DNA from: Peronospora farinosa
Taxonomy: Eukaryota > Oomycota > Peronosporomycetes > Peronosporales > Peronosporaceae
Assembly (NCBI GenBank): GCA_947646735.1
Contig: CANTFK010000226.1
Location: 1 to 64,000 of the forward strand
Length of the DNA: 64,000 nucleotides
Direction of reading: 5' to 3'
Under the pieces are notes generated by a model, which was not told the origin of the DNA, made no database searches, and saw nothing but the letters and a program-made list of their open reading frames with translations. This document shows positions 1-64,000 of this stretch, piece by piece. Every line of letters begins with the position of its first letter. Positions within the stretch are counted from its first letter, which is position 1. The position numbers and the translations under genes were made by a program.

Positions 1-148
1 GTTCCTTAGAACAGGGTGACTTTAAGTCGTTTAATTAGTTCCTCAGAACTAAGTGGCTTTTAGCCTTCACTCTATCTAGTTCTCTAGAACTAAGAGGCTT
101 CCAGCCGAAAGTCTTCCTCTGGCTAAAGAGCTGTGTAGCTCCGCTACA
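1..148 (+). repeat. Family A LTR remnant, cut by window edge
   Basis: The reverse complement of this stretch matches the first 147 bases of the LTR at 20370-21010, including the terminal palindrome GTGTAGCGGAGCTACAC. Read on the + strand it is the last part of an LTR, ending CTACA at 148. The usual primer-binding site (TGGTAGCAC) and gag do not follow, so it looks like a solo LTR or the end of a 3' LTR. The other LTR end is outside the window, so a target duplication cannot be tested. Confidence 0.8.
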
Positions 149-2326
149 CCTGGTCCAGGCGGTGGTCGGCAATACGGGCACGCACCGTAATCTAATTTTT
201 TCAAGGACTTGCGAAAGGACGTGCGGTTTCTCCCAAATCGGCTATGTCTTGTTCGGCAGCTAAGATGGCTCCAGGTTTCCGAAGTTGAGCGTCATTAAAA
301 CTGCAACGCGCATTTGGGTGACCGATGTTATCGCACTGTAGATATTAAATTCGGCACTCAAGCTTTCAGCAAGAGACGATTATAACGGTGCCAACCATAT
401 GATTCTGACCACCCCTTGTAAGAAAGTCGGACTCTCCACTAACAAATGAGTAGGTTCTCACATCGCCGACAATATGGACGCCGGCGTACAAGTATTCAGA
501 TCTTCTACTCAAAATGTATCTGGAGTTTGCTAAGAATGTAAGCCATAAGCTTTCCGATGTCGTGGAATCGGTTTAATTCCAGATACAGACCGTATAATCT
601 GACTGCTGCCGCATTTGATGGCCACTCGGACCGCAATGTCAGTGCCAAACTGTTTCTTGAAGTAGATTTTGTGAATCAGCTAGTGAATAGCTACCACCCC
701 GAAAAGGAAAAGCCACACTTGATGCTTTCGTGCAAATGTTTTTGTGAAGAAAAGATTTGAATCGACTATTTCACTCTGTCGTTTGCAATCTATTCAGTCT
801 GGCTTATCAGCGCACGTAGCAACGGCAAGTTGGCCCGTACCAATTTAGCCCATTTAAGTATCGTAGCAATAATGCTGCTATACTTTTCTTATATAGTAAT
901 GGCGTTGTAACGTCATAATCGGATGTCCCTCCAACTGTCTTCGATCGTGTTAAGCAAACAATGTGTTCGGTACTGTTCCACAAATGCCCATTTCGTTACG
1001 TATAAGTCCTGGCTCACTGGTTGGAGCGTTCGATATATGCTTCTTCACCTTGTGCTCCGAGAATGCAGACTTTTTAAAAAAAGTGAGTAGTCCTTCTTGA
1101 TCTCCTTTGATTAAGCTGGGATACTGTTGCCTCTTCATAGTTTTTTTTGCCTTGTTAATTGCAAACTGGGCTGAGATGCTTGTGTATATCGCTTGTACGA
1201 AGTAAAGTCACAATTGTAGCCAACTCTCGCCAGTATGGGGCTTCATCTCACCCACCAAGTCTGCATGAAGATCACTTGTTTTATTAGCAAAAGTGGCCTC
1301 GGAGCGTTCCCAATTGATCCCTGCGCTTGTCGAGAAATAGTTGTCTCCCGTACATAGCCGATTAACTTAATACAAGGGACCAATCTTCCTCGAAAAGCTT
1401 TTTGCGCTGAATTGGGCAACCGCGGTGGTACTTTTCCGGGATGCGCAGGTCGTCAAGCCAGGTCTTGTGTATATTTTTCTATGAGTGGTTGGGAAGAGTC
1501 CGATCCCCGCCCATATCCAAGTTGTTAGCATCGAATTGGTGTGTGTCCGGCGCCATTAAAATGTAATAGCTATACTGCTGCGAAGACCCAGGAGATAACA
1601 GAGCCTCAATTAGCGCTAGTGGTAGCGCAGGAAATCTTAAAATGTCGTCAGTATCACTCCTTTCGCTGTAAGGAGGAAAGGGAGGTCATGGGATGAAACG
1701 CACGATCTTTTTAAACAAAGCCTGGTGTGGATGACTGTCTCATTTATACTTACCACGGGTGGGTGCCTTCTACTGCGCAGTTCGAGAGTGACGAGGCCAA
1801 GAAGGGACCATTTAAAAATTGGTTTGACAAAAAATGATTGCAACCTCCCAAAAACAATTGTATGCGTAAGTAGCTAGCTAAAAACTGATTGAAAGATCTG
1901 CAAACATGAATGTAAAGTTCCCTTACAATGTGTAAGGAAATCAACTTTCACACTAAGCGAACAGATATACACTTGATCTTAGCAATTAGGCTTAGAAGGT
2001 ATAGCTGCAAAAGTAATTTGAAATGGAGCAGTGCGAATTTTCGGAATATTGAAAAAATGGCAGTAGCATGCAAAATATGTGAAAAGGTTTCGAAAATAGC
2101 AGTAATGATAACAGTGTATTGATTAAATCGTTGGTGCTTTTTGACTAAGAATCAAGGCGACATGTAAAATTTACGGATGGTGAAATTGTCTCCGCCAAAG
2201 CAGCTTGTTGTGGACAATTTCCAACACTGATTGGACTTTACAAAGTAAAAACATTATAAGGCTGATGTTTCGTGTATATGTGTACCTGTAGTAGTGTTTT
2301 TACTCATTCGTATAGGGTACAAGTCG
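149..2326. other. No recognisable gene
   Basis: AT-rich DNA with only short open frames (under 70 codons) on either strand. None shows a family motif, a plausible domain or an extended reading frame. I see no RNA gene and no tandem array. Confidence 0.5.
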
Positions 2327-2837
2327 TGTAGCGGACTTACGTAGCTCTTTTATGTTAAGGGAAGACTTATAGGCTAAAAGGTTTTTTGTTTGTAAGAACT
2401 TATAAAAAGGTGAAAGCTTAAAGCTACATTATCTTAAGGTGTAATTTTATATTCAGGCTCCTGACGTGTCATGTATATGATGCACTTAGTACAGTACGAC
2501 GCTATCGGTTATCAAGCTCTAACCGATATGGTACGGTATTACCGATATCATACCTCAAAACCACACGTAATACCGCCTGAAAGAAAAAGTAGGAAATACA
2601 ATGTATATAATTATGCATTGATATTTTACCAGGCTTGACCTTTTGGATGTATACGTAATTTAACGGTGACACACCTAGTACACAGATGTACAATTAAAGC
2701 TCATACTTGAGGCCGTGACCTCCCGGTCCCGAAATGAGTGTTAAAGTAGTGCACCGCGGGTTCTTATATAATTAAGTATATATACAACCGTGACTAAGTT
2801 GGATGTACGTATCCAACCGTCGTGTAACCCCGTTATA
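2327..2837 (-). repeat. Diverged solo LTR of the family A type
   Basis: It starts TGTAGCGGACTTACGTAGCTC, like the + strand start of the family A LTRs, shares the middle block around TACGGTATTACCGA, and ends with CCGTCGTGTAACCCCGTTA before TA (intact copies end TTACA). It is 511 bases against about 643 in the intact LTRs. No polypurine tract or primer-binding site flanks it, so it is best read as an old solo LTR. The flanking pentamers AGTCG and GAAGC do not match. Confidence 0.6.
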
Positions 2838-3129
2838 GAAGCTCGACAGCTGAAGGTTTAGCTGTGAACATATAGAACGCGCGCACGCAGCTTGCGAATG
2901 CGACAATTGTACTTGTTGTGGTGATGGTGCTGTACACGGCCAAGTCAGCTTTCGCCTACTTGCCGAAAGCAAGCCTAGCTTCGATCATTGTCGTCGCCGG
3001 CGATTTGCAAATTAAATTGAAAGAAGCAAAGTGGCTGTATTGTGTCAAGTGGGACGAGTTTTACGTGTGGCTTGCAGCGTTCGTCATGTTTATTAGGTGT
3101 GCTGCCTGGGCTGATCTCAGGCATCACAT

Positions 3130-6100
3130 CTTTTTTTTATCAGCATGAAAGTATCTTTTGATTTCTCGTTGCCGTGATATAAAAAACTTGTCGACCAATT
3201 GTTGAATACGTATCATTATATTGTTAAGGTATGTAACCTGGAGAGAAATAGAAGCTGAAGTGTGGACAATAAAGAAACGTGAACGTAGAGTTGAAAAGAG
3301 ATCCGAAGCGTAAAAAGTATCATAGGGTAAACGCCGAAAGAAATGCACGAGTGACCGACAATAGTGTAACCGCCGGATTGCAATGGCTAGCAATGTGGAA
3401 AATGAAGTGATGATGTCCGAGTGTCGGTGTGAGTACGGGCGTCGTGATGATACGTTAGGATGGCCTTGAAATGGGAGACGTCATGTGACAAAGCCAAATA
3501 AAAAATTGACTAAGTGGCCTATGCAAATAAGTCGGATAAAGTGTACCAAACGACAATGTGAGAAAAATCAAAAACCATTCAGGAAACGTCCGCGAAAAAC
3601 GTAAATGGATCTTCAAAGAAGTCCAGGTGCCATTCAAGACGAAAAGTGAGAAGCTGAGACTTGTTGCGAGCAAACGCAGCCGTGCGAGGGTGGGTCAGAG
3701 TCTTGAATAATCGTTAAAAATGTAGACGAATTAATGACACACAGCGACGGTAAAGTTCCATGAACGGAAAAACGAAAGGATTGTAAATGGCATCGTTGCA
3801 GTTAACCCAAAGCGTCCGAAGAACACAGCATCGAACAATGTAAAAAAGCCGTAGAGGCATCAACGCTCCATAGGTAAGGCGTTGGGATGACGGAACGGAG
3901 AGACCGCGAAGAAATATAATGTGAACCCACTAAATCGAAGTCTAATTAAAAGAGGTGGCAAAAATAACTGCCAAAGACGAATAGTCAAGAAACATCCGCT
4001 GAAGAGATGGTAAGCCGTTTCAGGGGCATTACACCCATGGACACAGTGAATATCAGAAGTGTTCAGCCATATCTATAGCGAAGCCCAAGCCATTATGTTG
4101 GAGACAAAAAAAGAAGATCATTGAAAGCTGGAAGAGTATCATGTTGGAAGGCGCGTTCCGTACGCCAAAAAGAGTCCGGTAATGCCACTTCATCAGCGTC
4201 AAGGCGCGACAGTGGTATAGCTGAAGGAGCCGGAGAGTCAAGTAAACCACGAATAACCGAGTTAGGAACGTCACAGATATCAAATCCTTCAAGAGCCCAG
4301 ATATGAAGTGCAGCAACCATATCGTCAGGGGGGAGAGGGTGAATAGCGAAGGTACTATACTGGACCGTAATTGCCAATTGGGAGCCAAAGAACGAACAAC
4401 CGAAGTCATGGAACTACCAGGCCTAATTGAGGGCCCAGTAAGCGCCTCAATAAGTGTATGTTCATCTGGGAGAGATCCGAAACAGCAGCAAAAAGTCGAA
4501 ATTCGGACAATTTTTTGATGACTCAGAAAATACATGCCTTACGATGAAGTGTGGCAAGAGGTCGTTTACGAACGGTGAACCGTATAAAAGTATTGATCCA
4601 TATTGGCCATGTCAGCTTCGTAAGGACTGGATTGATATTCAGTAGGCGGGGAAGAACCTTATTGCCCCAAGTAGCCAAAGCAGCCCGTCAATAAAGAGGG
4701 CCATGATCCCAACGGGAAGAGTGTGCTCCAAGCGATAAGTTGACGAAAAGTAAGTCAAGACCAAAACATTGAACTCGAAAATCCACGTTAGAAAAGACTA
4801 AAGCAGGAATAAACCACTTAAGAGGCGATGAAAAATCGGAGCGACAATGGCGAATTAATTGCCGTATCAAGTTGACGTGCAAAACTTTACGGAGGCGGCA
4901 ACAGAATGTAAATTTAACCCTCCAGAATCGGAAGCCACCGCATGCCAAATGCTGGAAAAGGTGCCACGGACCGACGAACCGTCGACGTGAGCCGACGAAG
5001 TTTTGTGTACGAAGTTCCGGGTTAAGGGGTTAAACTTAAGTAAGTCCAGACGTGATACAGCTTGAGTACCCAAAAATACCATAGTATTTAAAGTATCATA
5101 GTTTTTAGCAGCAAAACGCGGCCGCGTAAAGTCCGGGCCCGCCAGCGCCAAACAACACAAAGTTTTTGGAAACGTACAAGCAGGTGGTGGAGTTGTGAAT
5201 TGGGATTGCAAGCCGGGCCGACCGCGCGAGACCCACAAGTGTAGTATGTTCGGAGTTGTTTAACACAGGTCGAAAGGCGTAAACGAAGGTGGTCGTCAGC
5301 AGCAGTCCAGGGGCGAAATGGAAAGATGACCGTCTTGGCAACATGAAGCCGCATTCCCGTAGTGGTGCAGAAATCGTGGACACGAGAGAGAAAAGCCGGA
5401 GTATGGTGAAGATCGTTGACCAAGCCAGTGACATCATCAGCAAAATTAGGCAGATGGTGTGACGTCCCCCGAAGTTGTATAGTAAAATCGTCATTAACTT
5501 CACGAAGATAGAACAGTAGCTGTTCTTTGAAGAGCACAAAAAGACCAGGAGAAATGGAATCACCTTGCCGAACCCCATCTCCCAAACTAAAGAAGTCCGA
5601 CCAAGAATTGTTTATTAAAACCTGCACCAGTGTTCCCTTGAAAAAGGTACGTAACCAATGCCAAAAATTTGCCCCAAAACCTTAATGTATTTCAACTTGG
5701 TCAAGTGCCTGCCAGTTAACACTGTCAAATGCCTTGGCAAAATCAAGGCAAATGGCACCGGCAGGATCACGAGAGGGTGTACGTTTGCAGATATCCTGCA
5801 AGTATCAAAGAGCGTGGCGAATATTGCGCCCAGGCATAAAACCAAATTGGTCCACACCGAGTAGGGAACGTATAACATGATTAAGGCGATAAGCCAAAGC
5901 CTTGGGTCCAAGCTTGGCGTCTTGTTCAGTAAAGCCAACGGACGATAATTTTTGGGATCTGCCCAAGAACCTTTTTTGGACAAAAGCGAGAGGTAGGCAC
6001 GACGTTGGAACTTCGACATACGTCCCTTACGGAATTGGACAGCATAAACAAGCTCCAGTAACAAAGCCCACTGGCTGGGAAAGATTGGTTATACTAAGCC

Positions 6101-7565
6101 GGTAAGCCATCGGGACCCGGCGATTTCCCACGAGAATTGTGTTTGATGGCGTAGTAGAAGTCGTTGGCAGTCAAAGGGGCATCAAGCATGGCGGAGTGGG
6201 ACGATGACAGCTTCCGGACGCTGTGGTTTAGAATTGACTTGAGCTTGGCTGGGGCAAATTGGATAGGTTCCACTGAGAGATCCTGGTAATCGGATTGGAA
6301 AAGCTTTCCCCAGTAAGCACGATGCGTGGCCTGAATAACGTGAGGGTCCTTGGAAAGCCCTTTCGGTGTTTCAACCGACAAATTTTTCAGTTTCAGCTTG
6401 GCTGAAGCAGGAGCCCGAAAAAAAGTGACAAGAAGATTGTTCAAAATTACCAACGGCCAAGTCGAATGCGGAGAGAGAGTTCCGGTCTCGAAGAGCCGAG
6501 TTAAAAACGTCAAATGCTTGGCGAGACTCCCGTAGTCGACGCTCGAGTCTAGTGCAAAAAGGCGTTTTGAATCACGGAAAGCAGCCAAAAGTTGGCGAAG
6601 CTGGGAAGCAGTCGCACCTTTTCGCCAAAGATATTCCTTACTAAGAAAGATACGATCACGACGTTTGTGTTCGTTTAAAGTGCACCCTGGGTTCCGGTCG
6701 GGATCGAGGGACGCCATAAGCCGAAAAAGGTTGTGCCGTAATTGGGTTTGAACATCAGCGCAGCGCAAAAGCCAGGTGGGACATTTGAAAGGCAACCTTT
6801 TCGCCAAAAGGAGTCTCATCCGAGGAGGCAAAAAACTAAACTGGATGTGGTCGCTATGGTCGAACTTATAGTCTAAAATGTGGGAGCTAGAGCGGAAAAA
6901 CTTATCGTTAAAGTTCACTGACGCAAGACAAAAATCAACACGGTTCTTGGATTTAGGAGCTGTGAATATCAAGCGGGTGGGATTCTCCAAGCGCCAAAAA
7001 TCAAGAAGACCTAAGTAATCATCCAATCAAACAGTTCCACCCGACCAGAGTTGTGGTGGGTGGAGGTAGGAGAGGCTTGATCAAAGTCTGGGTCCATGGT
7101 AATGTTGAAGTCGTCCAGAACAATATGAACCGCGGAATCCTCAAACCGCCAGGGTAATGCAGAAAAGAAAGCCGACCGATGCCCTGCTTGAAACGGCTCA
7201 TACAGCACGTGAAAATAAATGGAAAGAGATCCGAGACGAGCGGCTACCACTAAGTACCTATCGCCCAGCACGGGGATGGCAGCATATTCGGAAGTCAGAT
7301 CGCGAAGGTCGTGAAGAGGGTGGGCTCCATTGAATATGAGAGCAACACCATTACGAGGCCTGTACGCGCCCGAGATCTGCTTTGACCAGAAAGAACACGC
7401 GTTGGCATCAGCAGCATGAAGAAAATAATCATTATCAGCGAGAGAAGTAGAGCTGGAAAGCTTGGTCTCTTTTAAAGCAATGACTTGGTAGCGCGTGAGA
7501 AGATCTTGGTATAGGTTCAAATTTGGTCAATTAAGACCATTCACGTTTAGTGTAACAGCTTTAAA
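3130..7565 (-). pseudogene. LINE ORF2 (AP endonuclease plus reverse transcriptase), decayed
   Basis: On the minus strand this reads as an L1-like non-LTR retrotransposon ORF2 broken by several frameshifts and stops. The endonuclease starts near 7555 with LNVNGLN, then ALKETKL, LDDFNITMD (normally GDFN), RVDFCLASVN and the catalytic SDH motif near 6870. The reverse transcriptase follows: GKSPGPDGLP near 6115, GVRQGDSISPGLF near 5575 and the active-site FADD near 5445. Downstream, to about 3130, frames are scattered and resemble a decayed C-terminal region. The endonuclease nicks target DNA and the RT primes on the nick, so this is the part that would have driven target-primed integration. Its ORF1 lies upstream at 7779-8410 and continues at 62430-63630. 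The 3' end is not precisely placed. Inactive beyond doubt. Confidence 0.85.
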
Positions 7566-7778
7566 GGCCCAAGCGGCCAAACTAGAAGCGAAGGCGAGGG
7601 GTAAAAACGCCAGTCTCTGACGGCTTCAGGGTTTGGACTTCCTGAACCAGGAATTTTTAAAAAATTCGGGAACACTTTCATAAGGAACAGGTCTTTAGCA
7701 AAGGAGCTAAAGCCAAGCGACCATAGTATGTCGTACGAAAGAAGCGTAATCGTAAGATTGGTGAGAAATTTGGGACTA

Positions 7779-8410
7779 TCACCAACTAAGACGTGAATTT
7801 TGTGGGGGGTCTTGATACACCGTGGGTGCCATAGTGTGAAGAACCACATCCCACGCCGAAAGAACCAATAGTGCTTGCTCTGCCGTAGCTAAAGATAATG
7901 GAACGTAACGAAGAAGACGCTGTAGCAGAGAAGACTCCGTTGCCGTCGTCTGAAGAAATATGAGGCACGCCGTGCGCTCGGTACTATCACCAGGTGGAGA
8001 GTAGGCCAGAAGACGACAGAGTGCTCGAGAAAGAGCGATCGCATCAAGACGGTCTTTAGTCGCAATGTACCGAAGCATAATACCACGGTTGGCTTCAATA
8101 GTTGCCAATTGCTGTAATGCAGGTCGATTCTCAAGCGTGTCCACAAACGCAGAGATGTAGGTATAGACCTCCATACGAGTCATCTTTTCCACATCATATA
8201 CCATGGTGACTTATGTAACCATTTCCACGTAGGATCCGTGATTGAAATGAGCAGGAGCGCATTCCAAACAAACCTCATCATCGTCTTCACGTCGAATTTC
8301 GAAACCATAGTTCCATTGAGGCGAGTCGGTGCCGACGTCATCATACCACAGAGGGTGGTAGTTGTTGGACGTCGGAAGAGTAGTAGCTTAGGCCAAACCA
8401 AGGGCTCGGT
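7779..8410 (-). pseudogene. LINE ORF1, 3' half, interrupted by the family B LTR
   Basis: Two minus-strand stretches, about 8204-7779 (141 codons, rich in Leu and Ala, e.g. LENRPALQQLATIEANRG) and 8400-8215 (NYGFEIRREDDDEVCLECAP), sit directly upstream of ORF2, where ORF1 of an L1-like LINE belongs. The frame crosses the LTR insertion point: removing 8416-62424 and one copy of CATAC lets the frame ending SSIDYQY at 62430 run into 8410. I recognise no RNA-binding domain. Several stops are present. The ORF1 assignment rests on position and on continuity with 62430-63630, not on a motif. Confidence 0.6.
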
Positions 8411-8415
8411 CATAC
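8411..8415. repeat. Target-site duplication CATAC, left copy
   Basis: CATAC directly precedes the family B LTR at 8416. The same five bases directly follow the other family B LTR at 62425-62429. Five bases is the usual length for Ty3/gypsy integrases. It marks 8416-62424 as the product of one original insertion that has since grown. Confidence 0.8.
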
Positions 8416-9015
8416 TGTAGACGGGCACTTCTACGAAGTTGCCTTGTGCTACTTGCAAACACCTTCAGCACAAGCGAGGAAGCGGTTAGACCGTCTTACC
8501 TTCGCGTGTGAGGGTGGTTAGGAGGTTGGTCGACTGCTTAAGCAGTCGTACCACCAGTTTCCTCTCGCTTAAGCGAGAGTGCAACAAACTTCTAAGACAA
8601 GAAGCACCGACGTCACGTAGAAGCTTCTTCAGCTTCTCGTGCGTGGTGCTTCGGCGTTTAGCAAATTCAAGACTGAGCTATATTTAATAAATTATAATTA
8701 AATATAAACTTATCTACTGATTGGTTATATATGTATATAGATCGGATACGCGACTCTTTTGAAGCTTATCCTGTCGTATGATCTTAAATCTAGATTTAAG
8801 ATCGCAACTGACGTCTTTCTGAGACGTCGCGATGCCTAGCTTCAACTAGCGTCATCCCTTCTCATGTGAATCCATCAATGGATATCACATTCACGAGGGT
8901 GGATCACATTTGTGTATCACACCCAAGTGACAGGTCAAAAGTAATCATGGATACTTTTGGACCAAACATTAAGTATATTACTTAATGTTTACGTGTAACT
9001 AGATACCCTGTTACA
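8416..9015 (-). repeat. Family B LTR (3' LTR in element sense)
   Basis: It runs TGTAGACGGGCACTTC to CCCTGTTACA on the + strand, with 5'-TG and CA-3' ends. It matches 61825-62424 at roughly 96-97% by eye with the same length. It contains short perfect palindromes such as GACTGCTTAAGCAGTC and CTCTCGCTTAAGCGAGAG. A polypurine tract lies at its inner edge, making it the 3' LTR of a minus-strand element. Confidence 0.9.
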
Positions 9016-9025
9016 CCATCCCCCG
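9016..9025 (-). promoter_or_regulatory. Family B polypurine tract
   Basis: CCATCCCCCG on the + strand is CGGGGGATGG on the element strand, directly next to the LTR edge. This is the expected primer for plus-strand DNA synthesis. Confidence 0.75.
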
Positions 9026-9110
9026 TTTTAGAACGATTTTTACATTTTGTAAAACATCGCCTAGGAGACAGAGATATTTGCGAGCCGTTATAAACGCGCC
9101 GCTTTAGTCT

Positions 9111-9126
9111 GCTCAATTCTCATGCC
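9111..9126 (+). promoter_or_regulatory. Oomycete initiator-like site at the antisense ORF start
   Basis: GCTCAATTCTCATGCC matches 12 of 16 positions of the oomycete initiator consensus as I recall it (GCTCATTYYNCAWTTT), including the GCTCA start and the CA core. It overlaps the ATG at 9122. If used, transcription would begin almost at the start codon and run against the retrotransposon. Then Met17 at 9170 is an alternative start. Confidence 0.35.
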
Positions 9127-9940
9127 ACCGAAACGTGGTAAGGCTGATGGGTCGCCTGCAAAGGCACCCATGCAGTCCAGCACTAAGCGCACGCGCCGCG
9201 ATCTATCGCAGCCGTCGCAAAGTGCGTCAGGCACTGGGGTGGATCTTCCATCTCACGATAATGTGGATGAAGATCCATCTCTCATTGTAGACTACAATGA
9301 GACCACACCACTGCCATCACCCCAAAGTGGCAATGAGCATAGTACATTGATGGGACGTATGTACCCATCATTTGAGGCACCCGTCCTTGAGGAAGCATCT
9401 ATTCTTCCTACAAGCGAAGGTAAAGACTCGTCGTCTGCGCCTACGAGCGCAGCGACTAAGACTGAGCACGCTACTTCGAAAGGAGCAGTCGCGACTCAGT
9501 CAGATGTAACTCCTCAAGCTGATGTCTTGACAATCCATAATGGAGAGTCAGACTCAGGTGACTGGGAGCTTAAAGCTCCACCAAGTACACCTTCGGCCTC
9601 ACTAGCCCGCCGTCGCGAGGGCGGCTACGTGAGTGGTGGCTTGCCATCAATGCCACCTCCATCTGAGTGGATGAACTCGGATGGGTCTTGTGCAGCGCTT
9701 TTGCAGCGTGCCACTATAGACGCTCATAGATTCTATAGCGTCTTTCCTTTGTGGAAAAAGCAGGGCAAAGCACTTGGTCGTGCTTTCCCAATTCCAGTCG
9801 TGCTGCGTTCTAACGAAACAGCCGACGAATATGAAGCTGATCTCCGGCGCCGTGTTACCTTGCATGAAGATGCAACGAAACAGCGGTCGCAGCGAATCAG
9901 CTTCGCCATGAAGCGTGCGCATGAAATTATGGGCGGTTAG
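9122..9940 (+). CDS. Antisense ORF of element B (aORF-B), conserved unknown protein
   Basis: A 272-codon ORF on the strand opposite to the element, starting 106 bases inside the 3' LTR. I do not recognise the family. Visible features: a basic, nuclear-signal-like N-terminus (MPPKRGKADG, then KRTRR at 22-26); VDYNETTPLPSP at about 56-67; a Ser/Thr-rich acidic middle; RRREGGYVSGGLPSMPPPSEW; and PIPVVLRSNETADEYEADLRRRV near the C-terminus. The element C copy at 47541 keeps the same N-terminus, VDYNENTPLPSP, and the ETADEY-like segment. The family A ORF at 21123 shares VDYESDT and a VPILLFAGETEDEE segment in the same order. Reading resumes downstream in decayed form to 10519 with a coiled coil, so the original protein was longer. 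The function is unknown; the location suggests an accessory or regulatory product. Confidence 0.6.
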   Translation: MPPKRGKADGSPAKAPMQSSTKRTRRDLSQPSQSASGTGVDLPSHDNVDEDPSLIVDYNETTPLPSPQSGNEHSTLMGRMYPSFEAPVLEEASILPTSEGKDSSSAPTSAATKTEHATSKGAVATQSDVTPQADVLTIHNGESDSGDWELKAPPSTPSASLARRREGGYVSGGLPSMPPPSEWMNSDGSCAALLQRATIDAHRFYSVFPLWKKQGKALGRAFPIPVVLRSNETADEYEADLRRRVTLHEDATKQRSQRISFAMKRAHEIMGG

Positions 9941-10519
9941 CGACCCCCAATTAATTCTCGCCACGCTTCTTCTGCTAGTCCTTCCGAACCTAGCAGAAAG
10001 AAGAATGCTGGTGCTGCTTCACATAAGCAGTCACCAGACCAGGCTCGTCAACGCGCAAAGCGTCCTCAGGCTCTCATGAGTCAAAGCTCGTTGGGTAACC
10101 CTTCCACTGGACAAGGATTTGGAGCTTTCGCTTCACAAACCGGTGGGCCAACAGCCTTCCAACAAGGAAGCGCGTATTCCCTTCCGTGTCCACCAACAAA
10201 GGTGGCGCCCGATAGGAGTGGCGATTACGCCCACCTACTCGCGGCTGCCTACCCTGCTTCTGTTCAGTCGTAGGCTGAGTCCGCTGCGCTGAAGAGGCAG
10301 GTGGCAGATCTCGAGAGTCATGTCTCGCGACTGACTTTGGATCTGCGCGATGCGAGGACGAGGGACCGTCAGGGATATGACCGCCTGAAGACTCCGTTTG
10401 GACATTTTAAAGCGACTGGTGATGAGAGACCCGCGTCAAGCGCGGAGTCCTCCTCGATCGCCGAGTCCTCTATCGCCTCGTTCGTATACGGGGAGCCTCT
10501 CGGTTTCCTCGTCGCCTGA
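9941..10519 (+). pseudogene. Decayed C-terminal part of aORF-B with a coiled coil
   Basis: After the stop at 9940, sense continues in shifted frames: a Gly/Ser/Gln-rich stretch (SSLGNPSTGQGFGAFASQTG, 10080-10140), then a heptad-rich segment LKRQVADLESHVSRLTLDLR at about 10290-10350. The family A antisense ORF also ends in a coiled coil. The segment overlaps the C-terminal integrase coding region on the opposite strand (from 10369), as in family A. At least two breaks separate it from the N-terminal ORF. Confidence 0.45.
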
Positions 10520-11835
10520 TCGGCCGCGACTCTCGACTCACAGTCTACGTCACCATCGGTCTCGTTAGACCGATGTGGATATGTGATCTCTTCTGGATCA
10601 ACATACCGTTTCAGACGACCCACGTAAAATACGGGGTGCGTCTTCATATACGGTGGGAAAGTGAGCCTATAACTTAGGTCTCCAACTTCTTCAGCCACTG
10701 TAAAGGGCCCAATGAATCGGGGCAATAGCTTAGTAGTACCACCAGGTAGTACATAAATTGCATGCTAAGGTAGGGTAGCAGTACTTAATAGCACTTTGAC
10801 CCCCACACTAAAGTGTTCATTATTTTTGCGACCATGCTGGTCTGCATATTGTTTTTGCTTGTCCTGTGCGCTTGCCATCGCGTCACGGACTTTACGTGTG
10901 ATGGCTAATCGCTCATCCACAAAGCGCTGAACTTCGCTCACGCTTTTAGCATCCAGCTCGACGATGACGCCTCCAAGAGGTCGTTCATGGGTCGACGTTG
11001 TTAATAACACTATAGTGTCATCTTCAAGGAGCGCTGGCATTTCTTACCGTGCCTCCTTTGTGACACCTATAGATGTCGTGACCACTACTAAATGAGCAGT
11101 GTCACTAGGGCAATTTTGGCCCTTTTTGGCATTCGCACCGAGCGAAGTGAGGGGCCTCCCCCACTAAGAATCGGGCTGCGTACAAACGAGACTGGCGTTC
11201 GAGGATGACGCAGTCCGTTAATGTAAAACGGTGGTTACCGTTTTACATTAACGGACTGCGGCACTGGCGTGAACACTATCATTAAAAGCAAACTCCACGA
11301 ATGGCAATTGTTTGCTACATTCTTTGGGAGTCGCTACTGTGCGCATTACATCCGCCACGACTCGATTGGCCGTTCTGTTTGGCTATCGGTCTGGGGATGA
11401 TCAGCGGTTGACATGTAGAGCTTGATATCCAGATGCTCAAACACATGTCGCCAAAAACCCGACGTAAACAGCGGATCCCGGTCCGATACTATGGATTCGG
11501 GCATCCCGTGTAGTCGATACACATGATCCAGAAACAAGAGGGCAGCCTCTTTTCCTGAGATCTTGCTGCTACATGGTGCCAACTGCACCATCTTACTCAG
11601 TCTGTCTACAAAGACAACGAGCCCCGTCCCCAGGAGGTAAGCCAAACATGAAGTCCAAACTGACCGACTTCCAACATTCAGTTGAAATCGGCATTGGCTT
11701 CAGTGGCGCACTGTTTGAAGATGCAGGCTTTATGCGCTGACACTCTTCGCAAGAGCGAATATAGTTGGCCACCCACCGATATAGGTGGGGCTACCAAAAT
11801 TCCTCTGACACTCGTAAAAATGTCTTTAACTGCCC
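10369..11835 (-). pseudogene. Integrase of left element B, decayed
   Basis: Minus-strand reading: the CC half of the zinc-binding motif (YIRSCEECQRIKPAS, about 11760-11715); the catalytic core with FVDRLSKMVQLAPCSSKISG, SIVSDRDPLF, and ADHPQTDSQTE (G to S in the usual DGQTE); then the C-terminal GPF/Y region MPRFIGPFTVAEEV with PVFYVGRLKRYV ending near 10560. Integrase inserts the cDNA into host DNA. The middle is broken at a 24-bp hairpin (11209-11260). Relative to element C, about 430 bases are missing at about 11836 (zinc-finger His half plus the end of RNase H). No chromodomain follows. Confidence 0.85.
11209..11260. repeat. Perfect 24-bp hairpin, templated inverted insertion
   Basis: Arms 11209-11232 and 11237-11260 are exact reverse complements with loop GGTT. 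Element C (near 49275-49310) has only the left arm followed directly by CACTCGTACTGGCG. The right arm here therefore looks like a snap-back copy made during repair or replication in this copy only. It disrupts the integrase frame. Confidence 0.85.
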
Positions 11836-13250
11836 AGATGCCCGGCGTATATTTAACTTTGAATTTAAATTTAGAGAAGAATGTTAGCCATCTCGCCATA
11901 CTAGGCGAGCGGTGCGGTGAATTTATAGCGATCCGCAGTGATGTGTAATCCTTATAAACCACAAAAGGTTCGGTGCCCAAGAGGTGCACCCGAAACTTAC
12001 AAGGGCATACTTAATTGAAAGTAGCTCCTTGTCATGCACAGGGTAATTCAGCTCTGCGGCTTTTAAAAGCCGAGACTGATAAGATATGACACGGTCAACG
12101 CCGTTTTCATCCTTCTGCATGGGCGCGCGCGCCGATTGCAAAATTGCTTGCATCGCAGACGACGCTAAAGGACTTATCCGCGTCTGTAATTGCTAAGACC
12201 GATGCCTCTACAAGAGATTTCTTCACTGAAGTGAACGCATCTACTTGCTCCTTTGACCAAGTCCATTCTGTATTCTTTTTCAAAAGATCAGACAATGGCT
12301 TAGTCTGCTCCGCATAATTCTTGCTGTACTTATGCATGTAATTAGCGATCCCAAGGACTTGGCGCAGATCCTTCACATGACATGGGACTGGCCATTCCTT
12401 TACAGCCTTTACCTTTTCTGGGTCTGCTCGTACACTATGTGCACCTACGATGCAGCCCAGTACAGGTATCTCGGGGACCCCTATTACGCACTTTTTTTGC
12501 AAGCTTATGTATCATTGGGCGTCACCCAGAGTCTGCAACACAGCGTCTAAATGACGCTTGTGCGACTCTATCGCGCTCAGACCGTCCTCCGCCCTACTAT
12601 GCACGAATACATCGTCAAAGTAATGGGGCGCGTAGGCACGGTGCTGACGCATCACGTGAGCCACCACTCGGTTGAATGTTGCTGGAGCATTTTTCAACCC
12701 TTGTGGCATCACAAGCCACTCCCACAGCATACCGCTTGGGGTGCTTAATGCCGTTTTGGCTACATCGGTATCTCTCATAAGAACCTGATAGTAGCCATCC
12801 TTCAGATCCAACGCGGAAAAGATAGCTGACTTTCCCATGGAGTTCAACAAAACATCATTCGCGGGATCGGCGTTTGAGCCGGAATGGTGGCCGTGTCAAG
12901 TTTGTATAAGCATGAACCACGCGCCATCCACTCGTGGCTTTACGCACACAGAAGGTTGAGCTGCAGTGAGGAGACTTGCTCTCACGTACATGTCTCGCCT
13001 TAGCTCGCTTGTCGAAGAACTCATCGATGTAATCGACTTGTTCCTTCGGCAACGGCCATTGCCTGTGCACACAATACTTGGTGCCAGGTTCCAGGTCAAT
13101 CTCGTGCCTGATGCCCCTATCGGCCGGTAGGCGGATCGGCACTTCTGCTGGAAACACATCACGGTGTTTCCACAGAACATTATCGAACGGGCTGTCCTTC
13201 AAGGCATCCCAGCCTTGAGCAGCGAACCGTTTCTTTTTTTCGGTCTGCAA
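11836..13250 (-). pseudogene. Reverse transcriptase and RNase H of left element B
   Basis: RT segments on the minus strand: PADRGIRHEIDLEPGTKYCV, PLPKEQVDYIDEFF, SALDLKDGYYQVLMRDTD with the first catalytic Asp, [19 protein letters not shown], and the active site YFDDVFVHSR near 12610. The RNase H region carries [14 protein letters not shown] and [19 protein letters not shown] (about 12150-11940). There are several frameshifts; the end of RNase H is lost in the deletion at 11836. The same segment in element C (49889-51604) is nearly identical. Confidence 0.85.
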
Positions 13251-13860
13251 GACGCTCTATCCATTGTGGACGACGAGCAACAGTCCACCACGTTCTCTTC
13301 TGGAACTGGTGCGACTATCTCGTGGATCTTTTCTTCCTTTAGTTCGAACAGGAACAGATCCCACGTCATTTCCGAGAGATTTACTATCTTCTCGGCAGAT
13401 GCCAAGACAAGTTGGAGCACCTCAACTGAGGATGCCACCGGCATTCTGTCTTCGACGACCTCGAACAACTCGTTCGTAGGTCCGTTCTCTTGGACCGAGA
13501 CTGATCCAAGGGTCACTCGTTTCGACGTGCCCTTGATCGTCTTAATACTTCTGGTGCTCGTTCTTCGAGTCACCACGATCTTTGACCTGGAAGAAGGTGT
13601 CGTTGCTATCTCAGCTAACGCACTCCTTTCAGCCGCACCAGGCTCATAGCTCTGTGCCGGTTCTTGTGACGATTGACTTCCTGTCAGCCCACCATCAACT
13701 GCCACAGGTATTCGGCTCTGTGCAGGACTATTGGACGCATGACTACCTGTCATCGCACCATTCACTACACCAATCTTTTCGACTTGGGTAGGAATATGTG
13801 TCACCTGTCTTTCCACCAGGGCATTTCCTGACAGGAAGCTGCTGCTGCCTGTCTACTGGG
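13251..13860 (-). pseudogene. Protease-RT linker of left element B
   Basis: Open minus-strand frame (about 200 codons with its RT-proximal end) between protease and RT. It carries two tandem copies of about 21 residues: GAMTGSHASNSPAQSRIPV and GGLTGSQSSQEPAQSYEPG. There is also a basic Thr/Ser stretch (KIVVTRRTSTRSIKTIKG). It is homologous to 59620-60042 in the right part of B. Other families have their own tandem repeats at this position. Confidence 0.6.
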
Positions 13861-13979
13861 TAGTACCTGGTGCCGATTCACATACCTTCATCGCACCCTC
13901 CACTGTGTTGGACACAGCATCAGCAACATAAGCCTCTCGCAAGAGCACATTCTTTCCGGTGTCTTGCGTAGAGCTAGCG

Positions 13980-14623
13980 ACTGTGCGTGTACGCCAGTCT
14001 ATCCATGGTTGGTGTTAAGCCAACCAAGGCATGCCTAGGATGAGGTCATACGGACTCTCCATACCTAGCACTGTGAACTTCTCTTTACAAGAGAAGTCAC
14101 TGAAACTGAAGGCGAGTTCAGCTTGAACTCCCTCCGATTTAACGAGCGCGCCGTTCTTTAAACGAACGATCGCCTTTTCTCGCCTGCCATCCTGGCAAAG
14201 CGACTCATAACTCGCCGGTCTCCTTTTCAGAGCCGCGAGTTTCACAAAGTTTTGTGATGCACCCGAATCCACGAGAAGGGTCATCACTTGGTCATAGCCT
14301 CGTACCCGAGCGCTATAGACCAAAAGAGTTGAGGTCCGACCTTTCGGAACCTCAGGAACTATGATACCCATTTGTTCGATCACTCTGAGCTTAGGGGTAG
14401 CTTCATAGTCCACGACAGTAGTGCATCCCGCCCCTACTCGCTCCCACATTTCCCGACCCATCTTGGGCAGGTGCCGAATCCGTGCGTCGTGTACGCTGTT
14501 TTTTCGAACCTCCCTTCGGGTTGGGAGCCTTCTTGCTGGCTGCCTTAGCACCAGCAGCTTCTTTGGCATAGCAGCGAGCCATCATATGGCCTCTCTTGCC
14601 GCACTTGTAGCAGATCACATCTG
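13980..14623 (-). pseudogene. Gag end and aspartic protease of left element B
   Basis: The gag zinc knuckle CYKCGKRGHMMARC (CX2CX4HX4C) is read near 14612-14571, and gag ends near 14403. The protease is read in another frame: LLVDSGASQNF (active-site Asp) and LILGMPWLA, with a stop directly after the latter where the right copy continues. The B sequence stops abruptly at 14623 inside the gag zinc-knuckle region and joins unrelated repeat-rich DNA. The rest of gag and the 5' LTR are absent here. Confidence 0.8.
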
Positions 14624-15905
14624 TGTGCCTGTCGCTCCGACGAATAGGACGGCAAACTCTACGCTAATAGCATATTGTACCATTTAGGGTGTTCACCCGT
14701 CGTACCGACGGTGCAAGTAGTATGTATATCGCAATGAATTGCTAGGGTATTCACCCGTTGTTCCGACGGACATGCATGCGAGGTCTACACTGATAGTATA
14801 TGGGCATTATTGATGGGGCGCTTCGCAAGGATGTGTACTCGTCGTTCCGACGGACATGGTTCTATTTTATAAATACATTTATAGGGGTGTTCCCGTCGTT
14901 TCGACCGATAGATGCTCAAATTTAACGCTGATCGTATATTGACTTAGGTAATTAATTAGTATATTAAGGCAATTCGTATGAAGGTCAATGTGCGCCTGTC
15001 ATTTCGAAGGTTAGGGTATCACCCGTCGTTTCGACGAACATGGTCTACCTTTTGACCTGTAAACCCATCAACTTACGTTTGATAATTGACTTAACTTAGT
15101 GTAAAGATGGATATGAAGGTTATGTGTACTCGTCCTTCCGTAAATGTTTTATTTGATCAACCGTCGTTCCAACGGTACGAAGTTGCATATATAGGCATCT
15201 TGAACGTAGCAATATGCTAGGGTGTTAAGTTGTTGTTCAGACGAAATTGCGCATGAAGCATAATCAAGTAGTATATAGAGGCATCCTTAAAAAAGGCAAC
15301 GCTGCGCTTAGAAGTGTGTCCGTCGTTTAGACTGTAGGCGCGCGCGGACCAAACATAAAAATTTAACTTCTTCACAAAAGAACTAAATGTTGGTGTGTCA
15401 AACGGCTCTTTTAAGCTATTTTAGCCAAAGTGCAGCTTGTTGATGCTCCCCGTCGTTCCGACGCATAGGTGCGCAAATTCTCCGGTAATAATATATTGGC
15501 CTGTCATTTACCGTAGAGTATTTTAAATTAATTTAAAAGATATAAGGACGAAAGCCAATGTGTACGAAGGTCAGTGTGTATCTGTCGTTTCGACGGACAT
15601 GGTAAGCAAAATCTACTTTTTTGATATTCGTACCCATCTATTTACTTAAAGATATTTGGTTGAGTCCGATACAATAATAGGTAAAAGTTAATACTTTTGG
15701 GTTACTTTGCTTATTGAAACCTGAATTCAGTTCAACCTAGTGACCGAGCTTGCTCATACCACATTAAGTGTATTATCAAAGCACTGAGCTCATGTTATTA
15801 AAAAACGAATCTAAAGTCTGTACTTAATTTAAAAAAAGCTGTGTTTGATATAGCAACATAACGATGGGAATGAAGGTCAACGTGTACCCATCGTTTCGTC
15901 GATGT
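14624..15905. repeat. Degenerate array of short palindromes, core CCGTCG-N3-CGACGG
   Basis: About 12 to 14 copies of a 15-base inverted repeat are spaced irregularly by 30 to 150 bases. The best are at 14697-14711 and about 14754, 14839, 14892, 15023, 15161, 15450 and 15582. Around the better copies a longer unit recurs: GAAGGTCAATGTGTAC before the core and ACATGGT after it. No reading frame is associated. It abuts the broken end of element B and ends about 370 bases before the aminotransferase gene. It may be a decayed satellite or the remains of a palindrome-carrying element. Confidence 0.7.
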
Positions 15906-15957
15906 ATTATATAAAGAACGGACACACCAAATAAACTATATTCAGTTAGGGAATCTA

Positions 15958-16112
15958 CCCATGTTATTATCGACGCAAAACGCAAAATCAGCCAATCCAA
16001 AATAGCCGATAATGCAAAATTAGCCAATCCAAAATTAGCAAATAATGCAAAAGTAGCCAATCCGAATGCCGGAAAAGGAGCACTACGGATGGACAGACGG
16101 ACGGACGGACAC
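15958..16112. repeat. Short AT-rich tandem repeats and a GGAC microsatellite
   Basis: About four imperfect copies of a unit of roughly 30 bases built on AAAATTAGCCAATCC run from about 15975 to 16065. They are followed by GGACAGACGGACGGACGGACA. It lies directly upstream of the aminotransferase promoter region. Confidence 0.6.
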
Positions 16113-16275
16113 AATTCTATTATTATATAGAAGAAAAATTCCTTACAAATTAAGATCAAATCACGGTGATTTATGTGAGATAAATGCGTAATTGCAAGAT
16201 ACACGGTCCTACTATCCTCTCAATAAAGCATTGTACCCTAAAATACTGACCACAGCGCTCAGCAAATCCGAGATG

Positions 16276-16291
16276 GCTCACCTCGAAATTT
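16276..16291 (+). promoter_or_regulatory. Oomycete initiator of the aminotransferase gene
   Basis: GCTCACCTCGAAATTT matches 13 of 16 positions of the oomycete initiator consensus as I recall it (GCTCATTYYNCAWTTT). A start of transcription here would place the in-frame ATG at 16273 upstream of the mRNA and make ATG 16336 the first usable start, with a leader of about 55 bases, typical of the short oomycete leaders. Confidence 0.5.
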
Positions 16292-16335
16292 CCCATCACT
16301 CCTGCCAGTACTTGAGTCGTCCCTCTATCGCTGTC

Positions 16336-17850
16336 ATGTCGCTGTGTCTCCGCGTCTTGAAGCTACGTTCCTCCCTGTGGCAACGCTATCAAAGTATCAG
16401 CACTCGCTCCTTTCCCATTACTCCCGCTCCTGCCTTTCCAGACGAATATTTACATGCTGAAATCGTGACATCTCAAGTACCAGGTTTCAAATCACAGCAG
16501 CAACTTCGGCGTCTCGCTGCGCTGCAAAACACGGGCGCAATCAACTTTTTCGTTGATTACGTGGCCAGCAAAGGCAATTATCTAGTGGACATTGATGGCA
16601 ACCGCTTCCTTGACGTGTATGGACAGATTGCGTCATTACCCATTGGTTATAACCATCCCAAGATCCTTGAGGCTGTGAGCAATACAGACAATCTGGCCAT
16701 GCTTGCTCAACGGCCATGTCTTGGCGTGTTCCCGCCTGCTGATTGGGTTGACCGCATTAATGATACGCTACTTAAAGTGGCCCCGAGAGGATTGGAAGAC
16801 GTTAACACGCTCATGTGCGGCTCGTGCTCCAATGAAAACGCCTACAAGGCGGTCTTTATGTGGTTCCAGAGCAAGCTGAGAGGAGGACGCTCACCTTCCA
16901 AGCACGATCTGGAGACGAGCATGGCTCACCAACTACCCGGGACACCAAACTTGAGTATTTTATCCTTCCAAGGAGGCTTTCATGGCCGTCTTATGGGCTG
17001 TTTGTCAACGACACATTCGAAGGCAATTCATAAAGTGGATGTACCGGCATTTGACTGGCCAATTGCACCGTTTCCCAAATTGCGATACCCTCGGAATATT
17101 CACCAAGCTGCCAATGAAGCGGAAGAAGCACGATGCTTGGATGAGGTCGAGCGGCTGCTTAAGGGCAGTGCTGAGATGACTAAGCCTGAGGACTCACGTA
17201 TTGCCGGAATGATCATTGAACCGATACAAGCCGAGGGTGGAGACAACCACGCAAGTCCTGCTTTCTTCCGCAAACTACGTGACCTGGCTGCCAAATATGG
17301 TGTGGCGTTCATTGTGGACGAGGTCCAAACGGGAGGTGGCAGCACTGGGAAATTCTGGGCGCATGAACACTGGGGGCTGAAGAACCCGCCTGACCTCGTC
17401 ACTTTTAGCAAGAAGATGCAGACGGGTGGATATTTTGCAAAAGGAGAGTTCCGCCTTAAGGAGAGCTATCGCATCTTTAACACGTGGATGGGTGATCCCA
17501 CGAAGATGATTCTTCTGAAGGCGGTGCTTGACGTGGTAGAGAGCGACAACCTCTTGGAGAATGTCAACATCACGGGTGCCTACCTGAAAACTGGGCTGAA
17601 TGAGATTGCCACAGAGTTTCCCGCATTGGTGTCGAATGTACGTGGTCAGGGAACGTATTTGGCTATGGACTTCCCGACAGAAGCCGTGCGCAACGAATTC
17701 GTGAGTCTGATGAAGACGAAAGGTGTCGCCTCGGGAGGGTGTGGAAGCAACTCGGTTCGATTTCGACCCTCGCTGGTCTTCCAACCGAAACACGCAGCGG
17801 AATACTTGGACAAGATGCACGAGGTCTGCAAAGTTCTTGTTACGGCATAG
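16336..17850 (+). CDS. ABAT: 4-aminobutyrate aminotransferase, mitochondrial
   Basis: A PLP-dependent class III aminotransferase that moves the amino group of GABA to 2-oxoglutarate, giving succinic semialdehyde and glutamate: the GABA-shunt entry step in the mitochondrial matrix. The 504-residue length fits eukaryotic GABA transaminases (about 500). Residues 1-30 (MSLCLRVLKLRSSLWQRYQS then STRSF) are Arg-rich without acidic residues, a typical mitochondrial presequence. Family motifs: NYLVDIDGNRFLDVYGQI, SLPIGYNHP, GGFHGRLMG, IIEPIQAEGGD, IVDEVQTGG (Asp about 328, which holds the PLP ring nitrogen), and FSKKMQTGGYF with the PLP lysine among residues 359-360. The frame is intact. The start was chosen over ATG 16273 because the initiator at 16276 and the presequence favour it. 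Both neighbours are repeat DNA, so it is a host gene inside a retrotransposon nest. Confidence 0.92.
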   Translation: MSLCLRVLKLRSSLWQRYQSISTRSFPITPAPAFPDEYLHAEIVTSQVPGFKSQQQLRRLAALQNTGAINFFVDYVASKGNYLVDIDGNRFLDVYGQIASLPIGYNHPKILEAVSNTDNLAMLAQRPCLGVFPPADWVDRINDTLLKVAPRGLEDVNTLMCGSCSNENAYKAVFMWFQSKLRGGRSPSKHDLETSMAHQLPGTPNLSILSFQGGFHGRLMGCLSTTHSKAIHKVDVPAFDWPIAPFPKLRYPRNIHQAANEAEEARCLDEVERLLKGSAEMTKPEDSRIAGMIIEPIQAEGGDNHASPAFFRKLRDLAAKYGVAFIVDEVQTGGGSTGKFWAHEHWGLKNPPDLVTFSKKMQTGGYFAKGEFRLKESYRIFNTWMGDPTKMILLKAVLDVVESDNLLENVNITGAYLKTGLNEIATEFPALVSNVRGQGTYLAMDFPTEAVRNEFVSLMKTKGVASGGCGSNSVRFRPSLVFQPKHAAEYLDKMHEVCKVLVTA

Positions 17851-18059
17851 CATTTGACGACACAGGAGAATTGCTCAACTTGTGTCGCTGTACAGGCCGC
17901 ACCATAGAAGCAAAAGTGTTCATCGAAAGAAATTGTCGACCCCCATTATTAACTCCGACAATACATATGATGAGTCAAATCTGAAGAAGCAGGGCGGGTC
18001 TAGTGGTAAGCAACGATGTAATTTGCGACCTGGTAGCATTTTGGAGTTGTTGTTGAGTA
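17851..18059. other. 3' flank of the aminotransferase gene
   Basis: No further gene is seen. It should hold the 3' UTR; I see no unambiguous polyadenylation signal. Confidence 0.4.
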
Positions 18060-20100
18060 AAAACGTTACGATTCTTCGGGTAATGGACACACATGCGCTA
18101 TCGTCGCTGAACTAGACCAGTTCTTCGCTGGAGTAAGCACCAAAATGAGCATCAGGGAATAGGTTTTAAGCATACTATCACGTACGGCGATAAGCTGGAC
18201 GTTGTAATTACCCAAAAAATGACGAAGAAAAGGTGATGTGGAGCTCATTACCTACAAGATTGTCGTTAAGCTACGTGTGGTAGGATATCTACAGCTGCCA
18301 CGCTACATCCTGCGTGACCCACTACCTGGTCCTTGTCGACCAGCAGATGGCCCAAGAGTGTCGAACTCATGCTAAGTCAATTTGTTAGTAAAGAATTTGC
18401 CGAGAAATCGTATTGGCAATATGCCGAACGCGTAACAATTCGAAGAACGATTGCCCCTACACGCGAATTCTAATTGTCCAGACAAAGTCACTTGGTCTCT
18501 CAATGCTCATCAGATCGTTCTTGTTGTGTTTCCTCATGAAGTGCCATTCAGATTACCAATAGTATTTCGATAATATCAATGCTTATTGTACAGCAAGCAC
18601 ACAAGAAAATATGATCGAGGCATGACTAGCTGGTGATTCGTATTTGTGGTCCTTTATGAGGGCGTTGTACAAAACAACAGCTGTGTCTTTCAGTAGAGCG
18701 TGCGTTTTCACGAACGCAGACACATCTAGGAACAGTGCTTATCGTTATACCCTGACCTTTGTCTTCGGGATATCATAGCAGCATTACCTTCTTCATCTTC
18801 CATAAATAAAACTCGTATCTCCGTCTCAAAACGTAGCGCGTACAAGACGTCTCAGTCGTTAAGAATCTGCTGTAAGCTTAGCATATTATTCGGAAAAGAC
18901 TTCATGGAGTTCCTGGTTGTACTCTCGTGCAAGAAGCTCACGTTGCTTTTTTGCAGCAAAAGGCTTTGCAGCATTATAAGTACTAGCAGCAGACAAAGCG
19001 GCAGCTACCGCTTTGTGTGTTTCATTTCCAGTCTTGCCTATCCAATCTTGCTTTTTCTTCCTCGACCTCCTGTATCTGCACTTGTAACGCGTTCATCGTC
19101 GACGTATCAACCGTCTGCAGGAATGTACTCATACGTTGCAGCAGCATTGTCGGCTGACGATCATTCACATCAGTTTCACCAACGTAGTAAACAAAAGCGT
19201 AAGATCATCGAGATCACGACGCAGTCGTGCGGTGGTGCAGCCTTCGCAGTTTTTCCGTTGTACTTGGCTACGGCACAAAATAAGATATGTTGCCTTCGAC
19301 CTCAAGCGAGCAGTGGTCATTGGGGGACATGGATGTCTTCATGGGCGGTCCCACAAGTAAGTGAGGTTATTCCATTTGGCACATGCAGGTTTGTGAACTA
19401 GCTCGTTGGTGCTCGCGAGACACCAGTTCATATACCATGGGCTTCGAAGATGCAGTTAAAAGTCCGTACGATTCAGCATTGTAGAGTTGATATTCGATTA
19501 AACAGAATCAGGTGCCCGCGCCCAAGTCAACGCGATAATCTTGAGGTCACATTGTCCTATAGTTTGCAATTTGTGCTTGGTAACTAGCGTAGATCTTGTT
19601 GCTGCAGTACAGAAAGTGCTTTAATTTCGCCACGAGTTATTACATTATTATGCACTTCAGGATCGAGACCAGGTACTGAAATCGTTAGCGACCTTAGCGC
19701 GAGGTCTGATCTTCAGTTGTTTGCAGTTGCAGCAAAACACAGACATTCGAGTTTCCATTGTTAAAACTTTAAGAGATGGCGTCGTTCTGATGCTGGAAGC
19801 CCAACTGCAACGAGATTAAGATCTATGATGCCTCGAGTTCACGGGATGATATCCGGCTTAAGGTCCTAACTAATATTTTTCAGGTTTATTGATGTTGGAG
19901 TAATGACGCTTTTTCCATTCAGGTTGGCTTGACTCCATCCATCTATTGTATGGTTGGGAGATCATCATTTTGAGCACTACATTGAACATTCTCATCGCAT
20001 AGGGCAACACGATGTCACTCAAGGACTCGACGTCATTGGACGACTGAGTCTTAAAAGATGACGACAAATGGTGTCATCGCAATCAATTTGCAGAAGAGCA
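18060..20100 (-). pseudogene. Possible decayed host gene, unrecognised
   Basis: The minus strand shows protein-like stretches that jump between frames: DIVLPYAMRMFNVVLKMM (near 19990), SLTISVPGLDPEVHNN (near 19680), ETHKAVAAALSAASTYNAAK followed by AAKKQRELLAREYNQELHEV (19020-18910), and ALRFETEIRVLFMEDEEGNAA (near 18800). The Lys/Glu-rich middle could be a coiled coil. I cannot name a family. The alternation of open stretches with single-base breaks is what an old pseudogene looks like, but it could be chance. The + strand ORF at 18904-19401 (no family features) is the competing reading. Confidence 0.3.
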
Positions 20101-20369
20101 CCTACAAGATTAGACTGACAAATATATGGTGCAAACAGGGTGCTGGAATACTAAGCTAGACGTTAAAAATGCTTAAAAAAGACATGATCCTCCAAAAGTG
20201 GCTAACGCCATCGATACTGATGCGGTTGGAGAGGTGACGACAAGGTGGTGCTTAAAAATCTATATAAGCAATCACCAAAATCGAAGGCGTTTAAAGTATC
20301 AAATGCGGACAAAATCAGCAGTCCTGCTTGCGAAGGGATGCAAACTGGACAAATGAACAACTCCAGCTC
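20101..20369. other. Flank of element A, nothing recognised
   Basis: No frame or repeat recognised. The last five bases before the LTR (AGCTC) do not match the five after the other LTR of element A (CCAGG). Confidence 0.5.
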
Positions 20370-21010
20370 TGTAGCGGAGCTATACAGCTCTTTAGCCAGA
20401 GGAAGACTTTCGGCTGGAAGCCTCTTAGTTCTAGAGAACTAAATAGAGTAAAGGCTAAAAGCCACTTAGTTCTAAGGAACTAATTAAACGACTTAAAGTC
20501 ACCCTGTTCTAAGGAATTAGGAAAGAGACTTTTAGTCAATAAAGCAATATGCTTAAGGTTCAGAGAACCAACGCACAGAGTGCAAGAACAAGCTAGAAGC
20601 TTAGGGGTTCAGAGAACCAACGCACGAAGTGCACAAGAGAGCAAGTCAGAACGACTTGCGATCTTAAACTCAAAAGGAGAACTGATTATATTTATGCTTT
20701 AAGATTTTATGAATAGTCCTACTCTAAGTACACTACACTAGATTAATTACTATAATAGTAATTATTATATGCAGACTTTGCTATTGGATGACGTATCGTC
20801 TAAACATCTGTGTATGATGTACTTAATACAGCGTTAGTGATTTATCGAATCCCAATCGATAAGATACGGTATTACCGAATACCGTATTATAACGCTCATA
20901 CTTAATACCTCTCTAACGAGAAGTATAATAATGCATTATATGCAATAGAAAGGAGAGTTCAAGCGTAAACTCTCGGAAAGACGTTACAACCGTCGTGTAA
21001 CCCCGTTACA
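20370..21010 (-). repeat. Family A LTR (3' LTR)
   Basis: On the + strand it runs TGTAGCGGAGCTATAC to CCCCGTTACA. In element sense it begins TGTAACGGGG, the same start style as families B and E. It contains the palindrome ATACGGTAT-taccga-ATACCGTAT and several direct repeats of GGTTCAGAGAACC. Confidence 0.92.
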
Positions 21011-21020
21011 CCCTCCCCCA
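21011..21020 (-). promoter_or_regulatory. Family A polypurine tract
   Basis: CCCTCCCCCA on the + strand (TGGGGGAGGG in element sense) abuts the LTR edge, as expected for the plus-strand primer. Confidence 0.8.
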
Positions 21021-21122
21021 CCAGACTGACGTTCCCATAGAATGTCACTCGACATCTTTCCTCATTAGAGGTAGTGCTTTAGCGAACTTTTAAAACCTCA
21101 CGGTTTGTTCACGGCACACAAC

Positions 21123-22406
21123 ATGACGCCTCCCGGCAGTGAGTCACAGACTCTTAGGGACCTTATTGAGGACGACCTTGACGAAGCGGTTGATTACGAA
21201 AGTGACACCGTCTTTGTGGGACCCGATGGGTCCCCTTTAGCCACCCTCACGGGTGAAGATGACACTCGTCATGCACCGAATCCGTTCCCTGAACGTGGTG
21301 CAGCAGATGCGCTAACAGCGTTACGTGACCCGCCTGACGTATCATCAACGGTAACGGTTACCAATCCACTCGACGAGCAGCAACAGCGGTCCATCGACCA
21401 AGAGGAAGGCGCCAAGCGCCGAACGAAGAACATGACGCGGCTGCAGGACCACCGACAGTACAGGTTCAAGCCACCTACGGTGGAAGAACGCCTAAAGGAA
21501 GCATCTGGGCATTCCCTTTCTGGTTGGACCATTGGGCCTGAGGCCATTTCACCTGAGGATGTTGCCACGCGCACGGTACTTCGACAACGATATCTGGAAC
21601 CCCACATCACTACACAAAGCCAATACTTGGAACGCCTTAACAGGCAAGTGCGCGGTGCGCCAGTCCCTCCCATGAAGGGTGTTCCCATCCTTCTGTTCGC
21701 GGGGGAAACCGAGGACGAAGAAGACACGGCTTTCAGCCGCTGGGCGCATTATGCGCGACGTTTAAGCAGCATGTGGGCCCTACGGGCAAGTGCCGATGTG
21801 GCAGATGTTCGACTTGAGCGGAAGATGCGTTATGGTTACGCTAAATTAAAGGCCCGGGGAAAATTGAAATCCCAACGAACGCATTATGCGCCTGCTACCC
21901 AGCAGCCCAATGTTTCGGCTACCCCTGTAGCCGCGAGTTCACGACAGCCCGAGGCCGCTAACCCGCCTACCCTCACCATTACTGGTGAGAAGCGTCAGCG
22001 CCAACAGGCAGACCCTGCGCACGACGCTCAAAAACTTCCACGGCGTACGGGCAGTCCTGCCGAAGGGGAGTCTCAAACTCCCATGAATTCCACGATTCGG
22101 GATATCCCCGCCATTTCACCAGATACTGGTTTTGACCATGGCGGCGACGCTTCTGCAGTAGACGCTCCACATGGAACTGCAGGTTCCCCTGCGCATCGAG
22201 CAAAGGAGGAGGAGGTCGGTGTATCGGAACAAGCTCATGCCGAGCTTGTTCAGGAGGTGCGGAGCCTTCGTGAGGAGAGGCAGACGATGAACTCCCGGCT
22301 TGAGTCCCTGGAAGAGAGTCGGACCCGAATGCAGGTTCAACTTGACTTGTTGGTGCAGATGCTCCGTCCCGCGACAATGCCAATGGGCCCGGCGCGAGCG
22401 CCTTAG
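21123..22406 (+). CDS. Antisense ORF of element A (aORF-A), conserved unknown protein
   Basis: An intact 427-codon ORF opposite to the element, starting 112 bases inside the 3' LTR at ATG 21123. Family not recognised. Visible: an acidic N-terminus with VDYESDTVFVGPDGSP at about 23-38; a central basic region (RRTKNMTRLQDHRQYRF); VPILLFAGETEDEEDTAFSR; a Trp/Arg helix-like stretch; GEKRQRQQ; and a C-terminal coiled coil (VQEVRSLREERQTMNSRLES onward, about 375-415). VDY-acidic-T, P-I-aliphatic followed by ETxDE, and a terminal coiled coil occur in the same order in aORF-B. The last 428 bases (21979-22406) lie opposite the integrase tail and chromodomain coding region, so both strands code there. 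Of all the element A frames this is the longest without a break from its start. CCTCATTAG at about 21059 is a weak initiator candidate. Confidence 0.65.
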   Translation: MTPPGSESQTLRDLIEDDLDEAVDYESDTVFVGPDGSPLATLTGEDDTRHAPNPFPERGAADALTALRDPPDVSSTVTVTNPLDEQQQRSIDQEEGAKRRTKNMTRLQDHRQYRFKPPTVEERLKEASGHSLSGWTIGPEAISPEDVATRTVLRQRYLEPHITTQSQYLERLNRQVRGAPVPPMKGVPILLFAGETEDEEDTAFSRWAHYARRLSSMWALRASADVADVRLERKMRYGYAKLKARGKLKSQRTHYAPATQQPNVSATPVAASSRQPEAANPPTLTITGEKRQRQQADPAHDAQKLPRRTGSPAEGESQTPMNSTIRDIPAISPDTGFDHGGDASAVDAPHGTAGSPAHRAKEEEVGVSEQAHAELVQEVRSLREERQTMNSRLESLEESRTRMQVQLDLLVQMLRPATMPMGPARAP

Positions 22407-23530
22407 CGTCTATTTGGGACGGATCCCGATAAGGTTTCAACATGGCGACATAGAACACAGGATGTGTACGCAATTTGCGCGGCAAGTTAAGCGTATACGC
22501 TGTGCCTTTCTTGGCAATGACCTTAAAGGGTCCGATAAAGCGCGGACGCAACTTCGTCTTAAAGACAGCGGATACTACATTGGTAGGTAGGTTTTTCGCA
22601 TTAAGTAATACTTGGTCCCCGACCTCATAATCATTAATACAACCTCTGCCTTTCGCATCTGCATATTCCTTTTGTTTATCTTGACTATCAGCCATTGCAT
22701 CTTGCACATGTCGTAAGACATTTAGTCGCGTTGCGAGAAACGCATTTACCTGTTTCCTAACAGTATTAGGGCTGACATCAGCAAGCCGATCGGCAACCTC
22801 TCCCCCACCAAGCCCTGAACCACTCGGTGGTAGCGTTAACGGAACGCGTGGGTGTGTGAGACCATTGACATAGAACGGAGTGTAGCCGGTGGAGGCGTGC
22901 ACGGAGTTATTGAGTGCAAACTCAACTACAGGGAGCATAGAGCTCCATCGCTTAGGTGTTTCAGCACAAACGCTGCGTAGGATATCTTCAACAACGCGAT
23001 TTACGCGTTCAGTTTGACCATCGGTCTGCGGATGATCCGCCGTGGACATGTCCAAACGGGTGCCCAGCACCTGGAAGACGGACTTCCAAAATTTACTCGT
23101 AAAACGCGGATCACGATCAGAAACAATTGCCACTGGCAAGCCATGTTGGCGAAACACCCGATCGATAAACAGCTCCGCTGTACCCATACCATCGATCGAA
23201 TCTGGCACAGCCGCTAAGTGAGCCATCTTGCTCAAACGGTCAACAAAGACCACAATACCTGTATTGCCATGCGAATCTTTCGGTAGGCCAAATACAAAGT
23301 CCATACTAATGGAATCCCAGCACCCAGTGGGAATAGGCAAACTAGCCAGCGGCGCTGCCGAATGGGGCGAGGGTTTCACCCGTTGACACGTTTCACACGT
23401 GCGCACATATGTACTCAACCCATTTGTATAATTTGGGCCACCAATAACTTTGGCATACTGCCCCATAGGTCTTTTCGCGACCCAAATGACCACCGATGGC
23501 GGTGTCATGTACCTCATAGAGGATACGATA
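21979..23530 (-). pseudogene. Integrase and chromodomain of element A
   Basis: A 512-codon minus-strand frame. The zinc-binding His half (GGHLGREKT in the alternative frame at about 23480) and the Cys half (RTCETCQRV, about 23390) are split by two compensating small indels. The core is intact: FVDRLSKMAHLAAV, IVSDRDPRFTS, and HPQTDGQTE with the DDE residues present. Then ALNNSVHASTGYTPFYVNG, the GPF/Y segment RPRFIGPFKVIAKKGTAY, PVFYVAMLKPY, a Ser/Pro-rich spacer, and a chromodomain at the end (FHVERLLQKRRRHGQNQYLV then KWRGYPESWNSWE). The chromodomain would steer integration to modified histones. Its coding region overlaps aORF-A on the other strand. Confidence 0.9.
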
Positions 23531-25304
23531 CTCTCAGATCCTCGTCATGAGGAACTACAATACGCGGAGGATCCGCCACATCTGTACGATAGTACAACAG
23601 CCCCTCATCGATAGAATATCGATGGAGGCCCGCACGTAATCGTGCCGACAATTTAATGTCCGAGTCTTTAAACTCCTCACTGCCAAGAGCATGTAGCAAC
23701 GCAATACAGTGATCATCTTTAGCATACGCAGATCGAATGAGATCACTGATAGAAGACGACAACGTCGTAACATGAGCAAGCTCATAGTCAGGTCTGCGTG
23801 ACAACGCATCAGCCAAAGCATTTTGCTTGCCCGGCTTATATTTCACCTCAAAATTATATTCGGCAAAGAATGACAGCCATCTGGCCATTCTCTGCGAGAG
23901 ATGCGGCGAATGAGTCGCAGTGCGTAACGACGAATGATCGGTATAGATCACAAAAGGCTTTGAGCCCAGCAGATGAACTCTGAATTTGACCAGGGCATAC
24001 TTCATCGCAAGTAGCTCTTTGTCATGAACTGGATAGTTCTTTTCTGCAGCTTTCAGCTGGCGAGATTCAAAAGCGATTACACGCTCACGGCCTTCATCAT
24101 CTGATTGTAACAGAGCACTGCCAATGGCAAAGTCCGATGCGTCACAGACGACGCTAAACGGTCGGTCAGGGTCTGGCAAAGCCAAAATAGGAGCATGTAG
24201 AAGGCTCGCCTTCACCGCTTGAAAAGCATCTTCGTGTTGAGCATGCCAACACCATTCCACATCCTTTTTAAGGAGATTGGATAACGGCCGAGCCATATCA
24301 GCGTAATTTTCGCTATACTTGTGTAAGTAATTGGCAAGGCCAAGCCATTTACGCAAGTCCTTCTGAGATTGTGGAACAGGCCAATCGACTATGGCTTTGA
24401 CTTTGGCGGGATCCGCTCGTAGTCCTCGCTTTCCAATGAAGCACCCTAGAAAGGGAATCTCTTCGGCTCCGAAGATGCACTTAGAGGCATTAGCATATAA
24501 TTTATTAGTGCGCATGCACTCGAGCACTGCTCGTAAATGAACAATATGGTTCTCAATATCTGACCGCCCATGTTCAGCTCGGCTATGGACAAAAATGTCA
24601 TCAAAATACGTCTGTGCATAACTTCGATGGGGTCGAAACAATTGCGTCACCAAACGGTTAAACGTAGCCGGAGCATTAGATAGCCCTTGGGGCATCACTA
24701 ACCACTCCCAGAGCATACCGCTCGGAGTACTAACAGCAGTAAGCGGAATATCACTAGCTCGCATGAGCAATTGGTAATAACCATCGACTAAGTCGAGCGC
24801 ACTGTACATGGTACAACCGACCATATTGTTCTGAAGAACATCCTTTCTAGGTATTGGCGTCTGTGCAGGTATAGTGGCCGCATTGAGCTTATTATAAGCA
24901 TGAACAATACGCCATTTACCATTTGGTTTCTTAACACAGAAAGTGGGTGTCGAGTGTGGAGATTCGCTCTCGCGCACCATGCCCGCCGCGTGCTTTGCAC
25001 GAAAGAACTCGTCAATGACGTCACACTGTTCTTTGGGTAAAGGCCACTGCCGTGTTACACAGTATTTGGTTCCGGGAACCAAGTCAATTTCATGACGTAC
25101 GCCCCTATCAGGTGGTAGAACCGACGGTGGATCGTGACACACCACGTCCTGGAATTCTTTTACCAAAGGATAGTAGGGATCTGAAGGGTCCTTTAGAATA
25201 GATGCCCCACTACGTGCACTTAGTGCCGCTTTGGTATCTTCAAGGACTGTCTCATCGACAAGCGAGGATGAGTTCAGCTCGAGGTTAGGTCGAATGACCA
25301 CCAT
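23514..25304 (-). CDS. Reverse transcriptase and RNase H of element A
   Basis: An uninterrupted 596-codon frame. [61 protein letters not shown] (first Asp), [19 protein letters not shown], and [14 protein letters not shown] with the paired Asp near 24590. It ends with [20 protein letters not shown]. RNase [63 protein letters not shown]. All catalytic acids are visible. It would copy the RNA into cDNA inside the virus-like particle and remove the RNA. It is joined to protease upstream by a one-base insertion near 25295 and to integrase by another near 23520, so the polyprotein is broken although this segment is open. Confidence 0.93.
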
Positions 25305-26770
25305 ATCGGATCAGAGCACCTGCCTTCAAGGCCTGATGAAATTCATCCACAGACATTTCGCCTAGCTCTAAAAGAGCATTTAATGATGGGAGGGCCTCAA
25401 GGTCAACCTCACCATCTACATCACCTGTCACTCCGTTGACCAGGGTGTACAACTGGTCATTGACATTACTATGCGATAAAACAGACGCTTTGCGTCTCGC
25501 AGCCGCCATCTGGCGACGCTGCCGTCTCCTTGACGAGACCGTACTCTTCAAAGTACTTGGGATGTTATCATCCCCAAGGTCAACAGACCCCTTGTCGTTT
25601 ACCTGCCCTATGTAAGGGCCGATGTCATTACCGACACCCAATGGGTCACTAGTACCAGTGACTAACTTCACTCGCTCTATACGAGAGCCGATGTCATAAC
25701 CGACACCCAGTGGGTCACTAGTACCAGTGACTTCACTAACAAGGTCATTGACCTTCACTCGCTCTATACGAGAGCCGATGTCATTACCGACATCCAGTGG
25801 GTCACTAGTACCAGTGACTTCACTAACAAGGTCATTGACCTTCACTCGCTCTATACGAGAGCCGATGTCATTACCGACATCCAGTGAATCGCATTTCCAG
25901 CCAATATCACTAACAAGGTCATCGACCTTAACTTGCTCTATACGAGAGCCGATGTCATTATCGACATCCAGTGAATCGCATTTACAGCCAATATCACTAA
26001 CAAGGTCATTGACCTTAACTTGCTCTATACGAGAGCCGATGTCATTACCGACATCCAGTAAATCGCATTTACAGCCAATATTACTATAAGTATCACTTAA
26101 CGGAGTACGTGCCGTTCCACTAAGTGTCATTGAGCTCTGCTCGACACTATTATTGTTGACATCGGAGTTTATCAACTCAGACACTCCAATGTCCAGCACA
26201 TTAACTGAATCAGTTAATGGCTCGCGCCAATAGCACTTTTGTTTTCTAGCGAAGGTGGGTTCATGACTCTCCAAAGCTTCGCTAGGAACATCGCGCGTTG
26301 CGCCTAAAGTTTTGGATCTCCAATCGATCCACGGCTCATGGCGTTCCAGCCAGGCCATACCGAGAATGAGATCATATCTCGAGTCCAAATCTAGGACAAG
26401 ACAGCGTTCAACGCTATTGAAATCTAAAAATTTCACACCTAAGTTCAACGGAACTTTAGGAACGGTGACACGTACACCAGTCGCGAGACGTACGGTTATA
26501 CTGTCACCCTCTTGCGCTTCCAGCGCCTCAGCATACAGCTGACTCCCCTCAAGGGAGCGACGTCGGACATAATTCCCTGACGCCCCTGAGTCAATTAAAA
26601 TTGACCATGGTTTCTCAAAACCCTTAACGGTTGCCGACACAACCAACAAGCCTGGCTTGTAATTTTGTTCTATGGGAGCATCCACAGAACCACCTGGGAC
26701 TAAGCTCTGTTTACCTTTACCTCCTAAAGATTCAACAGAACTTAGTTCTTTCCCAGTAGGGCGCCCCGCG
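25285..26770 (-). CDS. Aspartic protease and repeat linker of element A
   Basis: Open from the gag-pol hairpin: [20 protein letters not shown], then the retropepsin core [20 protein letters not shown] and [20 protein letters not shown]. It cuts the gag-pol polyprotein. A long linker follows with six tandem copies of about 29 residues, then a Lys/Arg-rich patch ([18 protein letters not shown]) and an acidic end. The frame is -1 relative to gag. The likely translation route is frameshifting upstream of the hairpin at 26751-26780, so no own start codon is needed. It ends at a TAA created by a one-base insertion shortly before RT. Confidence 0.85.
25615..26095 (-). repeat. Coding 87-bp tandem repeat in the element A linker
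   Basis: Five to six copies with an 87-base period (29 residues). Repeats contain [16 protein letters not shown] with either [13 protein letters not shown] or [13 protein letters not shown], so two subtypes alternate by block. The frame is kept except for a partial copy at the 3' side. The period and in-frame length suggest selection for coding while the array expanded. Confidence 0.9.
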
Positions 26771-26793
26771 CCTACTGGGAGTCGACATTTTCC
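26751..26793 (-). promoter_or_regulatory. Putative gag-pol -1 frameshift signal of element A
   Basis: Perfect 10-bp arms TCCCAGTAGG (26751-26760) and CCTACTGGGA (26771-26780) enclose a 10-base GC-rich loop. The gag stop TAG (26772-26774) sits in the stem, and six bases upstream in element sense is GGAAAAT. Pol is open in the -1 frame across the hairpin (PVGAGRPTG). Family E has the same hairpin, with a canonical heptamer. The heptamer here is not canonical, so the exact shift site is uncertain. Confidence 0.55.
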
Positions 26794-27774
26794 CCTGCGG
26801 TGCTTGCCTTTTGGCTAGGAGCAGGGCTTCGGCTTTGCCGATTTGAACGTTGCTTTCGCAACGGACAGTTAGGGCGGAGATGCCTAGTGCTTCCGCACAT
26901 GTAACATCTACGGATGCTACCTTGCTGCTCAGCAGCTTGAAGCTCAGCTTCTTCAGCATGGCTGAGGTCCATGGGTTCCGCCCTATTAGAGATATTTGAT
27001 TGATACCAGGGCAGACCATATCGAGCAGATTTAAAATTGAATTCAGCGTTAAATGCTACGCTTACTGCCTCCTCAAAAGTTGAAGGCTGGACACGGAAAA
27101 CTTCCGTCCTGGCGACCCCAGTGCGAAGTCCCTCCATAAAAATGGTTACTCGGACTTCCTCTGCCAGTGGGTCCTGCTGCATAGCAGCAATGAGAGTTCT
27201 CAACTCTTGGACATAGTCCGACAATTCCTTCTTAACCTGTCGGGTAGCTAGGAAGCGTGAGCGCACACGATAAGCCTGATTAGGCGGTGCAAACACCCAA
27301 GTTAATTGCTTTTTAAGCATTTCCCATGTGGGAAATGCAGCATTTACAGAGACACCGCTCGTTAGAGCCCACTCTCTAGCTCTTCCACCGAGCTTAGAAA
27401 TGGCCAAGCCAACTCGTTGCTTATCGGATACAAGCATGGCGGCATCCATTGCCATTTCAACTTCTCGGATCCAGAGGAGAAGATTCTCTCCCTCCTTCCC
27501 CTCGAAGGTCTTTACATTTAAAACAAGTGGACGAGCCTTTTGGCTCTGCATCGGGCACAGGTACCGGAATGTACTGTGTAGGCGCAGCTGACGCTGCCTT
27601 GTCATGGACCTGCCCGAGGAGCGTTGCCTCATAACGCATAAAGGCCTCAAGACGAGCATTTAGAACCTCGGGGCCTTGGGCCAAAAGGGCCTCGATTTGA
27701 TCGGGCCCGACGAACGCCGATAGTTTATCTAAGGCGAGTCGCTGTGCCTAAGAGAGGTGATTTTGATTCTCCAT
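26772..27774 (-). pseudogene. Gag of element A
   Basis: ATG at 27774. The frame has an early stop (TAG near 27750) and one frameshift near 27530, so it is recently broken. N-terminal part: LSAFVGPDQIEALLAQGPEV. The capsid-like Retrotrans_gag region follows: [75 protein letters not shown]. Then the zinc knuckle [14 protein letters not shown] (CX2CX4HX4C) and a basic tail. It forms the particle and binds genomic RNA. It ends at the TAG inside the frameshift hairpin. Confidence 0.88.
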
Positions 27775-27817
27775 TCTCACAGAGGGTCAGTCTTTAAGGA
27801 CTCAGGTGTAGGATTGA

Positions 27818-27832
27818 CTACTAGTGCTACCA
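27818..27832 (-). promoter_or_regulatory. Primer-binding site of element A
   Basis: TGGTAGCACTAGTAG in element sense, two bases inside the 5' LTR. TGGTAGC is complementary to a tRNA ending GCUACCA, as many initiator-methionine tRNAs do. Family B has the identical 15 bases, and A2 and E have TGATAGCAC. Confidence 0.65.
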
Positions 27833-27834
27833 AG

Positions 27835-28479
27835 TGTAGCGGAGCTACACATCTCTTTAGCCAGAGGAAGACTTTTCGGCTGGAAGCCTCTTAGTTCTAG
27901 AGAACTAGATAGAGTGAAGGCTAAAAGCCACTTAGTTCTGAGGAACTAATTAAACGACTTAGAAGTCACCCTGTTCTAAGGAAGGAAAGAGACTTTTAGT
28001 CAATACAAGCAATATGCTTAAGGTTCAGAGAACCTTAACGCACAGAGTGCGAGGAACAAGCTAGAAGCTTAAAGGTTCAGAGAACCAACGCACGAAGTGT
28101 ACAAGAGACCAAGTCAGAGACGACTTGCGATCTTAAACTCAAAAGGAGAACTGATTTTATTTATGCTTTAAGATTTTATGAATAGTCCTACTTTAAGTAC
28201 ACTACACTAGATTAATTACTATTATAGTAATTATTATATGCAGACTTTGCTATTGGACGACGTATCGTCAAAACATCTGTGTATGATGTACTTAATACAG
28301 CGTTAGTGATTTATCGAATCCCAATCGATAAGATACGGTATTACCGAATACCGTATTATAACGCTCATACTTAATACCTCTCTAACGAGAAGTATAATAA
28401 TGCATTATATGCAATAGAAAGGAGAGTTCAAGCGTAAACTCTCGGAAAGACGTTACAACCGTCGTGTAACCCCGTTACA
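27835..28479 (-). repeat. Family A LTR (5' LTR)
   Basis: TGTAGCGGAGCTACAC to CCCCGTTACA, 645 bases, aligned end to end with 20370-21010 with scattered substitutions and small indels. It lies next to the primer-binding site and gag, so it is the 5' LTR of the minus-strand element. Confidence 0.92.
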
Positions 28480-29465
28480 CCAGGCGTCCCCGAGGACACC
28501 AAAAATTCTAGCGACTGCTTCTTTAACACACTTCAGTTGGTTGGGCTCTTACAATCAGCAGACTGCATACCGCACGATATCCGGATGCGAATCTTACAAA
28601 GTGTTAATCGTGCTTGGCCAATCATGACGCGGCGGGAATCGCTTGGCCAAATAATGATTATTTTTCGAATACTGCACGTTTATTCCTTTCCAATGACAAC
28701 CAGTTATCGCAGACAATTCGTGGGGTAAATTGACATCATAGGACTTGCGGCAACGTTCCTCCGTTGGAACATATACGTGCTTAAATTCGCGGATACGGCG
28801 CCAAACGCTGGAGTTGCCGGCAGTTTGGGCAAGGAGTATCCATCATAGCGAAATAAATCGCACTGTTTAACGAGAGACCGTTGAACATTTGAGTTTACCT
28901 TAATGCCATAAGGTCGTACACCATCCACCTTTAAGCTGCTTCCATTTTCCTTTGGTATAGGGGTCGGAATTACTAGGCTCTCGTCCCTTGACCAAATATA
29001 TAAAAAGAAATTTAATCACGACGACATCATGGACGGAAAACTGTATCAGCTGGATACACAGATGAGTAAATGCACCCTACTTTCCGAATTGAGGACCTAT
29101 CCCGTTTCGGAATGAATCAAAGCAGCTATTGCTACTAGAGAGAAATGCGGCCAACGCTTTAAATTACCACTCATATTAACAATTCCGACGCTTCTCTCGC
29201 TTAAAACAAAAACGATACGCCGTCTCCCAAAATATGTGCCGCGGAAAAGCACATGAGTAAGCGTTTCTTAAAACCGCTACTGAGCGCACTCAGGACGAAC
29301 GGATTGGCCTTGAACAAATTAACATCGGCGTTATGCTAAAAAATAAAGCCAGAAAATTCGCTTTTGTTCGGTATCTTACCTTAAATAATAAACCCATGGC
29401 GACATCGATCAGCATTAGGACGTCAAATGGCCGACGACGGCTAGCGTCTTGTGTCTATTGGTGAA
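28480..29465. other. No recognisable gene
   Basis: Only short frames on both strands without motifs. The minus-strand frame at 28704-28928 (PKLPATPAFGAVSANLSTY) looks protein-like, but I cannot place it. Confidence 0.4.
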
Positions 29466-29469
29466 AAGT

Positions 29470-30456
29470 GGGACTGCTATCTGGGTGGCGGTGGGCTTTA
29501 GCGGGTGCCAATTTAAAGTCCTCATCTTCGAGCGTACGCGGTTGCGTAGATGTCGGAGCTTCCAATTCACGCAGCCAAAACTGCTACGCACCTGGGAAGG
29601 ACCAGGTGGCTATCTTCCTCGATTATCAGCCGCGTAGCACCGTGGTGCAGTGCCCCACGATCCCCTACCAACAATGCCGTGTACTCAGCAGTATTTTTGT
29701 TTTTGGTGCCGAAAGGAAGGATTTGGGAGCATGTTTACACTACAGCACCGCTTGGATCAAACAACGCCGCGCCGGTGCCTTTAGGCCCGATGTTTTGGAG
29801 GCAAGCACCATCAAAGAGCAGCGTCTAGAGCTTTACTACGGGAGGATCTAGGTCTTCCACCACCACCACTGCAGGCAGAGTGATCGAGGTGGACATTCTT
29901 GTGAGTGGTGCTGGGCTCGGTGAGATAGAAAAAAGCGATGACTTGATCGCCCACCGTCTGGGTACGACGAGGGCATGGCGGAGCAGGCGCAGGTATTTTT
30001 CCGGTGATAAGGTGAGCAACGGCTGCCACTCCGATCGAGCGGTGGCATGGCCACCACCGCGTCGCACGAGTGCCAGACACAGAAGATGTCAGTGGTCTTT
30101 GCATTACAAGAGAAGTCGCCGTTGTTTCACCCTTTCCCTTTCACCGACTAAGTAGAGTCAGCGGCGCCCAGAACGCGACGGCTGGAGTCCCAGCGAGTTG
30201 GGCGGGCATCCGCGTCACCCATCTGGACGTCCTGAGTGAACTTGTCCAGGATTTCGACGTCGATGTCTTTCATCAGCACGTTCATATCCACGACGATCCG
30301 TGGGTCATCTTGGTCGTTAAAACGGCGTCGCTTTCCACCCACACGAACTTCAGGGGAGAGCACCGCACGAGGGGGAAATATGCAGGTGCCCCGGAACCAT
30401 CGTGGCTGGCACGACGCTCTGTGTGCAACGGGGTGTACCGTTACACAACAATCCAT
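29470..30456 (-). pseudogene. RNase H fragment of a retroelement
   Basis: From about 29835 leftwards the minus strand reads as a type 1 RNase H: LLDGACLQNIGPKGTGAALF (normally FDGxxxxNPGP), then DPSGAVV, a stop, TCSQILPFGTKNKNTAEYTA (catalytic Glu in AEYTALL) and ATRLIIEEDSHLV (catalytic Asp). Upstream, 30456-30148 is an open frame (RVGGKRRRFNDQDDPRIVVD, MKDIDVEILDKFTQDVQMGD) that may be the preceding part of the same polyprotein. It carries a stop and frame breaks. No RT or integrase is seen nearby, so the parent element type is unknown. Confidence 0.55.
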
Positions 30457-30680
30457 AGTTAATCCATATTACATAATCAGTAATACGCGTACCCGAGATA
30501 GCAGGTGTAGCCATTCGTATCTCTATACGCAGGTAAATGAGACTCAATCTCATTATCAGCCAATAGGGATAGAAATTAGTAGTCGAGTGGTTCCCATGCT
30601 TTCACAGACCACTCTTACTTAGTATAAATACACATTAAAAAAAATTATAGTTAGAGGAAACTTAAGCGCTATTCATCGCG

Positions 30681-30984
30681 TGTAATGGGGCAACCTATAA
30701 CATAAGAAGTTTTAGAAATAACATTTATTTAAATAAGTAGTACCCGATAAGCGAATACTGTGCATCATTATATTATTGGTTAATTATCGGGGTGTCAGAG
30801 CCAATAATTAGCCAATAATAAATTGACTACCATTTGAGTGATTCCCATGAGCTAGGGAACATATTCGCACTTACTGCGAATTAAAACACAACAAAAATAA
30901 AACAGAGTTATATTTACGAGTTATAAGAGCGCTTCTTCAACGCCCTTTTAGTGTAAGACGGTAATTGGTCCTTATCCCGTCACA
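30681..30984 (+). repeat. Family E LTR, left copy
   Basis: It begins TGTAATGGGGCAACC and ends CCGTCACA, directly before a primer-binding site. Bases 30783-30984 are essentially identical to the inverted copy at 42853-43054. Bases 30681-30782 match the outer end there only loosely. The third family E LTR (37317-37521) begins the same way but lacks an internal block of about 100 bases. Confidence 0.75.
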
Positions 30985-30986
30985 CC

Positions 30987-31005
30987 TGATAGCACTTCGT
31001 AGTCC
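30987..31005 (+). promoter_or_regulatory. Primer-binding site of element E, left copy
   Basis: TGATAGCACTTCGTAGTCC two bases after the LTR. It resembles TGGTAGCACTAGTAGTC of families A and B with a G to A change at position 3. Confidence 0.5.
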
Positions 31006-31119
31006 TTACAATGACCATATATGAGATGAACATGGACGAGTCTTCCGTGGCTCCAGTGATCTTGCTGGAGCATTATGACTTCCCCATCTCACTACGGTGG
31101 ATTAATAGGCACTACACGG

Positions 31120-32020
31120 CGTCGCGGCGGTGTCTGGTGAAACTATCGTGACGTCGATGCTGAGCACAACGACGTCCGATGATCAGCGTGCCGCTATTCA
31201 AGACTTTATGGTGCACGAGCTCGCCGAAGCGAATCGGCGAGTATTGACTCCCTCGCGCACTTTGCACCATGACGCTATCAAGATGAAGACGTCAACATAC
31301 TCCGGTGATGGTCCGGATCGTCTCCCCTTTAATCGCTGGTTTCGCGAGGTGGATATTGCGATAGCGTCAAGATTAATATGACGCTCCGACGGCTAAGGTC
31401 AATTTTCTGCTGTCTCGTCTTGCTGGCAAAGCCAAGGAATGGGTTCTCGGATGCTCGTCGTAGACGAGTCGGCGTTCCCCACGCTGGACGATATCCAGCG
31501 TGACTTACGACTGGCTTTAAAGCCTCCTCAAGATGAATCTTGCTTGCGTGCAGATTTCTTCTCACTCAGACAGGGCAAGCTGTTGATGCGTGATTACGTG
31601 CATCACCACGCAGCCAATTGACATAGCTTTACAAGTCCATGTCTTTATTTTTGGTATGCAGAAGGGCATGACGCGTTAATGTCTCACACGTGCTGAGCCA
31701 AAGTCCCTCGAGGAGGCATTTGCCCTCACGCTTTGTGAAGATTACACTGTCGAGTCGTCGTACCTGCATGCAGCGTCAAACATCCCCGGGCGTCTGGTCC
31801 AATGCCAATGAAAATTGACGCAATCGAATCCTTTCGTGGTCGCGGCAAGTCATTAGGCCGCGATATTTGAAATCATAACACGATAAAGTGTTTTCGCTGC
31901 AGCAGGAAATGCCATCGCGCGGCTGTCTGTTGAGCACCTGCGCCTTTGACTATGAGCACAGCTGCCTCACGAGGAGACGCTGTGTCGTCGGTGGTCCGAA
32001 AAAAGGAGCTGTTCCAGTAG
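31120..32020 (+). pseudogene. Gag of element E, left copy
   Basis: Fragments in several frames: a region from about 31130 ([20 protein letters not shown], then [20 protein letters not shown] and [13 protein letters not shown]), then VNFLLSRLAGKAKEWVLG, IFGMQKGMT and EPKSLEEAFALTLCEDYTVE. The zinc knuckle is CFRCSRKCHRAAVC (CX2CX4HX4C, about 31888-31930), followed by a TGA. The last part ends SVVRKKELFQ at TAG 32018. Several stops and shifts are shared with the inverted copy, so decay preceded the duplication or conversion. Confidence 0.75.
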
Positions 32021-32039
32021 GCGTGGGGCGCCCTACTGG
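31999..32039 (+). promoter_or_regulatory. Putative gag-pol -1 frameshift signal of element E, left copy
   Basis: A slippery heptamer A-AAA-AAG (31999-32005) lies in the gag frame. An 8-base spacer follows, then arms CCAGTAGG (32014-32021) and CCTACTGG (32032-32039) with the gag stop TAG (32018-32020) in the stem. The -1 frame reads GAVPVGVGRPTGRNRAPSF into pol, parallel to PVGAGRPTG in family A. Confidence 0.65.
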
Positions 32040-32119
32040 CAGAAATAGAGCCCCGAGTTTTTAGGTGGCAGCTCGGGCTCCTAGCCCTAAAGTGATTCAC
32101 AATCATTTCAATGCCATCA

Positions 32120-32640
32120 CCATGCGCGATGATTCGAGACAGATTATTATCAGTCTCATCGTCGCTGGAGTGAAGCGACCACTTTGAGCGTTGTTGGATT
32201 CTGGCGCTTCCAATAACTTCTTTTTGCATCCTATTTGTCCCTTTCCCCGTCCACTGTTACAGTTCGAGAAGGTGTAGGTGACATCGTTGTCAAACTTGCC
32301 AATGGACAACCAAAACGTGTCCCGCGTAAAACAGTGGTTTTACCGTACAATTTCGACGGTTTCCAGAGCAACGACGAATTTTTGGTGTACGAGATGAACT
32401 ATGCATTTGATTGCATAATTGGGATACCGTGGCTTTCACGTTATCAGCCGAAGATAGATTGGCTATCGCGGTCCGTCAAACGACGAAGCGGTTATGACGT
32501 CAGTGAAGTGTTTACTCATTTGTTGGTCGCGTCATCCGATTGTCCTCACGTCAGGGTCGTGAACGAGCTCGCCACGACTAGTAGTCAGCAGAGAGAGAGC
32601 GATGGACCTCTGTGCGCAGTATATTCCGTTACACTGACGG
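32120..32640 (+). pseudogene. Aspartic protease of element E, left copy
   Basis: The frame continues from the frameshift site: RQIIISLIVAGVKRPL, a TGA, then ALLDSGASNNFF with the retropepsin active site near 32200, followed by a frame change and GVGDIVVKLANGQPKRVPRK, FLVYEMNYAFDCIIGIPWLS and RYQPKIDWLSRSVKR. The long open part is 32235-32786. One stop and one shift make it inactive. Confidence 0.8.
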
Positions 32641-32840
32641 AGCCACAGAACGAGGCGGTAGAACAGCAGTTCCCGCATACACAGACATGGGTCGAACAGG
32701 GGTTCCCGATTCTCAACGAGGCATTCGAACAGCGGTTCCAGCACACACAAAAATCGGACGAGCAAAGGCTCCCGATCAATTTTTGAGGCGGTCGAGCAGT
32801 GGCTCCCGCAAACAAGTGAAGCGGTCGAAGACGAGATCCC
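32640..32840 (+). repeat. Tandem repeats in the element E protease-RT linker
   Basis: Five to six imperfect copies of 11 to 12 residues built on NEAVEQQFPHTQ: then TWVEQGFPIL, NEAFEQRFQHTQ, KSDEQRLPI, EAVEQWLPQT. At DNA level GGTCGAACAG-like blocks recur about every 33 to 36 bases. The position matches the 87-bp array of element A, but the sequence is unrelated. Confidence 0.7.
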
Positions 32841-33139
32841 GCCTATGATTGACGAGAATGGGCGGACATAGATCCACATGATACCGACGTGATGGATAAT
32901 GAGCTCCTACGTCTAGAGGGGGGTACATCATTCTTTTGTGATAGCGACGTGCCAGTCTCGAACAGGGGCTAGAGACGCAAAAGACATTGCAAGAAAGGAG
33001 CACGCCGATCACCGAGACGACGAAATTCACGTCAAAATGCTGATGCAGATGAGTCCGTAGTGATGGAATCCGTATGCGCGCTCGAATATGTGGAGGGATC
33101 TCCACATCGTGGCCGATACATTGAGGTAGCGAGTCCACC

Positions 33140-34030
33140 GTGCACTGCTGCAGACATCACATCTCTGTCAGACCTTTAATGGAAAGACTTCCTTCATGAC
33201 CTCAAGGCCGGCGACATCGAGTAATTGTGCGTCGTTTCCTCTGCCGATGCAGCCAGTGAAGAAGTTATGTAGGCTCGCCCAGAGAGCGCCGAGCCTAAAT
33301 CAGTGCGAGAAGAACGCTCCCGGCACAGTCTTGGGATGCCCTTCGTGCTTCGGGCAGCCCTGTCTACGATATAGCCTGTGAGTACGCCGATATTTTGTCG
33401 GAGAAATTCCTGCTGAGCTTCGGGCGGATCGTGGTGTGCGGCACGAGATAGATCTCGTGCCAGGATCGAAGTATTGCGTGACTCGGCAGGGCCGTTATCG
33501 CGTGACCAAGTCATCGCTATTGATGAAATTTTTAGGGTCGCCGTAAGGCTGGTCATGTCCGCGATAGTATCTCGCCACACTCGAGCCCGACTTTCTGCGT
33601 GGAAAAGCCTCCTGTGATAGCGTATTGTGCACGCCTTCAAAAAGCTGAATGACGCCACAATCCCGGATAAAACGCCTATTCCTCGAATAGACATGGTGCT
33701 GAATACCATGTCCGGGAGAGAGATCTACAGCGCCATAGAGCTGACAGACAATTTCTATCAGATCCTCATGAGGGATAGTGACATTACATTCACTGCGGTC
33801 AGCACCCCAAGTGGGATGATTTGGGAGTGGTTAGTCATGCCACAAGGTCTTAAGAACGCTCCAGCTACGTTCAATCGGATGGTGACACAAGTATTTCGTC
33901 CACTTCGCGATTTTGCACCGAGCTGCTTCGATGATATTTTTGTTCACAGCCGCGCTTAGAAAAAGCTCAGCGCTACGGAGGTACACCTTCGACCCTTTAA
34001 GCAGGTGTTTCAAGTTATGAACGAAAATAA
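33140..34030 (+). pseudogene. Reverse transcriptase of element E, left copy
   Basis: Fragments of RT in shifting frames: [24 protein letters not shown] (near 33440), then the open stretch 33627-33959 with AFKKLNDATIPDKTPIPRID, YSAIELTDNFYQILMRDSDI (Glu where the first catalytic Asp normally lies), [19 protein letters not shown], and [10 protein letters not shown], the active site with Cys in place of Tyr. It is followed by a stop. Inactive. Confidence 0.85.
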
Positions 34031-34035
34031 ATTGT

Positions 34036-34760
34036 ATGCAAATTGAAGAAATGGTTACTCTGCGCCCCCGAGATCCCAGTACTCGGATGGCTACGTTAGC
34101 AAGGAAGGTGTCCTCGCTGATCCTGAGAAGATCTCATCGATATGTACCTGGCCAAAGCCCAGGAACCAAACTAAGTCAATGGCTCAGTATGGCGAATTAC
34201 TTGCGTAAGTATACGAAGAATTTTGCTGAGCCAATTCAGCAATTATTTACATTGCTCAAGAAAGACGCAGTATGGTTATGGAAAGCAGAACATCAAACTG
34301 CCTTCGACTACGCGAAGAAGAGCTTGTACGAGGCACCAGCGCCAATGATACCTGATTATTCCAAGCCATTCTACGTCGTATGCGACGCGAGAAATTTCTC
34401 TATAGGATGTGCCCTCGTGCAATTTGATGACGAGGGTCGAGAGCGCGTCGTAATTTTTCAATCACGCCAGATGAAACCTGAAGAGAAAATTATCCGGTAC
34501 ACGAAAAGGAACGTATGGCTATGCGTTACGCGCTAATGAAGCTCAAAGTATATTTGCTCGGCGAGAAGATGTTTTTAATCTACACAGATCACGCATCAGC
34601 CGTCAGAAGTCCTCACTAGTCCCAGCGTATGGCACGATGGTCGTCATTCTTGGCCGAGTATAGTTTTGTGGTGCATTACAAGCCTGGCAAGAATAAAATT
34701 CTTGCTGACGCGCTTTCTCGTCGACCTGATTACGTCCCTCAGCGCGACATGAATCATTAA
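34036..34760 (+). pseudogene. RT end and RNase H of element E, left copy
   Basis: WLSMANYLRKYTKNFAEPIQ and DAVWLWKAEHQTAFDYAKKS (RT connection), then YSKPFYVVCDARNFSIGCAL (first RNase H Asp), QSRQMKPEEK and a shifted frame with YTKRNVWLC. It continues with a region equivalent to IYTDHAS and [11 protein letters not shown] near 34730. Frame breaks near 34500 and 34610. Confidence 0.8.
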
Positions 34761-34837
34761 ACAGAAAATGTTGATGACGACAATGATATCTGTGCGTGTT
34801 GTATTGAGCTGGGGCTCAATGCGATGATCTCATACCC

Positions 34838-36400
34838 GTGCTGTCGATCCAAAATCAGATCGCTGAGTCTTATGTGAATGGCTACTTCTATGCGGTAATC
34901 ATCAATTATCTTAGGGACCCGAGTGAAAATTCACTCGCGAAGTTGACGAAACCAAAACGCGATAACATCAAGCATTATGCTCTTGCCGAACCGTTGCTGA
35001 TGTACACGATGAACGTCTTTGATTTACGCGTGTCTTCATCACTGTTTATGACGACCTCATATCCCGTTTGGTTCATAAATTTCACGACAGTCCAGCTGGC
35101 GGACACCTGGGTCGTGAAAAGACGTTTGCGGCTATTTCTCGCGTGTTTTTCTGGCCGCGAATGTACAAGTACATCCAGAAATGGGTACGCTACTGTGAAA
35201 CCTGTCAGCGCGTGAGCCCCGCGCCGCCTTCAGAAGCTTCATTGCGTCCGCTTCCGATTGCTACGGAAGCCTAGCGTTCAGTCAGCATGGATTTATCTCT
35301 GGTCTTTCGCCGAATGAACATAAACGCGCGGGCGTATAGGTACTATTGGATCGATTCAGCAAAATGGTTCATTTTGCTCCGGTCTCCGCCAACATTACGG
35401 CGGAGACGACAGTGAAGATCTTCATTGATCTTATCTTCAGGCATCACGTCTTGCCGGAATCTATTGTTTCGGACCGTGACCCGCGTTTCACTTCGGCTTT
35501 CTGGGACGAATTATTCCAGCTATGAGGCACGCGGTTGCTTATGGCAACGGCGACCCATCCAGAGACGGATGGGCAAACGGAGAGTGTGAACAGAGTGCTC
35601 GAAGATGTCTTGTGCAGTTATGCAACATCGTTCTCGTCATGGAGTTCATTCCTTCAACTTGCAGAGTTTGCAATCAACAATGCTGTACACGCGTCAGTCG
35701 GGTTGACGCCGTTTTTCGTGAATAACGCGAGACATCCTCGCCATACGGCGCTACTTGCTCTCTCAGCTTCAGAGCACCCTGTCTCCAAGCTTGGTGGGGG
35801 AGTATCTATCGATGGACTTGCGCCGAAGCTATTACTGATTGAATAAGATGAGGATAAGGTTGCTGCCGATGCAACTACTGCTGGTGATTTTGTGTCCAAC
35901 GACATATCAACTCCTGACGCGAGGCATTCCTTCGCGTCACCCATTGGTAACTTTGCTCGAAAAGAGGATACGTCGCCTGTCAGTAACCGAATTTCTACTA
36001 TTACGATAATGAAACACGCGTTTTTGTGCGTGATGCATTACAAGAGGCAGTCGACAAGCAAAAGGAGAATGTAGACAGAAGATGACGAAAGAATGTGTTG
36101 ATTTTTTGAGAAGGTGACAGAGTATTATATTAAACAAGTGGATTACCGAACACCTCAGTGACAAATTTGGGCGCTAATTAGTTAGCGCCACGATATGTTG
36201 GCCCATTTCGGGTTTTTATAGGTGCATGGTGAAGCTTACACGCTAGACCTACCTACATCTTTGCCTTTGCACCCACCGTTCTATGTCGGGCTCCTCAAGG
36301 CTTACCTACCGGCGGACCTAACTTCGAATCTTTTTCGCTCTTCTGTTCCGACTTAGAAACCTACATCCCTTGACGACGACGCTGACGACGACTGTGAGCA
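34838..36400 (+). pseudogene. Integrase of element E, left copy
   Basis: Zinc-binding region HKFHDSPAGGHLGREKTFAA and KYIQKWVRYCETCQRVSPAP (about 35071-35215). Then, in shifted frames, a core with SKMVHFAP, SIVSDRDPRFTSAFWDELFQ and TATHPETDGQTESVNRVLED (35535 onward), AEFAINNAVHASVGLTPFFV, and the GPF-type C-terminal segment with HPPFYVGLLKAYLPADLTS near 36270. The catalytic acids are present in pieces. From 35972 on, this part is unique to the left copy. Confidence 0.82.
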
Positions 36401-36599
36401 AGTCCTGACCGAACGCGTGCAGACTCGTTCTGCTAAGGTCCTCCGAACGCAGTCGTTTCACGATGACGTAGGCGCTCAATTAGTGCCCGCTGCCCACGTC
36501 GAGTCCGCTCAGCAGCCTCAGTCGCAGCATCCGCACGATCTTGATCTCTCTCAGCTATCTCGCGAGCATCAAGTAGGGCATTCTTTGATCCCGGGCTTC

Positions 36600-37009
36600 A
36601 GCTCGAAGTAGACGCATCTCGTCGTTCGACTGTACAAGCGTACGATTGTGCAAATCGGCGCACATCGCCAGAGATCTTCCTTCGTGATGCTACTCATTCC
36701 TTAATTGATGCATCGCATGCGCGACGATGGATTGTCGACCGTATTGTCGATCGCGAGGAATACAAGCCCTTAGTGCCGAGCAATGAATCGGCGTCCCCGA
36801 AAGAATTTGTCGAGACACATTTCATGGTTCGAAAATTGGGATATTCGGCGGAGGCGGCGGACGATACATGGGAGCCATCGAGCAAGCTATTCCAGGCTTT
36901 CCCAGACGTGGTCGAGGACTATATGTCTTGTCGGAAGACGGCGATCGCGAGCTTTGCTGCTGGTGGTTTCATCTCTGATCTCGCGAGCCGTAATTCTAGC
37001 GAGCAATGA
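36600..37009 (+). pseudogene. Chromodomain at the end of element E, left copy
   Basis: RRWIVDRIVDREEYKPL, then HFMVRKLGYSAEAADDTWEP and SSKLFQAFPDVVEDYMSC match the chromodomain pattern (aromatic start, V-K-L-GY, TWEP, C-terminal helix). The frame is open to TGA near 37007. This part lies in the unpaired centre of the inverted repeat. The usual 3' LTR in + orientation does not follow; instead a minus-oriented LTR lies at 37317. Confidence 0.75.
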
Positions 37010-37316
37010 AGCCATGACGATCTCCTGGGTGACTCCGAAACCGAAACCTATTATGAGGCTCAAAGAATATGGATGATATGGTGTACGACCTCGGCTACGT
37101 GACGCCCACGTCGATCGTAAGTACACACTCTCACTAGCAGTAGCGCGCCATCTGGAGCTTCGAAAGGATTCCCTCATAAGGGGCGATCCATGGACGAATA
37201 TGATCGGGCATTTCCCCCGTACACACCAGCTCATCCCCTTCCTGCCGGACCGAGTACAATTTGGTCATGTTGCACGTTGGACCCGTCACGAATGTGGAGA
37301 TAAGAAAAGCGATAGT

Positions 37317-37521
37317 TGTAACGAGATTAGGACCCTTTACCTTCTTAAACTAACAGGACGTTGAAAAAGCGCTCTTAATTAACTCGTAAATATACCTCTG
37401 TTATTATTTTTGTTGTGTTTCAATTCGCAGTAAGTATGAATATGTTCCCTAGCTCATGGGAACACTCAAATGGAAGTCAATTTATTATTGGCTTCTTATG
37501 TTATAAATTGCCCCCATTACA
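37317..37521 (-). repeat. Family E LTR in minus orientation (3' LTR of the right copy)
   Basis: Read on the minus strand it starts TGTAATGGGGGCAATTTAT and ends near CTCGTTACA, with the middle (CCCATGAGCTAGGGAACATA) as in the other two family E LTRs. It is about 205 bases, shortened by loss of an internal block of about 100 bases. A polypurine tract lies at its inner edge. Confidence 0.8.
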
Positions 37522-37540
37522 TCACCCCCCCCCCTCTTTT
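37522..37540 (-). promoter_or_regulatory. Polypurine tract of the right element E
   Basis: TCACCCCCCCCCCTCTTTT on the + strand, i.e. AAAAGAGGGGGGGGGGTGA in element sense, directly beside the LTR start. Confidence 0.75.
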
Positions 37541-37866
37541 AGTTGCGCTTACCTCAACAAAAGCTTAAATGCAAGGAGTTTCTTTTCGACCAACGGCGTA
37601 ACTCTGAACCTGCTTAGCTAGACATATCTAAGCAGAATGGGTATCGAATTCCACGAAAAGATATCTTTGACAACCAGAGCTGAGGACACCTAGCGAATAT
37701 CCGAAGAGAGCAGGTGCCGCAGGTCATGGATGGGGACTTGAAACCGTGGCGCTTGTATGGTCTTGAAAGTGCTGTCGAACCCGAGCCACTGGTGGTCATG
37801 AAGGACCTCTTCATGCGATACTGTACAGTGAGAGGCAAAGCGACGAAAAATGCAAATACCGATGAT
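37541..37866. other. Unpaired segment between polypurine tract and right arm
   Basis: No homology to the left element's integrase tail or chromodomain. Open frames on both strands run into the arm at 37867. I recognise no domain. It stands where the missing 3' end of pol should be. Confidence 0.4.
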
Positions 37867-40800
37867 GTATCCTCTTTTCGAGCAAAGTTACCAATGGGTG
37901 ACGCGAAGGAATGCCTCGCGTCAGGAGTTGATATGTCGTTGGACACAAAATCACCAGCAGTAGTTGCATCGGCAGCAACCTTATCCTCATCTTATTCAAT
38001 CAGTAATAGCTTCGGCGCAAGTCCATCGATAGATACTCCCCCACCAAGCTTGGAGACAGGGTGCTCTGAAGCTGAGAGAGCAAGTAGCGCCGTATGGCGA
38101 GGATGTCTCGCGTTATTCACGAAAAACGGCGTCAACCCGACTGACGCGTGTACAGCATTGTTGATTGCAAACTCTGCAAGTTGAAGGAATGAACTCCATG
38201 ACGAGAACGATGTTGCATAAATGCACAAGACATCTTCGAGCACTCTGTTCACACTCTCCGTTTGCCCATCCGTCTCTGGATGGGTCGCCGTTGCCATAAG
38301 CAACCGCGTGCCTCATAGCTGGAATAATTCGTCCCAGAAAGCCGAAGTGAAACGCGGGTCACGGTCCGAAACAATAGATTCCGGCAAGACGTGATGCCTG
38401 AAGATAAGATCAATGAAGATCTTCACTGTCGTCTCCGCCGTAATGTTGGCGGAGACCGGAGCAAAATGAACCATTTTGCTGAATCGATCCAATAGTACCT
38501 ATACGCCCGCGCGTTTATGTTCATTCGGCGAAAGACCAGAGATAAATCCATGCTGACTGAACGCTAGGCTTCCGTAGCAATCGGAAGCGGACGCAATGGA
38601 GCTTCTGAAGGCGGCGCGGGGTTCACGCGCTGACAGGTTTCACAGTAGCGTACCCATTTCTGGATGTACTTGTACATTCGCGGCCAGAAAAACACGCGAG
38701 AAATAGCCGCAAACGTCTTTTCACGACCCAGGTGTCCGCCAGCTGGACTGTCGTGAAATTTATGAACCAAACGGGATATGAGGTCGTCATAAACAGTGAT
38801 GAAGACACGCGTAAATCAAAGACGTTCATCGTGTACATCAGCAACGGTTCGGCAAGAGCATAATGCTTGATGTTATCGCGTGTTGGTTTCGTCAACTTCG
38901 CGAGTAAATTTTCACTCGGGTCCCTAAGATAATTGATGATTACCGCATAGAAGTAGCCATTCACATAAGACTCAGCGATCTGATTTTGGATCGACAGCAC
39001 GGGTATGAGATCATCGCATTGAGCCCCAGATCAATACAACACGCACAGATATCATTGTCGTCATCAACATTTTCTGTTTAATGATTCATGTCGCGCTGAG
39101 GGACGTAATCAGGTCGACGAGAAAGCGCGTCAGCAAGAATTTTATTCTTGCCAGGCTTGTAATGCACCACAAAACTATACTCGGCCAAGAATGACGACCA
39201 TCGTGCCATACGCTGGGACTAGTGAGGACTTCTGACGGCTGATGCGTGATCTGTGTAGATTAAAAACATCTTCTCGCCGAGCAAATATACTTTGAGCTTC
39301 ATTAGCGCGTAACGCATAGCCATACGTTCCTTTTCGTGTACCGGATAATTTTCTCTTCAGGTTTCATCTGGCGTGATTGAAAAATTACGACGCGCTCTCG
39401 ACCCTCGTCATCAAATTGCACGAGGGCACATCCTATAGAGAAATTTCTCGCGTCGCATACGACGTAGAATGGCTTGGAATAATCAGGTATCATTGGCGCT
39501 GGTGCCTCGTACAAGCTCTTCTTCGCGTAGTCGAAGGCAGGTTGATGTTCTGCTTTCCATAACCATACTGCGTCTTTCTTGAGCAATGTAAATAATTGCT
39601 GAATTGGCTCAGCAAAATTCTTCGTATACTTACGCAAGTAATTCGCCATACTGAGCCATTGACGTAGTTTGGTTCCTGGGCTTTGGCCAGGTACATATCG
39701 ATGAGATCTTCTCAGGATCAGCGAGGACACCTTCCTTGCTAACGTAGCCATTCGAGTACTGGGATCTCGGGGGCGCAGAGTAACCATTTCTTCAATTTGC
39801 ATACAATTTATTTTCGTTCATAACTTGAAACACCTGCTTAAAGGGTCGAAGGTGTACCTCCGTAGCGCTGAGATTTTTCTAAGCGCGGCTGTGAACAAAA
39901 ATATCATCGAAGCAGCTCGGTGCAAAATCGCGAAGTGGACGAAATACTTGTGTCACCATCCGATTGAACGTAGCTGGAGCGTTCTTAAGACCTTGTGGCA
40001 TGACTAACCACTCCCAAATCATCCCACTTGGGGTGCTGACCGCAGTGAATGTAATGTCACTATCCCTCATGAGGATCTGATAGAAATTGTCTGTCAGCTC
40101 TATGGCGCTGTAGATCTCTTCCCGGACATGGTATTCAGCACCATGTCTATTCGAGGAATAGGCGTTTTATCCGGGATTGTGGCGTCATTCAGCTTTTTGA
40201 AGGCGTGCACAATACGCTATCACAGGAGGCTTTTCCACGCAGAAAGTCGGGCTCGAGTGTGGCGAGATACTATCGCGGACATGACCAGCCTTACGGCGAC
40301 CCTAAAAATTTCATCAATAGCGATGACTTGGTCACGCGATAACGGCCCTGCCGAGTCACGCAATACTTCGATCCTGGCACGAGATCTATCTCGTGCCGCA
40401 CACCACGATCCGCCCGAAGCTCAGCAGGAATTTCTCCGACAAAATATCGGCGTACTCACAGGCTATATCGTAGACAGGGCTGCCCGAAGCACGAAGGGCA
40501 TCCCAAGACTGTGCCGGGAGCGTTCTTCTCGCACTGATTTAGGCTCGGCGCTCTCTGGGCGAGCCTACATAACTTCTTCACTGGCTGCATCGGCAGAGGA
40601 AACGACGCACAATTACTCGATGTCGCCGGCCTTGAGGTCATGAAGGAAGTCTTTCCATTAAAGGTCTGACAGAGATGTGATGTCTGCAGCAGTGCACGGT
40701 GGACTCGCTACCTCAATGTATCGGCCACGATGTGGAGATCCCTCCACATATTCGAGCGCGCATACGGATTCCATCACTACGGACTCATCTGCATCAGCAT

Positions 40801-42850
40801 TTTGACGTGAATTTCGTCGTCTCGGTGATCGGCGTGCTCCTTTCTTGCAATGTCTTTTGCGTCTCTAGCCCCTGTTCGAGACTGGCACGTCGCTATCACA
40901 AAAGAATGATGTACCCCCCTCTAGACGTAGGAGCTCATTATCCATCACGTCGGTATCATGTGGATCTATGTCCGCCCATTCTCGTCAATCATAGGCGGGA
41001 TCTCGTCTTCGACCGCTTCACTTGTTTGCGGGAGCCACTGCTCGACCGCCTCAAAAATTGATCGGGAGCCTTTGCTCGTCCGATTTTTGTGTGTGCTGGA
41101 ACCGCTGTTCGAATGCCTCGTTGAGAATCGGGAACCCCTGTTCGACCCATGTCTGTGTATGCGGGAACTGCTGTTCTACCGCCTCGTTCTGTGGCTCCGT
41201 CAGTGTAACGGAATATACTGCGCACAGAGGTCCATCGCTCTCTCTCTGCTGACTACTAGTCGTGGCGAGCTCGTTCACGACCCTGACGTGAGGACAATCG
41301 GATGACGCGACCAACAAATGAGTAAACACTTCACTGACGTCATAACCGCTTCGTCGTTTGACGGACCGCGATAGCCAATCTATCTTCGGCTGATAACGTG
41401 AAAGCCACGGTATCCCAATTATGCAATCAAATGCATAGTTCATCTCGTACACCAAAAATTCGTCGTTGCTCTGGAAACCGTCGAAATTGTACGGTAAAAC
41501 CACTGTTTTACGCGGGACACGTTTTGGTTGTCCATTGGCAAGTTTGACAACGATGTCACCTACACCTTCTCGAACTGTAACAGTGGACGGGGAAAGGGAC
41601 AAATAGGATGCAAAAAGAAGTTATTGGAAGCGCCAGAATCCAACAACGCTCAAAGTGGTCGCTTCACTCCAGCGACGATGAGACTGATAATAATCTGTCT
41701 CAAATCATCGCGCATGGTGATGGCATTGAAATGATTGTGAATCACTTTAGGGCTAGGAGCCCGAGCTGCCACCTAAAAACTCGGGGCTCTATTTCTGCCA
41801 GTAGGGCGCCCCACGCCTACTGGAACAGCTCCTTTTTTCGGACCACCGACGACACAGCGTCTCCTCGTGAGGCAGCTGTGCTCATAGTCAAAGGCGCAGG
41901 TGCTCAACAGACAGCCGCGCGATGGCATTTCCTGCTGCAGCGAAAACACTTTATCGTGTTATGATTTCAAATATCGCGGCCTAATGACTTGCCGCGACCA
42001 CGAAAGGATTCGATTGCGTCAATTTTCATTGGCATTGGACCAGACGCCCGGGGATGTTTGACGCTGCATGCAGGTACGACGACTCGACAGTGTAATCTTC
42101 ACAAAGCGTGAGGGCAAATGCCTCCTCGAGGGACTTTGGCTCAGCACGTGTGAGACATTAACGCGTCATGCCCTTCTGCATACCAAAAATAAAGACATGG
42201 ACTTGTAAAGCTATGTCAATTGGCTGCGTGGTGATGCACGTAATCACGCATCAACAGCTTGCCCTGTCTGAGTGAGAAGAAATCTGCACGCAAGCGAGAT
42301 TCATCTTGAGGAGGCTTTAAAGCCAGTCGTAAGTCACGCTGGATATCGTCCAGCGTGGGGAACGCCGACTCGTCTACGACGAGCATCCGAGAACCCATTC
42401 CTTGGCTTTGCCAGCAAGACGAGACAGCAGAAAATTGACCTTAGCCGTCGGAGCGTCATATTAATCTTGACGCTATCGCAATATCCACCTCGCGAAACCA
42501 GCGATTAAAGGGGAGACGATCCGGACCATCACCGGAGTATGTTGACGTCTTCATCTTGATAGCGTCATGGTGCAAAGTGCGCGAGGGAGTCAATACTCGC
42601 CGATTCGCTTCGGCGAGCTCGTGCACCATAAAGTCTTGAATAGCGGCACGCTGATCATCGGACGTCGTTGTGCTCAGCATCGACGTCACGATAGTTTCAC
42701 CAGACACCGCCGCGACGCCGTGTAGTGCCTATTAATCCACCGTAGTGAGATGGGGAAGTCATAATGCTCCAGCAAGATCACTGGAGCCACGGAAGACTCG
42801 TCCATGTTCATCTCATATATGGTCATTGTAAGGACTACGAAGTGCTATCA
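37867..42850 (-). pseudogene. Gag-pol of element E, right copy, truncated in integrase
   Basis: The same domains as the left copy in inverted order: gag about 42707-41810, protease about 41717-41200, linker repeats about 41200-41000, RT about 40700-39810, RNase H about 39802-39080, integrase 39000-37867. Differences seen include GTKLRQWLS for GTKLSQWLS, EHQPAFD for EHQTAFD, RVNPAPP for RVSPAPP and DVLCIYAT for DVLCSYAT. The integrase ends at the arm edge inside the C-terminal region, and no chromodomain follows. Confidence 0.88.
41798..41838 (-). promoter_or_regulatory. Putative gag-pol -1 frameshift signal of element E, right copy
   Basis: The same heptamer (41832-41838) and hairpin arms (41798-41805 and 41816-41823) as in the left copy, with no change between them. 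Confidence 0.6.
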
Positions 42851-42852
42851 GG

Positions 42853-43135
42853 TGTGACGGGATAAGGACCAATTACCGTCTTACACTAAAAGGGCGTTGA
42901 AGAAGCGCTCTTATAACTCGTAAATATAACTCTGTTTTATTTTTGTTGTGTTTTAATTCGCAGTAAGTGCGAATATGTTCCCTAGCTCATGGGAATCACT
43001 CAAATGGTAGTCAATTTATTATTGGCTAATTATTGGCTCTGACACCCCGATAATAAACCAATAATATTGTGATGCGCAGTATCCGCTAATCAGACACTGC
43101 CCTATACCTACTTAATAAATAGGTTAATTCATCCA
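42853..43135 (-). repeat. Family E LTR, right copy, outer end diverged
   Basis: 42853-43054 is identical to the left LTR. Beyond, from 43055 to about 43135, it can still be aligned to 30700-30782 (shared ATACTG, TGATGC and TTAATAAATAG-like blocks) but only at roughly 70%. The expected TGTAATGGGG start is not found, so the outer end is lost. Confidence 0.65.
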
Positions 43136-43955
43136 AATGGTTGACGCGAAAGCAATCAAAGTCGTATCGAGCGATGACGCTCCTACTCTTGATAATGCTG
43201 ATGATGTCAGCATCGTATAAGATGTCACTATCGAGAAGGCTTATGTTTTCGCTGAGTTTGTAAGTGTTATCTCTGCAGTTAATTCACAATGCACTGCATC
43301 CAAAAGCAATGAGTCAGCAGAGGTATTCCTGCTGACTAGAGAATCTGTAGTTCGTTTCATGCAATACTTCATCGTAAAAAGAGGCGGACAAACAGAAACG
43401 AAACGCAAACAATAATGGAAGAGCAAATGCTCAAACATTCCATAGAGAAGACTTAGTTTTTCTGTCATTAGTAATTCTACCAACATACCTGAGGACTTAC
43501 GTGGGCAGCTCAATAATTGTTGCTCAAGTACATCGGCCTGTATTGTGTATCGCGCCGCCTGAGCAACGCATCCACGATCGAGCTGCCACGTAGGATGCGT
43601 ACACATCCTACATTAAGGTGGAATGCCTTCATTCATACATTCAGTACGCGGCGTAAGTGAACGACGAAGATCGACGCCACTCTCAATAATCCTCTTCAGA
43701 TCATCGTTGTCATGAGACGATTTCGATGCCTGATTATATTTTGAGACGATATCATATCATAAGGTTATGTGATCTCCCGACGATCTGTCGCCAGCTCGTT
43801 ACTCAGTGAATGAAGCCGCTTTCATTTTCTAACAGTGCAACAGCATTATTTGGTCCAGGCATCTCGTAGTCATCCCAAAATGTCGCACAGTATTTTTATA
43901 TGGTAACGCTTATCCCGCTCGTAACTAATTTCACGACGTAGCTCACGGGTTACAC
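43136..43955. other. Unplaced sequence between element E and a chromodomain fragment
   Basis: A + strand frame from ATG 43137, with one stop, reads EKAYVFAEFVSVISAVNSQC and LLTRESVVRFMQYFIVKRGG to about 43415. It looks protein-like but I do not recognise it. From 43415 to 43955 I see nothing. Confidence 0.35.
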
Positions 43956-43959
43956 GGTC

Positions 43960-44283
43960 AAATCCGTCTAACTCAGCAGAAAAGTCCGATGGAAGAAGCG
44001 TACAGGGTTTCCTTCACCACCGCATCCGCTGGTGGACTCGCAAGGTGGGAAGCGCCTCCTTGTGGAACGCTTGCTGAATCACCGTGACGTGAAAAAACGT
44101 CGGACGATCTTTCTCGTCCGCTGGCCCGGCTATTCACCTTCGGCGGGTAGCTGGGAACCTCGAGCCCAACTGATGGCTGACGTTCTTGTCCTTGTCGAGC
44201 AGTACGACAAGGACCATCGAAAAATGAGCGCTCAGCACGCTCGTAGAGGGATTGTAAAGTTGCGATACATTCGCTTATCTTAA
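43960..44283 (+). pseudogene. Orphan gypsy chromodomain fragment
   Basis: HPLVDSQGGKRLLVERLLNH, then RTIFLVRWPGYSPSAGSWEP and LMADVLVLVEQYDKDH is a typical chromodomain end of an oomycete gypsy pol, on the + strand. The preceding integrase is not recognisable. It differs from the chromodomains of A, D and E, so it is the remnant of a further element. Confidence 0.7.
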
Positions 44284-45220
44284 AAGATATGCGAGCTCTC
44301 CACCAATGCTGAGTAAGAGGTACGCCTCCTTAGGCGCTCTTGATGAGGTGCTCACGGACTCTGGGCAAGGATCGCCCCAAGAGAGGAATAGTAGTGTAGC
44401 CTCTATTGACAATTAATGCAAGCGATACCATGCACCGAATATACTTCGTCTCCCAAACCTATTGCGATTATTGGTAAGACTTTAGAGGAAAGCATTAAGC
44501 CCTACTCAAAGAAAGTTGAGATCAAATACCTTTCAAGCGTAGAGGAACGCGTCAGCTTCACGCTTATGGTGTGAGCTATACCAGTAATGATGAAGGGATG
44601 CATCGATCTAACAATCTTTTATGTGCAATTTTACCGCACTGGCATCAAACCGTGAAGCTTTGACGCATTATACAAAAGAATCTTCAATCGTTCGCTGGTC
44701 CTTCCAGACCAACAATCTATCAGATTCTTTGATAGTATCCAACGTTTCTGATCAGGAGCAAGACGCAATACATTGGGATCGAGATACCCCTGCGTGGTGT
44801 CAACAGAAATACCGACACTACGTACAATGGAGTCAACAGAAGTATCGACACCACGTACAGTGGCGTCAGTAGAAGCACTGACATCACTCTTATCACTTCA
44901 ACCGAGTCATCATCTCTCGACTCGTTTGGCAAGTTGTCTGATTCATCAGACAACCCAAACATATTATCGTACATTGATTCACCTAATATACCACGACCCT
45001 TCTTCGTAAGAACCGAAGACGAGGTATCCCCCGGGGCGAAATCGGTATAGGCGCAGATTGCCTTTAGTCGGATGCGTCATCCGACTCACCGGAGTAGCCA
45101 ACGGATGATTATGGGTCAAAATCTTCACGTGGAGAAGTGGCCTTTGTCACGCTCCGTGACATCTCTACGAAGTATTTGGCTAAGCCCTGTTCACACCTCC
45201 TGAAGGTTCCACAAAGCTTA
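44284..45220 (-). pseudogene. Decayed protease and linker region of element A2
   Basis: Upstream neighbour of A2 gag in element sense. Near 44780-44890 the minus strand reads DATVRGVDTSVDSIVRSVGI and SVDTT, an 11-residue tandem repeat (33 bases, two to three copies) in the place where element A has its 29-residue repeats. No protease motif survives. Left of about 44700 I see only noise up to the orphan chromodomain. Confidence 0.4.
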
Positions 45221-45221
45221 G

Positions 45222-46260
45222 TTAACTTCTAGTAGGGCGCCCTGCGACTAGTGGGGATTCCACGTTTTCCCCCGACATCCCAGCCCTCCAGTTTAGAACG
45301 GGATTTCGACTTTTACGGTTCTGGCGTTGCTTAAGCAACGGACAGCTTGGGCGGAGTTGCCTTGTGCACCCGCGCATAAAACATCTTCGGATGTTAGATT
45401 GTTTCTCTGCAGCTTGAAGCTCAACTTCTTCACTCTCAGCATAACTGAGGTCCATGGGATCAGCCCTATCAAGCAAGCTTTAAAAATACCCATGAATACT
45501 AAAGAGAGCCGCCTTGTAGCCAAATAAATCAAACATTCATTGCCACTTTAATTGCTTCTGCGAAGGTCGATAGGAAAATAGCAACAGTTTACATTCTAGC
45601 AACCCCCAAAGCGAAGTCCTTCGATTAAATAATAACTTGGATCTCCTCCGACAGAGGACCATCTTTATAACAGCAAAGAGAGTTCGGAAATTCTGGACAA
45701 AGTCTGATAAATCCTTCTCCCTTTGCCGAGAACAAAGAAGAGTGGTCGCACGCGATTAGCCTGATTAGTCGGTGCAAATATTTGATGTATTTGCTGTTTT
45801 AGCATCCCTTAGATGTAAAACGCTGCGTCTATAGACGCATCGAACATTAATGACTATTTACGGGCTATACTGCTGGTCGTAAATGGCTTTTATATCCCGT
45901 TACTGCTCTGATCTGACCATAGCGGCGCTCATAGTCATTTTCACCTCTCGGATTTAAAAAGAAGTTTTTCGCCACTCCATATCTTAATAGTTTTTACGCT
46001 TGATGCAAGCGGTCAAGCCTTTCAGTTCTTCTCATCGGCTGCCAAGGGTAGCGTGTCGGCAAAGCCGACACTGCAGGGTCATAAATTTGGCCAATTTGCG
46101 TTGCCTCGTAACGCATAGATGCCTCAAGATGTGGACGTTCAAGCCTTTGGCCATTATGTGATCAATTATGTCGGCCTCAATTAGATCTGATACATTAATC
46201 AGTGCAAGGCAATGCGCATCAGAGAGTTGATAACTACTTTTCATTCCCACTGAGGCTCAG
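45222..46260 (-). pseudogene. Gag of element A2 (diverged family A)
   Basis: Minus-strand fragments parallel to element A gag: DRADPMDLSYAESEEVELQA, RRCFMRGCTRQLRPSCPL (zinc knuckle with second Cys changed to Arg), and GENVESP at the end. A Leu-rich N-terminal region lies near 46030-46250. Many stops. The hairpin arms CTAGT and ACTAG at 45229-45251 with LVAGRPT mirror the family A gag-pol junction. Confidence 0.7.
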
Positions 46261-46306
46261 TTGTTTATACAACTCAGGTGTCGGGTTGACTACACGTGCT
46301 ATCAAG

Positions 46307-46896
46307 TGTAGCGGAGCTACGCAGCTCTTTAGTCAGAGGAAGACCTATAAAGGATGAAAGCCTCTAAGTTCGATATAGCTAAATAAGCAACCCCTACAAG
46401 CCGCTTACTTCTATGAGATTCATTAAACGACTTTGAAGTCCACCCGTTCTACGGAATTGGGACAGGCTCCTTCAGTCTACAAGATTACGCCTACAAGCTT
46501 AACAAGCTTACGATTCAAAACGCTAAATGTACAAGGTGCACTAGAAAGCATGTATGATAAAGTCTTTGCTTCTATAATTTACAAATTAAGAGCTAAATTT
46601 TTATTTGATTATAAAAATATACCTAATTATAACCTGAATTAACTAATTCAAACACTATAAGAGTAAGATAATATGCAGTTGTCGATAGCACGATGTGTCG
46701 TCCATCCATCTGTGTATGATGTTCTAAGTACAGCAATATCGATTATCGAATATTTATTGATAGAATACGTTTTTCCCGAATACCGTGTTTTAATACTCAT
46801 ACTTAACAACTCTTCAAAAAGAAGTATCAAAAATACATTATATGCATATATAAAGACTTTAACTGTAAACTGTCGGTATATCTTCCCCAACCGTCG
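46307..46896 (-). repeat. Diverged family A LTR (5' LTR of A2)
   Basis: Starts TGTAGCGGAGCTACGCAGCTC, shares the family A blocks through the middle, and reaches CAACCGTCG where intact LTRs go on TGTAACCCCGTTACA. It stops there because another LTR begins at 46897. A primer-binding-like TTGATAGCACGTGTAGTC is at the inner edge (about 46288-46305). Confidence 0.75.
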
Positions 46897-47485
46897 TGTA
46901 GACGGACGCTTCGTAAAGAAGCTGGCCACGTACTACGCGGACACACCTTTATGCAGCGCGAGGAAGCGGTTAGACCGTCTTACCTCCGCGTGCGGTGGTG
47001 GTTGCGCTGGTAGGTCGCTTAATGCGCCGATCCAAATTGTTGCCGGCCGTTTGAAAGCGATCCGCGCAACGAACAACTAACAAGTGTCTCACTTACGTCA
47101 CGCAGAGCCTTATTCAGCTTCTTGTGTGCAGTGAGCAGTAATTAGGAAATTCAAGACTGACTTATATTTTATAAAAATGAAACTAAATATAACTGTTACT
47201 ACATATTGGTTGATATGTAAAGATAGGGTTCGCGTCTCTGTAGAAGCGTGTCCAACGTGCGAGTTTTAATGTATATAAGCTCGCTGATGACGTCCATCTA
47301 TGACGTCACCATGACGCTAGTACCAACTGAGCGTCTACCACGTCGAATGTGAATACACCTACATACAAAATGGTGTTACACATGGTGTGTCTCACCAAGC
47401 AACAGGTCTTATGTACCTACGTACCTTTAGAGACCTGCCCGCCAAGTATTATATACTTAACTAGCGTAGATATCGGCCCGTCACA
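46897..47485 (-). repeat. LTR of element C (B-like)
   Basis: TGTAGACGGACGCTTCG to GGCCCGTCACA, sharing blocks such as CGAGGAAGCGGTTAGACCGT with family B. It is followed by CCATCCCCCTTC, the complement of a polypurine tract, so it is the 3' LTR of a minus-strand element. Confidence 0.8.
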
Positions 47486-47540
47486 CCATCCCCCTTCTTT
47501 AAGACGATTTTTATATTTCGTATAATATCGAAAAGTAGAG

Positions 47541-47822
47541 ATGCCACCTAAACGCCAAAAGGCTGATGGGTCGCCTGCAAAGGCACACATGCAAAACAGT
47601 ATCAAGTGTACGCGCCGCGATGACTATCAGCCTTCGCTAAGTGTCTCTGTGACAACGCCAGTAAGTAATGTCAGCTTGTCACCAAAGAACACTGATCCAT
47701 CCTACTATCGTGCATATGAAGACTTGTCTTTCATTGTTGACTACAATGAGAATACGCCGTTGCCATCACCTCCACGTGGTAATGAGCACATTGAATTTAT
47801 GAGACATATTCCCCATCATTAG
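47541..47822 (+). pseudogene. Antisense ORF of element C, N-terminal part
   Basis: ATG at 47541, 56 bases inside the LTR. MPPKRQKADGSPAKAHMQNS matches the aORF-B start residue by residue with few changes, and DLSFIVDYNENTPLPSPPRG matches its VDYNETT segment. A TAG at 47820 ends the frame early, so this copy is broken, but the N-terminal amino-acid sequence is better kept than one would expect from the diverged surroundings. Confidence 0.65.
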
Positions 47823-48420
47823 GGGCACTTAACCTTCAGGAAGCTTTTATACATTCTAACAGGGAGGATCATGCCTCGTCGTCTCCGCCAACGAGCGTAG
47901 CGACCAAAACCGAGTGCGCTAATTCGAAAGAAACAGCCACGACTCAACAGCAATCGGCGATTCTAAACTTACCGCCTCTGTCAACCCTATGTCTGACGTC
48001 TTGACAACATATAATGGAAGGTCAGACTTAAACGAGGATGAGAAAAAAGCCCGTTCGACTTTACAGTCGGCATCACGAGAACGCCGTCGCGAGGGCGGCA
48101 TGTACATGAGTGATGGTTTGCCAGCATTGCCACCGTTATCCGAGTGGCCACGCTGGCGTGTAAATATTGAGACGCTTTTAATGCGTGCCAATTTTGACGC
48201 TAATAAACCTTTTAGCGTCTTTTTATCGTGGAAAAGACAGGGCAAAGCACGAGGTCGCGCTTTCCCTATCCGCGTCGTGTTGCGTTTTTATGAAAACGCC
48301 GACGAATACGAGGCAAAGTTCCTGCGCTGTGTTACACCGCATCTGCATGCGGTGTAACCCAGCGCAGGAGCTCTGCCAAACGAGACAAGTCTCGCGACTG
48401 ACTTCTGATCTACGCGCTGT
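47823..48420 (+). pseudogene. Antisense ORF of element C, central part
   Basis: The open stretch from ATG 47989 to 48357 continues aORF-C: ERRREGGMYMSDGLPALPPL, then ANFDANKPFSVFLSWKRQGK and ARGRAFPIRVVLRFYENADE. These align with aORF-B RREGGYVSGGLPSMPPP and RAFPIPVVLRSNETADE. The frame ends at TAA 48357. A coiled-coil remnant follows near 48380-48480. Confidence 0.55.
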
Positions 48421-48422
48421 AA

Positions 48423-49880
48423 TTACGAGGAATCGTCAGGGGTACGACCGCCTGAAACTCCGTTTGGACCTACATGATCGACTGGCGATGAAAGATCCAT
48501 ATCTAACGCGGAGTCCTCCTCGATCACCGAGTCCTCTGTCATCTCCCTCGTAAACGGAATAATGTTTGCCTTCCTTGTCGCCTGATCGACACCGACGCTC
48601 GACTCACAGTCTACGTCACCATCGGTCTCGTTAGACCGATGTGGATATGTGATCTCTTCTGGATTAACATACCGTTTCAGACGACCCACGTAAAATACGG
48701 GGTGCGTCTTCATATACGGTGGGAAAGTGAGCCTATAACTTAGGTCTACAACTTCTTCAGCCACTGTAAAGGGCCCAATGAATCGGGGCAATAGCTTAGT
48801 AGTACCACCAGGTAGTACATAAATTGCATGCTAAGGTAGGATAGCAGTACTTAATAGCACTTTGACCCCCACACTAAAGTGTTCATTATTTTTGCGACCA
48901 TGTTAATCCGCATATTGTTTTTGCTTGTCCTGTGCGCTTGCAATTGCGTCACGGACTTTACGTGTGATGGCTAATCGCTCATCCACAAAGCGCTGAACTT
49001 CGCTCACGCTTTTAGCATCCAGCTCGACGATGACGCCTCCAAGAGGTCGTTCATGGGTCGACGTTGTTAATAACACTATAGTGTCATCTTCAAGGAGCGC
49101 TGGCATTTCTTACCGTGCCTCCTTTGTGACACCTATAGATGTCGTGACCACTACTAAATGAGCAGTGTCACTAGGGCAATTTTGGCCCTTTTTGGCATTC
49201 GCACCGAGCGAAGTGAGGGGCCTCCCCCACTAAGATTCGGGCTGCGTACAAACGAGACTGGCGTTCAAGGATGACGCAGTCCGTTAATGTAAAACGGTGG
49301 TTCACTCGTACTGGCGTGAACACTGTCATTAATAGCAAACTCCACGAATGGCAATTGCTTGCTACATTCTTTGGGAGTCGCTACTGTGCGCAACACATCC
49401 GCCACGACTCGATTGGCCGTTCTGTTTGGCTATCGGTCTGGGGATGATCAGCGGTTGGCATGTAGAGCTTGATATCCAGCAGCTCAAACACATGTCGCCA
49501 AAAACCCAACGTAAAACGCGGATCCCGGTCCGATACTATGGATTCGGGCATCCCGTGTAGTCGATACACATGATCCAGAAACAAGAGGGCAGCCTCTTTT
49601 CCTGAGATCTTGCTGCTACATGGTGCCAACTGCACCATCTTAATCAGTCTGTCTACAAAGACAACGCGCCCCGTCCCCAGGAGGTAAGCCAAACATGAAG
49701 TCCAAACTGACCGAATTCCAACATTCCGTTGGAATCGGCATTGGCTTCAGTGGCGCACTGTTTGAAGATGCAGGCTTTATGCGCTGACACTCTTCGCAAG
49801 AGCGAATATAGTTGGCCACCCACCGATATAGGTGGGGCTACCAAAATTCCTCTGACACTCGTAAGAATGTCTTTTCACGG
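48423..49880 (-). pseudogene. Integrase of element C
   Basis: Minus strand: CEECQRIKPAS (about 49790), VVFVDRLIKMVQLAPCS, SIVSDRDPRFTLGFWRHVFE, ADHPQTDSQTE, a broken middle, KVRDAIASAQDKQKQYAD (about 48920), MPRFIGPFTVAEEVVDLSYR and PVFYVGRLKRYV. It is nearly identical to the left B copy but without the hairpin insertion at the equivalent of 11209. No chromodomain follows. Confidence 0.85.
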
Positions 49881-49888
49881 CCCAGATG

Positions 49889-51604
49889 TCAACTAGATGG
49901 CGCATCATGGCACTCGTGAAGTATCATCAGCTTAAGGTCTGTGTCATGAGGGACATAAATTCTCAAGGGATCACAGGGTGACAGTTGATGCCATAACAGG
50001 CCATCACTGTAACTAAAGCGATTTAACTTCGCTTTGAGGTGCGAAGGAAGGGTAGCCTTTCGCCCACCAAAATGATCTAACAGCAGGCGACAATGTTCGT
50101 CCTGACTGTAACACTCCTTGATATCGGAGGCCATTGAGCTCGTCACATGGTAGGCCTTCATGGCTGCCAATGTTGACGACTCAACTTGTGCTTTCACACG
50201 AGACACACTTTCCTGGTGTCTTGCCTCGAAGTCTGGTCTGCGCGATAACGCGTCAGTCAAGACATTCGACTTACCCGGCTTATATTTAACTTTGAAATTA
50301 AATTTAGAGAAGAATGTTAGCCATCTCGCCATTCTCGGCGAGAGGCGCGGTGAATTTATAGCGGTCCGCAGTGATGCGTGATCCTTATAAACCACAAAAG
50401 GTTCGGTGCCCAAGAGGTGCACCCGAAACTTACAAGGGCATACTTAATTGAAAGTAGCTCCTTGTCATGCACAGGGTAATTCAGCTCTGCGGCTTTTAAA
50501 AGCCGAGATTGATCAGATATGACACGGTCAACGCCGTTTTCATCCTTCTGCATGGTCGTGCTGCCGATTGCAATTTTGTTTGCATCTCAGACGACGCTAA
50601 AGGACTTATCCGCGTCTGTAATTGCTAAGACCGATGCCTCTACAAGAGATTTCTTCACTGATGTGAACGCATCTACTTGCTCCTTTGACCAAGTCCATTC
50701 TGTATTCTTTTTCAAAGGTCAGACAATGACTTAGTCTGCTCCGCATAATTCTTGCTGTACTTATGCATGTAATTAGCGAGCCCACAGAATTGGAGCAGAT
50801 CCTTTAAATGACGTGGGACTGACCATTCCTTTACAGCCTTTACCTTTTCTGGGTCTGCTCGTACACTATGTGCACCTACGATGCAGCCCAGTACAGGTAT
50901 CTCGGGGACCCCTATTACGCACTTTTTTGCAAGCTTATGTATAATTGGGCGTCACCCAGAGTCTGCAACACAGCGTCTAAATGACGCTTGTGCGACTCTA
51001 TCGCGCTCAGACCGTCCTCCGCCCTACTATGCACGAATACATCGTCAAAGTAATGGGGCGCGTAGGCACGGTGCTGACGCATCACGTGAGCCACCACTCG
51101 GTTGAATGTTGCTGGAGCATTTTTCAACCCTTGTGGCATCACAAGCCACTCCCACAGCATACCGCTTGGGGTGCTTACTGCCGTTTTGGCTACATCGGTA
51201 TCTCTCATAGGAACCTGATAGTAGCCATCCTTCAGATCCAACGCGGAAAAGATAGCTGACTTTCCCATGGAGTTCAACAAAACATCATTCGCGGGATTGG
51301 CGTTTGAGCCGGAATGGTGGCCGTGTCAAGTTTGTATAAGCATGAACCACGCGCCATCCACTCGTGGCTTTACGCACACAGAAGGTTGGGCTGCAGTGAG
51401 GCGACTTGCTCTCACGTACATGTCCCGCCTTAGCTCGCTTGTCGAAGAACTCATCGATGTAATCGACTTGTTCCTTCGGCAACGGCCATTGCCTGGTCAC
51501 ACAATACTTGGTGCCAGGTTCCAGGTCAATTTCGTGCCTGATGCCCCTATCGGCCGGTAGGCGGCTCGGCACTTCTGCTGGAAACACATCACGGTGTTTC
51601 CACA
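49889..51604 (-). pseudogene. RT and RNase H of element C
   Basis: From the right: [89 protein letters not shown] (near 51050), then RNase H with [58 protein letters not shown] and the start of the integrase zinc finger near 49900. The RNase H end and zinc-finger His half, lost in the left B copy, are present here. Frameshifts remain. Confidence 0.87.
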
Positions 51605-51629
51605 TGTGTTTAGTAATGGAGTTGGATCT

Positions 51630-52143
51630 ATTGCCAGGCGAGTCTAGGGAGTACTGGAAATACCACGCCCCTACTAAATGGTTCAGGCAAGCGAAAGCCT
51701 CTGGAAAGGTCAACAACGACCATGCAAATTTGTTGTTCGATACTGGTGCCGAGATATCCATCCTGGATATCGCCTTTGCTCGTAAGGTAGGCTGCCAAAT
51801 TGATGAAAGTGAACGACAAGAATGTATTTGTATTGGGGAATCCGTATATACCACGGAGGAAAGCACTCGCATCAATGTCACTCTAAATGGGAACTTGGTG
51901 TACATCTTAATGGTGTGGGTAGGCCCTATGGTAGGCCAAGATGTAATTTTGGGGATGGAATTCATGGTCCCCACCGGTATCCGGTTAGACTTGGCCGACG
52001 GAAATCTCTGTATTTCCCATAAAGTTCGAGTACAATTGACCGGGCGAAGGACGCTTTACAATACTCGAGTATCGGATGTGAAATTAGGTCGGTATGTACA
52101 GATATCCGTTGGAGGATGCACGGAAGTGCCTCGAAAAAGGTAG
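51630..52143 (+). pseudogene. Aspartic protease of element D
   Basis: Retropepsin motifs HANLLFDTGAEISILDIAFA (active site) and VGQDVILGMEFMVPTGIRLD, spaced about 80 residues apart as in gypsy proteases. The frame is open over about 170 D-specific codons; its upstream codons come from the fused element C. No start codon belongs to it, since it was part of a polyprotein. It ends at TAG 52141. Confidence 0.85.
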
Positions 52144-52199
52144 ACCTCAGAACAGTGGACATTGTGGGTCACGAGAAGCGAACGATGGGTGATCACCTT

Positions 52200-53027
52200 G
52201 ATCGAAGGGATAGGGCGTCGGCAGATTTTGAAGATAACCAACGTCAGCCCTCGCCCCTTAACATTGCACGAAGATATATGTGGTTGACCAGGGATCAAGT
52301 TCCGAGAACGCCAGGGTTTGTCTCGGTAGGCTCTCGAAGATATGCGGAATGGCTAAATCTGGCCTACAAATCTACCACCGACCAAGTCGACCATCAGGTC
52401 GACCCAACGGAAGAGGAAGAGGGGCCACTAGTGGAGAGACTAGAGTAGAAGGCTCCGTCACACATCTTACAGCGACCGCAGGCCCCAACCCCAATGATGA
52501 ATATAACGCACCAACCGATACCCGACAGAGAAGAACAACCGTGCGAAGAGAAGGTGAATTGGCAGGAGGGGTCCACCTAGGAGCGGAGTGTATTTGAAGA
52601 AGATGTACATTCAGTTACCACCACCAATGAGAAGGAAGTCAAACTGGTAGACTTGTTACAGGCAGATGACCAGGTGTGTTCTTTCGAGAGTGGGGAACTT
52701 TGGGCCGAGGACATAAGGCCAGGGTGGGCGGTCGTACCGGAAGTCGACCCCTCATCCGAAGGCATTGCGTTAGAAGATATACAGATTCCTGATCCAGATG
52801 GGAACACTCCTGAAGAGGTGGACCGGCTACGACAAATAATATGGAAGAAACGGCATCTGTTGATGGGCAAAGGTAACGCCTTACCCCCGGCCGCCCGAGG
52901 AGCGATATGCGATATCGATGTGGGGAGCGCAAGGCCGATCGCGCAACGTGTACGCAAAGTAACTCCTCAATTTAGAGAGAAGTTGGCCGACCTGATTAAG
53001 GGACTGTTATCGGCAAAGATCATTTAG
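52200..53027 (+). pseudogene. Protease-RT linker and RT beginning of element D
   Basis: A shifted open region with a Pro/Glu-rich linker, then EEVDRLRQIIWKKRHLLMGK, GNALPPAARGAICDIDVGSA and IAQRVRKVTPQFREKLADLI, the usual segment just before the RT fingers in this lineage. It ends at a TAG 53025. Confidence 0.7.
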
Positions 53028-54020
53028 CCTTCCGCCTCGCCAAGATCCAGCCAAATTGTGATTATCGTGAAGAAGAATGTAGTCAATATTCGATTGTGTA
53101 TTAACTCTCGGTTGGTACTCAACTCATGGTCTACCCCATGCCGTTGATAAATGAATTACTAGAGGACCTGGAAGGAGCTTTGTGGTACTGTTCTCTTGAC
53201 ATGGCGAGTGGTTTTGGGTCGTCGGTATGAGCGAAAGGGCGAGACTAATTTCGGCGTTTGTCACGCCATTTGGATTATTTGAATGGCTTCGGATGCCTTT
53301 TGGGCTTAAGAATGCGCCTCAGATATATCAAAGGTTGTTCAATAATGCGTTATATGGATTTTTACGGTTTTCTCCAGGGACTTCTTCAGAGGAAACAGAA
53401 GATTTGTTTTCAACAAAGGAACCAGATGCAAAATCGGGTCCCTCAATATTGAGTCGACGGTCATACATTGACGATATACTTGTTTCTGCCGAATAGTGAA
53501 ACGTGTTATACAGGAAGTGGAGCGGCTGCTAGACGTGTGCGACTATTGAGATTTGTCGGTCAGTGCCGTCAAGAGCACGTGGGGGTGTCGGAAGGTCGAT
53601 TACTTTGGACCTTGGGTGTCCAAAGAGGTACTAGAGGCCCACCCAAAGGACCTTTAGTCTTTAGTCGACCTACCTTTACCGAAAACGCTGAAGGCTATGC
53701 AATCCTTTCTAGGAAGCCTAAATAACTACAGCAGATATATCGAAGATTATGCCGTATACGCGTTGATCCTCTATGAACTGAGAGAGGTGGAATTTCACGC
53801 GTGGAGGTGCAAATTGTAGGCTAAAGATGGAGTAACGGCCAAGGAAGAAGACGACGAAAAATAGTCGAAGGTACAAGTAGCGTTGCACATGCTCAAGAAC
53901 AAGATTGCTACGGCGCCCATTCTACGACATTTCAACCCGGATAGAGAGGAAGTTATTATTGTCTACGCAAGTTAATGGGCCATCTAGGCGTCGTTGGTGC
54001 AGAATTACGACGGCCTGTAG
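53028..54020 (+). pseudogene. Reverse transcriptase of element D
   Basis: RT motifs across shifting frames: IVIIVKKNVVNIRLCINSR, YPMPLINELLEDLEGALWYC followed by SLDMASGF (first Asp), ARLISAFVTPFGLFEWLRMP, FGLKNAPQIYQRLFNNALYG, and SYIDDILVSAE (active site near 53470). The thumb and connection region to 54020 is badly shifted. Inactive. Confidence 0.85.
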
Positions 54021-54716
54021 ATGCCAGTAATGTTCACGAGCCGAATCCTCAAGTCAAACGAGGTGAACTATAGCACATTGGAAAAGGAAGTGCTGGCGTT
54101 GTTACGAATATTGGAGACTTGCTTCACGATGTTGGTCACCCGACATCTCAAGGTTCTGACGAGGCATTCTACACTAGCCTGGCTAGGGAAGTTTTCGGGG
54201 TTGCAAGGTCGCTTAGGAAACTGGGCCGCTCTGTTGTCACAGTGGACTTTGGAGATTGTGAAATGCAAGAAAGGCGAGGACCAGGTACTGGGGGCGTTAG
54301 CAGCCAGCATCACGCCTCGAGAGAATGTGGACTCAATTCTGTCGTCAATTGCTCCCAAGAAGCAATCCAGGCAAGTGGTCGACATACCGACGCCCACAGT
54401 GGAACTAAATGAAGAACTGTATGTGATGAGTTCGAGTGGGTCGTCCCGGGTGAAGCAAGGAGCAGGCGACTGCAGCGCTAATGTGTGGATTCTTCCGGCA
54501 TGGACTATAGTCGCAGCTGCGTCAAAATATCTCGACAAGTCTACAGTGAATGAAGCTGAATGTGAGGGCATGTTACTGGGTTTTGACCTGTCGGAGTCAA
54601 TGGAGCGACGGCGTTTGATTAATTGTGGAGACCCCAATCTGGTTATAAGACAGATGCGTGGAGAGATTGAGTGCAAAGCTTCAGGTATCCCCGTTGCGGG
54701 CCAAGGCGTTGAGTAA
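54021..54716 (+). pseudogene. Tandem RNase H domains of element D
   Basis: The first domain ends with VNYSTLEKEVLALLRILETC (Glu motif) and CFTMLVTRHLKVLTRHSTLA. A second RNase H follows after a linker: SSGSSRVKQGAGDCSANVWI, TVNEAECEGMLLGFDLSESM (Glu), and INCGDPNLVIRQMRGEIECK (Asp). The usual first Asp of the second domain (DGS) has become SGS. Dual RNase H elements are known from oomycetes and from plant Tat elements, where the second domain was gained later. Confidence 0.8.
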
Positions 54717-55060
54717 CTCTAGTCGTGGCCCAACCAGGCAGTCTTACATGTGAAACGAGACTGGAATCAGAGCGCAGACCAGTTGGCCAGTACAGCTTTA
54801 CATCAGCAGCAAGGGGTCGAGTCGATACCAAGAGGAGAGTGGTCAGGTCTAGAAACAATCAATCGGCTGCCAGAGGTGTTGGTCTCTAGAGACCGGGGTC
54901 AGTCGGTAAAGGTATCCGCGGTGAAGAGGTCACGGTTCCCCGTCAAAATATCGGGAGAGGTCATGCAAGAAGATGTGGTACAACAACTCCGGATGGATAG
55001 GATCCGAGATGCGCAAGAAGAGGAGAGCTGAGTACGCGAGTTGAAGGCATATTTGAAGGA
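54717..55060 (+). pseudogene. Spacer between RNase H and integrase of element D
   Basis: Continues the polyprotein in another frame: KRDWNQSADQLASTALHQQQ, SIPRGEWSGLETINRLPEVL and MQEDVVQQLRMDRIRDAQEE. These are typical connecting sequences of this lineage. Stop at 55029. Confidence 0.6.
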
Positions 55061-55072
55061 GACTGGAAAGAC

Positions 55073-55900
55073 TTGTCGGTGGAAGCGGTCAGAAATTGCA
55101 GCAAAATGTCGGAGGATTATGAGATAAGTGAAGAGGGACTACTGGTGTACTGCCCCGGCCAGAGAATCAAGGGAGACGACCGAGACATAACTACCAGATT
55201 GGTGATACCTGAGAGTCTCCAAGCCGACGTCCTCCATCATTATCATACGAGTTTGGAAGGCGGACATCAGGGAATCGGGCGTACTTATCATCGGATCCGA
55301 CGATATTGCCATTGGAGGGGTCTGTTCCGTAGTGTTCAGAAATATGTGGGTCAGTGCATGGATTTTGAGACTGGGAAAGGGAGACCCACTTTACAAGGGA
55401 AGTCTCCGGAGAATGTTGAGGCGACGTACCCCTTCCAAATTATCGCGATGGACCACATACCATCTCTCCCCAAGTCGTATAAAGAAAAAGAATACAGGAC
55501 TACTGATCTGGGCGACCTGTTCACAGATTATGTGATGGCTAAGGCTAGTGCGTCACGGACAGCCCAGACAGTAGCTGAAGGATATGAGGAATGCGTTTTC
55601 CTCCGTTTTGGTGCCAGTGAGACGATCCGTCACGATCGGGAACCGGGGTTTATGTCGGACTTCTTCCGAGCTTTCAGCCGTATGGTGGGTCAACGTCAGA
55701 GAGTTACCATGGCCTACCGACCTCAAGCGAACGGCACTGCGGATAGAATGGTCCAGACTCTGACGAGATCGCTCAAGATGTACGTAGCCGACGTGGGACA
55801 GCGAGACTGGGATGAATACGCGGAACGGTTGACATTCGCGTTAAACACGGCTCAAGACAGAGTGCGGGCAGAAACACCGTTCTATCTGGTCCATGGATAA
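55073..55900 (+). pseudogene. Integrase of element D
   Basis: An open frame of 275 codons. Zinc-binding region HHYHTSLEGGHQGIGRTYHR and VQKYVGQCMDFETGKG, where the second Cys is Phe. Core: FQIIAMDHIPSLPKSYKEKE (first Asp), IRHDREPGFMSDFFRAFSRM (second Asp), and RPQANGTADRMVQTLTRSLK, where the third acid is Asp instead of Glu. Then LTFALNTAQDRVRAETPFYL. The changed Cys and Glu suggest loss of activity although the frame is open. Confidence 0.88.
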
Positions 55901-55924
55901 GATGCTAGGACCACTTTTGAGACT

Positions 55925-56608
55925 ATGTTACCGGTGGTAAACACTCGACGTCGAGAATCAGGACCTCGGAGATGGAGATATCGGATTCAAAGTCACTATC
56001 AGCGAGCGAGAGGCCAAGTCAACAAGAACCTACGAGCGGCTAATCAGGCTCGGGTGCAAGCAAAAAATGAAGGGGTAGTCGGCCACGAAATTCAGCCAGG
56101 GACCCAGGTATGGCTATACTTTGACCTGAGTGAAAGAGGGGTATGCCAAAAGATTGGCCCACCTATGGCACGGACCGTTCCGAGTCCAGGAGTTAGTTGG
56201 AGATCATGCGGTACGTCTGGAGTTACGAGGTACAGAATACAGACTATTCCCAATCGTGCACATCTCCAAGCTCAAGCCCGTCAGAGAGTTCCCCGATCGA
56301 CCGAACAGCGAGCTGAAAGTGGATGGAACAGATCGAGTCGACTTCGACGAATGCCTGTTACCAGAAGACAGCTGGGTGCGGGAATTGTAGGTAGGCGAGT
56401 ATGAAGTCGAAGAAATTTTAGAGAGTCGTACAGGAAAAAAACTCGGCATGGAAGGCAACAACGAGAGTTCCTCGTGCAATGGAAGGGACACCCTGACCCC
56501 TCGTGGGTGGACGAAGTGGATCTGAATTGCGGAGCTTTACTCCGAGACTTCGAGCGCAAGAAGACAAGCCATAATCGCTTCGAAGTAATGCAAAGCCATG
56601 AAAACTAG
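55925..56608 (+). pseudogene. Integrase C-terminus and chromodomain of element D
   Basis: Basic segment QVNKNLRAANQARVQAK, then AHLWHGPFRVQELVGDHAVR with HISKLKPVREFP (GPF/Y module), then YEVEEILESRTGKK, REFLVQWKGHPDPSWVDEVD and LNCGALLRDFERKK (chromodomain, about 56395-56570). Spread over two frames with a TAG at 56388. Ends at TAG near 56608. Confidence 0.8.
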
Positions 56609-56640
56609 CGGACTGTACCAAGATCCTTGGAAGGTAGACC

Positions 56641-56740
56641 TGGTCCCTCATTGGTCGAACGAGACCCTCATTGGTCGACCCGGTCCATCGTTAGTAGACC
56701 CGGTCCATCGTTGGTAGACCCGGTCCATCGTTGGTAGATC
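56641..56740. repeat. 20-bp tandem repeat downstream of element D pol
   Basis: Five units of 20 bases; the last three read CGGTCCATCGTTGGTAGACC with one change, the first two are looser. It lies between the pol end and the end of the antisense coding region. Confidence 0.85.
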
Positions 56741-56922
56741 TGGGTCTCCTATGGGGAGACCTCGACATTTCACGAGTCCGATGTATAGAAGAATGAAGAA
56801 CAAAGGAGGAAGACTGACAAGATCAACTAGAATAGAGGAAAGCATGGCAAGGGGAGATAGAAGATGGATAAGCACACAAAATAGGATCGAAGAGAAAAGA
56901 AGATTCATGTTCAAGGGAAGAC

Positions 56923-58600
56923 CTAAGAGGGAGGCCCAAAATTGCCTTTGAGGCGTGGAACTAGAGCGCCAGGATGGTGCACAGAAGACAACCGATACTG
57001 GGTGAGCCACGGCCACGCGGAATCCGACACCAGAAGGGCCTCAAGCAGGTCGACCGGGTCCGACCCCTCTTCACGACCAGGGACCCAATAAACCACACGG
57101 AGGGTTCGAGGAAGATGACGGAAGAAGGGATCCAGGAAGATGTCGAGATCGTAGTGGCCCTTGCTCATCCCAATGAAGATAAGGTCGACCACTTCCCGCC
57201 AAGCTCGAGTTGCCCGACTCCGACGCTTCTTCCGCGCGTTGAAGTAGGACGCGAGGAAAACGTTCACTCGCGCTTGGTCCTTGGAGATCCACAAGCAGTG
57301 GGTCGCCTCCCAAAGAGCTTGACTATGCTCTTCTTCAAACTGTTTGTAAACCGCCGCCAACTGGGCGAACCAGCCAACAAGTCGGAAGTACATGGGCTGC
57401 ATGGGAACACGAGCTTCCACCCAAGGTTCCGCCGCTAGCAATCTCTTGATCATTGGAGGGTTCACCAACGACCTCTTCCATTTGGGGGGCCGGTCGAGGT
57501 TTCCGTCCGGAGGGCCAAACCAACCCCAAGGTAGATCGAGATGGTCGATCAAGTCTTATGGAGACATTGTTACAATGTACCAAGAATTGACCAGGTCGAC
57601 CGGCCAAGGCGCCACTCCCGCGGCAGAGAAGGTCTTCGACTGCATGTACCTTGGGATGATGGCATCCTTGTGGAGCGATTAAGAGTCGGTCGGAAGGGTA
57701 GATTGTTGTTTTCAACCGTGGGCGCGTTCGTTTCCTTCTCCGCGGACGCCTCAGTCTCCGAGTAAGACGTCCCGAACATCGCTTGCTTCAGCTAGAGGCC
57801 GGAAGCCGAGGGGTACTCAGGGAGGGAGTAGACATCGGAGGAAGACTTGAAAAATTTGTATTAATGAGGCGTCGACCAAAGGGACGAGACTTGGCCAGGG
57901 CCTCCCGAAGCTTCTCGCTGTCGTCGCTGAGGTCGTCGTCCGAAGACTCAAGCACGACAGGGGAACGACCACCAGAGACCGCCGACGGTGGTATCGCAAA
58001 GGCGTCGGGCTTCGGAAGCTTGGGAGCTTTGGCGGGTACCCGGGATGACGGCCGCCGGGACCGTTTACCAAGAGCTTTCGCCGGCCGCGAAGGGGAACAT
58101 GCGGCCGGGGGCGAAACTGCCGAAGGAGTAGCTGGTCCCGGAGGTGGCCCGTCAGAGAAGTCGACATGGTCGAGCTCTGCGGCGAGAAGCGAGTACCGGC
58201 TTCGGATGTGGTCGACCTTCCATCGCAGACGGTCCACCAGTGCAGTCTCGCGCTGGAGAGCTTCGCGAAGTTGGGCCACCAGCCGGGACTTGTCGCGCAG
58301 TGCCTCCTCCAACCGCTCACAACGAGTGGCCAACAAGGCGGCCGAAGGGGGAAGGACACCTAGCCGACCCTCGCAGTCTTCGATGCGGCGGGAATGGGCG
58401 TCCGCGAGGGCTTGCAATTCCCGCAGAGCTGCCCGTACGTTGACGGGTGCGGAAGACGGACGGTCAACCATGGGGGTCGGCGTGACAGGAGCATCTGCTG
58501 TCTCGGCAGGAGGCAAAGCGGTGGAAACAGGAGAGCTGTGAACGACAACAGTTTCAGCAGCACTCGACGGCGAAGACACCGGCCCGGGAAGGTCGGCCAA
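56923..58600 (-). pseudogene. Antisense coding region of element D (aORF-D)
   Basis: Opposite to element D, beyond pol. From the right: a 270-codon open frame (58600-57788) with Pro/Ser-rich start, a coiled coil (LRELQALADAHSRRIEDCEG, RCERLEEALRDKSRLVAQLR), a basic Pro-rich part (KALGKRSRRPSSRVPAKAPK) and an acidic Ser patch (LESSDDDLSDDSEK). After a frame break a second open frame (57552-56923) continues with a Trp/Phe-rich domain: MYFRLVGWFAQLAAVYKQFE, ARVNVFLASYFNARKKRRSR, YDLDIFLDPFFRHLPRTLRV. No ATG is found at its beginning; the longest frame starts with TTG. The coiled coil is N-terminal here, unlike A and B, so homology with aORF-A and -B is not shown. It could also be gag of another minus-strand element. 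Confidence 0.45.
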
Positions 58601-58950
58601 GGACGCCTCTCTACATGGAGAGGCAACCGAAGGCGCGACGGCGATTAAAGTCGGCTCTTCAGACGTTGGGTCAGCGGACGGTGGGTCAGCAGATGAGGGG
58701 TTAGAACCAGGGGCGATTTAAGGCGCTGGGGCGACCGAGGTAGGCTCTTCAGTCGGTGGATCAGCGGACGGTGGGTCAGCAGACGACTCTGGACCAGTTA
58801 ATACAAGGAACAGACCAGTCGACGCAAGGAATCAGAGCTTCAGGCAAGGATAGAGTAAAGGAGCTAAAAGGATAGGAATATATTAAATACGACTCAATTT
58901 GCGATCTACTTGGCAAGTAATCGTCGCGCTGTAAAGGAACTCTAATCTGG
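58601..58950 (-). repeat. Duplicated segment upstream of aORF-D
   Basis: About 90 bases are duplicated between 58650 and 58795. The minus-strand frame reads SADPPSADPTSEEPT-like twice, separated by a TAA at about 58720. It may be the decayed N-terminus of aORF-D. Nothing is recognised from 58800 to 58950. Confidence 0.55.
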
Positions 58951-59131
58951 CCACACGCCTGTTCCGGGGAAGGGATATATTTGGCCCCCCCCCCCCCCGT
59001 TGAAGACAGGCGTGTGGTCAGACACAAGTGCGAGCTGAACCCCACATGGCACGAATCCGTCACCCAAGAAGAACTTGCTCTAAGCTACTTACTGTTCCGG
59101 GAAGGGATATATTTTGGCCCCCCGTCGAAGA
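58951..59131. repeat. Two stem-loops with C-tracts and a TATA-like core
   Basis: CCACACGCCTGT (58951-58962) and ACAGGCGTGTGG (59006-59017) form a 12-bp stem around CCGGGGAAGGGATATATTTGG and a run of C. A second, shorter version at 59090-59131 repeats TGTTCCGGGAAGGGATATAT and a C-run. A third partial AATATATTTGGCC is at 59170. It lies upstream of aORF-D in its sense, so it could be its promoter region or an LTR part. Confidence 0.6.
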
Positions 59132-59614
59132 CAGTTGTGTAGCGAAGTTCAAGTGCGAATAGATCTCCAGAATATATTTGGCCTGTGAGCTCGTTCGAGT
59201 AGCAACACCCCCCAAGACCCGCTATCGGAAGCGGTCTCCCTCACCTCAAGGTCCGGGAGCAACGTAAAGGTCAGGTGGTTAATACCCCTGAAACAGAAGG
59301 AAAAGGCCAGGGACGACAAGCGCCCCTGAAGGATTTGGCTCTAAGTCCACTCTCGACAAGGTCGATCGAGTGGCCACCTACCGGCCCACCGAGTGAAGCA
59401 TATCCACTAGAGGCCCCCCAGGTCTACCTCCCTCAAGGCAGACATCTACATCGTCACCAAGTCCTCCGAAGAGTGCAACCCGCCAGCCGACGGGTACCCA
59501 AGGTGAGAGAAGGTCCATACGCGGCATCGGGGTACCCCCTCCGGCAGTCGGCAGTCCGGCACAGTGAGTGGTTTGGGGTCTCATCATACAATTTTGAGAA
59601 CCCACTTCACCCCA
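59132..59614. other. Right end of element D, no gene recognised
   Basis: GC-rich, with many GGTCGACC-like and CCCCCCA runs. I cannot define an LTR end. The join with element B is at about 59614, where TTTAGTTCGAACAG of the B linker begins. Confidence 0.4.
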
Positions 59615-60042
59615 CTTTAGTTCGAACAGAAACAGATCCCACGTCATATCCGAGAGATTTACTACCTCCTCGGCAGATGCCAAGACAAGTTGAGCACCTC
59701 AACTGAGGATGCCTCCGGCATTTTGTCTTCGACGGCCTCGAACAACTCGTTCGTAGGTCCGTCCTCTTGGACCGAGACTGATCCAAGGGTCACTCGTTTC
59801 GACGTGCCCTTTATCGTCTTAATACGTCTGGTGCTCGTTCTTCGAGTCACCACTAACTTTGACGTGGAAGAAGGTGTCGTTGCTGTATTAGCTAACGCAT
59901 TCCTTCCAACCGCACCAGGCTCTTGGCTCTGTGCCGGTTCTTGTGACGTTTGACTTCCTGTCAGCCCACCATCAATTGCCACAGGCTCTCGGCTCTGTGC
60001 AGGACCATTGGACGCATGACTACCTGTCATCGCCCCATTCAC
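59615..60042 (-). pseudogene. Protease-RT linker of element B, right part
   Basis: Homologous to 13337-13770: MNGAMTGSHASNGPAQSREP, GGLTGSQTSQEPAQSQEPGA (the two tandem copies), KLVVTRRTSTRRIKTIKG and EDGPTNELFEAVEDKMPEAS. It breaks off at 59615 where D begins. Roughly 95% like the left copy. Confidence 0.75.
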
Positions 60043-60700
60043 TACACCAGCCTTTTCGACCTAGGTAGGAATATGTATCACCTGGCTTTCCGCCAGTGCA
60101 CTTCCAACTAATACTCCTTTCGTGCTGGGTAGTTCCTGGTGTCGATTGACATACCGTCATCGCACCCTCCACTGTGTTGGACACAGCATCAGCCACATAA
60201 GCCTCTCGCAAGAGCACATCCTTTCCGGTGTCTTGCGTAGAGCTAGCGACTGTGCGTGTACGCCAGTCTATCCATGGTTGGTGTTTAGCCAACCAAGGCA
60301 TGCCTAGGATGAGGTCATACGGACTCTCCATACCTAGCACTGTGAACTTCTCTTTACAGGAGAAGTCACTGAAACTGAATGCGAGTTCAGCTTGAACTCC
60401 CTCCGATTTAACGAGCGCGCCGTTCTTTAAACGAACGATCGCCTTTTCTCGCCTGCCATCCTGGCAAAGCGACTCATAACTCGCCGGTCTCCTTTTCAGA
60501 GCCGCGAGTTTCACAAAGTTTTGTGATGCATCCGAATCCACGAGAAGGGTCATCACTTGGTCATAGCCTCGTACTCGAGCGCTATAGACCAAAAGATTTG
60601 AGGTCCTACCTTTCGGAACCTCAGGACTATGCTACCCATTTGTTCGATCACTTTGAACATAGGGGTAGCTTCAAAGTAGTGCATCCCACCCCGTACTACG
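60043..60700 (-). pseudogene. Aspartic protease of element B, right part
   Basis: LLVDSDASQNFVKLAALKRR, with the retropepsin DSG changed to DSD, then FTVLGMESPYDLILGMPWLA and KHQPWIDWRTRTVASS. Unlike the left copy, the frame continues after GMPWLA. The upstream end near 60700 contains the decayed gag-pol hairpin (GTAGT and ACTAC arms around GGGGTGGGATG). Confidence 0.82.
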
Positions 60701-61765
60701 CTCCCGCATTTCCCGACCCATCTTGGGCAGGTGCTGAACCCGTGCGTCGTGTACGCTGGTTTTTCGCACCTCCCTTCGGGTTGGGAGCCTTCTTGCTGGC
60801 TGCCTTAGCACCAGCAGCTTCTTTGGCATAGCAGAGAGCCATCATATGGCCTCGCTTGCCGCACTTGTAGCAGATCCCATCTGCATTGCCTAACTCCATA
60901 GGAGTGGCATCAGACCTCTCGGTCGACGGCCTGTAATAGGCTGTCGCCGAGGCGCTGTTGTAGGATTGCTCCTCAACTAAGGCAATGTCTTCTATCGTTG
61001 CTGGCACCTTTCTAAAAAGGTCCTGACGCGATGGGCCGTCCCTAAGTCCATTCATGAACGTGGCCACCTTGATACGTTCCGGTATCGGTTTCCCATTAAT
61101 GGACGCCGACAGCGAACGCATCTCCTGCACAAATTCTTGCAGAGAGCGTTTCGCCTGTCGTGATCCAAAGAAGCGCGCCTAAACAACACTTCATCTTTAG
61201 GCGGCTGATACATGGCGCGAATCTTTGCCTTAAAGATCGCCCATGATGGAAATGCATCAGCATTTGCCATCAGCGCAGAGTATGCCCACTCTGACGCTTT
61301 GCCACGCAAGTTGGACATGGCATACGACACCATTCTGGTGTCGTCTTCGATGAGCTGCGCCACTCCACATTGCTCAACTGCTAATAGCCAGTGGACAATC
61401 GTATGTTGGTCAGTCCCATCAAACTTCGGAGGGTCCATCCGAATGGGCCACGGTTGAGTAGGCCGGGCAGAGGGCGTCTCAACAGTTCTGTTGAGAGCCT
61501 CATTACGTGCCTTCTCAAGCCTAAACTCATACTGAGCCTTATTGATGGACTCAGCGGTGGCTTGGCTGTTTACCTCGGACGCGTTTCTACGCTGTCCGAG
61601 CACAAACGCCTCAAATTGCTCCAACTGAGCAACATGTTGCTCAGGAGGACAATGCAAGAGATTGACCAGGGCTTGTTCACCAAGTCCCTGCGCCATATGC
61701 TCTGCCAACTTCCTATGATGTTGGGAGAGGTGAGGGGAGTCACTCCAGTCCATATTAAGGACCAT
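60696..61765 (-). pseudogene. Gag of element B
   Basis: Most likely start ATG 61765 or 61753. N-terminal helical region (HHRKLAEHMAQGLGEQALVN, EQHVAQLEQFEAFVLGQRRN), then MDPPKFDGTDQHTIVHWLLA, YAMSNLRGKASEWAYSALM and FPSWAIFKAKIRAMYQPPKD (Retrotrans_gag). A frameshift near 61180 leads to QEMRSLSASI, ATFMNGLRDGPSRQDLFRKV, and the zinc knuckle CYKCGKRGHMMALC. It ends at a TAG near 60696. One frameshift makes it a pseudogene; otherwise it is well kept. Confidence 0.88.
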
Positions 61766-61807
61766 ATCAACCACACGCACGCTCCGAGAGACGGGTCGTG
61801 GGAAGGA

Positions 61808-61822
61808 CTACTAGTGCTACCA
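61808..61822 (-). promoter_or_regulatory. Primer-binding site of element B
   Basis: TGGTAGCACTAGTAG in element sense, two bases inside the 5' LTR, identical to family A. Confidence 0.65.
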
Positions 61823-61824
61823 AG

Positions 61825-62424
61825 TGTAGACGGGCACTTCTACGAAGTTGCCTCGTGCTACGAGCACACACCTTATGCACAAGCGAGGAAGCGGTTAGAC
61901 CGTCTTACCTTTGCGTGCGAGGGTGGTTAGGAGGTTGGTCGACTGCTTAAGCAGTCGTACCACCAGTTGCCTCTCGCTTAAGCGAGAGTGCAACGAACTT
62001 CTAAGACAAGAAGGCACCGACGTCACGTAGAAGTTTCTCAACTTCTCGTGCGTGGTGCTTCGGTGTTTAGCAAATTCAAGACTGAGCTATATTTAATAAA
62101 TTATAATTAAATATAAACTTATCTACTGATTGGTTATATATGTATATAGATCGGATACGCGACTCTTTTGAAGCGTATCCTGTCGCATGATCTTAAATCT
62201 AGATTTAAGATCGCAACTGACGTCCTTCTGAGACGTCGCGATGCCTAGCTTCAACTAGCGTCATCCCTTCTTATGTGAATTCATCAATGGATATCACATT
62301 CACGAGGGTGGATCACATTTGTGTATCGCACCCAAGTGACAGGTCAAAAGTAATCATGGATACTTTTGGACCAAACATTAAGTATATTACTTAATGTTTA
62401 CGTGTAACTAGATGCCCTGTTACA
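61825..62424 (-). repeat. Family B LTR (5' LTR)
   Basis: TGTAGACGGGCACTTC to CCCTGTTACA, 600 bases, the partner of 8416-9015. The target duplication CATAC follows directly. Confidence 0.92.
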
Positions 62425-62429
62425 CATAC
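62425..62429. repeat. Target-site duplication CATAC, right copy
   Basis: Identical to 8411-8415, directly outside the right LTR. Confidence 0.8.
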
Positions 62430-63630
62430 TGATAGTCGATAGATGAAATTTCGACTGGATCAGCGTCAAAATTTGCCAATAGAGCGCGGCGATTCGTAGC
62501 AGCCTTAGCCCAAATGGGAATATCAGGAAGAACAGAAGTCGTGTCAATTGATTCGGAAAGAAATTTATTGAAATCCAAAGCTAAGGAGGAGGAAGCAACA
62601 TCACTGATCAAGTTTTCGAGATCAGGAAGCTCATTACCCACAGACATATCGCGAGCCAAAGGGGAGGACACCGAGGCGGCATCGACCACCTGTAAAGGCG
62701 CGCGTAAAGACGAAGAGAATCCAGGAGGCGAGATCGAGGCGGGAAGCATATCCGAAGATTTCTTATCCAAAGAATACTTATTCGAAGATTTCTTATCCTA
62801 GGTACTGGTCGGGGAGGAGGTCTGGCGTGCGGCATCCGTAGCGTGGTGTACAGAACCTGCAGCTTGACGTGCGGCATCTGCAGCTTGGCGTAGCCGAATA
62901 GATGGTGGCGTAACGCGATTATAACGAAAAACTTTGTGGTTAATAATACACGCTCGTAACGACACCATACCATCTTCTGGGGACGGAAACTTAATGTCAC
63001 GCAGTGGGTCAGCAGCAGCTGGAACCAGAATAGCCGGTGCCTGACCTTGACCAAAGTAAACCGTGCGTTTACGGGATGGAAGCCCGTTACGCAGAAAAGT
63101 TGGGAGAATACAAGTGAGAGGAGCCCTCTTGCGTTCATACCACTCGAAAATCATAAGGTCAGTGAGCTCATTAGGTAGGCGCACTAAGTCCACGAAGTAA
63201 CGAGATCCATAATTAGAAAATCGTGCAATCTGGATATGCGTGCCAAATGCATTGAGCTTGACCAGGCTGAGTTTGGACGCCATATCGTAAGACGCACACG
63301 TAAAGCGGACTCCATAATTCGGGATGAGTTTAAAATTTTGAAGCAGACGAGCTTGGCGTGCGTCTTTCCACATCTAGGGTTGCAAATCTCTTTTGCAAGT
63401 TTATTAAGTACATCAGTCAAATCTTTCTGCTTAACGACGCCAGAGAAAGGAATTCACATGCGATGGAGTTCCGAGGACGCCACCGGCGTGGGGGCCAGCT
63501 TTAAAGCGTTAGAACGAAGCGCATCCAAGTTGTTCGAAGCCAATTCCGCCTCACTTGCCTTCAACAGAGAATCAGTTGGAAGATGGCGAGAATACTCGGG
63601 GCGTCTTGGCGTCTGTCGAAGATTAGGCAT
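62430..63630 (-). pseudogene. LINE ORF1, 5' half
   Basis: Start ATG at 63630 (MPNLRQTPRRPEYSRHLPTD), then EAELASNNLDALRSNALKLA, a stop, IPFSGVVKQKDLTDVLNKLA and, in another frame, RFTCASYDMASKLSLVKLNA, VDLVRLPNELTDLMIFEWYE and FLRNGLPSRKRTVYFGQGQA. An Ala-rich repeat (RQAADAARQAAGSVHHATDA) follows, then LPDLENLISDVASSSLALDF to SSIDYQY at the LTR junction. It continues at 8410. No RNA-binding motif recognised, though the basic character and position fit a LINE ORF1. About three frame breaks. Confidence 0.65.
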
Positions 63631-63940
63631 GGTGCGTGAAAAACCAGTCGCTCTCGTAAGGGAATCTCCACCACGTGCAATATGCAGGAGCCGTCAGAAA
63701 AACAGTGAGGTAGATCCAAACGGAGAGCAAAAGAGAGGTCGTAGGGATAACGACAAAGGCAGCAAAGCGAAGCGAGGCGAGGCAAAGCGCGCAAACGACC
63801 CAAGCACGAGCGCAGCAAGCAACGAAGGGTGACAAGGCACACTGGGGCAGGTCGGCGTTGGGACGAACTGAGGCCGGAGGCGGAGTCGAAGGCTGGGGCT
63901 GAAGGCGGGGGGACGACGGTCGAGCAGGGCAGGAACGTGG
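63631..63940 (-). other. LINE 5' leader
   Basis: GC-rich (AGCGAGGCGAGGC-type runs) upstream of the ORF1 start and ending where B-like gag sequence begins. It would hold the internal promoter of the LINE. I see no clear motif. Confidence 0.45.
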
Positions 63941-63941
63941 T

Positions 63942-64000
63942 CGCTGGCACCTTTCTAAAAAGGGCCTAACGCGATGGAAGAGGCAATTGACATTGCCTTA
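63942..64000 (-). pseudogene. B-like gag fragment at the window edge
   Basis: GCTGGCACCTTTCTAAAAAG, then GGCCTAACGCGATGG closely match element B gag near 61000-61042, in the same orientation. This suggests the LINE itself had inserted into an older B-like element. Continues beyond the window. Confidence 0.65.

What the first reader, a model, noticed from the sequence alone, without database searches (positions are those of the whole stretch)
9122..48420. Antisense protein-coding gene conserved between diverged gypsy elements A, B and C
Each of the three elements has an ORF on the opposite strand, starting 56 to 112 bases inside the 3' LTR and running toward the end of pol (A 21123-22406, B 9122-9940 then decayed, C 47541-48357). 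B and C share MPPKRxKADGSPAKA and VDYNExTPLPSP. A and B share VDY-acidic-T early, then P-I-aliphatic followed by ETxDE, then a C-terminal coiled coil, in the same order. LTRs and DNA around the ORFs are diverged, so preservation of protein features suggests selection. Antisense ORFs at this place are known from plant Tat elements; I know of no description for this oomycete family. Possible roles: regulator, silencing suppressor, or packaging factor.
Basis: partly seen in the sequence, partly recalled or inferred. Interest (0 to 1): 0.78.

Follow-up and report, generated by a model that had tools for sequence, protein, structure and literature searches.

The report
Antisense gene in oomycete gypsy retrotransposons
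Gypsy-type jumping genes of downy mildews and, by indirect evidence, Phytophthora carry a second protein gene on the strand opposite their replication genes; it evolves like a working gene and belongs to a protein family with no relatives found so far.

Summary
In the part clear of pol, dN/dS is 0.34-0.42, against 1.5-2.05 in four of the five other frames; the fifth (mirror) frame gives 0.51 but is full of stops. Named relatives come from Peronospora, Hyaloperonospora and Phytophthora. A second lineage in the same genome (63% DNA identity) keeps 284 aligned codons open. In the overlap with pol, constraint switches strand: opposite the chromodomain only pol is conserved, opposite the SH3-chromodomain linker only the antisense coiled coil is. 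A chromodomain can be read back from the opposite strand of every ungapped homologue tested, eight Phytophthora species among them. The core is predicted confidently; Foldseek found no structural match. B is the same kind of gene, but its selection test is not significant. C is a decayed B relative, not one ORF. A-B homology is suggestive only. Plant Tat elements have analogous antisense ORFs; I found none described in oomycetes. Expression is untested. Most likely it makes a nuclear, self-associating regulator of the element (inferred).

The parts
20370..21010 (-). 3' LTR of element A (element runs on the - strand); TGTAG...TTACA ends; 97.6% identical (623/638 aligned) to the 5' LTR
27835..28479 (-). 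5' LTR of element A, followed inwards by a primer-binding-site-like TGGTAGCA
21011..21019 (-). polypurine tract next to the 3' LTR; a closely similar motif lies at the B and C LTR edges
21123..22406 (+). antisense gene A, 427 aa
21123..21978 (+). part of antisense gene A clear of pol; under purifying selection in the antisense frame (omega 0.335-0.424)
21360..21872 (+). conserved core of protein A (about aa 80-250); confident fold prediction, best for aa 141-250
22014..22175 (+). antisense codons opposite the pol chromodomain: no constraint seen in the antisense frame
22176..22403 (+). antisense codons opposite the pol SH3-chromodomain linker; predicted long helix / coiled coil (aa 369-414); constrained in the antisense frame while pol is not
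21979..23544 (-). 3' part of pol of element A: integrase core, SH3, chromodomain (22021-22176)
23514..27659 (-). rest of gag-pol of element A (gag, protease, RT-RNase H) in three further overlapping frames
9122..9940 (+). antisense ORF of element B (272 codons open, then decayed; frames of 480-518 aa in 6 of 8 other copies fetched)
8416..9015 (-). 3' LTR of element B
47541..47822 (+). first, still open piece of the decayed antisense gene of element C (93 aa); further pieces between 47810 and 48354 and at 48386-48631 in other frames

Best explanation
Shown by sequence: chromodomain-bearing Ty3/gypsy elements of this Peronospora genome carry an accessory protein gene on the strand opposite gag-pol. 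It starts about 110 nt inside the 3' LTR and runs into the 3' end of pol. In the A type its N-terminal part and structured core lie between LTR and pol and are under purifying selection; its middle, opposite the pol chromodomain, is not constrained as antisense protein; its C-terminal coiled coil, opposite a pol linker free to vary, is selected again. The reading phase is the same in two A lineages and in B. Protein sequences of the homologues from other species, eight Phytophthora species included, show the same arrangement indirectly. Inferred: an antisense RNA starting in the 3' LTR or the leader beside it makes a nuclear, self-associating (coiled coil), partly basic protein that acts on the element's own transcription or RNA, in the manner proposed for Grande gene23 or HTLV HBZ. 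My odds: selected protein gene (A) 0.95; regulator of the element's own expression 0.4; factor of particle or pre-integration complex 0.2; silencing suppressor 0.2; other 0.2.
For: Non-overlap omega of the window copy against 14 of the 35 other distinct copies: 0.09-0.39 in 13, 0.58 in one (L053); codon position 3 is the largest class of differences in all 14. Codon model on 24 stop-free copies: omega 0.424, lnL -2498.7 against -2517.7 at omega 1 (kappa on a grid); other frames 1.5-2.05 except the mirror frame, 0.506, which has 6-12 stops in each of 8 copies checked. With lineage L051: omega 0.335, 2dlnL 77. L051: 284 codons, no stop, 156 of 313 differences at codon position 3, aa identity 54% in the antisense frame, 31-49% in the others. 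Overlap: opposite the chromodomain pol omega 0.34 (2dlnL 15), antisense 1.2-2.2; opposite the linker antisense 0.44-0.50 (2dlnL 9-10), pol 1.2. Homologues: 63 at E<=10 for A, 29 for B, 47 at E<=1 for a profile with P. sojae and metagenomic rows; every row with an organism name is from Peronosporaceae. Chromodomain readable on the opposite strand: 21 of 21 ungapped peptides of the 23 in the first alignment (window plus 20 homologues), 0 of 500 controls reaching the real score for any of the 20 in two kinds of control; 19 of 19 in a second set (44 proteins, 25 skipped as gapped or not covering). Model confidence 83-92 for aa 141-250 and 85-89 for aa 371-410.
Against: No transcript, peptide or localisation data could be examined. 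No promoter motif shared by A, L051, B and C was found in LTR or leader. The B family test is not significant (omega 0.725, 2dlnL 2.8, 7 copies; pairs with window B 0.86-1.16). The basic stretch in the middle of A lies at the edge of or inside the part where pol, not the antisense frame, is constrained, so a nuclear signal there is uncertain. Some pairs are weaker: the four pairs of L053 with L052 and L054-L056 gave 0.50-0.74, and in one of six pairs (L001-L055, few changes) the overlap pattern was not seen (pol linker 0.44, antisense opposite chromodomain 0.55). Using stop-free copies favours low omega a little; the same sequences in other frames do not show it. The location in other species is inferred from protein sequences, not DNA.
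Confidence: 0.6

Rival explanations
1. The protein is an encoded suppressor of RNA silencing: an antisense transcript over pol would make double-stranded RNA, and oomycetes make small RNAs against gypsy elements, so the element carries a protein that blunts them.
For: PMC3522703 (passages) reports sense and antisense small RNAs along gypsy elements of Phytophthora infestans; the core has a conserved basic helix (RLERKLRFDYAKLKAR), which could bind nucleic acid (inference).
Against: No confident match to any described family or structure (Pfam; Foldseek).
Confidence: 0.2
2. The protein is a structural or escort factor of the particle or pre-integration complex, for example nuclear import or chromatin tethering together with the chromodomain integrase.
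For: Coiled coil, location beside integrase-chromodomain in A, L051 and B; a role in the retrotransposition process is proposed for plant counterparts (PMC7264820 section 7).
Against: It would be made from a different RNA than gag-pol and from the other strand, which does not ensure co-packaging; no direct evidence.
Confidence: 0.2
3. A host gene captured in reverse orientation, or a nested element, not an accessory gene of the retrotransposon.
For: Antisense orientation is odd for an element gene; Peronospora databases list such proteins as ordinary proteins.
Against: Every named homologue is from Peronosporaceae, about a hundred places match in this genome, and a chromodomain is readable on the opposite strand of all ungapped homologues tested in the same phase, so the gene has travelled with pol.
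Confidence: 0.05
4. Chance open frame or non-coding antisense regulator: conservation comes from pol, from the LTR edge or from a sense-strand frame.
For: In the stretch opposite the chromodomain no antisense constraint is seen: omega 1.2-2.2. For B the test does not exclude it.
Against: Two thirds of gene A lie outside pol and show frame-specific purifying selection; all three sense-strand frames there carry 6 or more stops in each of 8 copies checked.
Confidence: 0.03

Closest known systems
Antisense additional ORFs between pol and 3' LTR of plant elements (Grande gene23, RIRE2, Retand TRP28 ORFs)
   Same: Antisense to gag-pol, at the 3' end beside the LTR, conserved over many copies, function unknown, nuclear protein reported for Grande (PMC7264820 passages and section 7; PMC11963269 abstract, discussion, passages).
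   Different: Host is an oomycete; the element carries a chromodomain; no Transposase_28 domain found; the last third overlaps pol; no sequence similarity found to any Pfam family.
HBZ / APH-2 antisense genes of human T-lymphotropic viruses
   Same: Antisense protein gene near the 3' LTR; HBZ and APH-2 are nuclear (PMC11963269 passage).
   Different: No homology found; HBZ is a spliced bZIP protein (recalled); here one unspliced frame with a globular core plus a coiled coil.
Steamer-like Element-1 of the mussel Mytilus chilensis
   Same: LTR retrotransposon whose 3' LTR commands an antisense RNA with an ORF (PMC10974842, passages).
   Different: That ORF has 67 aa in another host group; relation to the present family not tested.
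Chronos elements (oomycete Ty3/gypsy with chromodomain and a second RNase H)
   Same: Oomycete gypsy elements with a chromodomain after integrase (PMC5348765, passages).
   Different: No second, archaeal-type RNase H found in element A; the word 'antisense' occurs 0 times in that paper's text.

Membership tests
Ty3/gypsy LTR retrotransposon (host element A) | LTR pair, PBS, PPT, gag, protease, RT, RNase H, integrase | tested here: met
   (integrase core 30.8 bits, just under Pfam's 32.6 cut-off; SH3 and chromodomain above theirs); PBS only PBS-like; no target-site duplication recognised
Antisense accessory ORF of the plant kind (as an arrangement) | Open frame antisense to gag-pol between pol and 3' LTR, conserved in many copies | tested here: met
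   with an overlap into pol
Antisense accessory ORF of the plant kind (as an arrangement) | Transcribed antisense | not testable with these tools
   no RNA data at hand
Retand TRP28 proteins | Transposase_28 domain (PF04195) | tested here: not met
   not among the Pfam matches (E up to 1, 0.1 and 1)
Plant Tat lineage | second RNase H, no chromodomain | tested here: not met
   chromodomain present, only RT-linked RNase H families found
Chronos | chromodomain at the pol 3' end | tested here: met
Chronos | second, archaeal-type RNase H | tested here: not met
   ORFs 23514-25310 and 21979-23544, Pfam only, E up to 1; RT phylogeny not done
HBZ/APH antisense retroviral genes | bZIP or homologous sequence | tested here: inconclusive
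   coiled coil predicted, weak GCN4 zipper chain matches (best E 0.087), no bZIP among Pfam matches
One family A + B | detectable homology outside the pol overlap | tested here: inconclusive
   score 26.4, best of 200 shuffles 23.5, probability 5%; whole-length comparisons 33%, 92% and 86%, the last on the coiled coil only

The most novel reading that the evidence does not exclude
Oomycete gypsy elements independently evolved an HBZ-like antisense regulatory gene. It encodes a possibly new fold and is spread across Phytophthora, Peronospora and Hyaloperonospora. Its overlap with pol is partitioned: chromodomain on one strand, coiled coil on the other, each using the stretch the other leaves free.
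Probability: 0.5. Interest if true: 0.82.

Novelty: new variant of a known kind. Interest (0 to 1): 0.72.

Why it matters
Conserved antisense accessory genes of LTR retrotransposons have been described above all in plants (PMC7264820, PMC11963269), and their function is open. A second family without detected relatives, with clear selection in the A type, about 100 A-type and over 100 B-type places in this genome and cross-genus homologues makes the question testable. It also gives a natural case of two overlapping antisense genes whose constraint can be mapped stretch by stretch. In addition, many 'uncharacterized proteins' listed for oomycetes appear to belong to these elements and not to the host.

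Tried and rejected

Rows dropped: of 50 loci fetched for A by two searches most are the same copies; 56 gap-free full-length extractions collapsed to 36 distinct sequences, of which 24 had no stop and entered the first codon model. L051, L057, L058 and L059 were left out of that set (gapped or partial). The deep test used 6 of the 24 plus L051; the pol/antisense overlap test used those 6 plus L052 and L054. The first chromodomain reading test used the 23 rows of alignment A1 (window plus 22 of the 63 hits) and skipped 2 (P0024, P0027) as gapped; the second used all 44 proteins P0095-P0138 and skipped 25.
Full report
What is there. The window lies in contig C52 of a 46.85 Mb genome. It is most likely Peronospora farinosa: contig C185 has exactly the length (243,674) given for the contig of a P. 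farinosa protein, P0080, and matches residues 19-224 of its 224 at 98%. Element A is a Ty3/gypsy element on the minus strand: LTRs 20370-21010 and 27835-28479 (97.6% identical), a primer-binding-site-like and a polypurine motif, gag, protease, RT-RNase H, integrase, SH3 and chromodomain. On the plus strand, from 113 nt inside the 3' LTR edge to 22406, runs an open frame of 427 aa. The pol stop lies at 21979, so 285 codons are clear of pol and about 142 overlap it. B has the same layout: in copy L061 (481 aa) the pol stop lies at antisense codon 289 in the same relative phase. In L051 the coordinates give the same phase. C is a decayed relative of B in several frames, with a stretch missing.

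Is it more than chance. The own genome gives 99 matching rows to A (95 of 659 candidates scored), 31 of the 99 full length without a stop by my count, and 118 rows to the B-type protein P0066 (117 of 1043 candidates scored). A protein search with A gave 63 proteins at E<=10 (7996 candidates scored), from Peronospora effusa, P. matthiolae, P. destructor, Hyaloperonospora arabidopsidis and brassicae and Phytophthora sojae among the named ones. A profile of four rows (P0059 from a metagenome, P0065 from P. sojae, P0033 and L051) gave 47 at E<=1, the named ones from ten Phytophthora species. No row with an organism name came from outside Peronosporaceae, but many rows carry none, and the search reaches only proteins sharing short exact words. 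One row bears the name 'anti-sigma-K factor RskA', which I take for a misannotation.

Selection. In the 285 codons clear of pol I compared the window copy with 14 of the 35 other distinct copies. Codon position 3 has the most differences in all 14; omega is 0.09-0.39 in 13 and 0.58 in L053. Ten pairs among five diverged copies gave 0.24-0.38 for the six without L053 and 0.50-0.74 for the four with it. A codon model on 24 distinct stop-free copies gives omega 0.424; omega 1 is worse by 19 log units. The same sequences give 2.05, 1.70, 1.51 and 1.97 in four other frames and 0.506 in the mirror frame, whose third positions coincide. That frame carries 6-12 stops in each of 8 copies checked, so I do not take it for a gene. 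Locus L051 on contig C58 is a separate lineage: 63% DNA identity over 284 aligned codons, no stop, differences 76/81/156 by codon position, aa identity 54% in the antisense frame and 31-49% in the others (the alignment was guided by the antisense protein, which favours that frame). Adding it to six A copies gives omega 0.335 (2dlnL 77) for the whole non-overlap part, 0.27 for its first half and 0.40 for the second.

The overlap. Over all 24 copies the overlap as one block has antisense omega 1.38. Split, it divides. Opposite the pol C-terminus and chromodomain (antisense codons 286-351) the antisense frame is not constrained (omega 1.16 with L051; 2.2, 2dlnL 6.4, with L052 and L054) while pol is (0.34, 2dlnL 15). 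Opposite the linker between SH3 and chromodomain (codons 351-419/420) it is reversed: antisense 0.44-0.50 (2dlnL 9-10), pol 1.2, not different from 1. Pairwise, five of six comparisons show the same in both stretches or nearly so; L001-L055, with few changes, does not. The linker stretch encodes the long predicted helix at aa 369-414. So the two genes appear to share this stretch by dividing it. All 21 ungapped peptides of 23 (the window's own and 20 homologues) scored above every one of 300 shuffled targets (z 9.3-13.6). As homologous peptides would do so in part by similarity, I added two controls with the same number of changes: permuted replacements and BLOSUM-drawn replacements, 500 each. 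None reached the real score for any of the 20. Among the 44 further proteins, 19 covered the stretch without gaps, and all 19 beat every shuffle and every BLOSUM control; they include rows named P. sojae, P. ramorum, P. fragariaefolia, P. cactorum, P. idaei, P. citrophthora, P. infestans and P. megakarya. This is indirect, but it places the gene opposite a chromodomain in Phytophthora too.

Protein. N-terminal acidic motif (VDYxSDT), NPFPERG and ITNPLDE motifs, a conserved core with PI-aliphatic...GET and RASxxxxDVRLERKLRFDYAKLKAR, a stretch predicted with low confidence, and the coiled coil. The core alone is modelled at pLDDT 88, pTM 0.69. Foldseek gave no PDB or viral match at E<=0.001; Pfam gave no believable family. 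B proteins begin with MPPKRGKADGSPAKAPMQSSTKRTRR, a bipartite-NLS-like stretch, and end in an RS/SP-rich tail (these labels are mine, no predictor was run).

A and B. The order core motif, then coiled coil is shared. Whole-profile comparisons give probabilities of 33%, 92% and 86%, but the overlap lies opposite related chromodomains in both. On the non-overlap part alone the score is 26.4 against a best of 23.5 in 200 column shuffles, probability 5%. I call this suggestive. B's own selection test is not significant: omega 0.725, lnL -1856.4 against -1857.9, 7 copies, mostly recent branches.

How it may work. Not shown here: transcript, protein, localisation. The position beside the 3' LTR implies a separate antisense RNA. 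In maize Grande such an RNA is made from a promoter upstream of gene23 and the protein is nuclear; in HTLV the antisense promoter lies in the 3' LTR (PMC7264820, passages and section 7); in a mussel element the 3' LTR commands an antisense RNA (PMC10974842, passages). With a coiled coil, basic segments and a core that must be a folded domain, I put a nuclear self-associating regulator of the element first (0.4), then a silencing suppressor or a particle/pre-integration factor (0.2 each).

What is known. PMC11963269 (abstract, discussion, passages) describes antisense ORFs in plant Retand elements, 97% of clusters with TRP28. PMC7264820 reviews plant cases. PMC5348765 (passages) describes oomycete Chronos and Archon and does not contain the word antisense. 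PMC3522703 (passages) reports small RNAs of both strands on P. infestans gypsy elements. The listings showed nothing on such a gene in oomycetes. The arrangement is therefore of a known kind, while host group, protein family and the divided overlap with the chromodomain are new as far as I could see.

Noticed in passing
window 30739-43098: Near-perfect inverted repeat, two arms of about 5.2 kb (99.6-100% identical) around a 1.9 kb centre, holding a third pol-like sequence; recent palindrome or assembly artefact.
   Followed up: no
window 25592-26086: Five to six head-to-tail copies of an 87-bp repeat inside the protease-region ORF of element A.
   Followed up: no
window 21979-27659: gag-pol of A lies in four overlapping minus-strand frames although the antisense gene is open; frameshift decay or programmed shifts not decided.
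   Followed up: partly
window 45180-46900 and 46897 onwards: An A-like 5' end with LTR abuts the LTR of element C: probably nested insertion.
   Followed up: no
window 59615-62425: Second partial copy of the B element with LTR, 93-96% identical.
   Followed up: no
window 2-154: Inverted fragment of an A-type LTR.
   Followed up: no
protein databases (P0010, P0095, P0100 and others): Many uncharacterized or unnamed proteins listed for Peronospora, Hyaloperonospora and Phytophthora are relatives of this antisense protein, one row with a spurious 'RskA' name.
   Followed up: partly
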